Made by a program: the position numbers and the translations under genes
IMG/VR virus record: IMGVR_UViG_3300025245_000002
Span: 1 to 42,475 of that record
Source: a virus
Direction: 5' to 3' (one strand)
Length of the DNA stretch: 42,475 nt
Shown here: positions 1 through 42,475 of the stretch, piece after piece
Layout: each line of letters opens with the position of its first letter
Numbering within the stretch: position 1 is the first letter of the stretch
Notes under the pieces: generated by a model
Told to the model about the DNA's origin: nothing
The model's database searches: none
What the model saw: the letters and a program-made list of their open reading frames with translations, nothing else

Positions 1-225
1 GTCTTGCATCGGATGGCGCGACAGGATGGCCACGCCGTTATAGGTTTTCTGGCCGCTGAACACCACCTGGTAGCCCATTTCCTCGATTTCCTTGACCGGA
101 AACTTGTCGTCGGTGAGCTTGGTTTCCTGGATGCACAGCACGTCCACCGGGTTTTCGCCCAGCCATTTCGTAACGTGCGGCAAGCGAACGTTCAATGAGT
201 TAACATTCCAAGTGGCTAATTTCAT
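1..225 (-). CDS. xth: Exonuclease III, 5' part (host gene, runs off the window)
   Basis: Exonuclease III is the AP endonuclease and 3'-5' exonuclease of base excision repair. Only the first 75 codons are present. They start [10 protein letters not shown] and include the family's Asn7 and the metal-binding Glu34 in the motif IQETK, followed by the conserved segment around [20 protein letters not shown]. The ATG at 225-223 is the usual family start. The first 17 coding bases are the attL core, so the prophage lies directly upstream of the start codon and the gene keeps its full reading frame but has lost its native promoter region. Its 3' end is outside the window. Confidence 0.95.
209..225. 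other. attL core, 17 bp
   Basis: The sequence CAAGTGGCTAATTTCAT occurs here and again at 42349-42365 in the same orientation. The bases on either side differ between the two copies. The repeat covers codons 1 to 6 of xth on the minus strand, and the integrase gene lies just inside the other copy. This is the pattern expected of a tyrosine-integrase crossover site. Confidence 0.9.
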
Positions 226-533
226 GTGTTAAGTAATTCCATTTAAATTCAATAGCTTGTATTGATTTCTGTTCGCATTTTCCGACTTGGCTACCCATCT
301 AACTACCCGAATCTAAGATGGTAGGAGGACTCCCGTGTGTGTTGCGTTTCCGCCCTTGTTCGCGGTTCCGTGTGATCGCGGTCAATTGGCGCGGAGGGGC
401 TGAGTATAAGATGAGTACACGAAATCTGGTATTCTATCGGGCTCCCGAGGCGAATTGTGATAATTGGATAGGTTTGCGATTCGTGGGTCCGGTATTATTA
501 GTAGACTTTGTTTAGAAGAAGGCTCATCGAGCG
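226..533. other. Phage left-end intergenic region, no convincing gene
   Basis: No gene with coding support is seen here. Bases 291-308 hold a tandem CTACCC motif (CTACCCATCTAACTACCC) that recurs inside attR at 42210-42227 and may be an integrase arm site. The DNA reading toward xth offers only weak promoter-like matches, such as TTGAAT, and a poor ribosome-binding site. A 34-codon reading frame from 411 to 515 has a GGAGG stretch far upstream but nothing else to support it. Confidence 0.5.
291..308. repeat. Candidate integrase arm-type site, left
   Basis: CTACCCATCTAACTACCC is two CTACCC units 12 bp apart. A copy with 16 of 18 identical bases lies at 42210-42227 near attR, in the same orientation. 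The pairing at both ends of the prophage, each within about 150 bp of the core, suggests arm sites bound by the integrase N-terminal domain. This is inference from position and repetition only. Confidence 0.45.
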
Positions 534-1292
534 ATGACGGTAGCAATCCCACGGACGAAAGCAGACGAATTAACTGAGCAGCTTGTGGCGTTGTGTAATG
601 CGCAGACTCCGATTGATGAAATCACTGCACGGCGCTTTCGTAGGGAGATCGAGCGGTCGCGTAGCGTAGATCCATACCATGCGGCCGTTGCACGCGGAAT
701 GTTAGCTGTCCTTGAATGGGATAGGGACGCCCTGCTCAGTTCATTTGAAAATGCTCTGAGTGTTCGCGCGGGGTATCAAACCTACGATTATTTCGCGACA
801 GGGTTGCAAATGATAGGCGACTTTCAAGCGGCGACCTCTGCTGCGCTCACTGCTGTTGAGTTGGCGCGGACGGATTTGTCTCTGATTCGAAAGGCTATTC
901 ATCACGCCTACCTTGATGGGCAATTCCAAAAGGCAGAGGAGTTGTGCGTAATGTACGACAAGTTGTCGCCATCCGATCCGCATCTGGATCACGAGTCAAT
1001 CTCTGACGCAAAAGGAATATTCGAGGCCGCCGGCATCGAAGAGCGTGTCGCATCCGAGTGTAATAGGTTGGCCTTCGGCTTGCTTAGAGAGAAAAAGATT
1101 ACCTTCTACAGCACCATCAATGAATCGGAGCTCGAGGATAACTTCCTTATGCTTCGGATCGTGGTAAAGGCCGCCCAGGATGCGGTCGATAAGTTGGATG
1201 TTGAACTTGGAGAGCTCCTCTTCGACAATGTCAACGGGTATGATCCATCAAGGTATTGGGTCGGCTATGAGGCGCTGGGAGCGCGAAAATGA
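534..1292 (+). CDS. TPR-like helical protein, partner of downstream HEPN protein
   Basis: A 252-aa soluble protein with no signal peptide or membrane segment. Its sequence is almost wholly helical, and the middle part (about residues 45-150) has the spacing of tetratricopeptide-type repeats: paired helices rich in small and aromatic residues, such as the stretch around YQTYDYFATGLQMIGDFQAA. I do not recognise a named family. The stop overlaps the ATG of the next gene by four bases (ATGA, 1289-1292), so the two are translationally coupled. A TPR-like protein encoded just before a HEPN RNase candidate fits an antitoxin or sensor role, which is inference. Position next to attL, outside the phage's functional modules, marks it as accessory cargo. 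Confidence 0.75.
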   Translation: MTVAIPRTKADELTEQLVALCNAQTPIDEITARRFRREIERSRSVDPYHAAVARGMLAVLEWDRDALLSSFENALSVRAGYQTYDYFATGLQMIGDFQAATSAALTAVELARTDLSLIRKAIHHAYLDGQFQKAEELCVMYDKLSPSDPHLDHESISDAKGIFEAAGIEERVASECNRLAFGLLREKKITFYSTINESELEDNFLMLRIVVKAAQDAVDKLDVELGELLFDNVNGYDPSRYWVGYEALGARK

Positions 1293-1726
1293 GTGTTGGT
1301 GCGCATGAGATCTTCGCCCTGGCCGAATCGCTCTCAGTGCAGGCTGTTGCCAGCAACAATGAGGCTTGCCGTCGCAGTTGTGCATCTCGTGCGTATTACG
1401 CTGCGATGCACGCTGTAATGGAGGTCATCCCTGATGATCTCGCGCCTTCAGAGAGCGAAATGCGCGTGAAGGATTCGCATACAGTTGTGACCGATGCCTT
1501 GCTTAAGTGGAGCAATCAAGTGCGCAATGGGCGCTCGGAAGCTCGCATCCTTGCTCGGAGCCTTCCAAAATTAAAGCACGTCCGCAAGAAGGCTGACTAC
1601 AAGATCGAGTCCGCCTTTGAACAAGGTGAAGCTAATGGGGCATTAAGGGAGGCGGCGGAGATCATGCGGGTCGCTGCCGAAGCGGTGCGGAAATGCGCGC
1701 TGCCAGTCGCTGGTCCAAACTCCTGA
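1289..1726 (+). CDS. HEPN-domain protein, candidate RNase toxin
   Basis: A 145-aa helical protein with the hallmarks of the HEPN superfamily: an R-x6-H motif at Arg34 to His41 (SRAYYAAMHAV) and a second conserved block near residues 96-104 with Arg99 and the pair Asp103-Tyr104 (KHVRKKADY). Active HEPN proteins use the Arg and His to cut RNA, often as toxins in toxin-antitoxin or abortive-infection systems. Both residues are intact, so the protein is predicted to be catalytically competent. It overlaps the TPR-like gene by 4 bp and is followed after 86 bp by a strong terminator (1813-1839), so the pair forms a closed two-gene unit. Family assignment is from motif reading; the target is unknown. 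Confidence 0.75.
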   Translation: MSVGAHEIFALAESLSVQAVASNNEACRRSCASRAYYAAMHAVMEVIPDDLAPSESEMRVKDSHTVVTDALLKWSNQVRNGRSEARILARSLPKLKHVRKKADYKIESAFEQGEANGALREAAEIMRVAAEAVRKCALPVAGPNS

Positions 1727-1812
1727 CTTCGCCAATGACGGAAGAATGAGTGGGCACAATGGATTGCTTTGACTGCCAGTAGAGTGAGCTTGTTGACGAT
1801 CCGAAAAAAAAT

Positions 1813-1839
1813 AGCCAGCATATCGCTGGCTTTTTGTTT
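1813..1839 (+). terminator. Rho-independent terminator after the HEPN gene
   Basis: A 7-bp perfect stem, AGCCAGC (1813-1819) with GCTGGCT (1825-1831), has a 5-base loop and is followed by a T-rich tract. An A-rich run on the other side means it could also stop leftward transcripts. It ends the TPR/HEPN unit. Confidence 0.8.
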
Positions 1840-1879
1840 GGAGCTATGCCTGCCGAGAGCGTTGGAATTGCTTAGGTGT

Positions 1880-1920
1880 AGTGACTCAGACTTGACCTGA
1901 CATTGGCTGTCAGATGGGTT
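1880..1920. repeat. Left inverted copy of the accessory-insert boundary repeat
   Basis: This stretch contains a small dyad, CTGACA-N5-TGTCAG. It is related as an inverted copy to 2617-2650 on the other side of the next gene: both read, in opposite directions, TCTGACAG and then GTCAAGTCTGAG with one substitution in CAC-adjacent bases. It also matches 20246-20269 on the opposite strand at 23 of 24 positions. It therefore belongs to a repeat family found at the edges of both accessory inserts. Confidence 0.65.
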
Positions 1921-2019
1921 AGAGTTCAACGTGGCTCGCTTCCGGCCGATAGTCGACGTCCAACAAGCTGCGTAGTTAGTCGGTTTTGTTATACCTGCAT
2001 CAGCACTAGGAGACAGACA

Positions 2020-2508
2020 GTGAAGCGCTTTATAGATGCAACAAAGTCGGCAGTGGCCGATCAAAACTGGTACGCGGCGCTGTCTCTTGCGCTTACAATG
2101 CCGGACATATGTGGCAGGCTCGAGAATCCGAAGGCGGGATCTCAAGCACGTTTTACAGCGTGGTTCGACAAATTCCTTCTTAAGCGCTACCAGATGAAAG
2201 TTGGACCAATGCGTGAGCTCCACACCTTTCTCTGTGGAGCGGATTGTTACGCACTTCGCTGCGCGTTTCTTCATCAGGGCGAGTTCGGAATCGATGATCA
2301 GCGTGCGCAACAAGCGTTAGAAAGTTTTCATTTCATTGCGCCTCGAACCGGTATGCTCGTTCACAACAACAAATTCAACAATATCCTCCAGTTGCAGGTG
2401 GACGTGTTCTGCGTTGATATATGTAACGGGGTGGAAGAATGGCAAGCGTCCGTCGCCGCCGACGCCGACATCCAAGCGCGGTTAGCTAAGCTTGCAACTA
2501 TCGGCTAG
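2020..2508 (+). CDS. HEPN-like small protein of unknown function, repeat-flanked cassette
   Basis: A 162-aa protein. The GTG start at 2020 is chosen because AGGAG sits 7 bases upstream; an in-frame TTG or ATG further upstream lacks a ribosome-binding site. The sequence starts MKRFIDATKSAVADQNWYAA. It contains the block CYALRCAFLHQGEF, in which Arg80 and His85 form an R-x4-H motif of HEPN type. The overall pattern (MPDICGRLE, RFTAWFDKF, then the R-x4-H block) looks like a conserved bacterial hypothetical family that I cannot name. It stands alone between two inverted repeats with its own spacer, like a self-contained cargo cassette. RNase activity is inferred only from the motif. Confidence 0.7.
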   Translation: MKRFIDATKSAVADQNWYAALSLALTMPDICGRLENPKAGSQARFTAWFDKFLLKRYQMKVGPMRELHTFLCGADCYALRCAFLHQGEFGIDDQRAQQALESFHFIAPRTGMLVHNNKFNNILQLQVDVFCVDICNGVEEWQASVAADADIQARLAKLATIG

Positions 2509-2616
2509 TTGTGAAGGATGGCCTTTAACCGATTCTTTGGGTGTACAGTCCCCGGCAAGCCGATGGCCGCCGCCAACGTTAAACATTCGAAGGGCAGCTA
2601 AGGGGCGTGAGCCGCC

Positions 2617-2650
2617 CCCCGTCTGACAGTCTCAGTCAAGTCTGAGCCAC
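2617..2650. repeat. Right inverted copy of the accessory-insert boundary repeat
   Basis: This reads CCGTCTGACAGTCTC and then AGTCAAGTCTGAGCCAC. The reverse complement of 1880-1920 reads CCATCTGACAGCC and, after a few extra bases, GGTCAAGTCTGAGTCAC. The two arms thus match over about 30 bp with a short indel and bracket the 2020-2508 gene. The stretch between that gene and this repeat (2509-2616) holds nothing else that I can call. Confidence 0.6.
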
Positions 2651-2656
2651 TAAAGC

Positions 2657-3559
2657 TTAGGAATCCGCGGTCTCCGCGCCAAGCGGATCTTCTGCTTGCA
2701 CCGCTTTGTCAATCGTATCGTTATACGTAGGTCGTTTGATTGTACGGAAAATCATGATAGGCGTAATGCCGTATCGCTCGGGCGGCCTGCCGAATGACTC
2801 GCGCATTCCCCGGACCATCGTTCGAATGCCCTCCTCGATCGTTTCGTTGAAGAGTTCTGAGTGATCATTGTTATAGATGTGATCTGGATACGCATCGACG
2901 ATGAACACCACCTGCCAAGTACCAGGAATGTCGACGCCAGTCTTAAACATCAAATCCTCAGGATTTACCAGCATGTATTCAGGCTTCAACGTAAACCAAC
3001 CGACGCCATCGAGACTGGCAACGCTTCCCTGAAGTGCATGTGGGAGGCGCTTAAGGATCTCGGCCATTTCGTTATAGGACTTCACCTCCGCTTGTTTTTG
3101 TTTTTGTTTTTGCTTTGGATTTGTGATGGCGGCTGTATTGGCCTCGGCAATAAAACCGCCCATATAGCTCCACATTTCGCGCATCATTCGTAGATCGACT
3201 ATCGAAATGAGGCCTTCGATCAAGCATAGCTCCCCGAGGTGTCCCATTCCTTTCCTGAGAAAGCCATGGGCGTATAGTGCGTCTAACGTTTCTTGTGGAC
3301 GACGGAAGGCTGGGTCGATTTGCATCTCTACCGTTTCTTCGGCCGATTTGCCTTGCTTTATTTTGCCTCCAAGCAGAGGAATGCCTAGTTGCAGGGTGCT
3401 GTCCTCTTGACCGCTCGACTTTGAGGAGTGTTTTGCCTGGGTGATTAGTCCATGCTCTGAGAGCTGGCTGTAGTAGTGTGCCAGTCGACTTGTGTCGACA
3501 TATAAATAGTCACAGAGGTATTCGACGCTTTGTGATTCTGGTGCCTCGTCTAATGGCAT
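2657..3559 (-). CDS. DUF6414-like protein, last gene of the leftward operon
   Basis: A 300-aa soluble protein. The start at 3559 (MPLDEAPESQSVEYLCDYLY) is chosen because GGG lies 6 bases upstream; a reading frame extends 20 codons further but begins without a ribosome-binding site. The N-terminal pattern of YLYVDTSRLAHYYSQL followed by a glycine/serine-rich stretch resembles DUF6414 proteins, a family of unknown function found in accessory regions. An octapeptide of alternating Lys and Gln (KQKQKQKQ) is coded by a hexanucleotide repeat at 3094-3112; changes in copy number there would stay in frame. The start overlaps the upstream 64-aa gene by 50 bp. The family call is moderate; the function is unknown. 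Confidence 0.65.
   Translation of the reverse strand: MPLDEAPESQSVEYLCDYLYVDTSRLAHYYSQLSEHGLITQAKHSSKSSGQEDSTLQLGIPLLGGKIKQGKSAEETVEMQIDPAFRRPQETLDALYAHGFLRKGMGHLGELCLIEGLISIVDLRMMREMWSYMGGFIAEANTAAITNPKQKQKQKQAEVKSYNEMAEILKRLPHALQGSVASLDGVGWFTLKPEYMLVNPEDLMFKTGVDIPGTWQVVFIVDAYPDHIYNNDHSELFNETIEEGIRTMVRGMRESFGRPPERYGITPIMIFRTIKRPTYNDTIDKAVQAEDPLGAETADS
3094..3112. repeat. Hexanucleotide tandem repeat (GTTTTT)3
   Basis: Three tandem GTTTTT units inside the DUF6414-like gene code for part of a Lys-Gln run on the minus strand. Because the unit is six bases, slippage would change the linker length without a frameshift. Confidence 0.8.
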
Positions 3560-3704
3560 CTTCGACCCTTTCTTGTTGTGCTTCGTTAGCTTGGCGCTTC
3601 TCGGCAAGGTCAGATGCAATAGTGTCCAGCAATGTTTCTTCTTCCGCGCGGGAGTCGGCGGCGTGCTTGCGACGTCGGAGGAATTTAAGAAATTTCGGTG
3701 CCAT
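3510..3704 (-). CDS. Small basic/acidic coiled protein, unknown
   Basis: A 64-aa protein starting MAPKFLKFLRRRKHAADSRA, with a strongly basic N-terminus and then a Glu/Gln/Arg-rich helical region likely to be coiled. The frame remains open upstream but lacks a plausible start. The ribosome-binding site here is weak. It overlaps the start of the DUF6414-like gene by 50 bp, so the two may be translationally coupled. No family is recognised. Confidence 0.45.
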   Translation of the reverse strand: MAPKFLKFLRRRKHAADSRAEEETLLDTIASDLAEKRQANEAQQERVEDAIRRGTRITKRRIPL

Positions 3705-3813
3705 AATTGCAGTATATGTCAGTTCAGGTGGGCGGGTCGCCAAACTGGCCTTGCATTGAAGCAAGGACCATGTTAGCGCGAATGGTGTCAAAAGACAAAT
3801 TCTGAGCGGGGCG

Positions 3814-4197
3814 TCATGGACGATTGTCCGCTCCGCAGTTTGGGCAATCGAGCAGATAGCGATCGACATCGCCGACGAAGCGGCCGCAGCCTGTACAGTT
3901 AAACACCATCTTCGGCGCGCGCTTAGTTTTCACCAGGACGATGCCAGTGCCGGCCAAGGCCTCGTCGCGCTTGACGTACTGCATGTCTACCGCTGGACGC
4001 GTCCGCGCGTCGATGTATGTCTTGGGCCAAGGGATGTCTGTCTCGCGCCTTTGGTGTTGTTGCACGGCTTCTTCCAGGCTGTACACCTCGGCGTTGCGCA
4101 GATCCGTGGTGTAACCTTTGCCATCCCTGGCCCAGAACAGCATGTCGTTGCCTACGTAGGTGCGACTATCCTGGAGGTAGAACAGGAGGTGTGTCAT
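3814..4197 (-). CDS. Phage early protein with C-terminal zinc ribbon
   Basis: A 127-aa protein. The last 30 residues carry two CxxC knuckles (FNCTGCGRF and LDCPNCGAD), a treble-clef or zinc-ribbon arrangement that usually binds Zn and often nucleic acid or protein. The N-terminal part (YLQDSRTYVGNDMLFWARDG) resembles small phage proteins that handle a page of nucleic-acid or protein interaction, but I cannot name the family. The ATG at 4197 overlaps the stop of the upstream 66-aa gene by four bases, which supports the start and places it in the leftward early operon. Confidence 0.7.
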   Translation of the reverse strand: MTHLLFYLQDSRTYVGNDMLFWARDGKGYTTDLRNAEVYSLEEAVQQHQRRETDIPWPKTYIDARTRPAVDMQYVKRDEALAGTGIVLVKTKRAPKMVFNCTGCGRFVGDVDRYLLDCPNCGADNRP

Positions 4198-4394
4198 TTC
4201 ATCGCCTCGTCAAATGCTTCCTTTGATTTGTCGGCGGCAGCGCCCAAGACTGCCCCGGTGCGCGAAAACATACTGTCCCGCTTTGGATCGTAGCTGCACG
4301 AATCTGGAATGATCATCACCAGGTCAACGACGGCGGCAACAGGTGCGGCGGCGACAGCGAAAGCTGCCGTTGCAAGGCTTCCGAAAATACTCAT
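4194..4394 (-). CDS. Small Ala/Val-rich membrane-like protein
   Basis: A 66-aa protein whose first half (GSLATAAFAVAAAPVAAVVD) is one continuous hydrophobic stretch likely to span or sit on the membrane; the C-terminal half is polar. It overlaps the zinc-ribbon gene by four bases. Small hydrophobic proteins of this kind are common in phage early operons; no family is recognised. Confidence 0.6.
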   Translation of the reverse strand: MSIFGSLATAAFAVAAAPVAAVVDLVMIIPDSCSYDPKRDSMFSRTGAVLGAAADKSKEAFDEAMK

Positions 4395-4422
4395 GGCTGT
4401 GGTTGTTCCATCATGGGGGGGA

Positions 4423-4620
4423 TTAGGCTAAGCGGGCCGCAGCTTGCTGCTGCTCAATATACGCCGAGAAGCTGGTAGCAGTGATGCCGCTGGCACGTGC
4501 GCTGATTTTGATCAGCTCCAAGTGGCCCTTATCGACCAGGCGGTAGAGCGTGCTGCGCGATACGCCCAGCTTGGCCATGGCGACGTTTACGCGGTAGGTG
4601 GTTGGTGCGGTGCAGTTCAT
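4423..4620 (-). CDS. AlpA/excisionase-like helix-turn-helix protein
   Basis: A 65-aa DNA-binding protein. The core VAMAKLGVSRSTLYRLVDKGHL is a winged helix-turn-helix of the MerR/AlpA/excisionase type (HTH_17-like), followed by a basic strand and a helix (SFSAYIEQQQ). AAGGA lies 8 bases upstream of the ATG. Proteins of this size and type act as recombination directionality factors or as transcription regulators. The gene sits 37 kb from the integrase in the prophage, but only about 4.4 kb from the joined att site in the circular phage. An excisionase role is therefore possible but not shown. Confidence 0.75.
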   Translation of the reverse strand: MNCTAPTTYRVNVAMAKLGVSRSTLYRLVDKGHLELIKISARASGITATSFSAYIEQQQAAARLA

Positions 4621-4676
4621 GGTTCATTCCTTCGTAGTATTGTGTTTCCTCGGCGTAGAGTAGGGCGGGGTGGCCT

Positions 4677-5267
4677 CTACTGCGCGTATGTCGGCGTCAT
4701 GTCGTCGATCAGGTTGCGAAGTTCGTTGCGATATCCGTGGCTGGTCTCAACGCTGGTCTTAAACGTCATCGTCATCGCGCGGATCTTGGCATCGGGGCCG
4801 AACTTCGGCTTTGCTTCCGTGCAGAGCTGCAGCAGTTTCTCCAGTCGTCCGGCAGCGTTCGACAGTTCGGCTATGCGGCGCTCCAGTTGCTCGATATAGT
4901 CGGCGGCTTCCAGATCCAGCGCCGGCGGTTTGATCGTGCTCTGGCCAGCGACAGTGCGCAGGCGTTGCACCAGGTCGCTCGAGACGCCCGTGCTTAACGG
5001 TGCGGCGGGTGGGGTTGCCTGGTACTGCTTCACCAAGCCCAGTACGACCTGGCGCTCCGGCGTGCGAAGCATGTGCCCGTCGATTAGGCCGCGCTGCTGC
5101 AGGTCGATACGTGCATGCAGCAGCTGAGTCTGCGAACCAAAGTGGCGCATGGCCTCCAGGATCTCGCCGGCGGCATGGAGTTCCGCCGCCATGCATGCGA
5201 TTAATTGCGAGGCTTGGGGGCGACCAAGCGGTGCAGTGGTCGTGCTGTGATTTTTGAATGCGTTCAT
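4677..5267 (-). CDS. Phage early protein with coiled-coil, unknown function
   Basis: A 196-aa protein starting MNAFKNHSTTTAPLGRPQAS. This start is chosen because its ATG overlaps the stop of the upstream gene (ATGA, 5264-5267) and GGA lies just before it. Residues about 120-165 (AADYIEQLERRIAELSNAAG and onward) have heptad-like spacing and suggest a coiled coil. The preceding part is helical. No known domain is recognised. It is part of the leftward early operon. Confidence 0.65.
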   Translation of the reverse strand: MNAFKNHSTTTAPLGRPQASQLIACMAAELHAAGEILEAMRHFGSQTQLLHARIDLQQRGLIDGHMLRTPERQVVLGLVKQYQATPPAAPLSTGVSSDLVQRLRTVAGQSTIKPPALDLEAADYIEQLERRIAELSNAAGRLEKLLQLCTEAKPKFGPDAKIRAMTMTFKTSVETSHGYRNELRNLIDDMTPTYAQ

Positions 5268-5566
5268 TTTCCGGCCACTCCACTTGTTGTAGGTTGATCG
5301 AGCACCCAAAGGCGCCGGCTATCGCTCATGCCTGGCATGGCTTCGAACGCGGCCGGGATCCAGTTGAATGGCTTGTGGGGTGTAGTCATTGCTACGGTGC
5401 TCTGATCCTTGAAAGGGCAGGTAGGGCACGCCTGGCTGCCGTCCTCGCAGGCGTCTGCCTGCATGTTCGATAGGCCGTGGAAAGCGGCCGCGGAGTAGCA
5501 GGCAACTGCTACGGCCGCTTCTTGATCGGCGTAAGCGTGGCCGATGGCAATGATGTTTCGATCCAT
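5264..5566 (-). CDS. Small cysteine-containing phage early protein
   Basis: A 100-aa protein starting MDRNIIAIGHAYADQEAAVA. It has a central ACPTCPFKD motif preceded by another Cys (DACED), which could bind metal, and a C-terminal segment rich in Pro and aromatics. It starts two bases after the stop of the ParB-family gene and overlaps the next gene by four bases, so it is tightly packed in the operon. No family is recognised. Confidence 0.6.
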   Translation of the reverse strand: MDRNIIAIGHAYADQEAAVAVACYSAAAFHGLSNMQADACEDGSQACPTCPFKDQSTVAMTTPHKPFNWIPAAFEAMPGMSDSRRLWVLDQPTTSGVAGK

Positions 5567-5568
5567 TG

Positions 5569-7431
5569 TTATTTTCCAATCGATGTAGTTGGGAATGGCC
5601 AGGCGACAGCGGGAGTCAGTGCGGCAGCTGCTTGTGCGGCGCGGTCCTTTTTCACCTTGACGAGAGGCGCAGTTGCGTCGTCTTGCTGCGCCTGCGGCTT
5701 CGTCTTGAGCGTGAGCGTCTTGCGTGGCGCAGATTCAGTCGCGTCCTGCACAACGACTGGCGTGCTGGCTTCCTCCTGATTGGCGATGGCTTGCATTGCC
5801 AGCACCGTTGGACGTGGCTCGTCGTCAAGGTCCCAGTGGCACATGCTGAGGCTTTCGCCGACAATCAAGTCCATCAGCAGCAACTGGACGGTCGTAAGGT
5901 CAGCTTGATCGATGTAGGCACACAGGCCAGCGTCGCTGCGGTCCTCAAATGGGTACACGTCTCCGATCAAGTCGTCGGGCAGGCTGTGGTCAGGGCTGTC
6001 CAGAACAAGCGCCTTGGTAAGTTCGCGCAGCATTGGCAACGTGAGGCCTGCCGCGGCCCGTGCGCGGATCTTGCGATATTGGTTGACGCGCTCTTTGGTG
6101 ATTGCGTCGGCGCGGCGCTTGCGCTCCTCTTGTTCTTTTTTGTGCTTGAGCGCTTCTTCTTGGTGCTTGGTCTGCTTCGGCGCTTTGGTCGGATCCGCTG
6201 CTTCGGCCGCCAAGCGAGCGTCGCGAACTGCCTGAGTTTCGCAGATACCCTTTTTCTCGAGCGCGACTTGTACATCGGAGCGCCGGTAGACCGCATCCAC
6301 TTCGCCATCCTCGTGCTTGACGTATTTGACCGGCTTTGGCCGCTCGTCATCCGCTAGAAGTTCAATGACGTAGCCGCTCATCCCGGTAGCTGGCGCAACG
6401 TTCGCGAAGGTGCTGAGGTGGCTGGAGTCGGTGACGAACTCGCTTTCGCGTTGCCAGGTTGTGCTGCTGATTGCTTTCGCTTCCGCGCCCTCCAGCACTG
6501 GAATGCCGCGCTTGTTTGCATGCACGACGATGCGCTGGTAGTGCGCCGCCCTTTTTTCTTCGAAACAGTCGGGGTCAGTACAGACGTCTGCACTCTTTGC
6601 ATCTGGATAGATTTCGGGCTGATTGCCGGCCCGCTTCGGGCACTTCGTACAGTTGCCGGCAGTTGCGAGCAGCTTGGCGTCCTTGGTGTCGAAGGGAGCT
6701 TCTGCCAGGTCGAGAGTGTATCGGCGCGCGATGTGTGCAGCTGCGGCACGATATGACATTGCGTCGCCGTTGTGTTGTGGCGCCAGGATTTCCTTCAACG
6801 CACGGTTCTGTAGCTCGGGTACTGGGATGCGTGCGATCAGCAGCGCGGTCGATGCCGACAGCGCATCCTGGTTGTCGAGAAACACCTCGCGTGCCTCGAT
6901 CGAAAGGGCGCATAGCTTCAGGCGGCCGTAGATGTAGGAGCGACTTTTCTTGAGGCGCTCGACGAGCTGGTCGGCGCTGTAGCCGTGCTTCATCATCAAG
7001 CGCTCGTAGCCCTCTGCTTCCTCTAGGGGATGCGGATCTTCGCGCTGCAGGTTCTCCAGTATCTGCAGTTCGATTGCGTCGTGGTCGGACAGATCGCGGC
7101 AGAGTGCCGGAATGTGCGCGACGCCGGCGATGACCGAAGCGCGCCAGCGACGCTCGCCGGCGATGATTTCAAAGCGGATGATCCCGTCGGCGCCAACCGG
7201 CAATGGGCGGATCAGGATCGGCTGCGCGACACCTTTCTCCTTGATGCTCGCGGAGAGCTGTTCCAGCTTCTCCTGGTTAAAGCGCTTGCGGTTGGTCGGC
7301 GAGTTGACCAGGTGCGTTACGTTGTAGTGGCCAAAGCTGCTGCCGTCGTCCAGTTGCTGTTCGTTCAGAACGACTGGCAGGCCGTTCGGCACCAATTGCG
7401 GTGCTGCGATGAGTGAGAGTTGAGTTGACAT
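5569..7431 (-). CDS. ParB/RepB/Spo0J-family protein, phage-borne
   Basis: A 620-aa protein. The ParB N-terminal domain (about residues 45-135) has the CTP-binding motif GERRWRA (92-98) and the canonical ENLQRED (126-132). A helix-turn-helix domain (about 150-175, KHGYSADQLVERLKKSRSYI) follows. A Cys-rich insertion near 265-305 (CTKCPKR, VCTDPDCFEE) looks like a zinc knuckle, and the rest is a long charged helix and an Ala/Lys-rich tail. ParB clamps load at palindromic parS sites and slide on DNA using CTP. No ParA is encoded here, so classical partition is unlikely. The start MSTQLSLIAA has GGAG 9 bases upstream; an alternative ATG at 7446 overlaps the preceding stop (TAATG). A near-copy of the phage 16-bp palindrome lies inside this gene (6578-6593). 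Confidence 0.9.
   Translation of the reverse strand: MSTQLSLIAAPQLVPNGLPVVLNEQQLDDGSSFGHYNVTHLVNSPTNRKRFNQEKLEQLSASIKEKGVAQPILIRPLPVGADGIIRFEIIAGERRWRASVIAGVAHIPALCRDLSDHDAIELQILENLQREDPHPLEEAEGYERLMMKHGYSADQLVERLKKSRSYIYGRLKLCALSIEAREVFLDNQDALSASTALLIARIPVPELQNRALKEILAPQHNGDAMSYRAAAAHIARRYTLDLAEAPFDTKDAKLLATAGNCTKCPKRAGNQPEIYPDAKSADVCTDPDCFEEKRAAHYQRIVVHANKRGIPVLEGAEAKAISSTTWQRESEFVTDSSHLSTFANVAPATGMSGYVIELLADDERPKPVKYVKHEDGEVDAVYRRSDVQVALEKKGICETQAVRDARLAAEAADPTKAPKQTKHQEEALKHKKEQEERKRRADAITKERVNQYRKIRARAAAGLTLPMLRELTKALVLDSPDHSLPDDLIGDVYPFEDRSDAGLCAYIDQADLTTVQLLLMDLIVGESLSMCHWDLDDEPRPTVLAMQAIANQEEASTPVVVQDATESAPRKTLTLKTKPQAQQDDATAPLVKVKKDRAAQAAAALTPAVAWPFPTTSIGK
6578..6593. repeat. 16-bp palindrome family, copy 1 (one mismatch)
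   Basis: GTACAGACGTCTGCAC differs from the perfect palindrome GTGCAGACGTCTGCAC by one base. It lies within the ParB-family gene, where it codes for part of the Cys-rich segment, so coding constraint may explain this copy. Confidence 0.7.
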
Positions 7432-7445
7432 TCGGGATAGCTCCA

Positions 7446-7649
7446 TTAGTCGCGGTTGCTCGCCGCTACGGTGTTCGTGTCGATAGTGAGGTTGAAAAGA
7501 ATGTCGCCGAGTGCATGTTCGTCATGCCCCGCGTAAGCGGAAAGCAGCGCGATGAACAGCATCGAGCGAAGCTCTGGATTGAATGGATGGCTCTTCGTGG
7601 CCTTGTCGGCGCACTCGCGCAGCGCCTTTCGATACTGTTTGACGTTCAT
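7446..7649 (-). CDS. Small phage early protein, unknown
   Basis: A 67-aa protein starting MNVKQYRKALRECADKATKS, mostly helical and charged. Its stop overlaps an ATG upstream of the ParB-family gene (TAATG), and its start lies 3 bases after the preceding gene's stop, with GGGA about 7 bases upstream. It is a member of the leftward operon; no family is recognised. Confidence 0.6.
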   Translation of the reverse strand: MNVKQYRKALRECADKATKSHPFNPELRSMLFIALLSAYAGHDEHALGDILFNLTIDTNTVAASNRD

Positions 7650-7652
7650 GGC

Positions 7653-8177
7653 CTAATCCCGGTCGTTTGCTGCGAGGGATTTGAAATCGACGGTTGGTGC
7701 CCGGCGAACTGGATGCTTGCGTGCGTACATCCGCAGCGCACGACCTAACGATGGATCTTTGAGTGCGGTGTCAAGCGAACCAACGACCTGCAAGGTGCGA
7801 TGTGCGGCGATCAAAGCCATTTGCTCAACATCGACTGGAGTGACGGTGATGCCGCACGGGGTATCGCCCTGACGCTCAAGTTCGGCCTCAATCGCGCCGG
7901 CGGCAGTAGCTGCGCAAGTGCAGAACGTGGCGGTGCCGGTGCTCGTGCGCACTTTGACGTTGAACTCTTGCACGAGGTGGGCATGAATCGCGATCGCCTG
8001 GCGGAGATCGTCAACAGTGGAGCCAAGCATGTCAGGGAAGCCTGCGCCTACAAGGAGACTGTTTGCATTGGTGGCAGCGGCCTGCAACGTCTGCATGCTG
8101 GCAAACAGCGCCGACGCGTGATCACTCAGCGAGGAATCAGGCGCGGTCATGGTTGCGTGAGGGAGTGCGGCATTCAA
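7653..8177 (-). CDS. Phage early protein, unknown, TTG start
   Basis: A 174-aa protein. A TTG start at 8177 is chosen because it overlaps the upstream stop as TTGA and has GAGG 7 bases before it; an ATG at 8150 lacks any ribosome-binding site. The N-terminal half is Ala/Ser/Thr-rich and helical. The C-terminal third (RMYARKHPVRRAPTVDF) is basic and might contact nucleic acid. No domain is recognised. Confidence 0.55.
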   Translation of the reverse strand: MNAALPHATMTAPDSSLSDHASALFASMQTLQAAATNANSLLVGAGFPDMLGSTVDDLRQAIAIHAHLVQEFNVKVRTSTGTATFCTCAATAAGAIEAELERQGDTPCGITVTPVDVEQMALIAAHRTLQVVGSLDTALKDPSLGRALRMYARKHPVRRAPTVDFKSLAANDRD

Positions 8178-8365
8178 TTGCGCACCTCGCAAGGGGCGCC
8201 ATCGGGAAGGTGTGCAGACGTCTGCACAATGCGACGAACAGGCTCAGCAAGATTGCGGGCCTTGATGTAGTCATGACCTTTCAGGCCAGCATAGGGATCA
8301 TGGGTCTGTTTCACCACCCGTATCTGATCGGTGCAAGTAGGGGTACTGCGTGCCGCATCATCCAT
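8174..8365 (-). CDS. First gene of the leftward operon, small unknown protein
   Basis: A 63-aa protein starting MDDAARSTPTCTDQIRVVKQ with the strongest ribosome-binding site in the operon: AGGAGG five bases before the ATG. It sits 27 bases downstream of the predicted start of the leftward promoter, the usual place for a phage pL-type first gene. The 16-bp palindrome at 8212-8227 is in frame and codes for VQTSA. No family is recognised. Confidence 0.65.
   Translation of the reverse strand: MDDAARSTPTCTDQIRVVKQTHDPYAGLKGHDYIKARNLAEPVRRIVQTSAHLPDGAPCEVRN
8212..8227. repeat. 16-bp palindrome family, copy 2 (perfect)
   Basis: GTGCAGACGTCTGCAC is a perfect 16-bp palindrome inside the first gene of the leftward operon. 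Other perfect copies are at 14583, 25546 and 39101. Confidence 0.9.
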
Positions 8366-8398
8366 AAAATCCTCCTAACAGTTGAACTGCTTGGGTGG

Positions 8399-8428
8399 AC
8401 TATAGCAAATGATAGGTATAAAAGACAA
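8399..8428 (-). promoter_or_regulatory. Leftward early promoter (pL-type)
   Basis: Read on the minus strand, TTGTCT (8428-8423) and TATAGT (8404-8399) are separated by 18 bases. Two operator copies overlap the -10 and -35 boxes, so repressor binding would block RNA polymerase directly. The predicted start is near 8392, giving a 27-base leader before the first gene. Confidence 0.7.
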
Positions 8429-8460
8429 GCAAATGCTAAATATCACATGATCATTTGCTA
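8403..8460. promoter_or_regulatory. Left operator cluster, three 12-bp sites
   Basis: Three copies of the near-palindrome TAKCANNTGMTA are found: TAGCAAATGATA (8403-8414), AAGCAAATGCTA (8427-8438) and GATCATTTGCTA (8449-8460). A fourth, overlapping match is at 8441-8452. Spacing between centres is 24 and 22 bp. They flank the repressor gene together with the right cluster at 9316-9365, as in lambda OL and OR. The repressor and Cro-like proteins are the likely ligands. Confidence 0.75.
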
Positions 8461-8513
8461 GGATAATTTAGATATATAGAAATCGTGAAACTGATGCGGG
8501 AGGATATAAGAAA

Positions 8514-8542
8514 CAAAAAAGCCCCGCGACGCGAGGCTTTCA
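8514..8542 (-). terminator. Terminator of the repressor gene
   Basis: On the minus strand, AAAGCCTCGCG pairs with CGCGGGGCTTT across a short loop and is followed by a run of T. It lies 24 bases after the repressor's stop codon and separates it from the left operator region. Confidence 0.75.
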
Positions 8543-8565
8543 GGGGAAGGGGGCTGCGGACCGAC

Positions 8566-9294
8566 TTACCGACGGCGGGCTTTGCGTCGATGCTCGGCCA
8601 TCACCCCGATAATCGTAAGGTGTTCCGTGTCACTGCGAAGCGTAGGGTAGTCGTCATTAAGTGGGGCTAGCTCAAAGATCACTTTGCCGTCTTTGTCGAT
8701 ACCGCGAGGGCGATACTTCTTGAAAGTTGCCTCTTCACGGCCATTTTTCGCGGCGACGTACTCACCTGGGCGCGGTTCCCAGTCCGGTTCGATTACAACG
8801 ATGTCTCCTTCCCTGAACTCAGGAAGCATGGAATCGCCTTCAATCACCAGACCAAATGCCCATGTGGAATAGTCGTCATCCGTATAGATTGTCGCGAAGC
8901 CATCACCTACTTCATATGGTTGCATTATTTCCTTCAAAGCACCTGCCTGTATTGCCGAGATAACCGGAATTGCTCTTCTGCCCAGTGGGAGACTGGTCAC
9001 GTTCGCGTCAAATTGCTCTTTCCCTTCAGAAATGAACGGTAGCAATTTACCACGACTTGCTTCCTCAGGGGGATGAACCCGGTCAAGCCACAAAGTGGGC
9101 AGTTCGGCCGCGATCTCAATCGCACGCGCTGCCTTTTCGCCAAAGTTCTTTCCATCCCGATATTTTTCGGATAGCACCTGCGATAGGCGAGTCTCGTCAA
9201 TGCCCGTTTGACGGGCGAACTGCGCAACGTTGCCGCCCGTGCGACGGCTAATCTCCTCTCGGAGGTTCTGACGACGAATTGAGTTCATGTCCAT
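8566..9294 (-). CDS. CI-like phage repressor (XRE HTH plus S24 peptidase)
   Basis: A 242-aa two-domain repressor. An N-terminal XRE-type HTH (about residues 20-65, VAQFARQTGIDETRLSQVLS) is followed by a linker with an Ala117-Gly118 cleavage site (SAIQAGAL) and a LexA/S24 domain with catalytic Ser155 (EGDSMLPEF) and Lys192 (ATFKKY). RecA-stimulated self-cleavage would inactivate it on DNA damage and induce the prophage. It should hold down both early promoters through the six operator copies. The start MDMNSIRRQNL is chosen by family resemblance; ATGs at 9336 and 9321 are in frame but lie in the operators. No clear ribosome-binding site marks any of them. Confidence 0.9.
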   Translation of the reverse strand: MDMNSIRRQNLREEISRRTGGNVAQFARQTGIDETRLSQVLSEKYRDGKNFGEKAARAIEIAAELPTLWLDRVHPPEEASRGKLLPFISEGKEQFDANVTSLPLGRRAIPVISAIQAGALKEIMQPYEVGDGFATIYTDDDYSTWAFGLVIEGDSMLPEFREGDIVVIEPDWEPRPGEYVAAKNGREEATFKKYRPRGIDKDGKVIFELAPLNDDYPTLRSDTEHLTIIGVMAEHRRKARRR

Positions 9295-9315
9295 TGCCGG
9301 ATTAGAAGCGATATT

Positions 9316-9365
9316 TAGCATTTGCGACACTATCATTTGCTTGACCTAACACCTATCAGTTGCTA
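9316..9365. promoter_or_regulatory. Right operator cluster, three 12-bp sites
   Basis: Three copies of the operator are present: TAGCATTTGCGA (9316-9327), TATCATTTGCTT (9331-9342) and TATCAGTTGCTA (9354-9365), the last fitting the dyad best. Spacing is 15 and 23 bp. The second touches the -35 and the third touches the -10 of the rightward promoter; the first two also lie where the repressor's own promoter must be. I could not identify that promoter with confidence. Confidence 0.75.
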
Positions 9366-9369
9366 AAGT
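9341..9369 (+). promoter_or_regulatory. Rightward early promoter (pR-type), leaderless
   Basis: TTGACC (9341-9346), 17 bases, then TAAAGT (9364-9369) make a near-consensus sigma-70 promoter. The predicted first transcribed base is 9376, which is the A of the Cro-like ATG. No ribosome-binding site precedes that ATG, so the mRNA appears leaderless. Confidence 0.75.
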
Positions 9370-9375
9370 TCGGGA

Positions 9376-9678
9376 ATGAAAAAACTTCTCGACTATCTAA
9401 ACGGCCTGTCTGTTGCAGCTCAGGAGGATTTTGCGAAGCGTTGCGCTACCACGGTTGGCTATTTGCGGCAGATCGCCTACGGCCATCGCGAGTGCCAGCC
9501 TGCTCTCGCAATCAACATTGAACGTGAGTCCGAACGCGAACTCACTTGCGAAGAACTTGTGCCCACTGGCGTGGACTGGGCGTACATCCGCGCCGAACGT
9601 CGCCAGGAGAGCCAGCGACGGAAGAACCCGGATCGACGCGGCTCGCGTCGCAAGGGGCCGGGTGAGCAAATCGAGTAG
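9376..9678 (+). CDS. Cro/YdaS-like DNA-binding regulator
   Basis: A 100-aa protein starting MKKLLDYLNGLSVAAQEDFA. The pattern of FAKRCATTVGYLRQIAYGHR, followed by ALAINIERES, is the YdaS/Cro-type helix-turn-helix found in lambdoid immunity regions, where the protein antagonises the repressor and turns down early transcription. The C-terminal tail is Arg-rich (RRKNPDRRGSRRKG). It is divergent from the repressor and directly downstream of the right operators, the usual Cro position. The start codon coincides with the predicted transcription start. Between its end and the next gene (9679-9853) I see only a weak dyad, ACTTC-N7-GAAGT near 9748. Confidence 0.8.
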   Translation: MKKLLDYLNGLSVAAQEDFAKRCATTVGYLRQIAYGHRECQPALAINIERESERELTCEELVPTGVDWAYIRAERRQESQRRKNPDRRGSRRKGPGEQIE

Positions 9679-9853
9679 TCGCCAAGTTGTTTTTCTAGTT
9701 AGTTCTAACCAAGGCGAGCCCCGGCCAGAAGTCGACACTTGTTCTCGCACTTCTCAATTTGAAGTATAGGCCGAGCCGCAAATAGTACGAACCGTATCGA
9801 AATATTAGTCGAGCGTTTTGTTGTCTGAAACCCAAGAGAGAAGGGGCATTACT

Positions 9854-10324
9854 GTGGAGTTGTTACCTGCTTACCAAGCAATGATCAAGGTCCATGGCTG
9901 GAACGGGACTGCTGCAACCCTGGGCATGACCAAGTCAGCCCTGGAGCAGCGTGTGTACGAGGTGAAGGGCAGCGGCATGCGCGTTGACACGGCGCTGCTG
10001 ATACAGGAGTACTCCGGCACGAAACACTTCGCGCAAGCGGTCGCACACGCAAGTGGCGGCGTGTTCTATGCGCTTCCGGAGCCTGGTGATCTTTCGGACG
10101 TTGAGCTGCACGACAAGTTCCATGAGCTGTATGGCGAGTTGGGCGAGCTTTCAACCGAGTACACCGGGGCTAAGAAGGATGGCTCGATCGACGCGACTGA
10201 GCGCGCGAAGCTGGAGATCCTGGCGGGCCGCATGCACAAGACGATCCGCGAGCTGATGACCCTGATGTTCCTGATTAACTGCCCGATCCCGAACCCGGCG
10301 ACATTGTCCAGGGAGGGTGCGTAA
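9854..10324 (+). CDS. CII/YmfL-like phage regulatory protein
   Basis: A 156-aa protein. The GTG start at 9854 is chosen because AAGGGG lies 7 bases upstream; an in-frame TTG at 9818 has none. The N-terminal half (MIKVHGWNGTAATLGMTKSA and onward to LIQEYSGTKHFAQAVAHASG) follows the CII/YmfL phage regulator pattern: a helix-turn-helix suited to lysogeny decisions. The C-terminal half is helical and acidic. It follows the Cro-like gene on the same strand, the typical place for a CII-class protein, and overlaps the next ATG by one base (TAATG). Confidence 0.65.
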   Translation: MELLPAYQAMIKVHGWNGTAATLGMTKSALEQRVYEVKGSGMRVDTALLIQEYSGTKHFAQAVAHASGGVFYALPEPGDLSDVELHDKFHELYGELGELSTEYTGAKKDGSIDATERAKLEILAGRMHKTIRELMTLMFLINCPIPNPATLSREGA

Positions 10325-10749
10325 TGTCCAAACACGAATTGCCTCGACGTGGCAGCCGGCCGGCTAACGGGCTTTCTGCACTCCTGTCCCTTGGTGGCCG
10401 CGCCGCCATCGCCGCGTTGTATCGCGTCGCTGGTAAATCCATCACCCGCACGTCCTTTGATGTTCTTGTCATCGAGCAGTTGCTCTTCTACGGGCTGATC
10501 GAGAAGGATGGCGCCGACGTGCAGTTGACCGATGCGGGGCGGGAGTACCTCGGCGTTGCCAAACCGACGGAAGCATGGGTTGGCAAGTTACCAGAACCAC
10601 GCACCGGTAACGGCTTTAAGCCCCTGCGCGCCCGCAGCGCGATGGTGTTCCGGCCTGGTGCGTTTGACTTCCGCGCTTCGCCGTCCATCGTGGCGGGTGA
10701 AGAAGTGCCGTACAAAGGCCCGACGAGCTTTGCGGGAGCCAGGTCTTGA
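10324..10749 (+). CDS. Winged-helix-like phage early protein, unknown
   Basis: A 141-aa protein. Residues about 25-80 (IAALYRVAGKSITRTSFDVL to LTDAGREYLG) have the helix and wing spacing of a winged helix-turn-helix. The C-terminus is Pro/Gly-rich and probably unstructured. Its ATG overlaps the upstream stop by one base and its own stop overlaps the next start, so it is part of the replication operon. A DNA-binding role in replication initiation is possible but only inferred from this context. Confidence 0.6.
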   Translation: MSKHELPRRGSRPANGLSALLSLGGRAAIAALYRVAGKSITRTSFDVLVIEQLLFYGLIEKDGADVQLTDAGREYLGVAKPTEAWVGKLPEPRTGNGFKPLRARSAMVFRPGAFDFRASPSIVAGEEVPYKGPTSFAGARS

Positions 10750-13625
10750 TTGATGATGTTGGTCGCGTAGTCCTCCAAATGCAGTTGGCGGATATGCCGC
10801 CATTGCCTTCTGACCATCCGAAGCTTGATGGGAAGATTTACCGTTTCGGGCCAAAGAAGAAGGCATGGTATGTGTTGCGCCGTACCACGCTGCGAAGTGG
10901 TCGCGAGGTCATCACTGGTGCATATGGGATATACATCGGTCTCGACCCGGGCACGATTCAGGTAACTTGCGAATCCGACGAGATGTCCGCCGAGGAACGC
11001 GCCGACCTGGCTGCGAAGCGGCGGGAGGAGGAGGAGCGCGCGGCGGAAGAAAAACGCCGTGAGCAGCAGCTCGCCGCCAATCGTGCGCTGGACGAATGGA
11101 ACAAGGCCGAACGCAACCCGGTTGCTCATGCCTACTTAGATCGGAAGAAGATCACTGCCGAGGGCGTGCGCGTCAATGACAAGGGTGAGCTTCTCATCCC
11201 AATGATGCGCGCAGGCCAGATGGTCGGCCGCCAGCGCATTGACCCGGCCGGGAACAAGCGCTACAGCAGCGGTATGGACAAGGTCGGTGCGGCGTGCCTG
11301 CTCGGCGGCGTTGCTGGTCAAGCCGGCGACGCCGGTGTTATTGGCCTGGGTGAAGGCTACGCCACATGTCGAACTGTTCGCATGGCATCTGCCTTGCTCG
11401 GCGAAGATTTTCCCGTGGCGGTGGCATTCGATGCCGGCAGTATCGGTGTCGTTGCGCAGGAGCTGCGGCGCCGGCATCCAGGCGCGCACATGCTATTCCT
11501 GGTCGATGATGATTACCTGTTGGAGCAGCGTTTCACCGAGCACTTGGCCCGTGAATTCGATGTGCAAGTGCATGTGCCGATCGATGGGGCAGAGCATACG
11601 ATCCAGAATTCCGGCGGCGAATCGGTACAGGTTACCGCGCAGTGGTGCGTTGACACGAACGGCGTCGACTACATCGCAAGCGATGTGCGCAGGGGACGCA
11701 GAATCGACACGAGGAAGTTTGAGAATGCCGGCCTGTCGCGCAGCATGGCGGCCGCAAAGCTCGTCGGAAACGCCTCGCTCGCGATCCCATCGTTTGGGGA
11801 TAGGGGCGGGCGTAAGCTGACCGATTGGAACGACTTGCACGCGGAGAAGTCGCTTGAAGTTGTGGCGTCGCAACTCGCGCCCGTTCTTCTTGCCGCGAAG
11901 CGGCCTAAAACTGTCCCTCCTTCGGAAGGCGGCGGACAAGCGGTGTCTGCCTTGCCTGCGGCAGTGGGTGCCAATCAGTCGCCCGACATCCCTGCAGCGC
12001 CGTCAGCGGCCATTGATAACTATGCTGGGTCCATTGGTTCTCCCGCCCCCTCTCCTGATGATGCGGCCGCGCGAGCGGACGCAATGCCGGACGACGTAGG
12101 GCTGCTCCCCCCGCCCCCCTCAACTGCGGATGTGGCGCCGGAGGGGGAGGTCGGGCTAGTGTCGCTGGAATGGGCGCTGTCGCATTGCGCGCTGATCCAG
12201 GGGACGACCGAAGTGTGGGATTCGGTGAACAAACTGCGCATGAAGGCCAAGGCGTTTGTCACCATGGTCGGCAAGGAAAGCGCCAAGCAATGGGAGAACA
12301 GCCCGCAACGGCGGTCCATCAGCCCTCGTAACCTCCCGGCTACGGTGCGCGGCGTTGCAGCGACTACCGGGGGGGCGGGGGATGACTCCCTCTTGATGAT
12401 GCTGGAGCGGTACACGCTGTTGTATGGCACAAAAACCGTATGGGACCACGACCGCCGCAAGATCATCGGCTACGACGCCATGGCGCTGTCGCGCGGCGCG
12501 AATCTGGCCGAGCGCTGGCTGGAGCATTCCATGCGACGCGAGATCGATCTGGAGAACCTGGTCTTTGATCCGACGCAGACGGTCGATCTGAAGACGCATA
12601 TCAACATGTTCGAAGGTTTCCCATTGAAGCCGAAGAAGGACGACGAGAAAGCCGGCCTGGCGCTGGAGCTGCTGGCAAGCCTGTGCTTTTCCGAGCCGAA
12701 CCGGGAGGAGCTGTTCCAGTGGGTACTGCGCTGGCTGGCCTACCCGCTACAGCACCCCGGAGCCAAGATGCAAACAGCACTCTTGTTCTTTGGCGAGAAG
12801 CAGGGTACTGGCAAAAGCCTTTTCTTCGAGGGTATCGTCAAGCCCATTTACGGTGAATACGGCGCGACCGGTGGCCAGAACCAGCTGGACTCCACTTACA
12901 CCGTGTGGCGGTCGCAGAAGCTGTTCGTGCTGTTCGAAGAGATTCTCTCGCGCCAGGACAAATACAGTTCCATTGGGCTGATCAAGCACATGATCACGGG
13001 CCGCACACAGCCTATCAGCCAGAAGTTCAAGGATGACCGCGACGAGGCCAACCACATGAACACGGTAATGCTGTCGAACGAGTTCCAGGCTGTACCGCTG
13101 GAGCCGCACGACCGCCGCTTCTGTGTTGCCGATGTGCGCACCGATCTGGACCCTGAGCTGCTCGGGAGAATCAAGGCCGTGCTGGAGGATGGCCTGATCG
13201 AGGCCTTCTATGCCTTCCTGCTGGAGTATCCCTTAGGCGACTTCAACCCTCATACGTGGCCGCCAATGACCGCGGCGAAAGAGCGTGTCATCAGCTTTGG
13301 CCGGCCCGATTGGGAGGCGTTCTATCTCGCCTGGTCAGGTGGCGAGCTGGACGCACCGTATTGCTCCTGTCTGTCGAATGACCTGTACCTGGCCTACGAC
13401 CGCTACTGCTCCCGATACGGGTTGCGAGGGCAGTCGCTTACCAAGTTTGCCGAGTTGATGGGGAACCGCCTCAAGAAGGACCGTCAGTGGGTGACCATCG
13501 GTGCGAAGCGGAAGCTGCTGACCGTACTGCATGTGCCGGATCAAGAGGGCGATCCTCCCGATGAGTCGTTGAGTGCTCGTTGCGAACGCTTCCGCCGACT
13601 GGCGGACATCAAGGCCGAGATCTAA
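10746..13625 (+). CDS. Phage primase-helicase (TOPRIM plus SF3 helicase)
   Basis: A 959-aa replication protein. An N-terminal region with a charged helix (residues about 80-115) leads to a TOPRIM domain with GLGEGYATC (about 200-208), LVDDDY (about 253-258) and LTDWNDLH, typical of phage DnaG-like or D5-like primases. A low-complexity Pro/Ala linker (about 385-475) joins it to a helicase with Walker A GEKQGTGKS (about 682-690), the acidic motif LFEEI and the sensor-like VMLSNEF, matching DUF5906/superfamily 3. It would unwind the origin and prime synthesis. The TTG start has GGGAG 7 bases upstream and overlaps the previous stop as TTGA; ATG codons at 10779 and 10794 are alternatives. A repeat-rich candidate origin follows directly. 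Confidence 0.9.
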   Translation: MIDDVGRVVLQMQLADMPPLPSDHPKLDGKIYRFGPKKKAWYVLRRTTLRSGREVITGAYGIYIGLDPGTIQVTCESDEMSAEERADLAAKRREEEERAAEEKRREQQLAANRALDEWNKAERNPVAHAYLDRKKITAEGVRVNDKGELLIPMMRAGQMVGRQRIDPAGNKRYSSGMDKVGAACLLGGVAGQAGDAGVIGLGEGYATCRTVRMASALLGEDFPVAVAFDAGSIGVVAQELRRRHPGAHMLFLVDDDYLLEQRFTEHLAREFDVQVHVPIDGAEHTIQNSGGESVQVTAQWCVDTNGVDYIASDVRRGRRIDTRKFENAGLSRSMAAAKLVGNASLAIPSFGDRGGRKLTDWNDLHAEKSLEVVASQLAPVLLAAKRPKTVPPSEGGGQAVSALPAAVGANQSPDIPAAPSAAIDNYAGSIGSPAPSPDDAAARADAMPDDVGLLPPPPSTADVAPEGEVGLVSLEWALSHCALIQGTTEVWDSVNKLRMKAKAFVTMVGKESAKQWENSPQRRSISPRNLPATVRGVAATTGGAGDDSLLMMLERYTLLYGTKTVWDHDRRKIIGYDAMALSRGANLAERWLEHSMRREIDLENLVFDPTQTVDLKTHINMFEGFPLKPKKDDEKAGLALELLASLCFSEPNREELFQWVLRWLAYPLQHPGAKMQTALLFFGEKQGTGKSLFFEGIVKPIYGEYGATGGQNQLDSTYTVWRSQKLFVLFEEILSRQDKYSSIGLIKHMITGRTQPISQKFKDDRDEANHMNTVMLSNEFQAVPLEPHDRRFCVADVRTDLDPELLGRIKAVLEDGLIEAFYAFLLEYPLGDFNPHTWPPMTAAKERVISFGRPDWEAFYLAWSGGELDAPYCSCLSNDLYLAYDRYCSRYGLRGQSLTKFAELMGNRLKKDRQWVTIGAKRKLLTVLHVPDQEGDPPDESLSARCERFRRLADIKAEI

Positions 13626-13636
13626 CAGTGAGCAAG

Positions 13637-13896
13637 AACAGGGTTATTAACAGGGGTTTTACAAACCCGGTACAGCGCAAAGCTAGCATTCATGCGGTGT
13701 TAACAGGGTTAACAGGGTTTGCAGGGGTTCCACGCGTGCGCGGGCGTATTTCTTAGATTACAGAAGCTGTAAGTTTTTTGATATGTGCGTGTAATCACAC
13801 CCTGTTAACCCTGTTAACCCTGTTAAGGCAAGCATTCATGCGGGTTTCAGCGTAACAGGGTTCAGTGAAGGCATGTAAAAGGTCTGTTCAACAGGA
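13637..13896. repeat. Iteron-like repeats, candidate replication origin
   Basis: The 306-base gap after the primase-helicase gene is full of the 9-bp unit GTTAACAGG. Two tandem units lie at 13699-13719 on the plus strand and three at 13800-13826 on the minus strand, with single AACAGG units at 13637, 13649, 13854 and 13890. A second direct repeat, AGCATTCATGCGG, is at 13685-13697 and 13831-13843. The inverted clusters are separated by an AT-richer stretch near 13750-13795. Iterons beside an initiator or helicase gene are typical of phage and plasmid origins. The inverted arrays could also form a long hairpin affecting transcription. Confidence 0.6.
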
Positions 13897-13937
13897 TTCA
13901 GGGGCTCGGACAGAGCGAGTAAATAAAGGAAATGGGA

Positions 13938-14534
13938 ATGCAAGTGATAGAAGTCGACGGGATTGCGTACGAAGCGATCGAAGTGGCGAACCAGGTTCCG
14001 CGCACTGGGCCGCGCGGAGCGTCAGTGGCAAGTGGGCCTGGCGATGAGCAGTTTGAGGCTAGGCTGGAGAATTGGCGTCGCGCCGTTCGTGGCGCGGAAA
14101 AACGTGGCGGAGGCGCGCAATGCTGTGCGGCCTGGGCGCGCCAGTATGTTCTTCAACGTGCAGTTGCGGCAGGGGGCACCCTGGCGCCGGCTGACGAGGG
14201 CAGCAGGTTGCAGCGCCCACTGGCGTGCACAGTTGCGGAACTGGACGGATGGGTGGTCGAGGCGGCATGGCGCCAGCTCGGCGACGCGAACGAGCGCCAG
14301 GTGTTGAAGGCGCTCCATATCCACCAGTGGCCAGCGGATCAGCTGCGCCGATTCGTGCGCGGCGTGCGGGGACGACATATGCCGCTGCTGATTGGCAACG
14401 CGGAAAGGAACCTAAGGAGTATCTTGATAACCTTAGGTAGCCCGGCTACCATTCAGGCTACAACTCGCCTGCCGGGGTATCCCGAGCCTTCAGCCGAATC
14501 GGCGTCTCCCTCGCGGAGGCGCCTGTTCGTCTGA
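13938..14534 (+). CDS. Candidate late-gene regulator (Q-like)
   Basis: A 198-aa protein starting MQVIEVDGIAYEAIEVANQV; AAGGA lies 7-8 bases upstream. An ATG six bases earlier is possible. A conserved-looking core has LENWRRAVR, then CAAWARQYV, then LDGWVVEAAWRQLGDANERQ and VLKALHI, ending in a helix-turn-helix-like segment. This ordering resembles the Q-type antitermination or late regulators of Burkholderiales phages, which have a sigma-region-4-like module. Position supports the call: it is the last early gene, followed by a strong terminator and then the late genes. The similarity is from memory of patterns and is moderate. Confidence 0.5.
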   Translation: MQVIEVDGIAYEAIEVANQVPRTGPRGASVASGPGDEQFEARLENWRRAVRGAEKRGGGAQCCAAWARQYVLQRAVAAGGTLAPADEGSRLQRPLACTVAELDGWVVEAAWRQLGDANERQVLKALHIHQWPADQLRRFVRGVRGRHMPLLIGNAERNLRSILITLGSPATIQATTRLPGYPEPSAESASPSRRRLFV

Positions 14535-14549
14535 AGGGAGGCAACAACC

Positions 14550-14580
14550 AAAGCCCGCCGCTGAGCGGGCTTTTCTTTTT
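14550..14580 (+). terminator. Rho-independent terminator before the late genes
   Basis: A 9-bp stem, AAAGCCCGC (14550-14558) with GCGGGCTTT (14565-14573), has a 6-base loop and is followed by TCTTTTT. It separates the early rightward operon from the late region and is a natural target for a Q-like antiterminator. Confidence 0.85.
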
Positions 14581-14582
14581 CC

Positions 14583-14598
14583 GTGCAGACGTCTGCAC
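14583..14598. repeat. 16-bp palindrome family, copy 3 (perfect)
   Basis: GTGCAGACGTCTGCAC lies between the terminator and the first late gene, in noncoding DNA. This copy is under no coding constraint, which favours a binding-site role. Confidence 0.9.
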
Positions 14599-14613
14599 TT
14601 CCCGGAGATCTAC

Positions 14614-15369
14614 ATGACCGTTGACGTGCGCGATGCAGTAAAGCAGCTGACCGCAGGGATGCTGGTGGAAGAGAAGCAGGTCAAGTTTGCCACACGGGTG
14701 GCGTTGACGCGCGTGGCGGTCAAGAGCAAGCAGGCCGAGGAAAGAGAGATGCGCGACGTCTTCGATAAGCCTACACCGTTCACCATGTCGGGACTGTTCG
14801 TGCGGCCGGCCACGAGCGACAGCCTCACCGCCGAAGTAAAGCTGAAAGACTTTGCCAGCAAGAGCAGTACCCCTGCCGCCAAATACATGGCAGCGCAGAT
14901 CAAGGGCGGGACACGTGGGCAAAAGCGATTCGAGCGAGCGCTGGAAGCCATCGGCGCACTGCCACCGGGCTACCGCGTGGTGCCTGGTGAGGGCGCGGAG
15001 CTGGATGACTACGGAAACATGAGCCGTGGACAGATCGTGCAGATCCTGGCCTACTTCCGTGTCTTCCCTGAGGCGGGCTACAAAGCCAATATGACGGACA
15101 AGCGCCGCGAAGCACTGCAGCGCGGCAACAAGACACGACAAGGCGTTTCCTACTTTGTGGGAAGACCTGGTGATCGACTCCCACTCGGCATCTATCAACG
15201 GGTGCATTTTGCGCGCGGCACCGCCATCAGGGCTGTGATGATCTTCGTGCGCAACGTCACCTATCAGGCGACGTTCGACTTTGAATATGTGGCGAAGCTG
15301 GCCATCGAGCAGCACTTCAAGGGTGAATTCCAGCGCGCCCTGGCCGAAGCGCGGGCATCCCAGCGCTGA
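14614..15369 (+). CDS. Conserved phage protein upstream of terminase, unknown
   Basis: A 251-aa protein starting MTVDVRDAVKQLTAGMLVEE with GGAG 6 bases before the ATG. It is soluble, basic and mixed alpha/beta, with the stretch FVRPATSDSLTAEVKLKDFA and a Lys/Arg-rich middle. The architecture recalls minor structural or tail-completion proteins of siphophages, but I cannot assign a family. It is the first gene after the late regulator and lies just before the terminase genes. Confidence 0.7.
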   Translation: MTVDVRDAVKQLTAGMLVEEKQVKFATRVALTRVAVKSKQAEEREMRDVFDKPTPFTMSGLFVRPATSDSLTAEVKLKDFASKSSTPAAKYMAAQIKGGTRGQKRFERALEAIGALPPGYRVVPGEGAELDDYGNMSRGQIVQILAYFRVFPEAGYKANMTDKRREALQRGNKTRQGVSYFVGRPGDRLPLGIYQRVHFARGTAIRAVMIFVRNVTYQATFDFEYVAKLAIEQHFKGEFQRALAEARASQR

Positions 15370-15471
15370 CCAGAAGCTTTTCCAAGGTACTCCCGAGAGG
15401 GGCCCGTCAAGGGTAATTCGAACCCCGATTTTTCTCTAGTCAAATACCCTTCCTAAGGGGGTTGTATTGTC
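15370..15471. other. Candidate cos region upstream of terminase
   Basis: This 102-base gap lies directly upstream of a lambda-type terminase pair, where cos sites are usually found. It contains the palindrome GGGCCC within GAGAGGGGCCCGTC, and GGGTAATTCGAACCCC, which can pair with itself. There is no gene and no clear promoter. Assignment as cos is by position and terminase type only. Confidence 0.35.
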
Positions 15472-15999
15472 ATGTCTACCTTCGACCTTACCAAGCCGAT
15501 GACCCAGGCCACATTCGGCGCGCTCGTCGGCGTCAGCCAGCAAGCGATCGGCAACCTCGCTGGCCGAGGCATCCTCGATAAGTCCATGGATGGCCACCAG
15601 CTTCTGCAGGCCTACTGCTCGCACTTGCGCGAACAGGCGGCGGGCAGGGCGGCGAACGGCGAGCTTGACCTGGCCACCGAACGCGCAGGCCTGGCGAAGG
15701 CCCAGCGCGAGAAGATCGAAATGCAGAACGCAGTCACGCGCGCCGAGCTGGCGCCCGTGACGCTGATCGAAGAGGTGTTGTCCAAAGCCGGCGGCAGGAT
15801 CGCCGGCATCCTGGAAGCGATCCCTGGTGCTGTGAAGCGCCGCGTGCCCACCTTATCCGGCGAGGAGATCAAGAGCATTGCCGCCGAGATCGCGCTGGTG
15901 CGCAACATCGTTGCCGGCATGTCGCTCGATGACCTGCGCGAGCAGGAAGACGAAGACGATGATGAGCCCGTGACCGAGTTCGAGGAGCCCACGCCATGA
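15472..15999 (+). CDS. Terminase small subunit (Nu1-like)
   Basis: A 175-aa DNA-recognition subunit of the packaging motor. The N-terminus has a winged helix-turn-helix (MTQATFGALVGVSQQAIGNL, then GRGILD) as in lambda Nu1. It continues into a long helix for oligomerisation (ATERAGLAKAQREKIEMQNA) and an acidic C-terminal tail (EDEDDDEP) for docking the large subunit. Its stop overlaps the ATG of the large subunit by four bases. It should bind the cos site and position the large subunit for cutting. Confidence 0.9.
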   Translation: MSTFDLTKPMTQATFGALVGVSQQAIGNLAGRGILDKSMDGHQLLQAYCSHLREQAAGRAANGELDLATERAGLAKAQREKIEMQNAVTRAELAPVTLIEEVLSKAGGRIAGILEAIPGAVKRRVPTLSGEEIKSIAAEIALVRNIVAGMSLDDLREQEDEDDDEPVTEFEEPTP

Positions 16000-18074
16000 G
16001 CTGCATGCATGAAGTCCTGAACTGGGATTCTCCGGAGCTCGCCAAGACTGTCACGCGAGGCTTGGGCGCGTTCGGTGTGCCGCCGCCGATGACACTTGAA
16101 GAGTGGGCGCGGGAGCACTTCTACCTGTCCGCCGAGTCGTCGTACGTGGAACAGGCTTGGCGGCCTTGGCCATTTCAGCGCGCGATCCTGGCATGCATTA
16201 GCAACGACGACATCCGCGCGATCGACTTTAAAAAGTCAGCGCGAGTGGGATACACGAAGATGCTGCTGGCCGCTGTTGGTTACTTCGCTGAGCACAAGCG
16301 GCGCAACCAGGCGCTGTGGCAGCCGACGGATGGCGATAGTGACGAATTCGTAAAGACCGAGCTCGACACGATGCTGCGGGACGTGAAAGTGATGCGCAGG
16401 GCGATGCCGGCGCACGTTTCCAGGCACAAGGACAACACACTCGCGCAGAAAAAATTTCTGGGCTGCTTGTTGCACACTCGCGGCGGAACCGCAGCCCGGG
16501 CCTACCGGCGGCTATCGGTCGACGTTGCACTCCTGGATGAACTGGATGCGTTCGATCGCGACATCGAAAAAGAAGGCTCGCCCGACGTGCTGGCGGCTAA
16601 GCGGGTGGAGGGGGCGACGTTCCCGAAGGTGATCACTGGATCGACGCCGAAGCTGCAGGGCTTCTCGCTCATCGACGACAGGTATCAAGCGGCGGATGTG
16701 CGCCTCAAGTTCGCGATCCCTTGCCCAGAGTGCGGCGAGTTCCACACGCTGGCCTGGGGGAAGAAGGATGAGGCGCACGGCTTCAAGTGGGTGAATGGAG
16801 ATCCCGATACGGTGCGGCATCTTTGCCCGCATAACGGGTGCCTGATCACCCAGGCGCAGTACCTGGCAGTCGCCGACCAGGGCCGGTGGCAGAACGAAGG
16901 CGGCAGCATCACGGTCGATGCCGAAGGCATCTTCCGCAATGCGGCCTGCGAGGAGATCCCGGCGCTCGAGCATATCGCGTTCCATGTCTGGACCGCGTAC
17001 AGCCCGGTGGTGACTTGGTCGAAGCTGGTGGAGGAATTCCTGGAGGCCTACGAAAAGGCCCAGGGCGGCGACATTACCAAGCTCAAGGCATTCACAAATA
17101 CGACGCTGGGCGAGGTGTGGGCGCTGGAACAGGAGAAGACCGATGCCGAGCAGCTGAAGGAGCGCGCCGAGCCGTACAAGCTCGGGACGGTGCCAATGGG
17201 ATGCCTGCGGCTGCTGGCAGGGTGCGACACGCAGGACAACCGCATCGAGGTGACGGTTCGCGGTTATGGGCGCGGCTGCGAGACATGGAAGATCGAGCAT
17301 CGGGTCTTTTATGGAAACCCCAGCGACGACCAGGTGTGGCAGGACGTTGCCGAATACCTGTTCGAGACGCAGTTCCCGCACGCGAGCGGCAAGGTACTCG
17401 GAATCTACGCATCGGCGATCGACACCGGCGGCCACCACACGCAGGCGGTGTACAGCTTCGTGCATGCGCAGACTGCGCTGGGTCGCAAGGTCTTTGCAGT
17501 GAAGGGCCGGTCAGGGCGGGAGAAGCACATCAAGGATGGTGTCTCAAAGGTCGACATCGACTGGCGAGGCAAGACGAAGAAGCGTGGCCTGTTCCTGTGG
17601 CAGGTCGGTACAAACCTGGCCAAGGACTTGATCTATGGCCGGCTACAGATCACCAAGCCTGGGCCAGGCTACATGCACTTCTCAAAGGAATCGACGGATG
17701 AATACTTTGCACAGATGGCAGGCGAGGCCCGAGTGGAGCGGGCTACCGCCAGCGGAAAAGAATCGCGCTGGACGGCGCTTCGTAAGCGAGTGGAAGCGTG
17801 GGATTGCACGGTTTATGCAGTCTGGCTCGAAACGCACCTGGAGCTGGCGAAGAAGCCGGCGAAGTGGTGGGACACCCTGGAAGCAGAGGTCCAGCCAGCC
17901 ATAGCCGATCTGTTCAGCCAGCCGGTGCCGGTGGCAGCGCCGCCATTGGCACGACCGGACACGTCGGAAGCGCATCGGCTTGCGCCGCCAGCGGGGCCGG
18001 TAGCGCCGCTACAACGCAGGAGCTCAGGCAATGGCTTCGCATCGGACGAATGGGCAAGTAGGGGATTTAACTAA
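15996..18074 (+). CDS. Terminase large subunit (GpA family)
   Basis: A 692-aa packaging ATPase and nuclease of the lambda GpA family. The Walker A-like motif is KSARVGYTK (about residues 79-87), and LLDELD (about 179-184) is the Walker B motif. Zinc-binding-looking Cys pairs (CPECGEFH and a later HLCPHNGC) and a C-terminal nuclease region complete the usual architecture; the length is normal. It would dock on the portal, cut at cos and translocate DNA into the prohead. It overlaps the small subunit by four bases and the next gene by one. Confidence 0.95.
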   Translation: MSCMHEVLNWDSPELAKTVTRGLGAFGVPPPMTLEEWAREHFYLSAESSYVEQAWRPWPFQRAILACISNDDIRAIDFKKSARVGYTKMLLAAVGYFAEHKRRNQALWQPTDGDSDEFVKTELDTMLRDVKVMRRAMPAHVSRHKDNTLAQKKFLGCLLHTRGGTAARAYRRLSVDVALLDELDAFDRDIEKEGSPDVLAAKRVEGATFPKVITGSTPKLQGFSLIDDRYQAADVRLKFAIPCPECGEFHTLAWGKKDEAHGFKWVNGDPDTVRHLCPHNGCLITQAQYLAVADQGRWQNEGGSITVDAEGIFRNAACEEIPALEHIAFHVWTAYSPVVTWSKLVEEFLEAYEKAQGGDITKLKAFTNTTLGEVWALEQEKTDAEQLKERAEPYKLGTVPMGCLRLLAGCDTQDNRIEVTVRGYGRGCETWKIEHRVFYGNPSDDQVWQDVAEYLFETQFPHASGKVLGIYASAIDTGGHHTQAVYSFVHAQTALGRKVFAVKGRSGREKHIKDGVSKVDIDWRGKTKKRGLFLWQVGTNLAKDLIYGRLQITKPGPGYMHFSKESTDEYFAQMAGEARVERATASGKESRWTALRKRVEAWDCTVYAVWLETHLELAKKPAKWWDTLEAEVQPAIADLFSQPVPVAAPPLARPDTSEAHRLAPPAGPVAPLQRRSSGNGFASDEWASRGFN

Positions 18075-18355
18075 TGCAAATGCACAGCGAAAATGACATC
18101 GTTGGCTGCTTCGTCAGCCTGGTCGGCGCCACTTTGGGCCTGGCCGTCTTCACACCAGAGAAACAACGCGAAATTGACGCGCTTCTGCGCCTGCAATGGG
18201 GCGGCCAGGAGGTGTACATCAAGAAATCCGACATCGATTCGGAGGCCCGTGCCGAAGCGGTTAGGGCCAAGTACAACGGGCGTAATCGCAAGGATCTGAT
18301 GGCCGAGTACAACATCAGCCGCTCGCAGTTCTACAAGATCATCAAGGGAGGGTAG
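18074..18355 (+). CDS. Mor-family transcription activator
   Basis: A 93-aa regulator with the Mor C-terminal domain. GGQEVYIKK is the beta-strand segment, followed by helices with RAEAVRAKYNGRNRKDLMAE and the recognition helix YNISRSQFYKIIKGG. In phage Mu, Mor binds a dyad next to a weak middle promoter and recruits RNA polymerase. This protein is encoded at the end of the first late block and upstream of three blocks that each begin with the same 26-bp dyad. I infer that it activates those promoters. The ATG overlaps the terminase stop (TAATG). Confidence 0.8.
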   Translation: MQMHSENDIVGCFVSLVGATLGLAVFTPEKQREIDALLRLQWGGQEVYIKKSDIDSEARAEAVRAKYNGRNRKDLMAEYNISRSQFYKIIKGG

Positions 18356-18396
18356 CCAGGTCGGACGGATAATCTGCACGGGCTCGGGAATGAGCG

Positions 18397-18420
18397 GCCT
18401 CTGACTGCTAGTTCAGAGGC
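18397..18420. other. Stem-loop after the Mor-like gene
   Basis: An 8-bp perfect stem, GCCTCTGA with TCAGAGGC, has an 8-base loop. There is no T-run, so it is not a standard terminator. It lies between the Mor-like gene and the insert boundary. It may protect or end the first late transcript. Confidence 0.5.
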
Positions 18421-18472
18421 GGCTACCGGCCCCATTGCGGCCATATGGAGCCCGAACTCTTTCAAAGTCCGT

Positions 18473-18495
18473 GTCAGGTCAGATTTAAGCTTGAA
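18473..18495. repeat. Insert-boundary repeat, left edge of the second accessory insert
   Basis: TGTCAGGTCAGATTTAAG shares TGTCAGGTC with the copy at 20261-20269 in the same orientation, and with the reverse complement of the copy at 1894-1917. It marks where sequence composition turns AT-rich. This copy is the most divergent of the four. Confidence 0.45.
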
Positions 18496-18551
18496 CACGC
18501 CAGCACATAAACTCTTAATTACACAGGGCCCGGCAAGTAGTTATTTCATCG

Positions 18552-19595
18552 CTAATCGGATTCATTGTCTTCCGGTAACTCTGATTCGGTTCCCCCTGTA
18601 GTTAGCTGTATTCGTCGAGATTCTTTGACCAAATCAATCCCACTTTCAGTAAGCTTCCAATACTCATTTTTATCGTCGAGAGCCTTCGATTTATCGGATG
18701 GGGACGTTAAACCTAATGCAGACCAGTCGATAAGCCAAGACTTGACGGTGTTGTTTGGTACCGGAAATTCATGTCGATACTCGCCTGGATTCACATTGCA
18801 AACCATTTGAGCCGCGTAACGTGACAAATGCGCAATGCTTGCTTCAACCATTAACTCTGGGCCCAACACTATAAATAACTCAAAAAGATCAACCTCCTTC
18901 GATTCTTCCCAATCCTTAGCATCCTTCATCCAAATATGCATCCGGCGTTTATTTCTTAATAGTGTCTCCACTAATTCTAGGCGCAGTTTTTCGTGATTAA
19001 TTACGGACGCATCTTTCATTCTCTGAAGTTCACCTCTTAATTCACCATTTTCGGCGCTCAGTCTTGCGAGTTCTGCATTCGTCTTCGCATCACTAACCTG
19101 CGAAGCTCGCACCCACCCTTCCCTTGGATAGAGGGCGAATGCTTTCATGAGTGCAATCGAACACTTTCCGTACAAGTCGTCAGTATTCTTCCAAAAACTA
19201 ACGTGTCTTTTCTTAATCTTTTCCTTGAAAGCAGTTAGTGATGTAATGCTTTTGGTGTCTATTTCAGTAAAGTTCGAAGGCCACGCCGACGATGAGTCTA
19301 GTATAAATCCTAGAACCGGAATCCCCGTTGACGCTGCATAATCGTACTCCTTCTCTGTATAGCTTGTACCATCAGAGGTGACCGAGCCATATCGGTTTGC
19401 TGAGATGATCACATAATAATCACTTTGATCGATCTGGCGTTTAATAATATTCCATTGCTCTTCGTCAGCAGCACTGAACATTTCCATGCCGACCGGAATA
19501 TGCCCCATTTCCAGTATCGCTTTAATAACCTGATCGCGCTGTTCTTTTAGGTCCAAATACGTGGAACTAACGAATACCTGATATTTTGCCGACAT
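18552..19595 (-). CDS. DUF4062 protein, candidate defence gene
   Basis: A 347-aa protein starting MSAKYQVFVSSTYLDLKEQR; AAGGAG lies 9 bases upstream. Residues 1-90 form a DUF4062 domain: FVSSTYLDL, then GHIPVGMEMF, SDYYVIISANRYG and YTEKEYDYA. This is a TIR/nucleoside-deoxyribosyltransferase-like fold that in other proteins is joined to effectors of immune systems. A coiled-coil follows (about 170-200, ARLSAENGELRGELQRMKDA). The C-terminal half is helical with a winged-helix look (LTESGIDLVKESRRIQ). It is AT-rich and on the strand opposite to all the late genes around it, so it must use its own promoter. Single-gene exclusion of other phages is a plausible role but is inferred. Confidence 0.8.
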   Translation of the reverse strand: MSAKYQVFVSSTYLDLKEQRDQVIKAILEMGHIPVGMEMFSAADEEQWNIIKRQIDQSDYYVIISANRYGSVTSDGTSYTEKEYDYAASTGIPVLGFILDSSSAWPSNFTEIDTKSITSLTAFKEKIKKRHVSFWKNTDDLYGKCSIALMKAFALYPREGWVRASQVSDAKTNAELARLSAENGELRGELQRMKDASVINHEKLRLELVETLLRNKRRMHIWMKDAKDWEESKEVDLFELFIVLGPELMVEASIAHLSRYAAQMVCNVNPGEYRHEFPVPNNTVKSWLIDWSALGLTSPSDKSKALDDKNEYWKLTESGIDLVKESRRIQLTTGGTESELPEDNESD

Positions 19596-19763
19596 CTGAT
19601 AACGCTCCTTCATTCTTTTTATGTGAACTTAGTTTTGCCGTGGGATCAGGAAAAGCCTACCACTTTTGTAAGCACGATCTTGCTAGGTGTGTGGCCAGAA
19701 TTAACAAAACCGGCGAAATACGCATGTTGCCAGCGCGGGAGAATGGAGTGGAACAGCTGCAAG

Positions 19764-20171
19764 TCAGAAATGCACGCATCTTCCGAAATATGCTACGTCG
19801 TTCTCAAGGAAAATAAATGGCTTACGTTGCTCTGGGGCATATTCTTTCACTACCAGGACAAATACGTTGGTGCCGGCGCCGAGACCTTGTTCGCGGCTCA
19901 TGGTTGTAACTACTTTAAACGAGTTTTCTGTAGATCCAGAATCAACGACCACAGGCCGTGTAATGAACGAGTTTTTCAAAACACCTGCCATCAAGCCTGT
20001 TCGACGCTCAACAGTAAACTCTTTTCCGACGAAGGTCTTGTTCCTAAATGCAACTTCCTTCGGCTCCGAATCGTCGGAAGACGCTATCCGGTTAATCGTA
20101 CATTTATAGTCTTGAGCATGTCCGTTGAGCGCTGCCATGACCAAGAAAAGTAGAAGAAGAGTTTTTTGCAT
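19764..20171 (-). CDS. Small secreted protein of the second insert
   Basis: A 135-aa protein. The start at 20171 gives a clear signal peptide (MQKTLLLLFLVMAALNGHAQ), cleaved after an Ala-x-Ala-like site. The mature part of about 115 residues is beta-rich and holds two Cys (YKCTIN and FGRCVHF) that could form a disulfide in the periplasm. The ribosome-binding site is weak. It follows the boundary repeat at 20246-20269 by 75 bases. No family is recognised. A periplasmic protein expressed from a prophage could alter the envelope or block superinfection; this is inference. Confidence 0.65.
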   Translation of the reverse strand: MQKTLLLLFLVMAALNGHAQDYKCTINRIASSDDSEPKEVAFRNKTFVGKEFTVERRTGLMAGVLKNSFITRPVVVDSGSTENSFKVVTTMSREQGLGAGTNVFVLVVKEYAPEQRKPFIFLENDVAYFGRCVHF

Positions 20172-20245
20172 GCGCAGATTTGTACAATTCAAAGCAACGA
20201 TGATGTGGCACGATTTAGCCGAAATCGACTCAAACGAACTGTATA

Positions 20246-20275
20246 CCATCTGACATCCAATGTCAGGTCTAGCTT
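20246..20275. repeat. Insert-boundary repeat, right edge of the second accessory insert
   Basis: The element contains a dyad, CTGACAT-CCA-ATGTCAG. Bases 20246-20269 match the reverse complement of 1894-1917 at 23 of 24 positions, although the two lie 18 kb apart. Both sit upstream of an accessory gene in the same relative orientation. Confidence 0.75.
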
Positions 20276-20340
20276 ACACTACGGCAAATAATCCATTGTA
20301 TCTCGCGTCTATCGGTGGCAGATCCAATTTGTAGGGCACA

Positions 20341-20366
20341 GTCTCACTTCTCCCTAGAAATGAGAC
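20341..20366. repeat. 26-bp late dyad element, copy 1
   Basis: GTCTCA-N14-TGAGAC with inner arms TTCT and AGAA. It is identical to the copy at 22232-22257 and 24 of 26 with the copy at 37607-37632. It lies 43 bases before the start of the gpW-like gene. It may be an activator-binding site or an RNA hairpin. Confidence 0.85.
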
Positions 20367-20409
20367 TACGCCATCTGTAGTGTTGGACGCTTCAAATAAG
20401 GAGCGTCCA

Positions 20410-20643
20410 ATGACCACACAAGCAGAAATGCTTTCCAAGTACCTTGAGGCCGAGCTGGCCGTCCTGGCCGGCAAGACGATCACATTCCACGGCCGATCCA
20501 TGGGCATGGAGAACCTGAACGAGATCAGGGCTGGTCGGCGCGAATGGGAGGGACGCGTAGCCCAGGCACTGCGTGGCGCCAGCGGGCAGCCGACAATCGG
20601 TGGCATGTCGTTCTCGGTCGCCAGTTTCGCGGAGCCCCTGTGA
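20410..20643 (+). CDS. gpW-like head-tail joining protein
   Basis: A 77-aa protein starting MTTQAEMLSKYLEAELAVLA, with AAGGAG six bases upstream. The pattern of an N-terminal helix, GKTITFHGRSMGMENLNEI, and a second helix (REWEGRVAQALRG) is that of small gpW/DUF6148-type proteins, which plug the portal and allow tail attachment. It directly precedes the portal gene and overlaps it (TGATG), as in lambda, where W lies next to B. Confidence 0.75.
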   Translation: MTTQAEMLSKYLEAELAVLAGKTITFHGRSMGMENLNEIRAGRREWEGRVAQALRGASGQPTIGGMSFSVASFAEPL

Positions 20644-22169
20644 TGAGCGGCAAGGCCAAAGTGCAGCTCAACGCCATGGATCGCGCCATCGCCTATCTGT
20701 GGCCGGCAGCAGGCCTGCGCCGACTGGCAGCGCGCAACATCCTGAGCCAGTATGAAGCGGCCAAACCATCGCGTCTGCGGAAAGGGGCGCGCGATGGGCG
20801 TTCACCTGATGCACAGGTCCAGCAGGGCGCCGTTGCCCTTCGTGGTCTGGCTCGCAACCTGGAGCAGAACCACGACATCGCACGCGGCGCGCTTCGCACC
20901 TTGGTGAACAACGTGGTCGGCCCGAGCGGCATCGGCATCGAGCCTCAACCCCGCCGAAAGGATGGCTCGATCCACAATGAATACGCGGCGGCGCTGCGCA
21001 CCGCCTACCGCGATTGGCAGCAGAATCCTGAAGTCACCCAGCGGCATCACTGGAGCAAGGTGCAGCGCTTGGTAGCGAAGACCTGGTTGCGGGACGGCGA
21101 GTGTTTCGCGCAGCGCCTGATGGGCTCCGTGCCACTGCTGGACCATGCGACCAAGGTTCCCTATTCGCTCGAACTCATTGAACCTGACCTTATCCCCCTG
21201 GACCATCACGACCTGGCCAAAGGAGTCCAGCAGGGGATCGAGCGCAATACCTGGGGCAAGCCGACGGGATACTGGGCATACAAGGAATTCCCTGGTGGCG
21301 AAACCTGGACCAAGCGCAGCTACGAGCTCAAGCGCATCGATGCGGGCCGGATCCACCATATTGCGACGGTCGACCGCATTGGACAGATGCGTGGGGTCTC
21401 CGAATTCGCAAGCGTGATCACGCGACTGGAAGATATCAAGGACTACGAGGAGTCCGAGCGCATCGCGGCCAAGGTGGCAGCGTCCTTGACCGCCTACGTC
21501 AAGAAGGGTTCCCCGGACGACTACGCGCGTGGCCCCGACGATACCGCCACTGCGCCACGAGAACTGCGCCTGTCTCCAGGCATGATCATCGATAACCTAG
21601 GCATTGGCGAAGAGATTGGCATGATCGATTCCAACCGGCCGAATCCCAACCTGGTCACGTTCCGGCAGGGGCAGTTGCGCGCCGTCGCAGCCGGCTTGGG
21701 CGGCAGCTACTCCAGCATCTCGCGTGACTACAGTGGCACCTACTCGTCCCAGCGGCAGGAACTTGTGGAGCAATGGATCCACTACGCGGTGCTTTGCGAC
21801 GAATTCGTAGGCCAGTTCGTGCAGCCGGTCTGGAATGACTTTGTGCTGGCCGCCAGCCTGTCGGGCGTCGTGCCAATGCCGCGCGATGTGGATCCAGACA
21901 GCGCGAACGATGCACTGTTCGTCGGCCAGTCCATGCCCTGGATCGATCCGTTGAAGGAGGCCCTTGCCTGGCACTCCCTGGTCGAGGATGGCTTCGCCAG
22001 CGAAGTCGAAGTCATGCGTAAGCGTGGCGTGAACCCGCGTGACGTGCTGGAGCAGGTCAAGGCACACCGCGACGAGTGCCGCGCCAAGGGACTGGTCTTT
22101 GCCTCCGACTTTGCCAACAAGGACAAAACTGCGTCGGCAGTTCCCCCGCCAGATCCCAAAGAAGAATAG
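20643..22169 (+). CDS. Portal protein, lambda family
   Basis: A 508-aa portal subunit. The start MSGKAKVQLNAMDRAIAYLW overlaps the upstream stop by one base. The family signature is clear: a helical N-terminus (ALRTLVNNVVGPSGIGIEPQ), the wing region (VKNTWGKPTGYW-like text at ERNTWGKPTGYW), SYSSISRDYSGTYSSQRQEL, and a C-terminal helical region ending in a Pro-rich tail. Twelve subunits form the vertex through which DNA is packaged by the terminase. A strong terminator follows 19 bases after the stop. Confidence 0.95.
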   Translation: MSGKAKVQLNAMDRAIAYLWPAAGLRRLAARNILSQYEAAKPSRLRKGARDGRSPDAQVQQGAVALRGLARNLEQNHDIARGALRTLVNNVVGPSGIGIEPQPRRKDGSIHNEYAAALRTAYRDWQQNPEVTQRHHWSKVQRLVAKTWLRDGECFAQRLMGSVPLLDHATKVPYSLELIEPDLIPLDHHDLAKGVQQGIERNTWGKPTGYWAYKEFPGGETWTKRSYELKRIDAGRIHHIATVDRIGQMRGVSEFASVITRLEDIKDYEESERIAAKVAASLTAYVKKGSPDDYARGPDDTATAPRELRLSPGMIIDNLGIGEEIGMIDSNRPNPNLVTFRQGQLRAVAAGLGGSYSSISRDYSGTYSSQRQELVEQWIHYAVLCDEFVGQFVQPVWNDFVLAASLSGVVPMPRDVDPDSANDALFVGQSMPWIDPLKEALAWHSLVEDGFASEVEVMRKRGVNPRDVLEQVKAHRDECRAKGLVFASDFANKDKTASAVPPPDPKEE

Positions 22170-22187
22170 CCGCACTGTGCATTCACC

Positions 22188-22216
22188 AGGCCGCCTTCGG
22201 GCGGCCTGTTCTTTTT
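22188..22216 (+). terminator. Rho-independent terminator after the portal gene
   Basis: An 8-bp perfect stem, AGGCCGCC with GGCGGCCT, has a TTCG tetraloop and is followed by GTTCTTTTT. It shows that the portal block and the capsid block are separate transcription units. Confidence 0.9.
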
Positions 22217-22231
22217 CGCGCGCAAAAAACT

Positions 22232-22257
22232 GTCTCACTTCTCCCTAGAAATGAGAC
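22232..22257. repeat. 26-bp late dyad element, copy 2
   Basis: This copy is identical to the element at 20341-20366. It sits just after a strong terminator and 56 bases before the start of the protease-capsid gene, the place where a promoter for the capsid and tail block is needed. Confidence 0.85.
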
Positions 22258-22313
22258 GGCCGAAAAAACAAACTGATGACTTCAAATGAACTGCAATCGA
22301 TAAGGAACGGACG

Positions 22314-24350
22314 ATGCCAACTGCAAACCAGAACCAGCCAGCGAAGTGGTACACCATTCGCGCTAAGTCGGGTGTGAACGCCGCCGGCGCCGCGCAGGCG
22401 TCCGCAGCGGAAATTCTGATTTACGGCGACATCGGCGAAAGCTGGTACGGCGACACGATCACGGCAGCGAACTTCGTTCGCGACATCGCCGCGCTCGACG
22501 TTGAACAGCTGACGGTACGCATCAACAGCTACGGTGGCTCCGTCACCGATGGCATTGCTATTCACAATGCACTCAAGCGTCATAAGGCCACCGTGACCAC
22601 GGTGGTGGACGGTATTGCCGCCTCGATCTCCAGCCTGATCGCGATGGCGGGCGACACCGTCGAGATGGCGGAGAACGCGCAGCTGATGATCCACGCGCCG
22701 TGGGGCTGGAACTCCGGCAACAGCGCCGCAATGCGCGAATACGCCGACATGCTCGATAGCTGGGCGGACGCCATGTCCACTACCTACGCATCCAAGTCCG
22801 GCACCGACAAGACGGCAATGCTGGCCTTGCTGACGGACGGCAAAGACCACTGGTACACCGCAGAGCAGGCGCTGGAAGCGCACTTCATCGACGTGATCGT
22901 CGCAGGCCTGCCAATCGCGGCCAGCGCACAGCTGAAGGATTCCCTCAAGGCGCGGTACGCATCGTTCCCGCAGCCGACTACCCCGGCGGCATCTGCCGCG
23001 CCTCAACCACCATCGAAGGAGAGCAATACCATGCCACAACCCAACGCGACCGCCAACGACGACGCCATCAAGGCAGCGGCCAAGGCTGCACTGGAGGCTG
23101 ACAAGGCACGCCGCGCCAGCATTGCCGCAGCATTTAAAAACTTCGCCAGCGTCGGCGGCGTGCCAGCGCTGCTGGCCACCTGTGTCGACGACCAGGACTG
23201 CACCGTCGCGCAAGCGCACGAAAAGCTGCTGGCTCACATGGGCAACGGCGCTGTGCCAGTCGCGGGCAATATCGTCACCATGGAAGATGAGCGTGACAAG
23301 TTCCGCGCAGGCGCCCTGGCGTCCATCATGGCGCGTGGCAGCCTGGCCAAGGACGATACCGCGAACAACTATCGTGGCTTCTCGCTGATGGACCTGGCGC
23401 GCGAATGCCTGGCGCATGCCGGCGTCAACGCGAAAGGCTTGGGCAAGATGGACGTCGTGGCGGCAGCATTTACGCATTCCAGCTCGGACTTCCCATTGCT
23501 GCTGGCGAACGTCGCCACCAAGTCGATGATGAAGGGCTACGAAGAAGCCGACGAAACCTTCCAGCTGTGGACCTCGGAAGGCACCCTGGGCGACTTCAAG
23601 CCGGGTAAGCGCGTGGACCTGAATACCTTCCCGTCGCTGGACAAGATCCAGGACGGCGGCGAGTACAAGTATGCGACGGTTGGTGAGCGGGGCGAGACCG
23701 TGCAACTCGCAACCTACGGCAAGATGTTCAGCCTGAACCGCCAGACCATCATCAACGATGACCTCGATGCCTTTACCAAGATCCCGCGTCGTATGGGCCG
23801 TGCAGCGATTCGCACCATCGGTGACCTGGTGTACGCAATCCTGACCGGCAACCCGGCAATGTCCGACGGCAAGGCGCTGTTCCACGACGACCATAAGAAC
23901 ACGATTGCCGCTGGCGCCATCAACACCCAGACGGTTGATGCCATGCGCGTGCTCATGGCCAAGCAAACCGATGGTACGGCCAGCGCGCTGAACATCCGCC
24001 TGGCGAAGTTGCTGGTGCCAGTGGCACTGGAAGGCACCGCCAAGGTCGTGATGGAGAGCGAGTACGAGGTCGGCGCCGGTGCGAAGAACAACACGGTGCC
24101 GAACTCGGTGCGCGGCACCTTCGAGGTGATCAGCGATGCGCGCCTCGATCTCACCTCGTCGACCGAGTGGTACGGCGCCGCGAACCAGAGCGTCCACGAC
24201 ACCGTCGAAGTGCAATACCTGGACGGCAACAAGACCCCGACCCTGGAGCAGCAGGACGGCTGGACCCGCGATGGCGTTGAGTTCAAGGTGCGAATGGACG
24301 CTGCCGCCAAGGCACTGGACTTCCGCGCTCTGGCAAAGAACGGCGCTTAA
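22314..24350 (+). CDS. ClpP-like prohead protease / major capsid protein fusion
   Basis: A 678-aa polyprotein. The N-terminal 200 residues are a ClpP-type serine protease with strands around SYGGSVTDG, nucleophile Ser104 (DGIAASIS) and His127 (MIHAPW). A Pro/Ala/Ser linker (about 222-238) leads to a scaffold-like helical segment and then a major capsid protein (about 310-678, with PLLLANVATKSM and FSLNRQTIINDDL). This fusion occurs in other phages. An AAGGAG at 23016-23021, 9 bases before an in-frame ATG (23031, residue 240), would allow a second product lacking the protease, as in the nested C/Nu3 genes of lambda. Confidence 0.93.
   Translation: MPTANQNQPAKWYTIRAKSGVNAAGAAQASAAEILIYGDIGESWYGDTITAANFVRDIAALDVEQLTVRINSYGGSVTDGIAIHNALKRHKATVTTVVDGIAASISSLIAMAGDTVEMAENAQLMIHAPWGWNSGNSAAMREYADMLDSWADAMSTTYASKSGTDKTAMLALLTDGKDHWYTAEQALEAHFIDVIVAGLPIAASAQLKDSLKARYASFPQPTTPAASAAPQPPSKESNTMPQPNATANDDAIKAAAKAALEADKARRASIAAAFKNFASVGGVPALLATCVDDQDCTVAQAHEKLLAHMGNGAVPVAGNIVTMEDERDKFRAGALASIMARGSLAKDDTANNYRGFSLMDLARECLAHAGVNAKGLGKMDVVAAAFTHSSSDFPLLLANVATKSMMKGYEEADETFQLWTSEGTLGDFKPGKRVDLNTFPSLDKIQDGGEYKYATVGERGETVQLATYGKMFSLNRQTIINDDLDAFTKIPRRMGRAAIRTIGDLVYAILTGNPAMSDGKALFHDDHKNTIAAGAINTQTVDAMRVLMAKQTDGTASALNIRLAKLLVPVALEGTAKVVMESEYEVGAGAKNNTVPNSVRGTFEVISDARLDLTSSTEWYGAANQSVHDTVEVQYLDGNKTPTLEQQDGWTRDGVEFKVRMDAAAKALDFRALAKNGA
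23016..23033 (+). promoter_or_regulatory. Internal ribosome-binding site inside the fusion gene
   Basis: AAGGAG (23016-23021) followed by 9 bases and an in-frame ATG (23031-23033) starts a possible 439-aa product, MPQPNATANDDAIKAAAKAA and onward, containing the scaffold-like and capsid parts. The site falls exactly at the linker between protease and scaffold, as expected for a functional internal start. Confidence 0.7.
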
Positions 24351-24361
24351 CCATTAATCCG

Positions 24362-24381
24362 GGCGGCGCGGTCGCGCCGCC
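24362..24381. other. Perfect GC stem-loop between capsid and decoration genes
   Basis: A 9-bp stem, GGCGGCGCG with CGCGCCGCC, has a two-base spacer and no T-run. It probably adjusts the stability or read-through of the abundant capsid mRNA and is not a full terminator. Confidence 0.6.
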
Positions 24382-24405
24382 GTTCAAATCGACAAGGAGC
24401 CTTCA

Positions 24406-24735
24406 ATGGCAAAGAACTATGTAGGCGAGGGCGAAGTCCTCGACTTCACCAATGCCGGCGCCGCAATCGCTGCCGGTTCCGTGGTCGCAATGGGCAAACG
24501 CATCGGCATTGCACTGACCGATATCCCGACCAACAGCGTCGGCGCGGTCGCCGTGACCGGCGTGTACACCATTGCGAAGCTGGCCACTGATGACGTTTCC
24601 CAGGGTGAACTGCTGTACTGGGACGCCGCAAACAACCGGCTGACCGAGACGCCCGGCGCCCTGAACCTGGCAGGCTTCGCAGCAGCTCCCGCTGGCGCCG
24701 GCGTCGCCACCGTCCGCATCAAGATTAACGCCTAA
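24406..24735 (+). CDS. Capsid decoration protein (DUF2190-like)
   Basis: A 109-aa protein starting MAKNYVGEGEVLDFTNAGAA, with AAGGAG six bases upstream. The pattern of small beta-rich segments (GSVVAMGKRIGIALTDI, then GELLYWDAANNRLT) matches DUF2190 proteins, which stabilise the capsid surface after expansion and usually follow the major capsid gene. It fits lambda gpD in position. Confidence 0.8.
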   Translation: MAKNYVGEGEVLDFTNAGAAIAAGSVVAMGKRIGIALTDIPTNSVGAVAVTGVYTIAKLATDDVSQGELLYWDAANNRLTETPGALNLAGFAAAPAGAGVATVRIKINA

Positions 24736-24737
24736 GC

Positions 24738-25037
24738 ATGTTCGACCAGCTCGAAGCTCGCCTTAACAAGCTGGCAATGGAGCGCCTGGCGAATGCCAGC
24801 GCTCTCATTGCCGGGGACGAGGTGCCGGTCATCTTTGATGCCGAGTACAGGGAAGGCATGGTCGGAGTGGGGATGGGTGCGGCGGCGCCGCAAATGATTA
24901 TCAGCAACGACCGCATGCCGGCGGACTTTATCGAGTCGCGCATCACCATCCGTGGCGTGACCTGGAAGGTTGCCGATGCCCAGCCCGACAGCGAGTTGCC
25001 GACCGGCTTGAGCATGGTCTACCTGGAGAAAGCATGA
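24738..25037 (+). CDS. Head-tail joining protein (lambda FII-like)
   Basis: A 99-aa protein. The segment VPVIFDAEYREG, followed by ITIRGVTWKVADAQPD, matches the FII-type attachment proteins that close the head and receive the tail. It starts two bases after the decoration gene's stop and overlaps the next gene by four bases (ATGA). Confidence 0.75.
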   Translation: MFDQLEARLNKLAMERLANASALIAGDEVPVIFDAEYREGMVGVGMGAAAPQMIISNDRMPADFIESRITIRGVTWKVADAQPDSELPTGLSMVYLEKA

Positions 25038-25483
25038 CGAGCCAGCACCTGGCCATCGCGAAGGCGATCGCTGAGCGATTCAAGGCGGTGCCGGACATTG
25101 CCGGCGACCGCATTTACCTGAACCGCTCGCGGGCACTGAGCAGCGACAAGACCAGCGCGGTGGTCGTGCGCGTGGCACGCAGCGCCTCCAAGGAATCCAG
25201 CCAAGTCGGTGGCCGCACCAGCTGGAGCACCCTGATCGAGATCGAATGCCTGGGGCGCGATGGTGCGGACGATGTACCGGGAACGTGCGCTGACCAGGTG
25301 CTGGAACTGGTCTTCAACAACCTCGACGGTGCCGTTGATCTCGGCTACGGCGTGATGAGCATCGAGCCCCTGGACGGCAGCACGCTGGACTGGGACTTCG
25401 ATCAACTGGATTCAAGCGTCGCCTGTGTGACCGCGCGCTTTGTAGTGAAACATCAAACCAACGGGAGAACCCTGAAATTATGA
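25034..25483 (+). CDS. Minor tail / tail-terminator protein
   Basis: A 149-aa protein with the layout of the Z/U class of siphophage tail proteins: an N-terminal helix (SQHLAIAKAIAERFKAV), central beta strands (TSAVVVRVARSAS, STLIEIECLGRDG) and a final strand (ACVTARFVVKHQT). It would cap the tail tube where it joins the head. It is coupled by four-base overlaps at both ends. Confidence 0.65.
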   Translation: MTSQHLAIAKAIAERFKAVPDIAGDRIYLNRSRALSSDKTSAVVVRVARSASKESSQVGGRTSWSTLIEIECLGRDGADDVPGTCADQVLELVFNNLDGAVDLGYGVMSIEPLDGSTLDWDFDQLDSSVACVTARFVVKHQTNGRTLKL

Positions 25484-25680
25484 ACGTGATTGACTCGTTC
25501 GACGAATCCGGCGACGACGCGCTGGAACGCGCCGTCTCCGGCGGTGTGCAGACGTCTGCACAAAACGCTGACGAAGTGGTGCACAAAGAACCTGCCTTGG
25601 GTGGCAGTTACATTCGCATCGTCGAAACCGGTGACCTGGTTAAGCAGGAGTTGCCCGCTGAACCGAAAGAGGGGGAATAA
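25480..25680 (+). CDS. Small acidic late protein, unknown
   Basis: A 66-aa acidic protein starting MNVIDSFDESGDDALERAVS. The perfect 16-bp palindrome at 25546-25561 lies in frame and codes for VQTSA. It overlaps the upstream gene by four bases and starts a compact pair with the tail-tube gene, which has a strong ribosome-binding site at its end. No family is recognised. Confidence 0.6.
   Translation: MNVIDSFDESGDDALERAVSGGVQTSAQNADEVVHKEPALGGSYIRIVETGDLVKQELPAEPKEGE
25546..25561. repeat. 16-bp palindrome family, copy 4 (perfect)
   Basis: GTGCAGACGTCTGCAC lies inside the small acidic gene, in the middle of the head-tail block. It uses the same reading frame (V-Q-T-S-A) as the copy in the first gene of the leftward operon. 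Confidence 0.9.
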
Positions 25681-25682
25681 GC

Positions 25683-26660
25683 ATGCCTGAACGCCTTATC
25701 CGTAAGACTGTCATCCTGGCGAAGCTGGAAACTACGTACGGCGCGGATTCCACACCGACAGGTGCCGCCAATGCCCTGGTGGTCAGTAACGTGTCGATCA
25801 ACGCGCTGAACGCGGAGTACATCAAGCGCGACATCATTCGTGAATACCTGGGCGCATCCGAAGAACTGCCTGGCGCAAGTTACGTTGAATGCGGATTTGA
25901 CATTGAACTGGTCGGCGCTGGTTCCTCCGCCCAGGCGCCTGCCTGGGGTCCGCTGATGCGTTCGATTGGCTTTGCCGAAACTATTACCGCCGGTGTGCGC
26001 GTGGACTACACCCCTGTATCGGGCAATTTCGAGTCCGCGAGTATTTACTACTACGACGACGGCGTGCTGCACAAGCTGTTGGGTGTCCGCGGCACGGCCA
26101 CCTTGGATCTGACGGTAGGCCAGAAGCCGATCATCAGTTTCAAGATGATCGGCGTTGATGGCGGAATTGCCGCTGCCTTGAACCCTGCCACAACCTTGAC
26201 CGCCTGGCGAGTGCCCCAGATTGTCACCGATGACAACTCGGGCGATATCACGATCGGCGCCACGCACGCTGTTGCGACTGCGCCGGCATTCGTCGGCGGT
26301 ACGGCGTTCCCTAGCCTGGGCCTGACCATCGACCTGGGCGTCAGCGCGACTTTCCAGAAGATCCTGGGTGGCAAGTCGGTCGCTATCACCGACCGCGAAG
26401 TCACCGGCGCCATCAAGCTGAAACAGACCGCAGAGGAAGAAGTCGCCTTCATGGCCGACGTCAAGGCAGCCGCGAAAAAGTCCATCGGACTGATCCACGG
26501 CACCGTGACCAACGACAAGGTGCTGGTCTACCTGCCTGCCGCGCAGTTCAAAGAGCCGACCAAGGAGGAGCTGAATGGCGAGCGCCTGATCGGCTACAAG
26601 CTGCGCGCGCTGCCTGTGGCTGGCAACGACGAACTCCGCATTGCCACCAGCTTCGCCTAA
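25683..26660 (+). CDS. Major tail tube protein
   Basis: A 325-aa protein with GAGGGGG 7 bases before the ATG. It reads as a tail tube subunit: an N-terminal strand (KTVILAKLETTYGADSTPTG), the insertion NAEYIKRDIIREYLGASEEL, and repeated beta strands to the end. Hexamers of this protein form the tube around the tape measure. A small hairpin (TGGGCC, three bases, GGGCCCA) follows its stop near 26666. Confidence 0.85.
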   Translation: MPERLIRKTVILAKLETTYGADSTPTGAANALVVSNVSINALNAEYIKRDIIREYLGASEELPGASYVECGFDIELVGAGSSAQAPAWGPLMRSIGFAETITAGVRVDYTPVSGNFESASIYYYDDGVLHKLLGVRGTATLDLTVGQKPIISFKMIGVDGGIAAALNPATTLTAWRVPQIVTDDNSGDITIGATHAVATAPAFVGGTAFPSLGLTIDLGVSATFQKILGGKSVAITDREVTGAIKLKQTAEEEVAFMADVKAAAKKSIGLIHGTVTNDKVLVYLPAAQFKEPTKEELNGERLIGYKLRALPVAGNDELRIATSFA

Positions 26661-26699
26661 TAACCTGGGCCTGCGGGCCCAACTCTTGAAAGCAGAAAA

Positions 26700-27050
26700 A
26701 TGACTAAGCGTTTTGTATCAGTTATCAGCCCGACCGTTGTCGTCCCGGTCAAAGGCTCCATCAAGGATGCCGGTGGCGCAGCCGTGCCATTCAAGTTCAG
26801 CCTGACCTGCCGCCGTATGCTCGCGAGCGAGCTGAAGAACCGCATCACCAGCGGTGACTTCGATATGAAGGAAATCGTCAAAGAAGTTACCACCGGCTGG
26901 CAGGGCCAGCGCCTGATTAACGACGAGGAGACTGGCCAGCCGGCCGAGTTCTGCGCGGAAGCGTTGGACGCGATGCTGGACATCAGCGGTATGGCCCTCG
27001 TGTGCTTCAACGCATTCACCAAAGAGTCCGGAGCTGCGGAAAAAAACTAG
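26700..27050 (+). CDS. Tail assembly chaperone, short form (G-like)
   Basis: A 116-aa chaperone that coats the tape measure before tube assembly. It lies between the tube and tape measure genes, the invariant position of this family. A slippery heptamer, A-AAA-AAC (27041-27047), lies in frame just before the stop codon TAG (27048-27050), so a fraction of ribosomes would slip back one base and continue to 27406. Confidence 0.85.
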   Translation: MTKRFVSVISPTVVVPVKGSIKDAGGAAVPFKFSLTCRRMLASELKNRITSGDFDMKEIVKEVTTGWQGQRLINDEETGQPAEFCAEALDAMLDISGMALVCFNAFTKESGAAEKN

Positions 27051-27406
27051 CTGCGGTCGCGCGCTGCGCTGCCCTCGGGCAGCTGGCAAGCCCTGATGAG
27101 ATGGAACAGGACAAGGCGGAGGTTGACGAAGCCGCCGCCGCATTTGGGTTGGCACCAGTGTTCGAACGTGACGAAACCGAGCCGATCTATCTCTGGCCAG
27201 AGAACGTCGCGTCCTGGAACTTCTTTCAGGCGGTGTCAACGCAGTGGGTGGTCGGGCCAGGCGGCGCGATAGGCCTTCACTATCCGGCCGTGACCATCGT
27301 GCGCGATGCGCAGGGCATTCGGCGTAAAGATTGGCCGAAGCTGTTTTCAGAGGTCCAGGCAATGGAGCGCGCGACCTTACAGGCATGGAGAGAACGTAAG
27401 AAATGA
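26700..27406 (+). CDS. Tail assembly chaperone, frameshifted long form (GT-like)
   Basis: This is the -1 frameshift product of the chaperone gene. After slipping at 27041-27047, translation continues in the -1 frame as LAAVARCAALGQLASPDEME and on to the stop at 27406, giving about 235 aa. The extension (PIYLWPENVASWNFFQAVST) is the T-like domain that contacts the tube protein. Its stop overlaps the tape measure ATG by four bases. A hairpin downstream of the slip site, GCTGCC-CTC-GGGCAGC near 27067, could stimulate slipping. There is no good ribosome-binding site for independent translation of the second frame. Confidence 0.85.
27041..27047 (+). promoter_or_regulatory. -1 ribosomal frameshift site A-AAA-AAC
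   Basis: The heptamer is in the X-XXY-YYZ phase (GAA AAA AAC TAG), one codon before the stop. It joins the G-like and GT-like chaperone frames. Confidence 0.85.
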
Positions 27407-30400
27407 GTGAATCCCGAGTAGTAATCACGGCAGATGCAGCGCGCGCGGTGGCAGAGTTTCAGCGCTTCCGCGCTCAGGCTGTCGGCGCACTCGAACATGT
27501 CTCAACTGCCGGCAGCAAGATCAATGGCATCCTCGGGACAATCGGCGTGACCTTGTCGGTTGCCGCATTTACCGGCTGGATCAAGGGCGCCATCGATGCC
27601 ACCGACGCGGCAAGTGACCTGTCGCAGAAGACAGGAATTGCTATTGAAGATCTGGCCGGCCTTGAGCTGGCATTCCAGAAGGGCGGCATGGAGGCCGGAG
27701 ATCTCGAAGGATCGATGGCAAAGCTCTCGAAAGCGATCGTCGAAGGTAACCCCGCATTCGAGAAGCTCGGTATCAACTCCAGAAACCTGGATGGCTCTTT
27801 CAAGAGCAACAAAGAATTGTTATATGAACTGGCGGACCGGTTCAAGGGTATGGAGGACGGTGTTGAAAAGGCCGCCCTTGCGCAGGAGATCTTTTCAAAA
27901 TCTGGCGGTGCCATGATCCCGATGCTGAACGAGGGTTCAGAAGGCCTACGCGAGATGGACGAGTGGGCACATAAGCTGGGACTGTCCTTGAGCGAGGATG
28001 CTGTCGACAAGGCAGGCCAGTTCAATGACACCCTGGATCTTCTCCAGCAAGGCGGTCAGGGTGTGGCACGCGGCATTGCAGCCGAGCTCCTGCCGACGTT
28101 GACTCGCTTGACTGGCCAGTTCCTCACTACGATGACCAGTGGCGACCGGCTCGCGAAGACTGCGCATTTCATCGCTACGGCGCTCAAGCTGCTGTATTCG
28201 GTTGGTGTCGGCGTCGTAGAGGTGTTCTCAACAGTCGGCAAGACCCTGGGTGCCGCTGGAGCGCAACTGGTGGCCATTATGCAGGGCGATTTCAAAACGG
28301 CGGCGGAGATCGGTCGCCAATGGCAGCAGGATATCGGCAGCAGCTGGAAAGAATCACTGGCCTCGATCGAGGCCGCTTGGTCCGGTACCGGCGATGGCGC
28401 CGTCGAGGCGATGGCCAAGATCACCAGGGAATCGACCGTGGTGGGCAACAGTGCTGCGACCATTGCAGAGAAGGCGAAGAAGGCGGCAAAAGAGCTGGAG
28501 AATGAAAATAAGGCCTTGGCCGAAGTGGCCGGCCTGACAGGCACCTTCATCAAAGACTGGGAGCAGTTGAGCGCGCTGTACGGCAAGGGCCGGATTTCGA
28601 TCGAGCAGCTGACGAAGGCCCAGGCCGATCTTCTGGCCAAGCAGCCAGCTGTGAAGGCGGCCGCGGAGGCGGAAGTGGCAGAACGCAAGGCCTTGGCCGA
28701 TGCGGTAGAGCAGACCGCCAAAGCCTACGACGTCGCCGCCAACGCCAAAACCAAAGCACTCGCGGGATTGCAAGCGCAAAAGGACGAGAACGAGCAGATC
28801 GGCCTGAACGCGATCGAGCTGGCCGAACTCAACGCCGTGCGCCTGGAGAGCCAGGCGCTGCGTGCGGAAGAGAACGCTGACATTGCCGAAGGTATCGACC
28901 TGACCGGCGAGATGGCGCAGCAATATCGCGACGAAGCCGCTGCATTACGCGAGCTGGCCAACGAGCAGCGCAGCGGAGCACGTAAGAAAATTGCCGCCGA
29001 TGAGGCTAAGGCTGTTGCTGAGGAATATAAGCGTGCTGCAGACAGTATCGACAAGTCGTTGACAGATGCGCTGCTGCGCGGTTTTGAGTCGGGGCAGTCG
29101 ATCGCAAAGAACCTGATCGGGACGATCGAGAACATGTTCAAGACCCTGGTCCTGCGGCCAGTGGTCTCCGCTGTGGTCAATCCGGCCGCGGGTATGGTCG
29201 GCAGCATGTTCGGCATGGCTGGGCCGGCTATGGCGGCCGATGGCGGCAAAGGCATGGGCTGGATCTCCACGGGTAAGAATATCTACGATGCGATCTCGTC
29301 GGGCTTTGCCGGCGTCGGCGCATCGTTGGGCGCCATGGTGTCAACGGTCGGGAACTTTTTCGGTTCGTCGGCGATATCCGCGTTCGGCGCCGGAATGGGG
29401 ATGAGTGCATCCCAAGCGGCAGCTGCATCGGCTGCGTACAACGGCGCTGGAATGACCGGCCTGGGCTCGTCAATCTCCGCTGGCTCCAGTGTCGGCGCTG
29501 CAGCTGGCGCGGCGGCGGGCATTGCCGGCGGATTCTACGGCGGACGGCTGGTATCTGGCGGTTACTCCGCATTCGGTGGATCGGGCAATTCCACCGTTAG
29601 CGCCGGCACGGCGATTGGTGCTGTTGTCGGCTCTATCATCCCCGTGTTGGGTACAGCAGTTGGCGGGCTCGTTGGTGGCTTGATTGGCGGCACAGTGAAT
29701 CGCTTGTTTGGCCACAAGGCCAAAGAAGTGACAGGCCAAGGCATTACCGGCCAGTTCGGGCCAGAGGGACTGACGAATGGGCAAACCTACGCGGATTGGT
29801 TCCAGAAGGGTGGGGTTTTCCGCAGCAATAAGCGCGGCCGGGAGATCGGAGCAATTGACGCCAGTTTGCAAAAAGCACTGGGCGATGGATTCTCGGCGGT
29901 CAAGGCGGTAACGTCTGACTTCGCTGCGACTCTCGGTTTATCCGCTGACCTGGTGACTGGCTATACGAAGTCACTGAACCTGGCGCTAACCAAGGATGAA
30001 GCCAAGAACAAAGAGCTGCTGGCGAAGTTGTTCACCGATATGGGTGACGAGCTTGCCTTGCGCCTCGTGCCAAGTATCGGGAATTTTGCGGCCGAAGGTG
30101 AGAGCGCGAGTGCCACCTTGCAGCGGCTGGCCGGCAATTTCAAGATTGTCGATGGCGTGCTAACGACGTTTGGGATTACTTCCCAGGCGGCATTTGGTGC
30201 CGTTGGGGTGGCCTCGTTGGAGGCACGTGAAAGGCTACTGTCGCTGGCGGGTGGCGCTGAGGCGCTGGCAAGCCAGACCTCATTCTTTGCACAGAATTTC
30301 CTCTCCAAGGCAGAGCAGATTGCGCCAATGCAGAAGGCGCTCAGCGAACAGCTGAATTCCCTCGGTCTTGGTGGAATCAAAACAAACGAACAGTTCAAGC

Positions 30401-31407
30401 AGGCAGTGCTGGGACTTGCCAGCTCTGGCGCCTTGGCCACGGAGACTGGCGCGAAGACTTACGCAACGTTGATGCAATTGGCGCCAGCGTTCAAAGCCGT
30501 CACCGATGCCGTCAATGAGATGCTTAGTGAACGCACGGAACTACAGAAGCAGTTGGACGAATTGACGATGACCGCGAATGAGCAGCTGGCAAGGCAGCGT
30601 GACGCGATCGGTGAAAGTAACCGCGCGCTGTTTGACCAGGTGCAGGCGGCGAAAGAGGCCAGGGCAGCGCAGGATGCAGCCAAAAGTAGCCTGGGAGACT
30701 TCATCGGTCAAATGAAGTCGTTTAAGGAAACCGCGCGTGGCTTGAATGGCAGCCTGGCGCTGAGCAGTTTGTCGTTGTTGACGCCGGAACAGCAGTACGC
30801 GGAAGCGCGTCGGCAGTTCGAGCGCACGCGCCAACTCGCGGCGGCCGGCGACGTAACCGCGCAGGGCAACCTGGGGGCCGTTGAACAGGCATTCCTGGAA
30901 TTGTCACAGCGGATCAACGGCGGCGATGCGCAGTACTCGTCAGACCTGGCCACCGTCATGCGCACGAACGAGGAATTGGCGCAATGGGCTGGCGATTCAG
31001 CAAATGTCGCGCAGGCGAGTCTCGATGTACTCAATAGCTCCGATGCAACGTTGGTGGAGATCAAAGCGACCTTGGCTGCGATTGCGCAAGGTGTGCAGCG
31101 TCAGCCAGCGACCGCATCTAGCGGCGAGCCGGGTCTGGTTCGTTCGTTTGGGATCGATTACGCCGAATTTGGGGCGGGGAATACCACGGCGCTCGTGGAG
31201 GAGATCAAGTCCCTCAGGGCATCGAACGACGCGATGATGCGAGAACTGAAAGGGCTGCGCGCCGACCAGATGAAGCAGACCGGGGACCTTATCACGGCTG
31301 GCGCCGGCGCCGCGCAACGTGCAGCTGAAACAGTGGTCGAGGGTGTGCGGGACGCTGTGACCGAGGCTGCGTATGTCGAAGCTAATTCTACGAGGGCCTT
31401 ATCCTGA
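27403..31407 (+). CDS. Tape measure protein
   Basis: A 1334-aa protein setting tail length. The N-terminal domain (SRVVITADAARAVAEFQRFR, then SDLSQKTGIAIEDLAGLELA and KGGMEAGDLEGSMAKLSKAI) is the phage tail tape measure domain. Hydrophobic Gly/Ala-rich stretches at about residues 600-770 are likely membrane-interacting segments used for DNA entry, and coiled-coil stretches fill most of the rest. At about 0.15 nm per residue a tail near 200 nm is expected. The start overlaps the chaperone stop. Confidence 0.95.
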   Translation: MSESRVVITADAARAVAEFQRFRAQAVGALEHVSTAGSKINGILGTIGVTLSVAAFTGWIKGAIDATDAASDLSQKTGIAIEDLAGLELAFQKGGMEAGDLEGSMAKLSKAIVEGNPAFEKLGINSRNLDGSFKSNKELLYELADRFKGMEDGVEKAALAQEIFSKSGGAMIPMLNEGSEGLREMDEWAHKLGLSLSEDAVDKAGQFNDTLDLLQQGGQGVARGIAAELLPTLTRLTGQFLTTMTSGDRLAKTAHFIATALKLLYSVGVGVVEVFSTVGKTLGAAGAQLVAIMQGDFKTAAEIGRQWQQDIGSSWKESLASIEAAWSGTGDGAVEAMAKITRESTVVGNSAATIAEKAKKAAKELENENKALAEVAGLTGTFIKDWEQLSALYGKGRISIEQLTKAQADLLAKQPAVKAAAEAEVAERKALADAVEQTAKAYDVAANAKTKALAGLQAQKDENEQIGLNAIELAELNAVRLESQALRAEENADIAEGIDLTGEMAQQYRDEAAALRELANEQRSGARKKIAADEAKAVAEEYKRAADSIDKSLTDALLRGFESGQSIAKNLIGTIENMFKTLVLRPVVSAVVNPAAGMVGSMFGMAGPAMAADGGKGMGWISTGKNIYDAISSGFAGVGASLGAMVSTVGNFFGSSAISAFGAGMGMSASQAAAASAAYNGAGMTGLGSSISAGSSVGAAAGAAAGIAGGFYGGRLVSGGYSAFGGSGNSTVSAGTAIGAVVGSIIPVLGTAVGGLVGGLIGGTVNRLFGHKAKEVTGQGITGQFGPEGLTNGQTYADWFQKGGVFRSNKRGREIGAIDASLQKALGDGFSAVKAVTSDFAATLGLSADLVTGYTKSLNLALTKDEAKNKELLAKLFTDMGDELALRLVPSIGNFAAEGESASATLQRLAGNFKIVDGVLTTFGITSQAAFGAVGVASLEARERLLSLAGGAEALASQTSFFAQNFLSKAEQIAPMQKALSEQLNSLGLGGIKTNEQFKQAVLGLASSGALATETGAKTYATLMQLAPAFKAVTDAVNEMLSERTELQKQLDELTMTANEQLARQRDAIGESNRALFDQVQAAKEARAAQDAAKSSLGDFIGQMKSFKETARGLNGSLALSSLSLLTPEQQYAEARRQFERTRQLAAAGDVTAQGNLGAVEQAFLELSQRINGGDAQYSSDLATVMRTNEELAQWAGDSANVAQASLDVLNSSDATLVEIKATLAAIAQGVQRQPATASSGEPGLVRSFGIDYAEFGAGNTTALVEEIKSLRASNDAMMRELKGLRADQMKQTGDLITAGAGAAQRAAETVVEGVRDAVTEAAYVEANSTRALS

Positions 31408-32867
31408 TTACCGATCCACAATTCCTCTCCTGGTTGCAGGATTCGGGGGCGCAGCGGGTGACGCTGTTTGAAGTCGGCGTGAAAAGCGCAGGCGTCGATA
31501 TCACTCGCTACCTGTCCAACAAGATCTATAACGGGTCGGCAAGTACGCCGTACCAGGCGGTGGTGGCTCGTGGGTTACAGGTGACTGAATCGATCTCGAT
31601 GGACGCCTCAGCTAATCTGTCCGCAGGCGACATCGAGATCTATAACGCCGACGGATCACGGGACGCCTGGCTGGATGACGTATGGGTGAACCAGCCGGTG
31701 AATGCGTTCGTTGGTGACGTGCGTTGGGATAGGGCTGACTTCCGCCAGGTGTTTAGCGGCGTCATCGTCGACATCGCATGCAAGTCGCGGGATCGCCTGA
31801 GTCTGCGTCTGGTGAACAAGCTGGAGCGCCTGAATACGCCCGTGACGGACGCCAAGATTGCCGGCAACGCGACAAATCCAGATGCCTTGGCACCTGTGAT
31901 GCTAGGCGAGTGCCACAACATCAGCCCAGTGCTGACCAATCCGGTCGCATTGGAATATGCCTTTGGCGATGGTGTGAACGAGGCAGTCGCCGAAGTCCGG
32001 ACGGAAGGGAAACCGCGCGGTGCCGTGACCGTAACAGCGAACACTGGCCGCCTTGTGTTCAACGAAGCGGTAGGCCCTGGCGTGGTCACATGCGACGCCC
32101 AGGGTACGAAGTTCAACGGCAACTATGTCAATACGATCAGCCAGCTGGTGCAATACCTGGTCACTCAGCGTGGCAAAGCAACAACCAGGCTCACCGCAGC
32201 CGACCTTGATGCGGTCCAACTGGCAGCTTTTGATGCCGCTAATCCGCAGCCGGTCGGCCTGTACCTGACTGAGCGCACCAACGTGCTAGTTGCATGCCAG
32301 CAGCTAGCCAGCAGCGTTGGCGCCCAGCTGGTGCCATCGATGAGTGGGAAGCTGCGTTTGATCCAGTTCGCCATTCCCGCGATCGCAACGGCGGAGATCC
32401 ATCCATCGCACCAGCTGGACCGCAGCATTACGATCGTCAAGCGTACAGAAGTTGTGGCGTCAATCAAGATCGGCTACTGCCACAACTGGACGCCGCAAGG
32501 GAAACTGCAAACGTCCTTGCCGGATGCGCACAAGGCGCTGTATGCGCAAGAATGGCTGTCGGTGACCGCTGTCGATGCTGGCGTGCAGGCAACGTACAAG
32601 CTCGATTCCGAGCCGGTGCAGATCGATACCTGCCTGCTGCGCAAGGTCGACGCGCAGGCCGAAGCGAATCGCCGCCTGGCGATCGCCAAGGTGCCGCGCA
32701 CGACGTTCCGCTTCGAAGCTACGCCGGCGCAACTGCTCCTCGAGCTGGGGCAGGCGGTGAAGCTTTTCAGCAACCGCTTCGGCCTGGCCGCTGGCAAGGT
32801 TGGCTTGCTCACTTCGCGCACTGCCGACTGGGACACACTTCGCTCTACTTTGGAGGTAACCGTCTGA
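31404..32867 (+). CDS. Tail tip / hub-like protein, probable CTG start
   Basis: A 487-aa protein if it begins at CTG 31404 (product begins ITDPQFLSWLQDSGAQRVTL after the initiator Met). The CTG overlaps the tape measure stop (CTGA) and has GAGGG 7 bases upstream; no ATG or GTG is available early in the frame, and the next candidate is TTG at 31434. The N-terminal part (RVTLFEVGVKSAGVDITRYL, then DIEIYNADGSRDAW) resembles minor tail proteins of the tip region that bridge the tube and the receptor-binding parts. The C-terminal half is beta-rich. Function by position: it is the first gene after the tape measure. Confidence 0.7.
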   Translation: MITDPQFLSWLQDSGAQRVTLFEVGVKSAGVDITRYLSNKIYNGSASTPYQAVVARGLQVTESISMDASANLSAGDIEIYNADGSRDAWLDDVWVNQPVNAFVGDVRWDRADFRQVFSGVIVDIACKSRDRLSLRLVNKLERLNTPVTDAKIAGNATNPDALAPVMLGECHNISPVLTNPVALEYAFGDGVNEAVAEVRTEGKPRGAVTVTANTGRLVFNEAVGPGVVTCDAQGTKFNGNYVNTISQLVQYLVTQRGKATTRLTAADLDAVQLAAFDAANPQPVGLYLTERTNVLVACQQLASSVGAQLVPSMSGKLRLIQFAIPAIATAEIHPSHQLDRSITIVKRTEVVASIKIGYCHNWTPQGKLQTSLPDAHKALYAQEWLSVTAVDAGVQATYKLDSEPVQIDTCLLRKVDAQAEANRRLAIAKVPRTTFRFEATPAQLLLELGQAVKLFSNRFGLAAGKVGLLTSRTADWDTLRSTLEVTV

Positions 32868-34405
32868 TGGCGGCATTTGTCAACGATCGCACTGTGCTGA
32901 TCATGGCTGCGGCACCGCGCTTTGCGCCACCTACAGATCGTGGCATGTTCCTTGCGCCCTCGTCTGCAGTGTTCAAAGTCGCGGCTGATGGCCAGAGCGC
33001 GTCACCAGCATCGTTCACCTTTAAGGCGAATCTGCTCAACATGAGTGGCGTTGTCACCTTCACCTGCTCCGCCGGCATCACGCCAACGGTGAATGGTAAT
33101 GAACTGACGATCACCTACGCGAACTTCTCGGCAGTATCGGGCACGGTGACGGCGACCATCGTAGTCGAGGGTGTGGTGTACACCCAGGTCGCCACAGTTA
33201 CCAAAGTAGCCGACGGCTCCGCCGGGGCTGCCGGTGTTGCTGGTACGCGCGGCAACGTGGACATTTCTGCGGTGACTGCTGGCAGCGTATGGTCGGATAC
33301 CGAGGCAAATGCTGCCTTGCAGGCGGCAGGTTATGGCGCACCGCGGCTGCGTGACATGGTTCATTTGTACAAGGCGGATCGCACTTTCGGTTCCCAAAAG
33401 GTGTTCGATGGCTTCAATTGGGTGGCAGTTGATTACGTCTATAACGGCAACATGTTCGTCAAGGGATCAATCCTGCCGGAATCCATTGACACCCGTAACC
33501 TCACAGTGAAGGACGCGGCGGGCAATGTGATCCTTGGCGCCGGGACGAATCTCGATAAATCGCGCATCAATGCTAACTTCGGTTCAAACCTTTTGTACAA
33601 CGGAGACTTTAGTTGCGGCTTCGATGGATGGACGCAAGGATGGAGTAGCGGGCCTGCCGTCGCCGGATCGGGAATTAACTTGCCTGGCTGGTGGGTGTCT
33701 ACTGCGCAAGGGCAGCCCGGCGCAAACGTATTTTGGGTATGCCAGAGCGACGGCTATCGAAATAGCTCTCTCATTGATGGAACGCACTACTTCGAGTACG
33801 TCGGTGCGAGAGTGCCTGTCGAAGCAGGTAAGAATTACATTCTTAGTGCATATACAGGCGCCCATCGCTGCGCATTGAATATCTTCTTGTACTGGTACAA
33901 CAGCTCGGATCAAGTCATTACCGCAACATCTGGAGCTGGGTCAACATCGGGCGCAGGAACAAACGCAAATGAGGCCAGCGGAGGCACCGCTCTCGCCGGT
34001 TACAAGCGCATATACAGTTTTGGGATCGCCCCTGCTGGTGCAGTGTATTGCAGGGTTATTTTCCGAAAATTTGCAACCGCCGTGACTGGGTGGTCTGACT
34101 CATATATTTTTGTTGGCCGTGTGATGATAGAAGAGGCTCCTCCGGGAGTGTCAACGCCCGGTATATGGTCGGTCGGTCAATCGGTAACCCCGATCACAAC
34201 GGGCAACGTCTCGACCTATATCCAAGGTGCTGCAATCGGCTTAGCGCAGATCAATCGAGCCACCATTGGTAGCCTGTCGGCGATTACAGCCACTATTGGA
34301 ACGCTGCGCACCGCGACAAGCGGACAGCGATCCGAGTTGAGTGATAACGGCCTGCAGCTGTTCAACGCGTCGAATGTGCCGGTCATTCAGGTGGGAATGT
34401 TCTGA
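32867..34405 (+). CDS. Tail tip protein with lectin-like domain, candidate receptor binder
   Basis: A 512-aa protein. Residues about 1-110 are an Ig-like or beta-sandwich region (ASFTFKANLLNMSGVVTFTC). A short Gly/Ala collagen-like hinge (GSAGAAGVAGTRG) follows. Residues about 235-430 (NLLYNGDFSCGFDGWTQGW, WWVSTAQGQ, HYFEYVGARVPVEAGKNYIL) form a carbohydrate-binding-module-type jelly roll, and the last 70 residues are a helical trimerising end (GLAQINRATIGSLSAITATI). This is the usual layout of central tail fibre ends that contact host polysaccharide. It starts at TGATG overlap. Confidence 0.7.
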   Translation: MAAFVNDRTVLIMAAAPRFAPPTDRGMFLAPSSAVFKVAADGQSASPASFTFKANLLNMSGVVTFTCSAGITPTVNGNELTITYANFSAVSGTVTATIVVEGVVYTQVATVTKVADGSAGAAGVAGTRGNVDISAVTAGSVWSDTEANAALQAAGYGAPRLRDMVHLYKADRTFGSQKVFDGFNWVAVDYVYNGNMFVKGSILPESIDTRNLTVKDAAGNVILGAGTNLDKSRINANFGSNLLYNGDFSCGFDGWTQGWSSGPAVAGSGINLPGWWVSTAQGQPGANVFWVCQSDGYRNSSLIDGTHYFEYVGARVPVEAGKNYILSAYTGAHRCALNIFLYWYNSSDQVITATSGAGSTSGAGTNANEASGGTALAGYKRIYSFGIAPAGAVYCRVIFRKFATAVTGWSDSYIFVGRVMIEEAPPGVSTPGIWSVGQSVTPITTGNVSTYIQGAAIGLAQINRATIGSLSAITATIGTLRTATSGQRSELSDNGLQLFNASNVPVIQVGMF

Positions 34406-34752
34406 TGGCGAATCCTGTCATTCGCGTTTTGAACGACGCGGGCACCGAGGTGCTGTTCGATTCCTGGAACGACGACGTGCTTTTCCACGTAGGTGAACAG
34501 CTGGTCCAGTCGGGCCACTACACAAACCGCCAGGCCGTTTTCACATATCCGGCATTGGCGGGCAGGAAGATCATGGCTTACCTCGATACGCCATATGGTG
34601 GTGGTTCCCTTGATGCCTGGTTGATTCCTAGTTGCCGTGTGAGTTATAGCAACGGAGTTCCTGTCGTGACGGTAGCGATTGATAACACGCGTACCGACTT
34701 GCCCATCGCCGACGCCATGCTGACGGTAATGCTGTCTGGGGTGTCGCAATGA
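34405..34752 (+). CDS. Small tail tip protein, unknown
   Basis: A 115-aa beta-rich protein starting MANPVIRVLNDAGTEVLFDS. It overlaps the upstream gene by one base and the downstream gene by four. It resembles small structural proteins of tail fibres; no family is recognised. Confidence 0.7.
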   Translation: MANPVIRVLNDAGTEVLFDSWNDDVLFHVGEQLVQSGHYTNRQAVFTYPALAGRKIMAYLDTPYGGGSLDAWLIPSCRVSYSNGVPVVTVAIDNTRTDLPIADAMLTVMLSGVSQ

Positions 34753-35570
34753 CGGTCGCCATCAACGCGGTCAATGCCAGGGGGCATTTGACGATCACGC
34801 GGGACTATGTGGGCTATGGCTATCTCGGGAAGTACGCCATTCCGTCTTTGCCAGGCCTGCATGAAATCAACTTCACGTGCGCCGGTACACCGCGAGTGTT
34901 TTTTACCATCCCGTACAACGTCGCTGACTCCACTGGGCAGAGCTGGCACGATGTGCAGACTAAAGCCGGTGTGGCCCTGGCGGGCCTTCGGAACAACGGG
35001 GGAAACTCCTGGACGGCGAAGGTGCTGATGACGTTGCCGGCAAGTGGCACGATGCCCGCACAGTACTTGCGCGTCTTCGGTCGGGTGGCCAGCAACTGGC
35101 CAAGTGGCAGCGGGCGTATGCCGAACTTGAAAATCTGGACGGATACGGGCGCTCTTTGCTTTGATGCTGGAGTCCGCATGCTACGCCTGGCCGGCGACAC
35201 TTACGACGTCGAACTGGCACTGACGCACCAAGTGCCAGGCGAGGCCGATGCAAACAATATCTACGACGTATCGGTTTCGATGCCATTTGACCTTGCAAAC
35301 AAGTCGATTGCCGCATCGACGCGCAGCACGATCTTTTATCCCTACTGGTACGACTCTTACGAGCAGTGGGACGGTGGCAATTACACCGTCAATCGATACG
35401 ACATCAAGCACTACAACACGCTGTATGCGGCGTCAGGAAACCAGCTGAAGGTAAAAAGGTGCGCCACTGATTCTAGCCAGTATGAGGTTGTTGGACCTTA
35501 CATGATCCTCAACAGCGGCGTGACCTCCTATTCGCGGCTCGCCGTAATCGACAACACGAAATACCCTTGA
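34749..35570 (+). CDS. Tail fibre-like structural protein, unknown family
   Basis: A 273-aa protein, rich in beta strands and aromatics (GYGYLGKYAIPSLPGLHEIN, FYPYWYDSYEQWDGGNY). The composition suggests a surface-exposed tail protein. It shares theme and strand pattern with the preceding 115-aa protein and could form part of the same tail tip. No domain is recognised. Confidence 0.65.
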   Translation: MTVAINAVNARGHLTITRDYVGYGYLGKYAIPSLPGLHEINFTCAGTPRVFFTIPYNVADSTGQSWHDVQTKAGVALAGLRNNGGNSWTAKVLMTLPASGTMPAQYLRVFGRVASNWPSGSGRMPNLKIWTDTGALCFDAGVRMLRLAGDTYDVELALTHQVPGEADANNIYDVSVSMPFDLANKSIAASTRSTIFYPYWYDSYEQWDGGNYTVNRYDIKHYNTLYAASGNQLKVKRCATDSSQYEVVGPYMILNSGVTSYSRLAVIDNTKYP

Positions 35571-35586
35571 AACCAGAAAGGAAAAC

Positions 35587-36231
35587 ATGCCCATTGCAAA
35601 ACCCGTGCAAGCCGAAAATGGCATCACGATCAACTATCATCGGCCAGTGCACCTGGCCGTTGACCTGGTCACCAACGCCGCACAAGTGACCGTGAACAGC
35701 CACGCAACAGAACAGGCGGCGCTCGATGGCCTTCCCGTTGCTTGGCAGTCGCGCATCGTCGTGCCAGCTACGCTGCTTGCTGGCGACCAGCCAACGCTAC
35801 TGGCCGAGGTGGAGGCTGCCCTCGTCTCCCTGGAGGGCTCGCCGTTTTTCGGCGGCCAGTTGGTGGTCGATGCGAGCGGTAGCCTTGAGGTTGCCAAGGC
35901 CCGTGCCTGGACAGCGGTAAAGGCAAAGCGTGCCGCGCTTGAAGAGGGCAACTTTACGTATGACGGCGGCAGTTACCAAGCCGATAAGGTGCGCATTAAC
36001 GGGGCTGTCCAGCTGGCCTCGCTGGCAAAGACCAGCGGAGGAGCTTTTAGCGAAACGTGGACACTAACCGACAACACGACGCGCCAGCTCGACGCTGACC
36101 AGCTTATCGGCTTGGGCTTGGCGTTGGGTCAGTTTGTATCGGGGCTCTACGCCATCGGCCGTTCACTGCGCGAGCAAATCAACCAAGCTGAAACGATTGA
36201 AGCGGTGAACGCAATCGGGTGGCCAGTATGA
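35587..36231 (+). CDS. DUF4376-type tail fibre protein
   Basis: A 214-aa protein. The C-terminal half (VAKARAWTAVKAKRAALEEG, then GNFTYDGGSYQADKVRINGA) is the DUF4376 domain commonly found at the ends of tail fibre or tail-fibre-assembly proteins. AAAGGA precedes the ATG. Its stop overlaps the next start (ATGA). Confidence 0.8.
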   Translation: MPIAKPVQAENGITINYHRPVHLAVDLVTNAAQVTVNSHATEQAALDGLPVAWQSRIVVPATLLAGDQPTLLAEVEAALVSLEGSPFFGGQLVVDASGSLEVAKARAWTAVKAKRAALEEGNFTYDGGSYQADKVRINGAVQLASLAKTSGGAFSETWTLTDNTTRQLDADQLIGLGLALGQFVSGLYAIGRSLREQINQAETIEAVNAIGWPV

Positions 36232-37049
36232 GCAATATGCGCATTGTCTACGATAACGCGGTAAGTCGTGCGGCGGTTGCTGCTTCCAGCACCGCCGGTG
36301 CGCTAATGGCTGCGAATCTCCAGATTGACGACAAGGCGAACGTGTGGCGTGCCACTGGGATCTCGGCCACCTTGACAGTGACCTGGCCCGCTGCCGAACC
36401 GGTGGGCTGCGTCGCGCTACCGTTCTGTAACCTGTCCCCAACGGCGACCATCCGTGTGCGCGGCTATGCGGATGCTGCCGGCAACAACCAGGTACTTGAT
36501 ACCGGGGCGGTTCTGGCTTGTCCGGCACCACAGGTCAAGTTGCGTGGCTGGACGGCCGCGCAAGCAGCCAGCGCGTATGCGTTCGGCGGGGGAGCTGTTG
36601 GGCGCGTGTGGTTCGCGGCGGTTTCCGTGATGCGATTGGTCATCGATGTGGTCGACGCGAATAATCTACAGGGCTACATCGAGGCGGCATGCCTGGTGGC
36701 TGGTCCTTATTGGTCGCCCGAGTACAACGCATCGAAAGCGCCACTTACCAACGTGGATACGACGGAGCTCTACCGGACTGCAGCGGGGTCCCAAGGCGTC
36801 GATGCTGGCTACACCTACCGCAGCCTGCCTGTCGATCTGGAGTTTATGCCGGCAGCCGACCGCACGGCGTTTGTGAACATCATTCGTAACAGTCGGGCCT
36901 ATCCGGTTTTGATCAGCGTGTTTCCTGGCTCGGACGACTTGGCGCTTGAGCGCGACAACATGATTTACGGCCGGCGTAGCAAGGATTCAAACGTCGCCAT
37001 CCAGTATGCGCTGGCCTATTCCACCACGATCGAAATTGAGGAGATTTAA
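36228..37049 (+). CDS. Phage tail protein, unknown family
   Basis: A 273-aa protein starting MSNMRIVYDNAVSRAAVAAS. The N-terminal half is a beta sandwich resembling a discoidin-type domain (ISATLTVTWPAAEPVGCVAL, ATIRVRGYADAAG), and the C-terminal half (AYPVLISVFPGSDDLALERD) is alpha/beta. The ATGA overlap with the preceding gene decides the start. By position it belongs to the tail tip. Its stop overlaps the NlpC-like gene (TAATG). Confidence 0.65.
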   Translation: MSNMRIVYDNAVSRAAVAASSTAGALMAANLQIDDKANVWRATGISATLTVTWPAAEPVGCVALPFCNLSPTATIRVRGYADAAGNNQVLDTGAVLACPAPQVKLRGWTAAQAASAYAFGGGAVGRVWFAAVSVMRLVIDVVDANNLQGYIEAACLVAGPYWSPEYNASKAPLTNVDTTELYRTAAGSQGVDAGYTYRSLPVDLEFMPAADRTAFVNIIRNSRAYPVLISVFPGSDDLALERDNMIYGRRSKDSNVAIQYALAYSTTIEIEEI

Positions 37050-37549
37050 TGTTCGCAGCAACTGCAAGCAAGGAGTGTGGCGGCTACTTGACCGTCCGTG
37101 TCACCAGCCGTTGGCCTTACAACCCGATCAGCTTGGCGGTGGGTGTGCTGTCTGGCTCGCACCAGTTCAGCCATGCGATCACGATCATCGGTGATCGCGC
37201 ATACGAGGCCTCCATGACGCACGGCTGTCGTGCCGGCGCGCTCTCCGATTTGATGGCCGGCATCGTTGTCTATCGCGACATGGAAGTGTGGGTGCCGGAT
37301 CTCGCCGCCGCCGTGCAGTTCGCGGAGAAGCAGGTAGGGAAGGGCTATGACTGGGCCGGCGCCGTTGGCCTGCCCCTGACCTATTCGGAAGACTGGGCTG
37401 ATGAAGGGCGCTGGTGGTGTTCAGAGCTGGCGTTCGCCATTGTGCTGGCTGGCGGTACCCGCTTGTTCGATCCGATGGTGATGACGCGCGTGCGTCCCGT
37501 CGACCTTTTGATGTGCGACTACCCTAAATCCTCCCTGGTCCACGTTTGA
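37049..37549 (+). CDS. NlpC/P60-like (permuted YiiX-type) peptidase of the tail
   Basis: A 166-aa protein with the permuted papain-like arrangement: the His first (HQFSHAITIIG), the motif GYDWAGAVGLPL in the middle, and the Cys late in RWWCSELAFAIV. Such tail-associated enzymes cut peptidoglycan cross-links during DNA injection or act on lipids. It closes the tail operon, and a large hairpin follows at 37560-37592. Confidence 0.75.
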   Translation: MFAATASKECGGYLTVRVTSRWPYNPISLAVGVLSGSHQFSHAITIIGDRAYEASMTHGCRAGALSDLMAGIVVYRDMEVWVPDLAAAVQFAEKQVGKGYDWAGAVGLPLTYSEDWADEGRWWCSELAFAIVLAGGTRLFDPMVMTRVRPVDLLMCDYPKSSLVHV

Positions 37550-37559
37550 CTCGTCCGCG

Positions 37560-37592
37560 CTGGGCCTTCCTTCGGAGCGCAGGAAGGCCCAG
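37560..37592 (+). terminator. Long hairpin at the end of the tail operon
   Basis: An 11-bp stem, CTGGGCCTTCC with GGAAGGCCCAG, has an 11-base loop. No T-run follows, so termination may be partial or the hairpin may protect the mRNA end. It is followed by the third 26-bp dyad. Confidence 0.6.
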
Positions 37593-37606
37593 CATTCGCT
37601 GAAATA

Positions 37607-37632
37607 GTCTCAATTCCCCCTAGAAATGAGAC
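37607..37632. repeat. 26-bp late dyad element, copy 3
   Basis: This copy matches the other two at 24 of 26 positions; the outer GTCTCA and TGAGAC arms and the CCCTAGAA core are kept. It lies 62 bases before the holin gene, at the start of the lysis block. Confidence 0.85.
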
Positions 37633-37694
37633 GGTGAGAACGAGACACTGTGCGCTCCCGGTGATCCATTTTCCCCTGCCGGAGACTACTGACT

Positions 37695-38111
37695 ATGAAA
37701 GAACAATCAATGAGCGAACCGATTACAGGCACGGCCGCCGGCGTAGCGGGCTGGAAGATCATCGGCGGCCTAGCGGGCATGGGCGCGATTGGCGCTGGTC
37801 TCGCGGCCTTCGTTGTGATGGCGATGACCAAACCCAAGTCTGACCAGGAATGGCGCGTTGCCTTGGTCAGCACGCTCGTTGGCTCCATTGGCGGTGGCGC
37901 CGCGCTGGTGCGCTACCTTGGTATCCAGCACTGGGCACAAGATCCGTTCGGTATCGTCGCCATGTTGTTCCTGTCGTTTGCCTGTGGCCTGCCAGCCTGG
38001 GCGCTGGTTCGCGCACTGTTCCTCTATATCGATAAGCGCCGCGACGCCGACCTGGCCGAGCTCGCGCATGATGCCGCCAACGTAGTCAAAGATGTGCGAG
38101 GTGCCCTCTGA
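37695..38111 (+). CDS. Holin, three membrane segments
   Basis: A 138-aa membrane protein with three hydrophobic segments (about residues 17-42, 54-75 and 85-112) and a charged C-terminal tail, the layout of class I holins. A holin is a pore former that times lysis. Two Met codons, 1 and 6 (MKEQSMSEP), with charged residues between them, recall the dual-start holin/antiholin design of lambda S. GGAG lies 10 bases upstream of the first. The TGATG overlap links it to the endolysin. Confidence 0.75.
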   Translation: MKEQSMSEPITGTAAGVAGWKIIGGLAGMGAIGAGLAAFVVMAMTKPKSDQEWRVALVSTLVGSIGGGAALVRYLGIQHWAQDPFGIVAMLFLSFACGLPAWALVRALFLYIDKRRDADLAELAHDAANVVKDVRGAL

Positions 38112-38578
38112 TGTCGCCTGTCGAATTCATTGAACTGCTGCTGCCGGCCGCGCAGGCCTGCCACCGAGATACCGGCATTCCTGCAAGTTTTACGCTCGCC
38201 CAGGCTGCTCTGGAGTCGAGCTGGGGCGCGCGAGCACCTGGTTTCAACCTCTTCGGAGTTAAGCCTGGGCCGGCTTGGAAAGGCGCGACGGTCCAGGTTG
38301 ATACGCACGAGTTCATCAAAGGCGTGCGCACGCCGGTCAAGTGCGCCTTCCGTGCCTACAGCAGCTGGCTGCATTGCATGCAGGACCATGCCGACTTCTT
38401 CCGGCAGAACCCCCGCTACCGGAAATGCTTTATCGAGCAGACCGGGGAGGGCTGGGCCCGTGCCGTCGCCGCTGCAGGTTATGCGACGGACCCATCGTAT
38501 GCCGACAAGCTGATCGCCATCATGCGCGGCCGTAATTTGGCCCGCTACGATGCGTTGCCTTCCAAGGTGTCGGCATGA
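38111..38578 (+). CDS. Endolysin, glucosaminidase family
   Basis: A 155-aa lytic enzyme with the FlgJ/LytG-type glucosaminidase fold: catalytic Glu35 in AQAALESSWGARA, then NLFGVKPGPAWKG, and the conserved AYSSWLHCMQDHADFF and AAGYATDPSYADKLIAIM. There is no signal peptide, so it needs the holin to leave the cytoplasm. It overlaps the holin by one base and Rz by four. Confidence 0.9.
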   Translation: MSPVEFIELLLPAAQACHRDTGIPASFTLAQAALESSWGARAPGFNLFGVKPGPAWKGATVQVDTHEFIKGVRTPVKCAFRAYSSWLHCMQDHADFFRQNPRYRKCFIEQTGEGWARAVAAAGYATDPSYADKLIAIMRGRNLARYDALPSKVSA

Positions 38579-39099
38579 CGCGCGTCCTAAGCCGCCTGCA
38601 GGACGTAATCCTGCCGGCGTGGCTCAAGTGGGTGGCAATTGCTGCCCTTTGTGTGGCGATGTATGGCGTTGGCCGGCTGCACGAAGCCCGCCGCGGGAAC
38701 GAAGCAATGTCCGATTACCTGGCAGCACAAGCCGCGCGTACCGTGGTGATCGGGCGCGCTCAAACCAAACTCGTGGTGCAAACCGAAATCAAGTACCGCG
38801 ACCGCATCCAGAAAATTTACTTGAAGGGAGAAGTCATTGAGAAACAAGTTCCCATCTATGTCACTGCTGCTGATAACGCTGAGTGCCGTATTAACACTGG
38901 CTTCGTGCGGTCACATGACGCAGCCTGGGCCGGTGAGCCTGCCGGACCTGCCTCTGGTACTGACCGTGACGCCGCCGGAGTTTCGCTCGCTGAAGTCTCT
39001 GAAGCCAACGCCTACAACGCCAGAACGTGCCTCGCCTGGCGAGAATTAGCGTTGGGGCTGCGGGAGCATTACTTGAAGCAGCAGGAAATTTTGAAATGA
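38575..39099 (+). CDS. Rz-like i-spanin
   Basis: A 174-aa inner-membrane spanin subunit. One N-terminal membrane segment (about residues 16-33, LKWVAIAALCVAMYGVG) is followed by a periplasmic helical domain. It overlaps the endolysin by four bases. The Rz1 gene is wholly embedded in it in a different frame. Together they would fuse inner and outer membranes in the last step of lysis. Confidence 0.85.
   Translation: MTRVLSRLQDVILPAWLKWVAIAALCVAMYGVGRLHEARRGNEAMSDYLAAQAARTVVIGRAQTKLVVQTEIKYRDRIQKIYLKGEVIEKQVPIYVTAADNAECRINTGFVRSHDAAWAGEPAGPASGTDRDAAGVSLAEVSEANAYNARTCLAWRELALGLREHYLKQQEILK
38837..39049 (+). CDS. Rz1-like o-spanin lipoprotein embedded in Rz
   Basis: A 70-aa outer-membrane lipoprotein in the +1 frame of Rz. 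The signal segment SLLLITLSAVLTLASCGHMT ends in the lipobox LASC. The mature part is short and Pro-rich (PGPVSLPDLPLVLTVTPPEF), as expected for Rz1. A TTG start at 38837 is favoured by GGAG six bases upstream; an ATG at 38858 would also keep the signal sequence. Complete nesting within Rz is common in phages. Confidence 0.85.
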   Translation: MRNKFPSMSLLLITLSAVLTLASCGHMTQPGPVSLPDLPLVLTVTPPEFRSLKSLKPTPTTPERASPGEN

Positions 39100-39100
39100 A

Positions 39101-39116
39101 GTGCAGACGTCTGCAC
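39101..39116. repeat. 16-bp palindrome family, copy 5 (perfect)
   Basis: GTGCAGACGTCTGCAC starts one base after the Rz stop codon, in noncoding DNA. Together with the copy at 14583 it brackets the late genes. Confidence 0.9.
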
Positions 39117-39275
39117 ACAAATACATTCGAGCAATAAAGACAGAGCGCCTGGGCGAGCTGCGTCAACAGCACGTCCAGGCCTCAATACACTGAATGAGCA
39201 GTGAACCGAGCCAAGGCTCTGCACCCTCCGGAGGGCGGCAGAAGTCTAGCACAAAAAACTAATAAGGTTTACTCT
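39117..39275. other. Intergenic region between lysis and methylase genes
   Basis: There is no gene in these 159 bases. A hairpin CCTGG-to-CCAGG (about 39149-39180) and a perfect 12-bp palindrome CCCTCCGGAGGG (about 39225-39236) lie before the methylase. Either may end the lysis transcript. Confidence 0.45.
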
Positions 39276-40064
39276 GTGGCAACACCAATTATTCCCTGGA
39301 TCGGTGGCAAACGCCGTTTGGCCGATCGTCTCATCCCGCAATTCCCGAAACATAAGTGCTACGTCGAAGTTTTCGCCGGCGGCGCCGCGCTGTTCTTCAT
39401 GCGCCCGTCGGCCGACGTGGAAGTCATCAACGATATCAATGGCGAGTTGGTCAACCTGTACCGCGTTGTGAAGAATCACCTGGAGGAGTTCGTGCGCCAG
39501 TTCAAGTGGGCGCTTTCCAGTCGTGACGTCTTCAAGTGGCTGCAGGACACGCCGCCGCACACGCTGACCGATATCCAGCGTGCGGCGCGCTTCTTCTACT
39601 TGCAGCAAAACGCCTTCGGCGGCAAGGTGCAGGGCCAAACTTGGGGTACTGCGACCACGGCGCCGCCGGTCAACTTGTTGCGCATCGAGGAAAACCTGTC
39701 TGCTGCTCATTTGCGTTTAGCCGGCGCCTACATCGAGAACCTGGATTGGCATAAATGCATGGAACGGTATGACCGCCCACACACTTTGTTCTATCTCGAT
39801 CCTCCGTACTGGGAAACCGAAGGGTACGGCGTTGACTTCCCCTTGTCCGAGTATGAGCGCATGGCCGAGTTAATGGGGCGACTGCAGGGCAAAGCTATTT
39901 TAAGTTTGAACGACCACCCTGACATCCGCAGAGTGTTTGCCCGCTTTCAAATGGAGTCGACGGATATCGCTTATACAGTTGGAGGTGGTGGGAAGGCGGT
40001 TGATCGTCAGGAGCTAATCATCTTCAGTTGGGACAAAGCTGCGGAACCGGCGGGCCTCTTCTAG
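39276..40064 (+). CDS. DNA adenine methylase (Dam/D12 class)
   Basis: A 262-aa N6-adenine methyltransferase. It has the N-terminal TPIIPWIGGKRRLADRLI, the AdoMet-binding EVFAGGAAL (about residues 31-39) and the catalytic DPPY (about 175-178), the alpha-type order. The GTG start at 39276 has AAGG 8 bases upstream, and a GTG at 39201 has none and adds non-family sequence. No restriction enzyme is encoded nearby, so it is an orphan that may protect phage DNA from host restriction or set regulatory marks. It is separate from the lysis genes. Confidence 0.9.
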   Translation: MATPIIPWIGGKRRLADRLIPQFPKHKCYVEVFAGGAALFFMRPSADVEVINDINGELVNLYRVVKNHLEEFVRQFKWALSSRDVFKWLQDTPPHTLTDIQRAARFFYLQQNAFGGKVQGQTWGTATTAPPVNLLRIEENLSAAHLRLAGAYIENLDWHKCMERYDRPHTLFYLDPPYWETEGYGVDFPLSEYERMAELMGRLQGKAILSLNDHPDIRRVFARFQMESTDIAYTVGGGGKAVDRQELIIFSWDKAAEPAGLF

Positions 40065-40127
40065 GGAGGCGGCATAGATTCCAGCTGGCTTGACTCGAGC
40101 GAGAGCCCGCCATGGTGGGCCCCTCAC

Positions 40128-40397
40128 TCAAATAAAATCGCTGGATCTAATTACGATATCACCAGTGTGGCCAGCCTCGATGAGATAGCGTGCGGCGTCC
40201 TGGATGAGTGCGCGGTTGTCCTCAAAGAGCTGTCTTCGAGCGTCACCAGTCCTGGCGTTATCACCTGAAAAGTGGTAATCCAGTGCATCGTCTGAAACCA
40301 AGCACCTGCGAGGCTCGTCATCGACATAGGCTGTGAATGCTACGCCGTGGCGGTGGCCGTCATAGGTGCTGCCTTCTCGAAATCGGATGATAGTCAA
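40128..40397 (-). CDS. DUF1488-like small protein
   Basis: An 89-aa protein. A TTG start at 40397 is chosen because GAGGAG lies 6 bases upstream; the ATG at 40430 has no ribosome-binding site. The pattern of VAFTAYVDDEPRRCLVSDDA followed by NRALIQDAARYLIEAG is that of DUF1488, a small family of unknown function common in Burkholderiales. It is divergent from the LexA-controlled gene. Confidence 0.65.
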   Translation of the reverse strand: MTIIRFREGSTYDGHRHGVAFTAYVDDEPRRCLVSDDALDYHFSGDNARTGDARRQLFEDNRALIQDAARYLIEAGHTGDIVIRSSDFI

Positions 40398-40480
40398 GGT
40401 TGTCTCCTCATTAAGAAATTGCGAAAGCATTTGGGATCCCTGCCGGTAAATTCAAGGCCCTGAACCCAGGGCTCATGTTA

Positions 40481-40523
40481 TTGCATAGACCCCGCCTTGA
40501 GAATATACTGTATGCATGTACAG
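40481..40523 (+). promoter_or_regulatory. Strong promoter with LexA box
   Basis: TTGCAT (40481-40486), 17 bases, TATACT (40504-40509) form a good sigma-70 promoter. CTGTATGCATGTACAG (40508-40523) fits the LexA consensus CTGT-N8-ACAG and covers the -10 edge and start site. The predicted first base is 40516, which is the A of an ATG. The gene should therefore be kept off by LexA and released by DNA damage. Confidence 0.8.
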
Positions 40524-40863
40524 TAATGTTAAGCAGTTAAGGCGAAACGGTGTTCGTTGGGCTCGTGACTCGGACATTGGGCCCGGCGTCTTTGGCGTAG
40601 TGGAGTTGGTCCACAGTAATGGCTTTATCCGCCTGCTTGCAAAGGAGTGGGGGAACAACTCATCAAACAATCGACTGCTTCCTGATTTATGGGACGTAAA
40701 GTGCCATAACCTCCATGGAAACACCATGCGCTGGATCGGCTATCAGCGTGAGCATGAGAATGCGCCAGCCTATTTCCAGGAGTGGCTTGTTACGTTCATA
40801 TCCGAGTATCCGCCGCGTGAGGTAATCAACGGTCAGCGCCAATTGAACTCGGGAACTTTGTAG
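40516..40863 (+). CDS. SOS-controlled small protein, unknown, leaderless mRNA
   Basis: A 115-aa protein starting MYSNVKQLRRNGVRWARDSD; the text DLWDVKCHNLHGNTMRWIGY suggests a conserved protein family that I cannot name. The ATG lies inside the LexA box and equals the predicted transcription start, and no ribosome-binding site or other start codon lies close downstream in frame. It is convergent with the integrase (20 bases between the stops). LexA-controlled small genes of temperate phages can be antirepressors (for example Tum of phage 186) or damage-response effectors; either role here is inference. Confidence 0.65.
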   Translation: MYSNVKQLRRNGVRWARDSDIGPGVFGVVELVHSNGFIRLLAKEWGNNSSNNRLLPDLWDVKCHNLHGNTMRWIGYQREHENAPAYFQEWLVTFISEYPPREVINGQRQLNSGTL

Positions 40864-40883
40864 TATTCGCGAGGTGCTTGTAT

Positions 40884-42146
40884 TTATGCGGCACGCAGCT
40901 GCACGATGTTAGTCGGGGCAGGCGAGCCAGTCTTGCACGCAATGAGGAAATTTGCCCACTTTCTGAGTGCTTCGCGACGTTCGGGAATTTCCTTGCGGAC
41001 GTCATATATCCCCTCCATGCCTTGTAGCTTATGGTTCAGGGCAATCTCTGAAATTTCCCGCGAAACGCCAAGGTTAAGCATGTGCCCCTTCGCAGTGCTG
41101 CGAGTGTCATGTGGGGTGAAGCGTTGAATGTCCAGTTTGCCGGCATCGAATGCCCTGTGGATGGCTGCAAGCAGCGTGGTGTTGCCAACGTGATTGTCTC
41201 CTGGGTGGCGCTTGTTCCTGCGCCCGTCGCGGGTAGGTAAGAGCCACTTAGATTCGCCTGAAAGCTCGATGAGGCGTTCAAACCACGCTCGCACTTCTGG
41301 CACCAGTGGTACCAGGAATCCGTTGCGTGTTTTTACGGTGTGATCGGGAACCCACCAGGTGTTGTTCGTGAAGTCCAAGTGGACCTTTTCCGCCTTGATC
41401 AATTCGCTGGTGCGCACGCAGGTAGCCAGCAGGATTAACAGGGCTAGCGCATTCTCTTCCCCGATCAGGTCGATGTTTGGAAGGAACCAGCGCAGCTCGG
41501 CCTCGGTCAACATGACGCGCTTCTTTACTGCAGGACGCTTGCCGAAGAGCGCCTGCAACTTGATCCCGGTGCAAGGGTTGCTAGCAACGATCTGGAGGCC
41601 ACATGCGTGATCAAATAGTTGGCTGATGCATGTCAGGATGCGTTTGCAAATGAGCCAGCTGCGGCCGCAGTTCTTGAGCATGTCGACCACATCCGAGGCT
41701 GTGATCTTCCGCACTTCGCGGCCACCCAGCCGTGGCAGAATGACTTGGTCGATGTCCAGGTGACGGTATTCAATCGTCTTCTCGGCGAGCTCAGTCGTGA
41801 CCAGGCGCTTTCCCGTGTAGTCCCGCGCGAGGTCGCGCATGAGCCATGCGTCACGCGCGCGCGACTTGGACTCCTGCTTGGCCGCGGCTGGGTCGCCGCC
41901 CTGGTCAATGCTGACCCGCTGTTCTCGGGCCAGCTTTCGCGCGCCTGCGAGGCTCAGGTCGGGGTAGTTACCAAGCGTGACTTCCCTGCGGCGGCCGGCG
42001 TATCGATATCGCAACACCCAGGAAGCGGTGCCGGCTGCCGATAATGTGAACGTCAGGCCGTCGCCGTCCGATTTTGCGATCGGTTCGCCTTTAGTGATCC
42101 AATGACGGATCTGGATGTCGTCTAGCAGATGGCTGAGTTTTGCCAA
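40884..42146 (-). CDS. int: Tyrosine integrase, P4 type
   Basis: A 420-aa site-specific recombinase. The N-terminal domain (KSDGDGLTFTLSAAGTASWV, then VTLGNYPDLSLAGARKLARE) is the arm-binding DUF4102-like domain of P4-type integrases. The catalytic residues are all present: Arg in TCVRTSEL, the H-x-x-R in PHDTRST, His in LNHKLQG and Tyr in GIYDVRK. TTG at 42146 is favoured because GGAG lies six bases upstream and the product then fits the family; an in-frame ATG at 42203 adds 19 odd residues. It reads away from attR, so the host promoter formerly serving xth now points toward it. Confidence 0.93.
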   Translation of the reverse strand: MAKLSHLLDDIQIRHWITKGEPIAKSDGDGLTFTLSAAGTASWVLRYRYAGRRREVTLGNYPDLSLAGARKLAREQRVSIDQGGDPAAAKQESKSRARDAWLMRDLARDYTGKRLVTTELAEKTIEYRHLDIDQVILPRLGGREVRKITASDVVDMLKNCGRSWLICKRILTCISQLFDHACGLQIVASNPCTGIKLQALFGKRPAVKKRVMLTEAELRWFLPNIDLIGEENALALLILLATCVRTSELIKAEKVHLDFTNNTWWVPDHTVKTRNGFLVPLVPEVRAWFERLIELSGESKWLLPTRDGRRNKRHPGDNHVGNTTLLAAIHRAFDAGKLDIQRFTPHDTRSTAKGHMLNLGVSREISEIALNHKLQGMEGIYDVRKEIPERREALRKWANFLIACKTGSPAPTNIVQLRAA

Positions 42147-42203
42147 GTTGTTCTCCAGTGCAGGGGTAATTCCCCAGAGGAAGGTAGAATAGGTAGTTAG
42201 CAA

Positions 42204-42348
42204 TTCCAGCTACCCACCTAGCTACCCAAGAAAGGTGCGATATAGCGGGATATCTTGACACAAACGGAGACGGGATCTCAATAGCTAGAGGAGGTACGAA
42301 GCACTAGGTGGATTGCAGTGGGACATTGTGACACGCAAAATGAAATTG
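42204..42348. other. Phage right end between integrase and attR
   Basis: The stretch holds the arm-type motif copy at 42210-42227 and a related inverted CTACC half-site near 42183-42196. A GATATCTTGACA-like patch near 42250 could be part of a promoter. No gene is seen. Confidence 0.5.
42210..42227. repeat. Candidate integrase arm-type site, right
   Basis: CTACCCACCTAGCTACCC matches the left-end site at 16 of 18 positions and has the same orientation. It lies about 120 bases from the attR core and just upstream of the integrase start. Confidence 0.45.
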
Positions 42349-42365
42349 CAAGTGGCTAATTTCAT
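42285..42365 (-). pseudogene. Orphan xth start running into the phage
   Basis: The attR copy keeps the xth ATG and codons 1-5 (MKLAT), then reads through phage DNA for 21 more codons to a TAG. The native xth leader lies to its right, so this 26-codon fragment is what the old promoter and ribosome-binding site now express. It points at the integrase. Confidence 0.7.
42349..42365. other. attR core, 17 bp
   Basis: This copy of CAAGTGGCTAATTTCAT repeats bases 209-225. Beyond it (42366-42475) lies host intergenic DNA, the native region upstream of xth. That DNA contains a possible -10 element, TAAGAT, on the minus strand near 42398, and no gene. Confidence 0.9.
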
Positions 42366-42475
42366 TTCAGTCTTTCTAATTCGTGGGGGCAGATCTTATC
42401 AATACTCACTATGCTATGGGAAGCTGTCGTATTTGAGCCAAACAATGATTCTACGATGACATCAAAATTGCGGTT

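Follow-up and report, generated by a model that had tools for sequence, protein, structure and literature searches.

The unit at positions 1877–2654 of the window, the 42,475-nucleotide stretch of viral DNA analysed here, is very probably a non-autonomous mobile insertion cassette (MIC), in which two IS481-type (ISSod13-like) ends enclose one passenger gene. The unit is 778 bp long, with exact boundaries defined from the sequence, and contains a single gene on the plus strand. The imperfect inverted repeats of about 35 bp that the earlier note had placed around this gene are present, as two blocks pairing 1867–1896 with 2635–2664 (83% match) and 1894–1918 with 2618–2642 (76% match). A search for target-site duplications revealed GCTTAGG, an exact 7-bp direct repeat, abutting both ends of the unit, while tblastn revealed no IS481- or IS30-type transposase inside 1877–2654. 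The unit thus combines IS-related inverted ends, a passenger gene without a transposase and a duplication of IS length, as a MIC does, and falls outside the autonomous IS481 elements of the ISSod13 group, as it encodes no IS481 transposase.

Features of the unit, with positions numbered along the window
Feature	Position	Strand	Basis
Left target-site duplication GCTTAGG	1870–1876		Sequence; identical to 2655–2661
Left end (L-end): 26-bp terminal inverted repeat TGTAGTGACTCAGACTTGACCTGACA and subterminal module	1877–1945	+	About 70-bp alignment with L-ends of unrelated cassettes
Subterminal palindrome CTGACA-ttggc-TGTCAG, probable transposase-binding repeat	1897–1913	+	Sequence; conserved in L-end alignment
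Promoter-like CTGACA-N17-TAGAGT, directed toward cargo	1897–1925	+	9/12 consensus bases; conserved across L-ends
Cargo gene, 162 aa, phrog_18591, HEPN-like nuclease candidate	2020–2508	+	R80-x4-H85 invariant
Right end (R-end): diverged terminal inverted repeat TTTAGTGGCTCAGACTTGACT... and GC-rich module	2590–2654	-	Resembles other R-ends
Right target-site duplication GCTTAGG	2655–2661		Sequence; holds stop codon of 2657–3619

We built a 26-bp end profile from elements outside the window and scored it across the whole window. The left arm at 1877 (+) reaches the maximum score of 27.8 and is the top match in the window, while the right arm at 2654 (-) scores 20.3, third in the window, a level at which 0.6 sites are expected by chance window-wide. 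With the right arm convergent, close by and accompanied by a 7/7 duplication, a chance match can reasonably be set aside. We found no cassette ends at about 90 homologous loci of the cargo family, so the passenger appears to come from a general family of prophage accessory genes, not normally cassette-borne, and to have been captured here. The same absence could be taken to mean that a chance inverted repeat surrounds an ordinary accessory gene, an idea to which we give almost no credence in view of the maximum left-end score, the convergent right end and the 7/7 duplication at the predicted boundaries.

The outer 26 bp of the window ends match ISSod13-like insertion sequences of the IS481 family. 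Matches of the left arm (59 bases) to plasmids are weak, yet have the same boundaries in unrelated genera, and several of them sit at the edge of IS481-annotated elements. Specifically, an Alteromonas element with such ends is 1202 bp long, is flanked by the duplication GTTCAGG, and encodes a transposase that has the Pfam domains of the IS481 family and passes the NCBIfam NF033577 cut-off, while an element of phage RCS47 is 1201 bp long, is flanked by GATTAAA, and is annotated 'ISSod13 family transposase'. In addition, genome G404, from the genus of the nearest xthA match, contains an intact IS481-type element with the 7/7 duplication CATTAGG. Duplications of IS481 elements are mostly 6 bp and range from 2 to 15 bp (PMC10045372), so the 7-bp subgroup falls inside the family range. 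A search of the viral collection with the short end piece TAGTGRCTCAGACTTGA returned two matches, both of them coincidences within coding sequence.

We then surveyed end pairs at loci drawn from pattern searches rather than from a random sample. The end pattern occurs in 37 viral-contig stretches, in 29 of 399 genomes of one order (reversed-pattern control, 0/399), and, in the family that surrounds the nearest xthA match, in 69 of 393 genomes (reversed-pattern control, 0/393). Matches to a consensus end were found in 1014 plasmid records and in 1191 of the 5426 E. coli genomes, autonomous IS copies included. Convergent ends paired at 0.3–6 kb spacing, with the flanks ignored in the choice, gave 55 distinct pairs. 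The flanks are 7/7 identical in 25 of these (mispaired control, 0.3%) and 6/7 identical in 7 (mispaired control, 0.8%). The match stops at exactly 7, the next base agreeing in 8/25 pairs on one side and in 5/25 on the other. The target motif is NNTNANN (47/50 at both fixed positions), and the GCTTAGG of the window fits this motif, which was derived from 25 elements.

Among the 25 pairs with 7/7 flanks, 9 contain an IS481 transposase or a piece of one, 1 (L194) contains an inserted IS30, and 15, including the unit of the window, are without any transposase. Since three of the surveyed loci (L018, L021 and L034) share one site, the 15 transposase-less pairs correspond to about 13 separate insertions. 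The same ends therefore border both IS481 elements and unrelated cassettes in many genomes, and the suggestion in the earlier note of a captured cassette or miniature mobile element with one cargo gene is borne out by the IS-family ends, the duplication, the lack of a transposase and the existence of sister cassettes. An IS30-type transposase beside the end in L009 and L194 was considered as a helper and rejected, as it belongs to an IS30 that has inserted there and is bounded by inverted repeats of its own. These IS30-type elements (L009 5057–6287, L194 5787–7040) lie at a similar spot just inside the right end of a cassette, possibly a preferred target. A match in E. coli E2348/69 near hsdR proved to be a 58-bp palindrome of two ends, with no cassette around hsdR. 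Two-end palindromes of 57–58 bp, with the interior almost absent, occur at L180 4001–4058 and L192 3431–3487 and represent the smallest possible unit of this kind.

The two ends have distinct architectures. Left ends of betaproteobacterial cassettes align over about 70 bp with little variation, CTGACA-N17-TAGAGT included, while right ends have a GC-rich module of their own that differs from the left-end module. The first cargo gene reads away from the left end in most units, L245 being an exception. In the window, the left end fits the L-end module well and the right end is diverged. The palindrome CTGACA-ttggc-TGTCAG is probably a transposase-binding repeat, and the left end, judged by its sequence, probably carries a promoter for the cargo. 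The overlap of the promoter-like motif with the palindrome, together with a third arm copy upstream of another accessory gene, might suggest that the arms are repeated phage promoter or operator sequences that regulate accessory genes rather than transposon ends. We regard this as very unlikely, because the arms abut a 7-bp duplication, because in many genomes such ends enclose IS481 elements or unrelated cassettes, likewise with duplications, and because the promoter-like motif is better viewed as belonging to the mobile end.

A solo, decayed L-end is present at 20215–20286 (-), between the terminase and portal genes and upstream of the minus-strand accessory gene 19764–20249, which encodes a secreted protein. 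No partner for the end at 20286 is recognisable downstream. Given its agreement with the extended left-end module, 20215–20286 is best taken for what is left of a second cassette. A separate 28-nt inverted repeat (1964–1991/19702–19729, 82%) lies near the cassette gene and near the second accessory gene and does not occur elsewhere among the fetched loci.

The right end of the window copy starts with TTTA and has a subterminal deletion, so this copy may be no longer mobile. This departure from consensus, and the failure to find a second copy of the window cassette, bear on whether the unit is a dead, immobile remnant, either an IS481-type element in which cargo replaced the transposase or a decayed cassette. 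We consider such a remnant unlikely, though clearly worth weighing; the existence of many transposase-less cassettes with good ends and perfect duplications speaks against it, as such units evidently have moved. For the cassette of the window, the empty site is predicted as ...GAATTGCTTAGGAATCC... with one GCTTAGG; a search with the joined flanks gave coincidences of 17 bases only, and searches of the viral collection gave no relatives of the flanking genes (DUF6414-like and TPR-like proteins).

For the unit we infer movement in trans, promoter activity, and nuclease and defence functions. The transposase would come in trans from an ISSod13-like element at another place in the cell, and would mobilise the unit by binding to its 26-bp ends and to the subterminal CTGACA/TGTCAG repeats. 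A 7-bp staggered cut would be made at NNTNANN, in this case where gene 2657–3619 on the minus strand has its stop codon; the insertion leaves that gene unbroken because the stop codon lies within the right duplication. The left end would provide the probable promoter for the cargo, which was probably drawn from the accessory genes that circulate in prophages; the cargo may serve as a HEPN-type RNase in phage exclusion.

ISSod13-like transposases are found in 28 of the 393 family genomes, and 19 of the 28 are among the 69 genomes with ends (Fisher p 9e-10), a co-occurrence that arises partly because the IS brings its own ends; at the threshold applied, 50 of the 69 have none. Over the outer ~26 bp, ISSod13-like elements agree with the cassettes, but their inner sequence differs, and we saw no autonomous element with the exact betaproteobacterial L-end and R-end modules. 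An ISSod13-like enzyme, for which the intact G404 copy is a candidate, is therefore a putative mover, and the helper could be another transposase.

The cargo gene has a GTG start, and its product has homologues with 67–69% identity in two Nitrosospira chromosomes and 109 viral relatives. R80 and H85 of the R-x4-H motif are invariant in 57 sequences, while one divergent homologue has K and Y at the motif. The chromosomal and viral homologues and the invariant R/H indicate that the gene is real. The structural model of the protein is confident (pLDDT 90.9) and mostly helical, and a fold search with the model gave two significant viral matches of unknown function and no significant match in the PDB, with AbiV, IRE1 and Cas13 at E 4–10. 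The protein has no sequence match in the PDB and matches neither Pfam HEPN nor the PADLOC defence models. The invariant R-x4-H motif supports the description of the gene as HEPN-like, for which the fold search gave no confirmation; a HEPN-type RNase is plausible on the basis of the motif.

Sister cassettes carry unrelated cargos. In particular, ThsB of Thoeris (PADLOC E 1e-122) is alone in a 952-bp cassette (L187 1501–2452) flanked by ACTGAAC in G401, a genome of the genus closest to the inferred host, and aadA14 on the Pasteurella plasmid pCCK647 lies in a 993-bp transposase-less unit flanked by GTTAAAC. Further transposase-less units with 7/7 duplications carry a VOC gene (825 bp), a GHKL ATPase gene (2382 bp) and a DUF4238 gene (2839 bp). 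PDC-M49A (E 3e-288) lies between ends whose flanks match 6/7, and DUF2971/PDC-S31 proteins, GNAT, lipocalin, T5orf172 and TauE are also encoded between ends. Some cargo-bearing pairs have imperfect flanks (L244 and L206, 6/7) or no flank match (L198 and L233). Defence genes are prominent among the cargos of these pattern-searched, non-random loci.

Three viral-contig cassettes (L018 247–1357, L021 9896–10930 and L034 2409–4324) occupy one site, are all flanked by the duplication CTATATC, and carry unrelated cargos. Their flanks are homologous (99%, 92% and 82% identical at best) and their ends are conserved over about 75–85 bp, beyond which the interiors have no detectable similarity. Likewise, the pairs L020/L029, L017/L038 and L027/L040 have flanks in common but not cargo. 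Cargo thus appears to have been swapped between conserved ends at occupied sites, which fits recombination; independent repeat insertion at one base in L018, L021 and L034 is less likely. Single genes between conserved ends, and different cargos at one site, are also what an integron-like cassette moved by a site-specific recombinase would give, a scenario that we judge very improbable, as transposons are characterised by target duplications, inverted ends and sites that are scattered, and as the unit encodes no recombinase.

Beyond the cassette, positions 1–224 (-) of the window belong to the end of an xthA-like gene of the chromosome. The window thus starts in host DNA, with the prophage boundary immediately to the right of this segment. 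Our inference of the host genus comes from a 209-base match to xthA, 81% identical, at the left end of the window. A TPR-like and HEPN-like gene pair at 534–1726 (phrog_17809 and phrog_5176) adjoins the cassette but lies outside its ends. An inverted repeat of TTAACAGGG units, 93–96% complementary, is present at 13700–13826, and the palindrome GAAGTGCAGACGTCTGCAC occurs at two distant positions, 14578–14601 and 39098–39121, possibly as a regulator site.

Mobile insertion cassettes are already known as a kind. In the literature searched, which included few subscription journals, we found no earlier description of IS481-type cassettes with passenger or defence genes, and neither a standard left-end module nor cargo turnover between such ends was found described. 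The chances seem to us about even that Proteobacteria, their plasmids and their phages share a large, standardised system of cassettes, bounded by IS481-type ends, that have a promoter but no transposase. On this reading, a cassette would insert with a 7-bp duplication and could later trade its cargo through recombination between conserved ends, so that genes for defence and accessory functions become interchangeable. Cassettes of this kind suggest a concrete route, open to testing, for the passage of single genes of defence (ThsB, PDC-M49A and DUF2971 proteins) or resistance (aadA14) among phages, plasmids and chromosomes. The 26-bp inverted repeat, the 7-bp duplication at NNTNANN and the L-end module together provide a search key for cassette genes missed by annotation, and genes between such ends become candidates for defence roles not yet described.

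Anti-phage defence hotspots in prophages hold variable accessory genes at fixed phage positions; here, by comparison, the variable part is bounded by IS481-type ends at four sites. ISSod13-like insertion sequences share with the cassettes the outer 26-bp end and the 7-bp duplication at NNTNANN, but are about 1.2 kb long, encode a transposase and have other subterminal sequence. As far as the account in PMC2266710 goes (citing Chen et al. 1999 and De Palmenaer et al. 2004), the MIC231 mobile insertion cassettes resemble the window unit in having IS-type inverted ends, a passenger gene, no transposase and presumed movement in trans by a related IS. They differ in that IS231 is an IS4-family element of Bacillus, whereas the present cassettes have IS481/ISSod13-type ends, 7-bp duplications and conserved L-end modules of about 70 bp, and reside in Proteobacteria and their phages and plasmids. 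The qnrS2 mobile insertion cassette element on Aeromonas plasmids likewise has a gene, for resistance, between inverted repeats without a transposase, its repeats being reported as 22 bp (PMC5444012). The aadA14 unit on pCCK647 has the same kind of ends and duplication as the window unit and differs in its resistance cargo and plasmid location. Finally, a system of the kind proposed here would resemble integron cassettes somewhat in its exchange of genes, but would use the machinery of transposons.

Follow-up and report, generated by a model that had tools for sequence, protein, structure and literature searches.

The 16-bp palindrome GTGCAGACGTCTGCAC, which is repeated in this phage genome, is very probably the loading site, equivalent to parS, of the phage's own ParB-family protein, because it is common in ParB-bearing relatives and rare in bacterial genomes. 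On present sequence evidence, the best reading is that this ParB would act as a CTP clamp without ParA, loaded at the palindrome, coating the genome in the lytic phase and controlling operon borders in the manner of KorB or Noc, and we consider this rather likely. The stretch of DNA that was analysed (the window, 42,475 nucleotides) looks like a whole integrated prophage. The phage is temperate, integrating and tailed, with relatives in the Burkholderiales; an integrase is encoded at 40884-42203, and the attachment sites are:

209 to 225, plus strand: left att direct repeat (17 bp)
42349 to 42365, plus strand: right att direct repeat (17 bp)

A scan of the window found four exact copies of the palindrome and a fifth, with one mismatch, inside the ParB gene, at the same positions as in the preliminary description. 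No further copy was present in the window at up to three mismatches. The copies, which have no strand, were:

6578 to 6593: one mismatch, within parB, where the zinc-finger residues SADVCT are encoded
8212 to 8227: exact, inside a small ORF (8174-8365, minus strand) that lies in the early leftward operon, with cI and orf179 on either side
14583 to 14598: exact and noncoding, in the gap between a terminator (14550-14573) and the Shine-Dalgarno sequence and ATG of 14614-15369
25546 to 25561: exact, in a short ORF (25480-25680, 66 aa) directly upstream of the tail tube gene
39101 to 39116: exact and noncoding, one base past the stop of ORF 38575-39099 and ahead of an adenine methylase gene

Two of the exact copies were thus noncoding, as had been noted. 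Matches to the palindrome in 100 dinucleotide shuffles of the window averaged 0.38, with a maximum of 2, in agreement with the earlier statement that chance would not produce such a 16-mer. When repeated 16-bp palindromes were searched for without bias, this family ranked first, with five members; the runner-up family had one. In the viral collection, a control palindrome of the same composition had 2 matches, versus at least 118 stretches for the 16-mer, and imperfect sites outside parB numbered 68 in 48 records versus about 0.5 expected from block shuffles. Chance origin of the copies was ruled out by the shuffles, the control palindrome and the imperfect-site counts.

The features of the ParB gene and protein were:

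5569 to 7446, minus strand: ParB-family gene, 625 aa counted from 7446
7138 to 7158, minus strand: CTP-binding box GERRWRA, residues 97-103, predicted by motif
6829 to 6987, minus strand: region of the DNA-binding helix-turn-helix (residues 154-206 or thereabouts), in which contact residues are changed
6565 to 6651, minus strand: four-cysteine zinc-finger-like sequence motif (Cys266, 269, 289, 294)
5590 to 5601, minus strand: C-terminal peptide WPFP, residues 616-619, conserved

Comparison with relatives suggests that translation starts at Met6 (7431). Profile and fold matches placed the protein (P0001) in the family with a CTPase N-domain and helix-turn-helix: it scored 127.6 bits against TIGR00180 (ParB/RepB/Spo0J family; cut-off 58.45), 86.2 against PF02195 (cut-off 26.3) and 42.5 against PF17762 (cut-off 22.6). 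Scores for TIGR04285 (Noc, 129.4 bits) and TIGR03734 (PRTRC system ParB, 128.5 bits) were under the respective cut-offs of 315 and 278.6. The predicted structure was of modest confidence (pLDDT 69, and below 50 for residues 1-24, the N-terminal part, where Noc has its membrane-binding helix), and the tail is rich in lysine and alanine. The CTP motif GERRWRA reported previously is present, and together with ENLQREDPHPLEEA it provides both putative CTP boxes (patterns GERRxRA and ENLQR...EEA). Across 59 ParBs the Box I pattern was recognised in 46 and the ENxxR pattern in 53, so some CTP boxes may be altered.

Site and protein were strongly associated in viral records. Of 50 records selected with the 16-mer, 37 encode the phage-type ParB; ParB_N was missing in the other 13, one of which (G006) spans 40.7 kb. 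Of the 50 records chosen by ParB and by record length, 47 carry the site at up to two mismatches, while a reversed-pattern control matched in 2. The site was not found at this threshold in three ParB-bearing records (G074, G083 and G088), in which no alternative repeated palindrome was found either, although G083 has an ordinary-looking recognition helix. Relatives carry one to seven sites, and two isolated phages, VarioGold and Aval, both have ParB and the site. Among 36 relatives by terminase (TerL), sites were present in 14/14 with ParB and 10/22 without it; among those of at least 37 kb, a cut chosen afterwards, the counts were 8/8 and 0/10. The ten ParB-free relatives with sites are shorter and most are fragments, yet three of them (G396, G397 and G409) are apparently long enough to cover the parB slot. 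In prophage G044 a NACHT gene occupies that slot, and two exact and several imperfect sites are kept. The prediction that phages lacking parB would not keep the palindrome therefore holds for the long TerL relatives and mostly in general, with exceptions among the shorter relatives and in G044.

The sites themselves are under selection. Syntenic copies kept 15-16 of 16 bases, while flank identity was 19-51% except in the close relative G050. The counterpart of the copy at 8212 lies in the homologue of ORF 8174-8365 in G014, G027, G036 and G004 (flank identity 28-51%), the copy at 25546 has a corresponding copy in G050, G019 and G002, and the slot equivalent to 14583 is occupied in nine hand-picked relatives. 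Within parB, synonymous codon choice preserves the site according to codon resampling, with a statistic that ignores kinship and a set that includes three near-identical ParB pairs; on this result, the site in parB was rejected as a mere by-product of the protein sequence. Fifty-six of the 92 mismatches in imperfect sites fell at half-site positions 1 and 6, and in some sites (in Aval, G112 and G348) both arms were altered alike. With a crude gene caller, 94 of the 124 sites outside parB were inside called ORFs rather than at promoters, and 30 were intergenic (versus 6.8% of random positions). There was a weak trend toward regular spacing, slightly more even than random (26 records, mean percentile 0.32, combined p 0.016). 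An identical core was also found on a Myxococcus plasmid, near parB, near parA and dispersed; its ParB is related and of the zinc-finger type, with ParA alongside. Plasmids that encode other ParBs, from Flagellimonas, from Bacteroides (50 of 62 kb covered) and from Myxococcus (pYRE), did not show the core.

The regulatory region from which parB would be transcribed, and the terminator ahead of the late region site, include:

8566 to 9336, minus strand: S24-type repressor (cI)
8399 to 8460, no strand: predicted left operator block with AGCAAATGAT-type repeats, upstream of the parB operon
8428 to 8399, minus strand: predicted leftward promoter, inside the left operator block
9310 to 9369, no strand: predicted right operator block, which mirrors the left one
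14550 to 14573, plus strand: predicted intrinsic terminator, directly upstream of the site at 14583

Because the parB operon is behind predicted repressor operators, parB is probably expressed at an early lytic stage or once the prophage is induced. ParB made at that stage from the leftward operon would load at the five sites spread over the phage genome, two of them at either end of the late operon and the others in the early-left operon, ahead of the tail tube gene and in parB, and would then slide outward, as ParB clamps do, and coat the phage DNA. Its likeliest job would be to mark phage DNA and to control or insulate transcription at operon borders, not partition. The preliminary description had proposed a ParB clamp without ParA that organises DNA or regulates transcription from scattered sites; the association of site and ParB agrees with this, and the role, whether in organisation or in transcription, is one that we infer, as are ParB binding, CTP-driven sliding and early lytic timing. 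A more far-reaching version, in which early ParB turns replicating DNA into a coated body, a phage CTP-clamp chromatin, and WPFP and the zinc finger recruit a substitute for ParA, is offered tentatively.

It is unlikely that site-bound ParB is purely a transcriptional device that blocks or insulates RNA polymerase locally, at both ends of the late operon and in parB for autoregulation, with neither sliding nor coating. Placement by eye in ten hand-picked phages suits such a device: in 10/10 the late-start site was just 5' of the first late gene's start codon, in 6/10 a terminator-like hairpin directly preceded that site, and in 9/10 the right-end site came after a late gene's stop codon. However, the CTPase boxes are recognisable in most ParBs, some sites are in mid-operon positions inside TerL and tail genes, and the slightly even spacing also argues against a local device.

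Partition in the true sense, with ParB borrowing a host ParA or riding the chromosome and the sites serving as centromeres of an occasional plasmid state, was judged quite unlikely. One relative is represented by a circular record of 36.9 kb that was deposited under the label of a Comamonas plasmid, and on the Myxococcus plasmid the related zinc-finger ParB adjoins ParA. However, ParA (PF13614) was found in none of the 50 records, including the window, in a search that matched in 14/14 control genomes, which bears out the earlier description of a phage ParB without ParA. None of the 59 ParBs had the ParA-binding motif [LFI]G[KR]G[LFI] at its N-terminus; the single match was internal, at residue 357 in G036. 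A recognisable ParA gene and the N-terminal motif of ParABS systems are thus absent, and since the usual motor partner is missing, the palindrome probably serves a use other than plasmid partition. The integrase and att sites, the dispersal of the sites over the genome rather than in a cluster, and the position of parB behind predicted lytic-type operators also argue against partition.

It is very unlikely that another phage regulator (CI, CII or a late activator) reads the sites and that ParB merely co-occurs with them. A transcription factor or a stoperator-type repressor would fit the syntenic positions of the sites at operon borders. However, in a set chosen for ParB, the window ParB was found by blastp in 35 of 39 other ParB-bearing records, while the next best genes were common to 18 and CI to only 5, and no other gene was nearly as widely common as a candidate reader. 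The predicted CI operators also differ in sequence from the palindrome, the same core occurs on the Myxococcus plasmid with ParB and ParA, and ParB-less TerL relatives of at least 37 kb have no site.

The exact 16-mer was present in 28 of 294 bacterial family genomes, with one to six copies each, and it was found in 16 of the 21 genomes with a phage-type ParB versus 12 of the 273 without one (Fisher p 5e-15). At up to one mismatch, seven ParB-bearing genomes had 6, 4, 1, 1, 1, 0 and 0 copies, those with no site being G092 and G095. The alternative raised in the preliminary description, a host-chromosome motif or neutral repeat that lies in the prophage by chance, is hardly credible and was rejected as contradicted by these counts: although the 12 genomes without phage-type ParB hold one to three copies, the 16-mer is missing from 266 of the 294, every copy in the two of the seven hosts with four or more is within 33 kb beside a phage-type parB, and the core is conserved while its flanks diverged.

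Several known systems resemble this one in part. Canonical ParABS (Spo0J-parS) shares the CTPase N-domain and helix-turn-helix, and parS, like the phage site, is an ACGT-centred palindrome; the phage differs in having no ParA and no ParA-binding motif, in its genome-wide sites and in its half-site, GTGCAGAC, and the Caulobacter contact residues G170, N178, T179, G201 and R204 are K, G, R, S and L in the phage ParB. The temperate phage N15 also has dispersed inverted-repeat ParB sites (sop), but its prophage is a linear plasmid with a ParA-type partner. The operator sequence of KorB differs from the phage palindrome, although several dispersed 16-bp operator-like sites on one replicon are a KorB-like feature, KorB is a ParB-family protein and KorB structures were among the matches of the phage model. 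Noc, a ParB relative with dispersed palindromes and no ParA of its own, was the best NCBIfam match by E-value and the best fold match, but the score was 129 versus 315 bits and the site sequence is other than NBS. The specificity residues of the phage ParB are R, R, A and S, versus Q, K, K and R in Noc (work on Noc/ParB specificity: PMC7383237). KorB-OB of RK2 is described as a CTP clamp with proximal and distal 16-bp operators and long-range regulation; it has KorA as partner and belongs to a conjugative plasmid, whereas the phage ParB has a cysteine finger and a long tail (PMC11790492). Staphylococcus phages of the Lacachita group encode ParB without ParA, and their authors knew of no characterised ParB-only phage; no integrase was found in them, and the accessible passages describe no sites (PMC10286716). 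Orphan ParBs lacking the ParA motif are widespread on prophages and are of the same broad class as the phage ParB; the survey maps fold and nucleotide binding, and its available portion describes no dispersed sites (PMC12704722). Among the open-licence matches listed, no paper gave the 16-mer sequence, and the parts available contained no description of a role for orphan ParB in integrating phages or of its DNA sites, nor of this ParB/palindrome system (phage ParB, clamps, ParB-only phages, dispersed palindromes).

If the more far-reaching version, the CTP-clamp chromatin, is true, phage DNA coated with ParB would be told apart from host DNA, which may matter for the timing of transcription, for packaging, or for protection from host nucleases and defence systems. 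These data suggest that CTP clamps have been taken over for phage lytic development. What ParB does without ParA is directly testable in this phage family, which offers site and protein together, along with natural cases of loss, variant sites and two phages in isolation.

Pattern searches located the palindrome exactly at 8212, 14583, 25546 and 39101 of the window, with a one-mismatch copy at 6578, at the positions first described, and no further copies were found in the window at up to three mismatches. As had been expected, chance is a poor explanation: shuffled windows averaged 0.38 copies. A search of the window for repeated 16-bp palindromes returned this family with five members; the next family had one. 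The copy inside parB overlies codons for S/G-A-D-V-C-T in the zinc finger.

In its make-up the window resembles a whole integrated prophage, with att repeats and genes for a tyrosine integrase, an S24 repressor, a lambda-type terminase, and a VapE-like/DUF5906 protein that is probably the replication primase. Relatives of its ParB are harboured by Burkholderiales such as Undibacterium and Herbaspirillum. The features needed here are:

209-225 and 42349-42365: att repeats, 17 bp
5569-7446, minus strand: parB, encoding P0001
8404-8460 and 9310-9369: repeats of one type, flanking cI as mirror images

The left repeat block holds a predicted leftward promoter. Judged from sequence, the cI-flanking repeats are predicted repressor operators, and on that reading parB would probably be an early-left lytic gene. 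Behind the VapE-like gene, TTAACAGGG repeats are clustered in direct and inverted order at 13637-13863 and look like candidate replication-origin iterons. A DUF4062 gene (18552-19613), likely cargo, lies in a low-GC (47%) stretch with the terminase on one side and the portal on the other.

The possibility that the palindrome is a host genome motif, raised in the preliminary description, was rejected, since the exact 16-mer was missing from 266 of 294 genomes of the Herbaspirillum genome's family, with 1-6 copies in the other 28, and copies were gathered at parB in two hosts. Seven genomes encoding a relative of the window's ParB were searched at up to one mismatch. All six copies in Herbaspirillum sp. 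3R11 (5.2 Mb) fell within one 29-kb stretch and all four in Undibacterium aquatile (3.9 Mb) within 33 kb, in both cases overlying or adjoining a phage-type parB; three genomes had one copy each, and none was found in Paraburkholderia caffeinitolerans (G092) or an Acidobacteria bin (G095). In a number of the 28 site-bearing family genomes, several copies lay inside one prophage length.

A parB profile separated a phage type (E <1e-100, 21 of the 294 genomes) from weaker matches with E between 1e-64 and 1e-60, where the search stopped; this first look scores four candidates per genome, and some ParBs may be missed. The exact 16-mer occurred in 16 of the 21 phage-type genomes vs 12 of the 273 others (Fisher p 5e-15). 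Four of the five phage-type genomes without an exact copy were looked at: G342, G112 and G348 had imperfect ones, and G169, whose parB is broken, had no site in the DNA fetched. Among the 12 others, an exact site lay inside a fragmentary parB in G162, and G383 encoded a distant ParB; the remainder had no ParB in the 15-55 kb fetched.

The same association was seen in viral records. The exact 16-mer was found in at least 118 stretches of viral contigs, against 2 for a control palindrome of equal composition. Fifty records were taken from the 73 contigs underlying the first 80 of these stretches; all contained 1-7 copies (up to one mismatch) and none the reversed pattern, and 37 encoded a relative of P0001. 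No ParB_N domain was found in the other 13. Four of these were looked at more closely: G006, the 23-kb partial record G038, G034, which stops beside the expected parB start, and G044. The last, an otherwise related prophage, has a 1,010-residue NACHT-domain STAND gene in the parB slot (L236, 11587-14618) and keeps its sites, some imperfect. Conversely, among 50 of the best 80 ParB relatives, picked by protein and contig size and sharing eleven records with the first set, 47 had a site at up to two mismatches, and the reversed pattern occurred once each in two; G074, G083 and G088 had no site at this threshold.

Terminase relatives gave a mixed answer. A search with the large terminase of the window gave 60 relatives, and 36 of the 37 records of at least 15 kb were searched for ParB and site. 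Sites (2-7) were present in all 14 with phage-type ParB. The expectation that phages lacking this ParB would not keep the palindrome held for 12 of 22 such relatives and failed for 10. At 37 kb or more, a length cut chosen afterwards, sites occurred in 8/8 records with ParB vs 0/10 without, and in four of these ten the terminase shares 80-83% identity with that of the window; 10 of the 12 shorter relatives without phage-type ParB had sites. One of these, G391, is cut at the terminase, whereas the parB slot should, by their apparent extent, fall within G396, G397 and G409, and a Pfam search found no ParB_N in them. Such records are evidence either against strict site-ParB coupling or for recent parB loss as in G044.

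Conservation of the sites was greater than that of their surroundings. There were 114 exact copies in 48 records (1.72 Mb), and 68 imperfect copies (1-2 mismatches) outside parB where about 0.5 would be expected. Mismatches fell mostly at half-site positions 1 and 6 (56 of 92), with 11 at positions 2, 5 and 8, and some copies had both arms altered alike (GTGCACACGTGTGCAC in Aval, TTGCAGACGTCTGCAA in G348, GTGCATACGTATGCAC in G112), as expected if the reader is dimeric. Syntenic copies, paired by hand, kept 15-16 of 16 bases at 19-51% flank identity, except in the close relative G050 (69-95% at three of four places). By eye, the late-start copy lay just upstream of the first late gene's start codon in all ten phages compared, directly preceded by a terminator-like hairpin in six. 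The copy within parB was exact in 17 of 56 genes and averaged 2.6 mismatches vs 4.4 predicted by synonymous-codon resampling given the protein, with three finger-less ParBs left out and genes counted irrespective of kinship.

P0001 matches ParB_N and HTH_ParB and exceeds the TIGR00180 cut-off; it scores under those of the Noc and PRTRC ParB profiles. The relatives with known structures comprise ParB, Spo0J, Noc and KorB, and its AlphaFold model is of modest quality. That ParB comes without ParA was borne out, PF13614 being found in 0 of 50 records. P0001 was aligned to Caulobacter ParB, with residue numbering from PMC7383237. R173 and A184 are retained, whereas G170, N178, T179, G201 and R204 are replaced. 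The changed contact residues accord with a site in which the ACGT at the centre of parS is retained and the outer bases differ. A CxxC...CxxxxC finger was present in 56 of 59 ParBs and a WPFP-like peptide, mostly close to the C-terminus, in 27. The AWPFP-type peptide (window 5590-5601) is kept at or near the end of tails that otherwise diverged, and may be a partner-binding motif. The P0001 tail matches a histone H1-like family weakly, at E 0.009 and far short of that family's cut-off.

Among plasmids, one of the nearest relatives is a 36.9-kb Comamonas record with phage gene content, in which seven copies were counted at up to three mismatches. Another, a Myxococcus plasmid, encodes two ParBs of the finger type, and ParA adjoins one of them. 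At up to one mismatch, the core GCAGACGTCTGC was present eleven times in the 50 kb fetched of this 64-kb plasmid; copies lie ~150 bp ahead of both finger-type parB genes, and the stretch separating parB from parA also holds the core. This ParB subfamily is thus accompanied by the same core also at an ordinary-looking partition locus. Dense repeated palindromes of other types lie at 21000-31000 of stretch L539 of this plasmid, and Myxococcus stipitatus pYRE (L540), a plasmid with two ParBs, has a separate dispersed family, GGGGGACGTTCCCC, in six copies.

Two isolated phages, Acidovorax phage Aval and Variovorax phage VarioGold, have both ParB and sites; a word search of their publications found neither 'palindrom' nor 'parS'. 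The site was apparently undescribed in the literature searched. Orphan ParBs have been surveyed in PMC12704722, which describes no dispersed sites in the portion available; the authors of PMC10286716 were aware of no characterised phage with ParB only. According to PMC11790492, KorB is a ParB that exerts long-range silencing from 16-bp operators. Genome marking is a possible function of the phage ParB, and so is a role limited to insulation or road-blocking. In the mechanism we propose, the phage ParB would load at the palindromes, close on CTP and then slide, so that it may coat the phage genome and act at operon borders.
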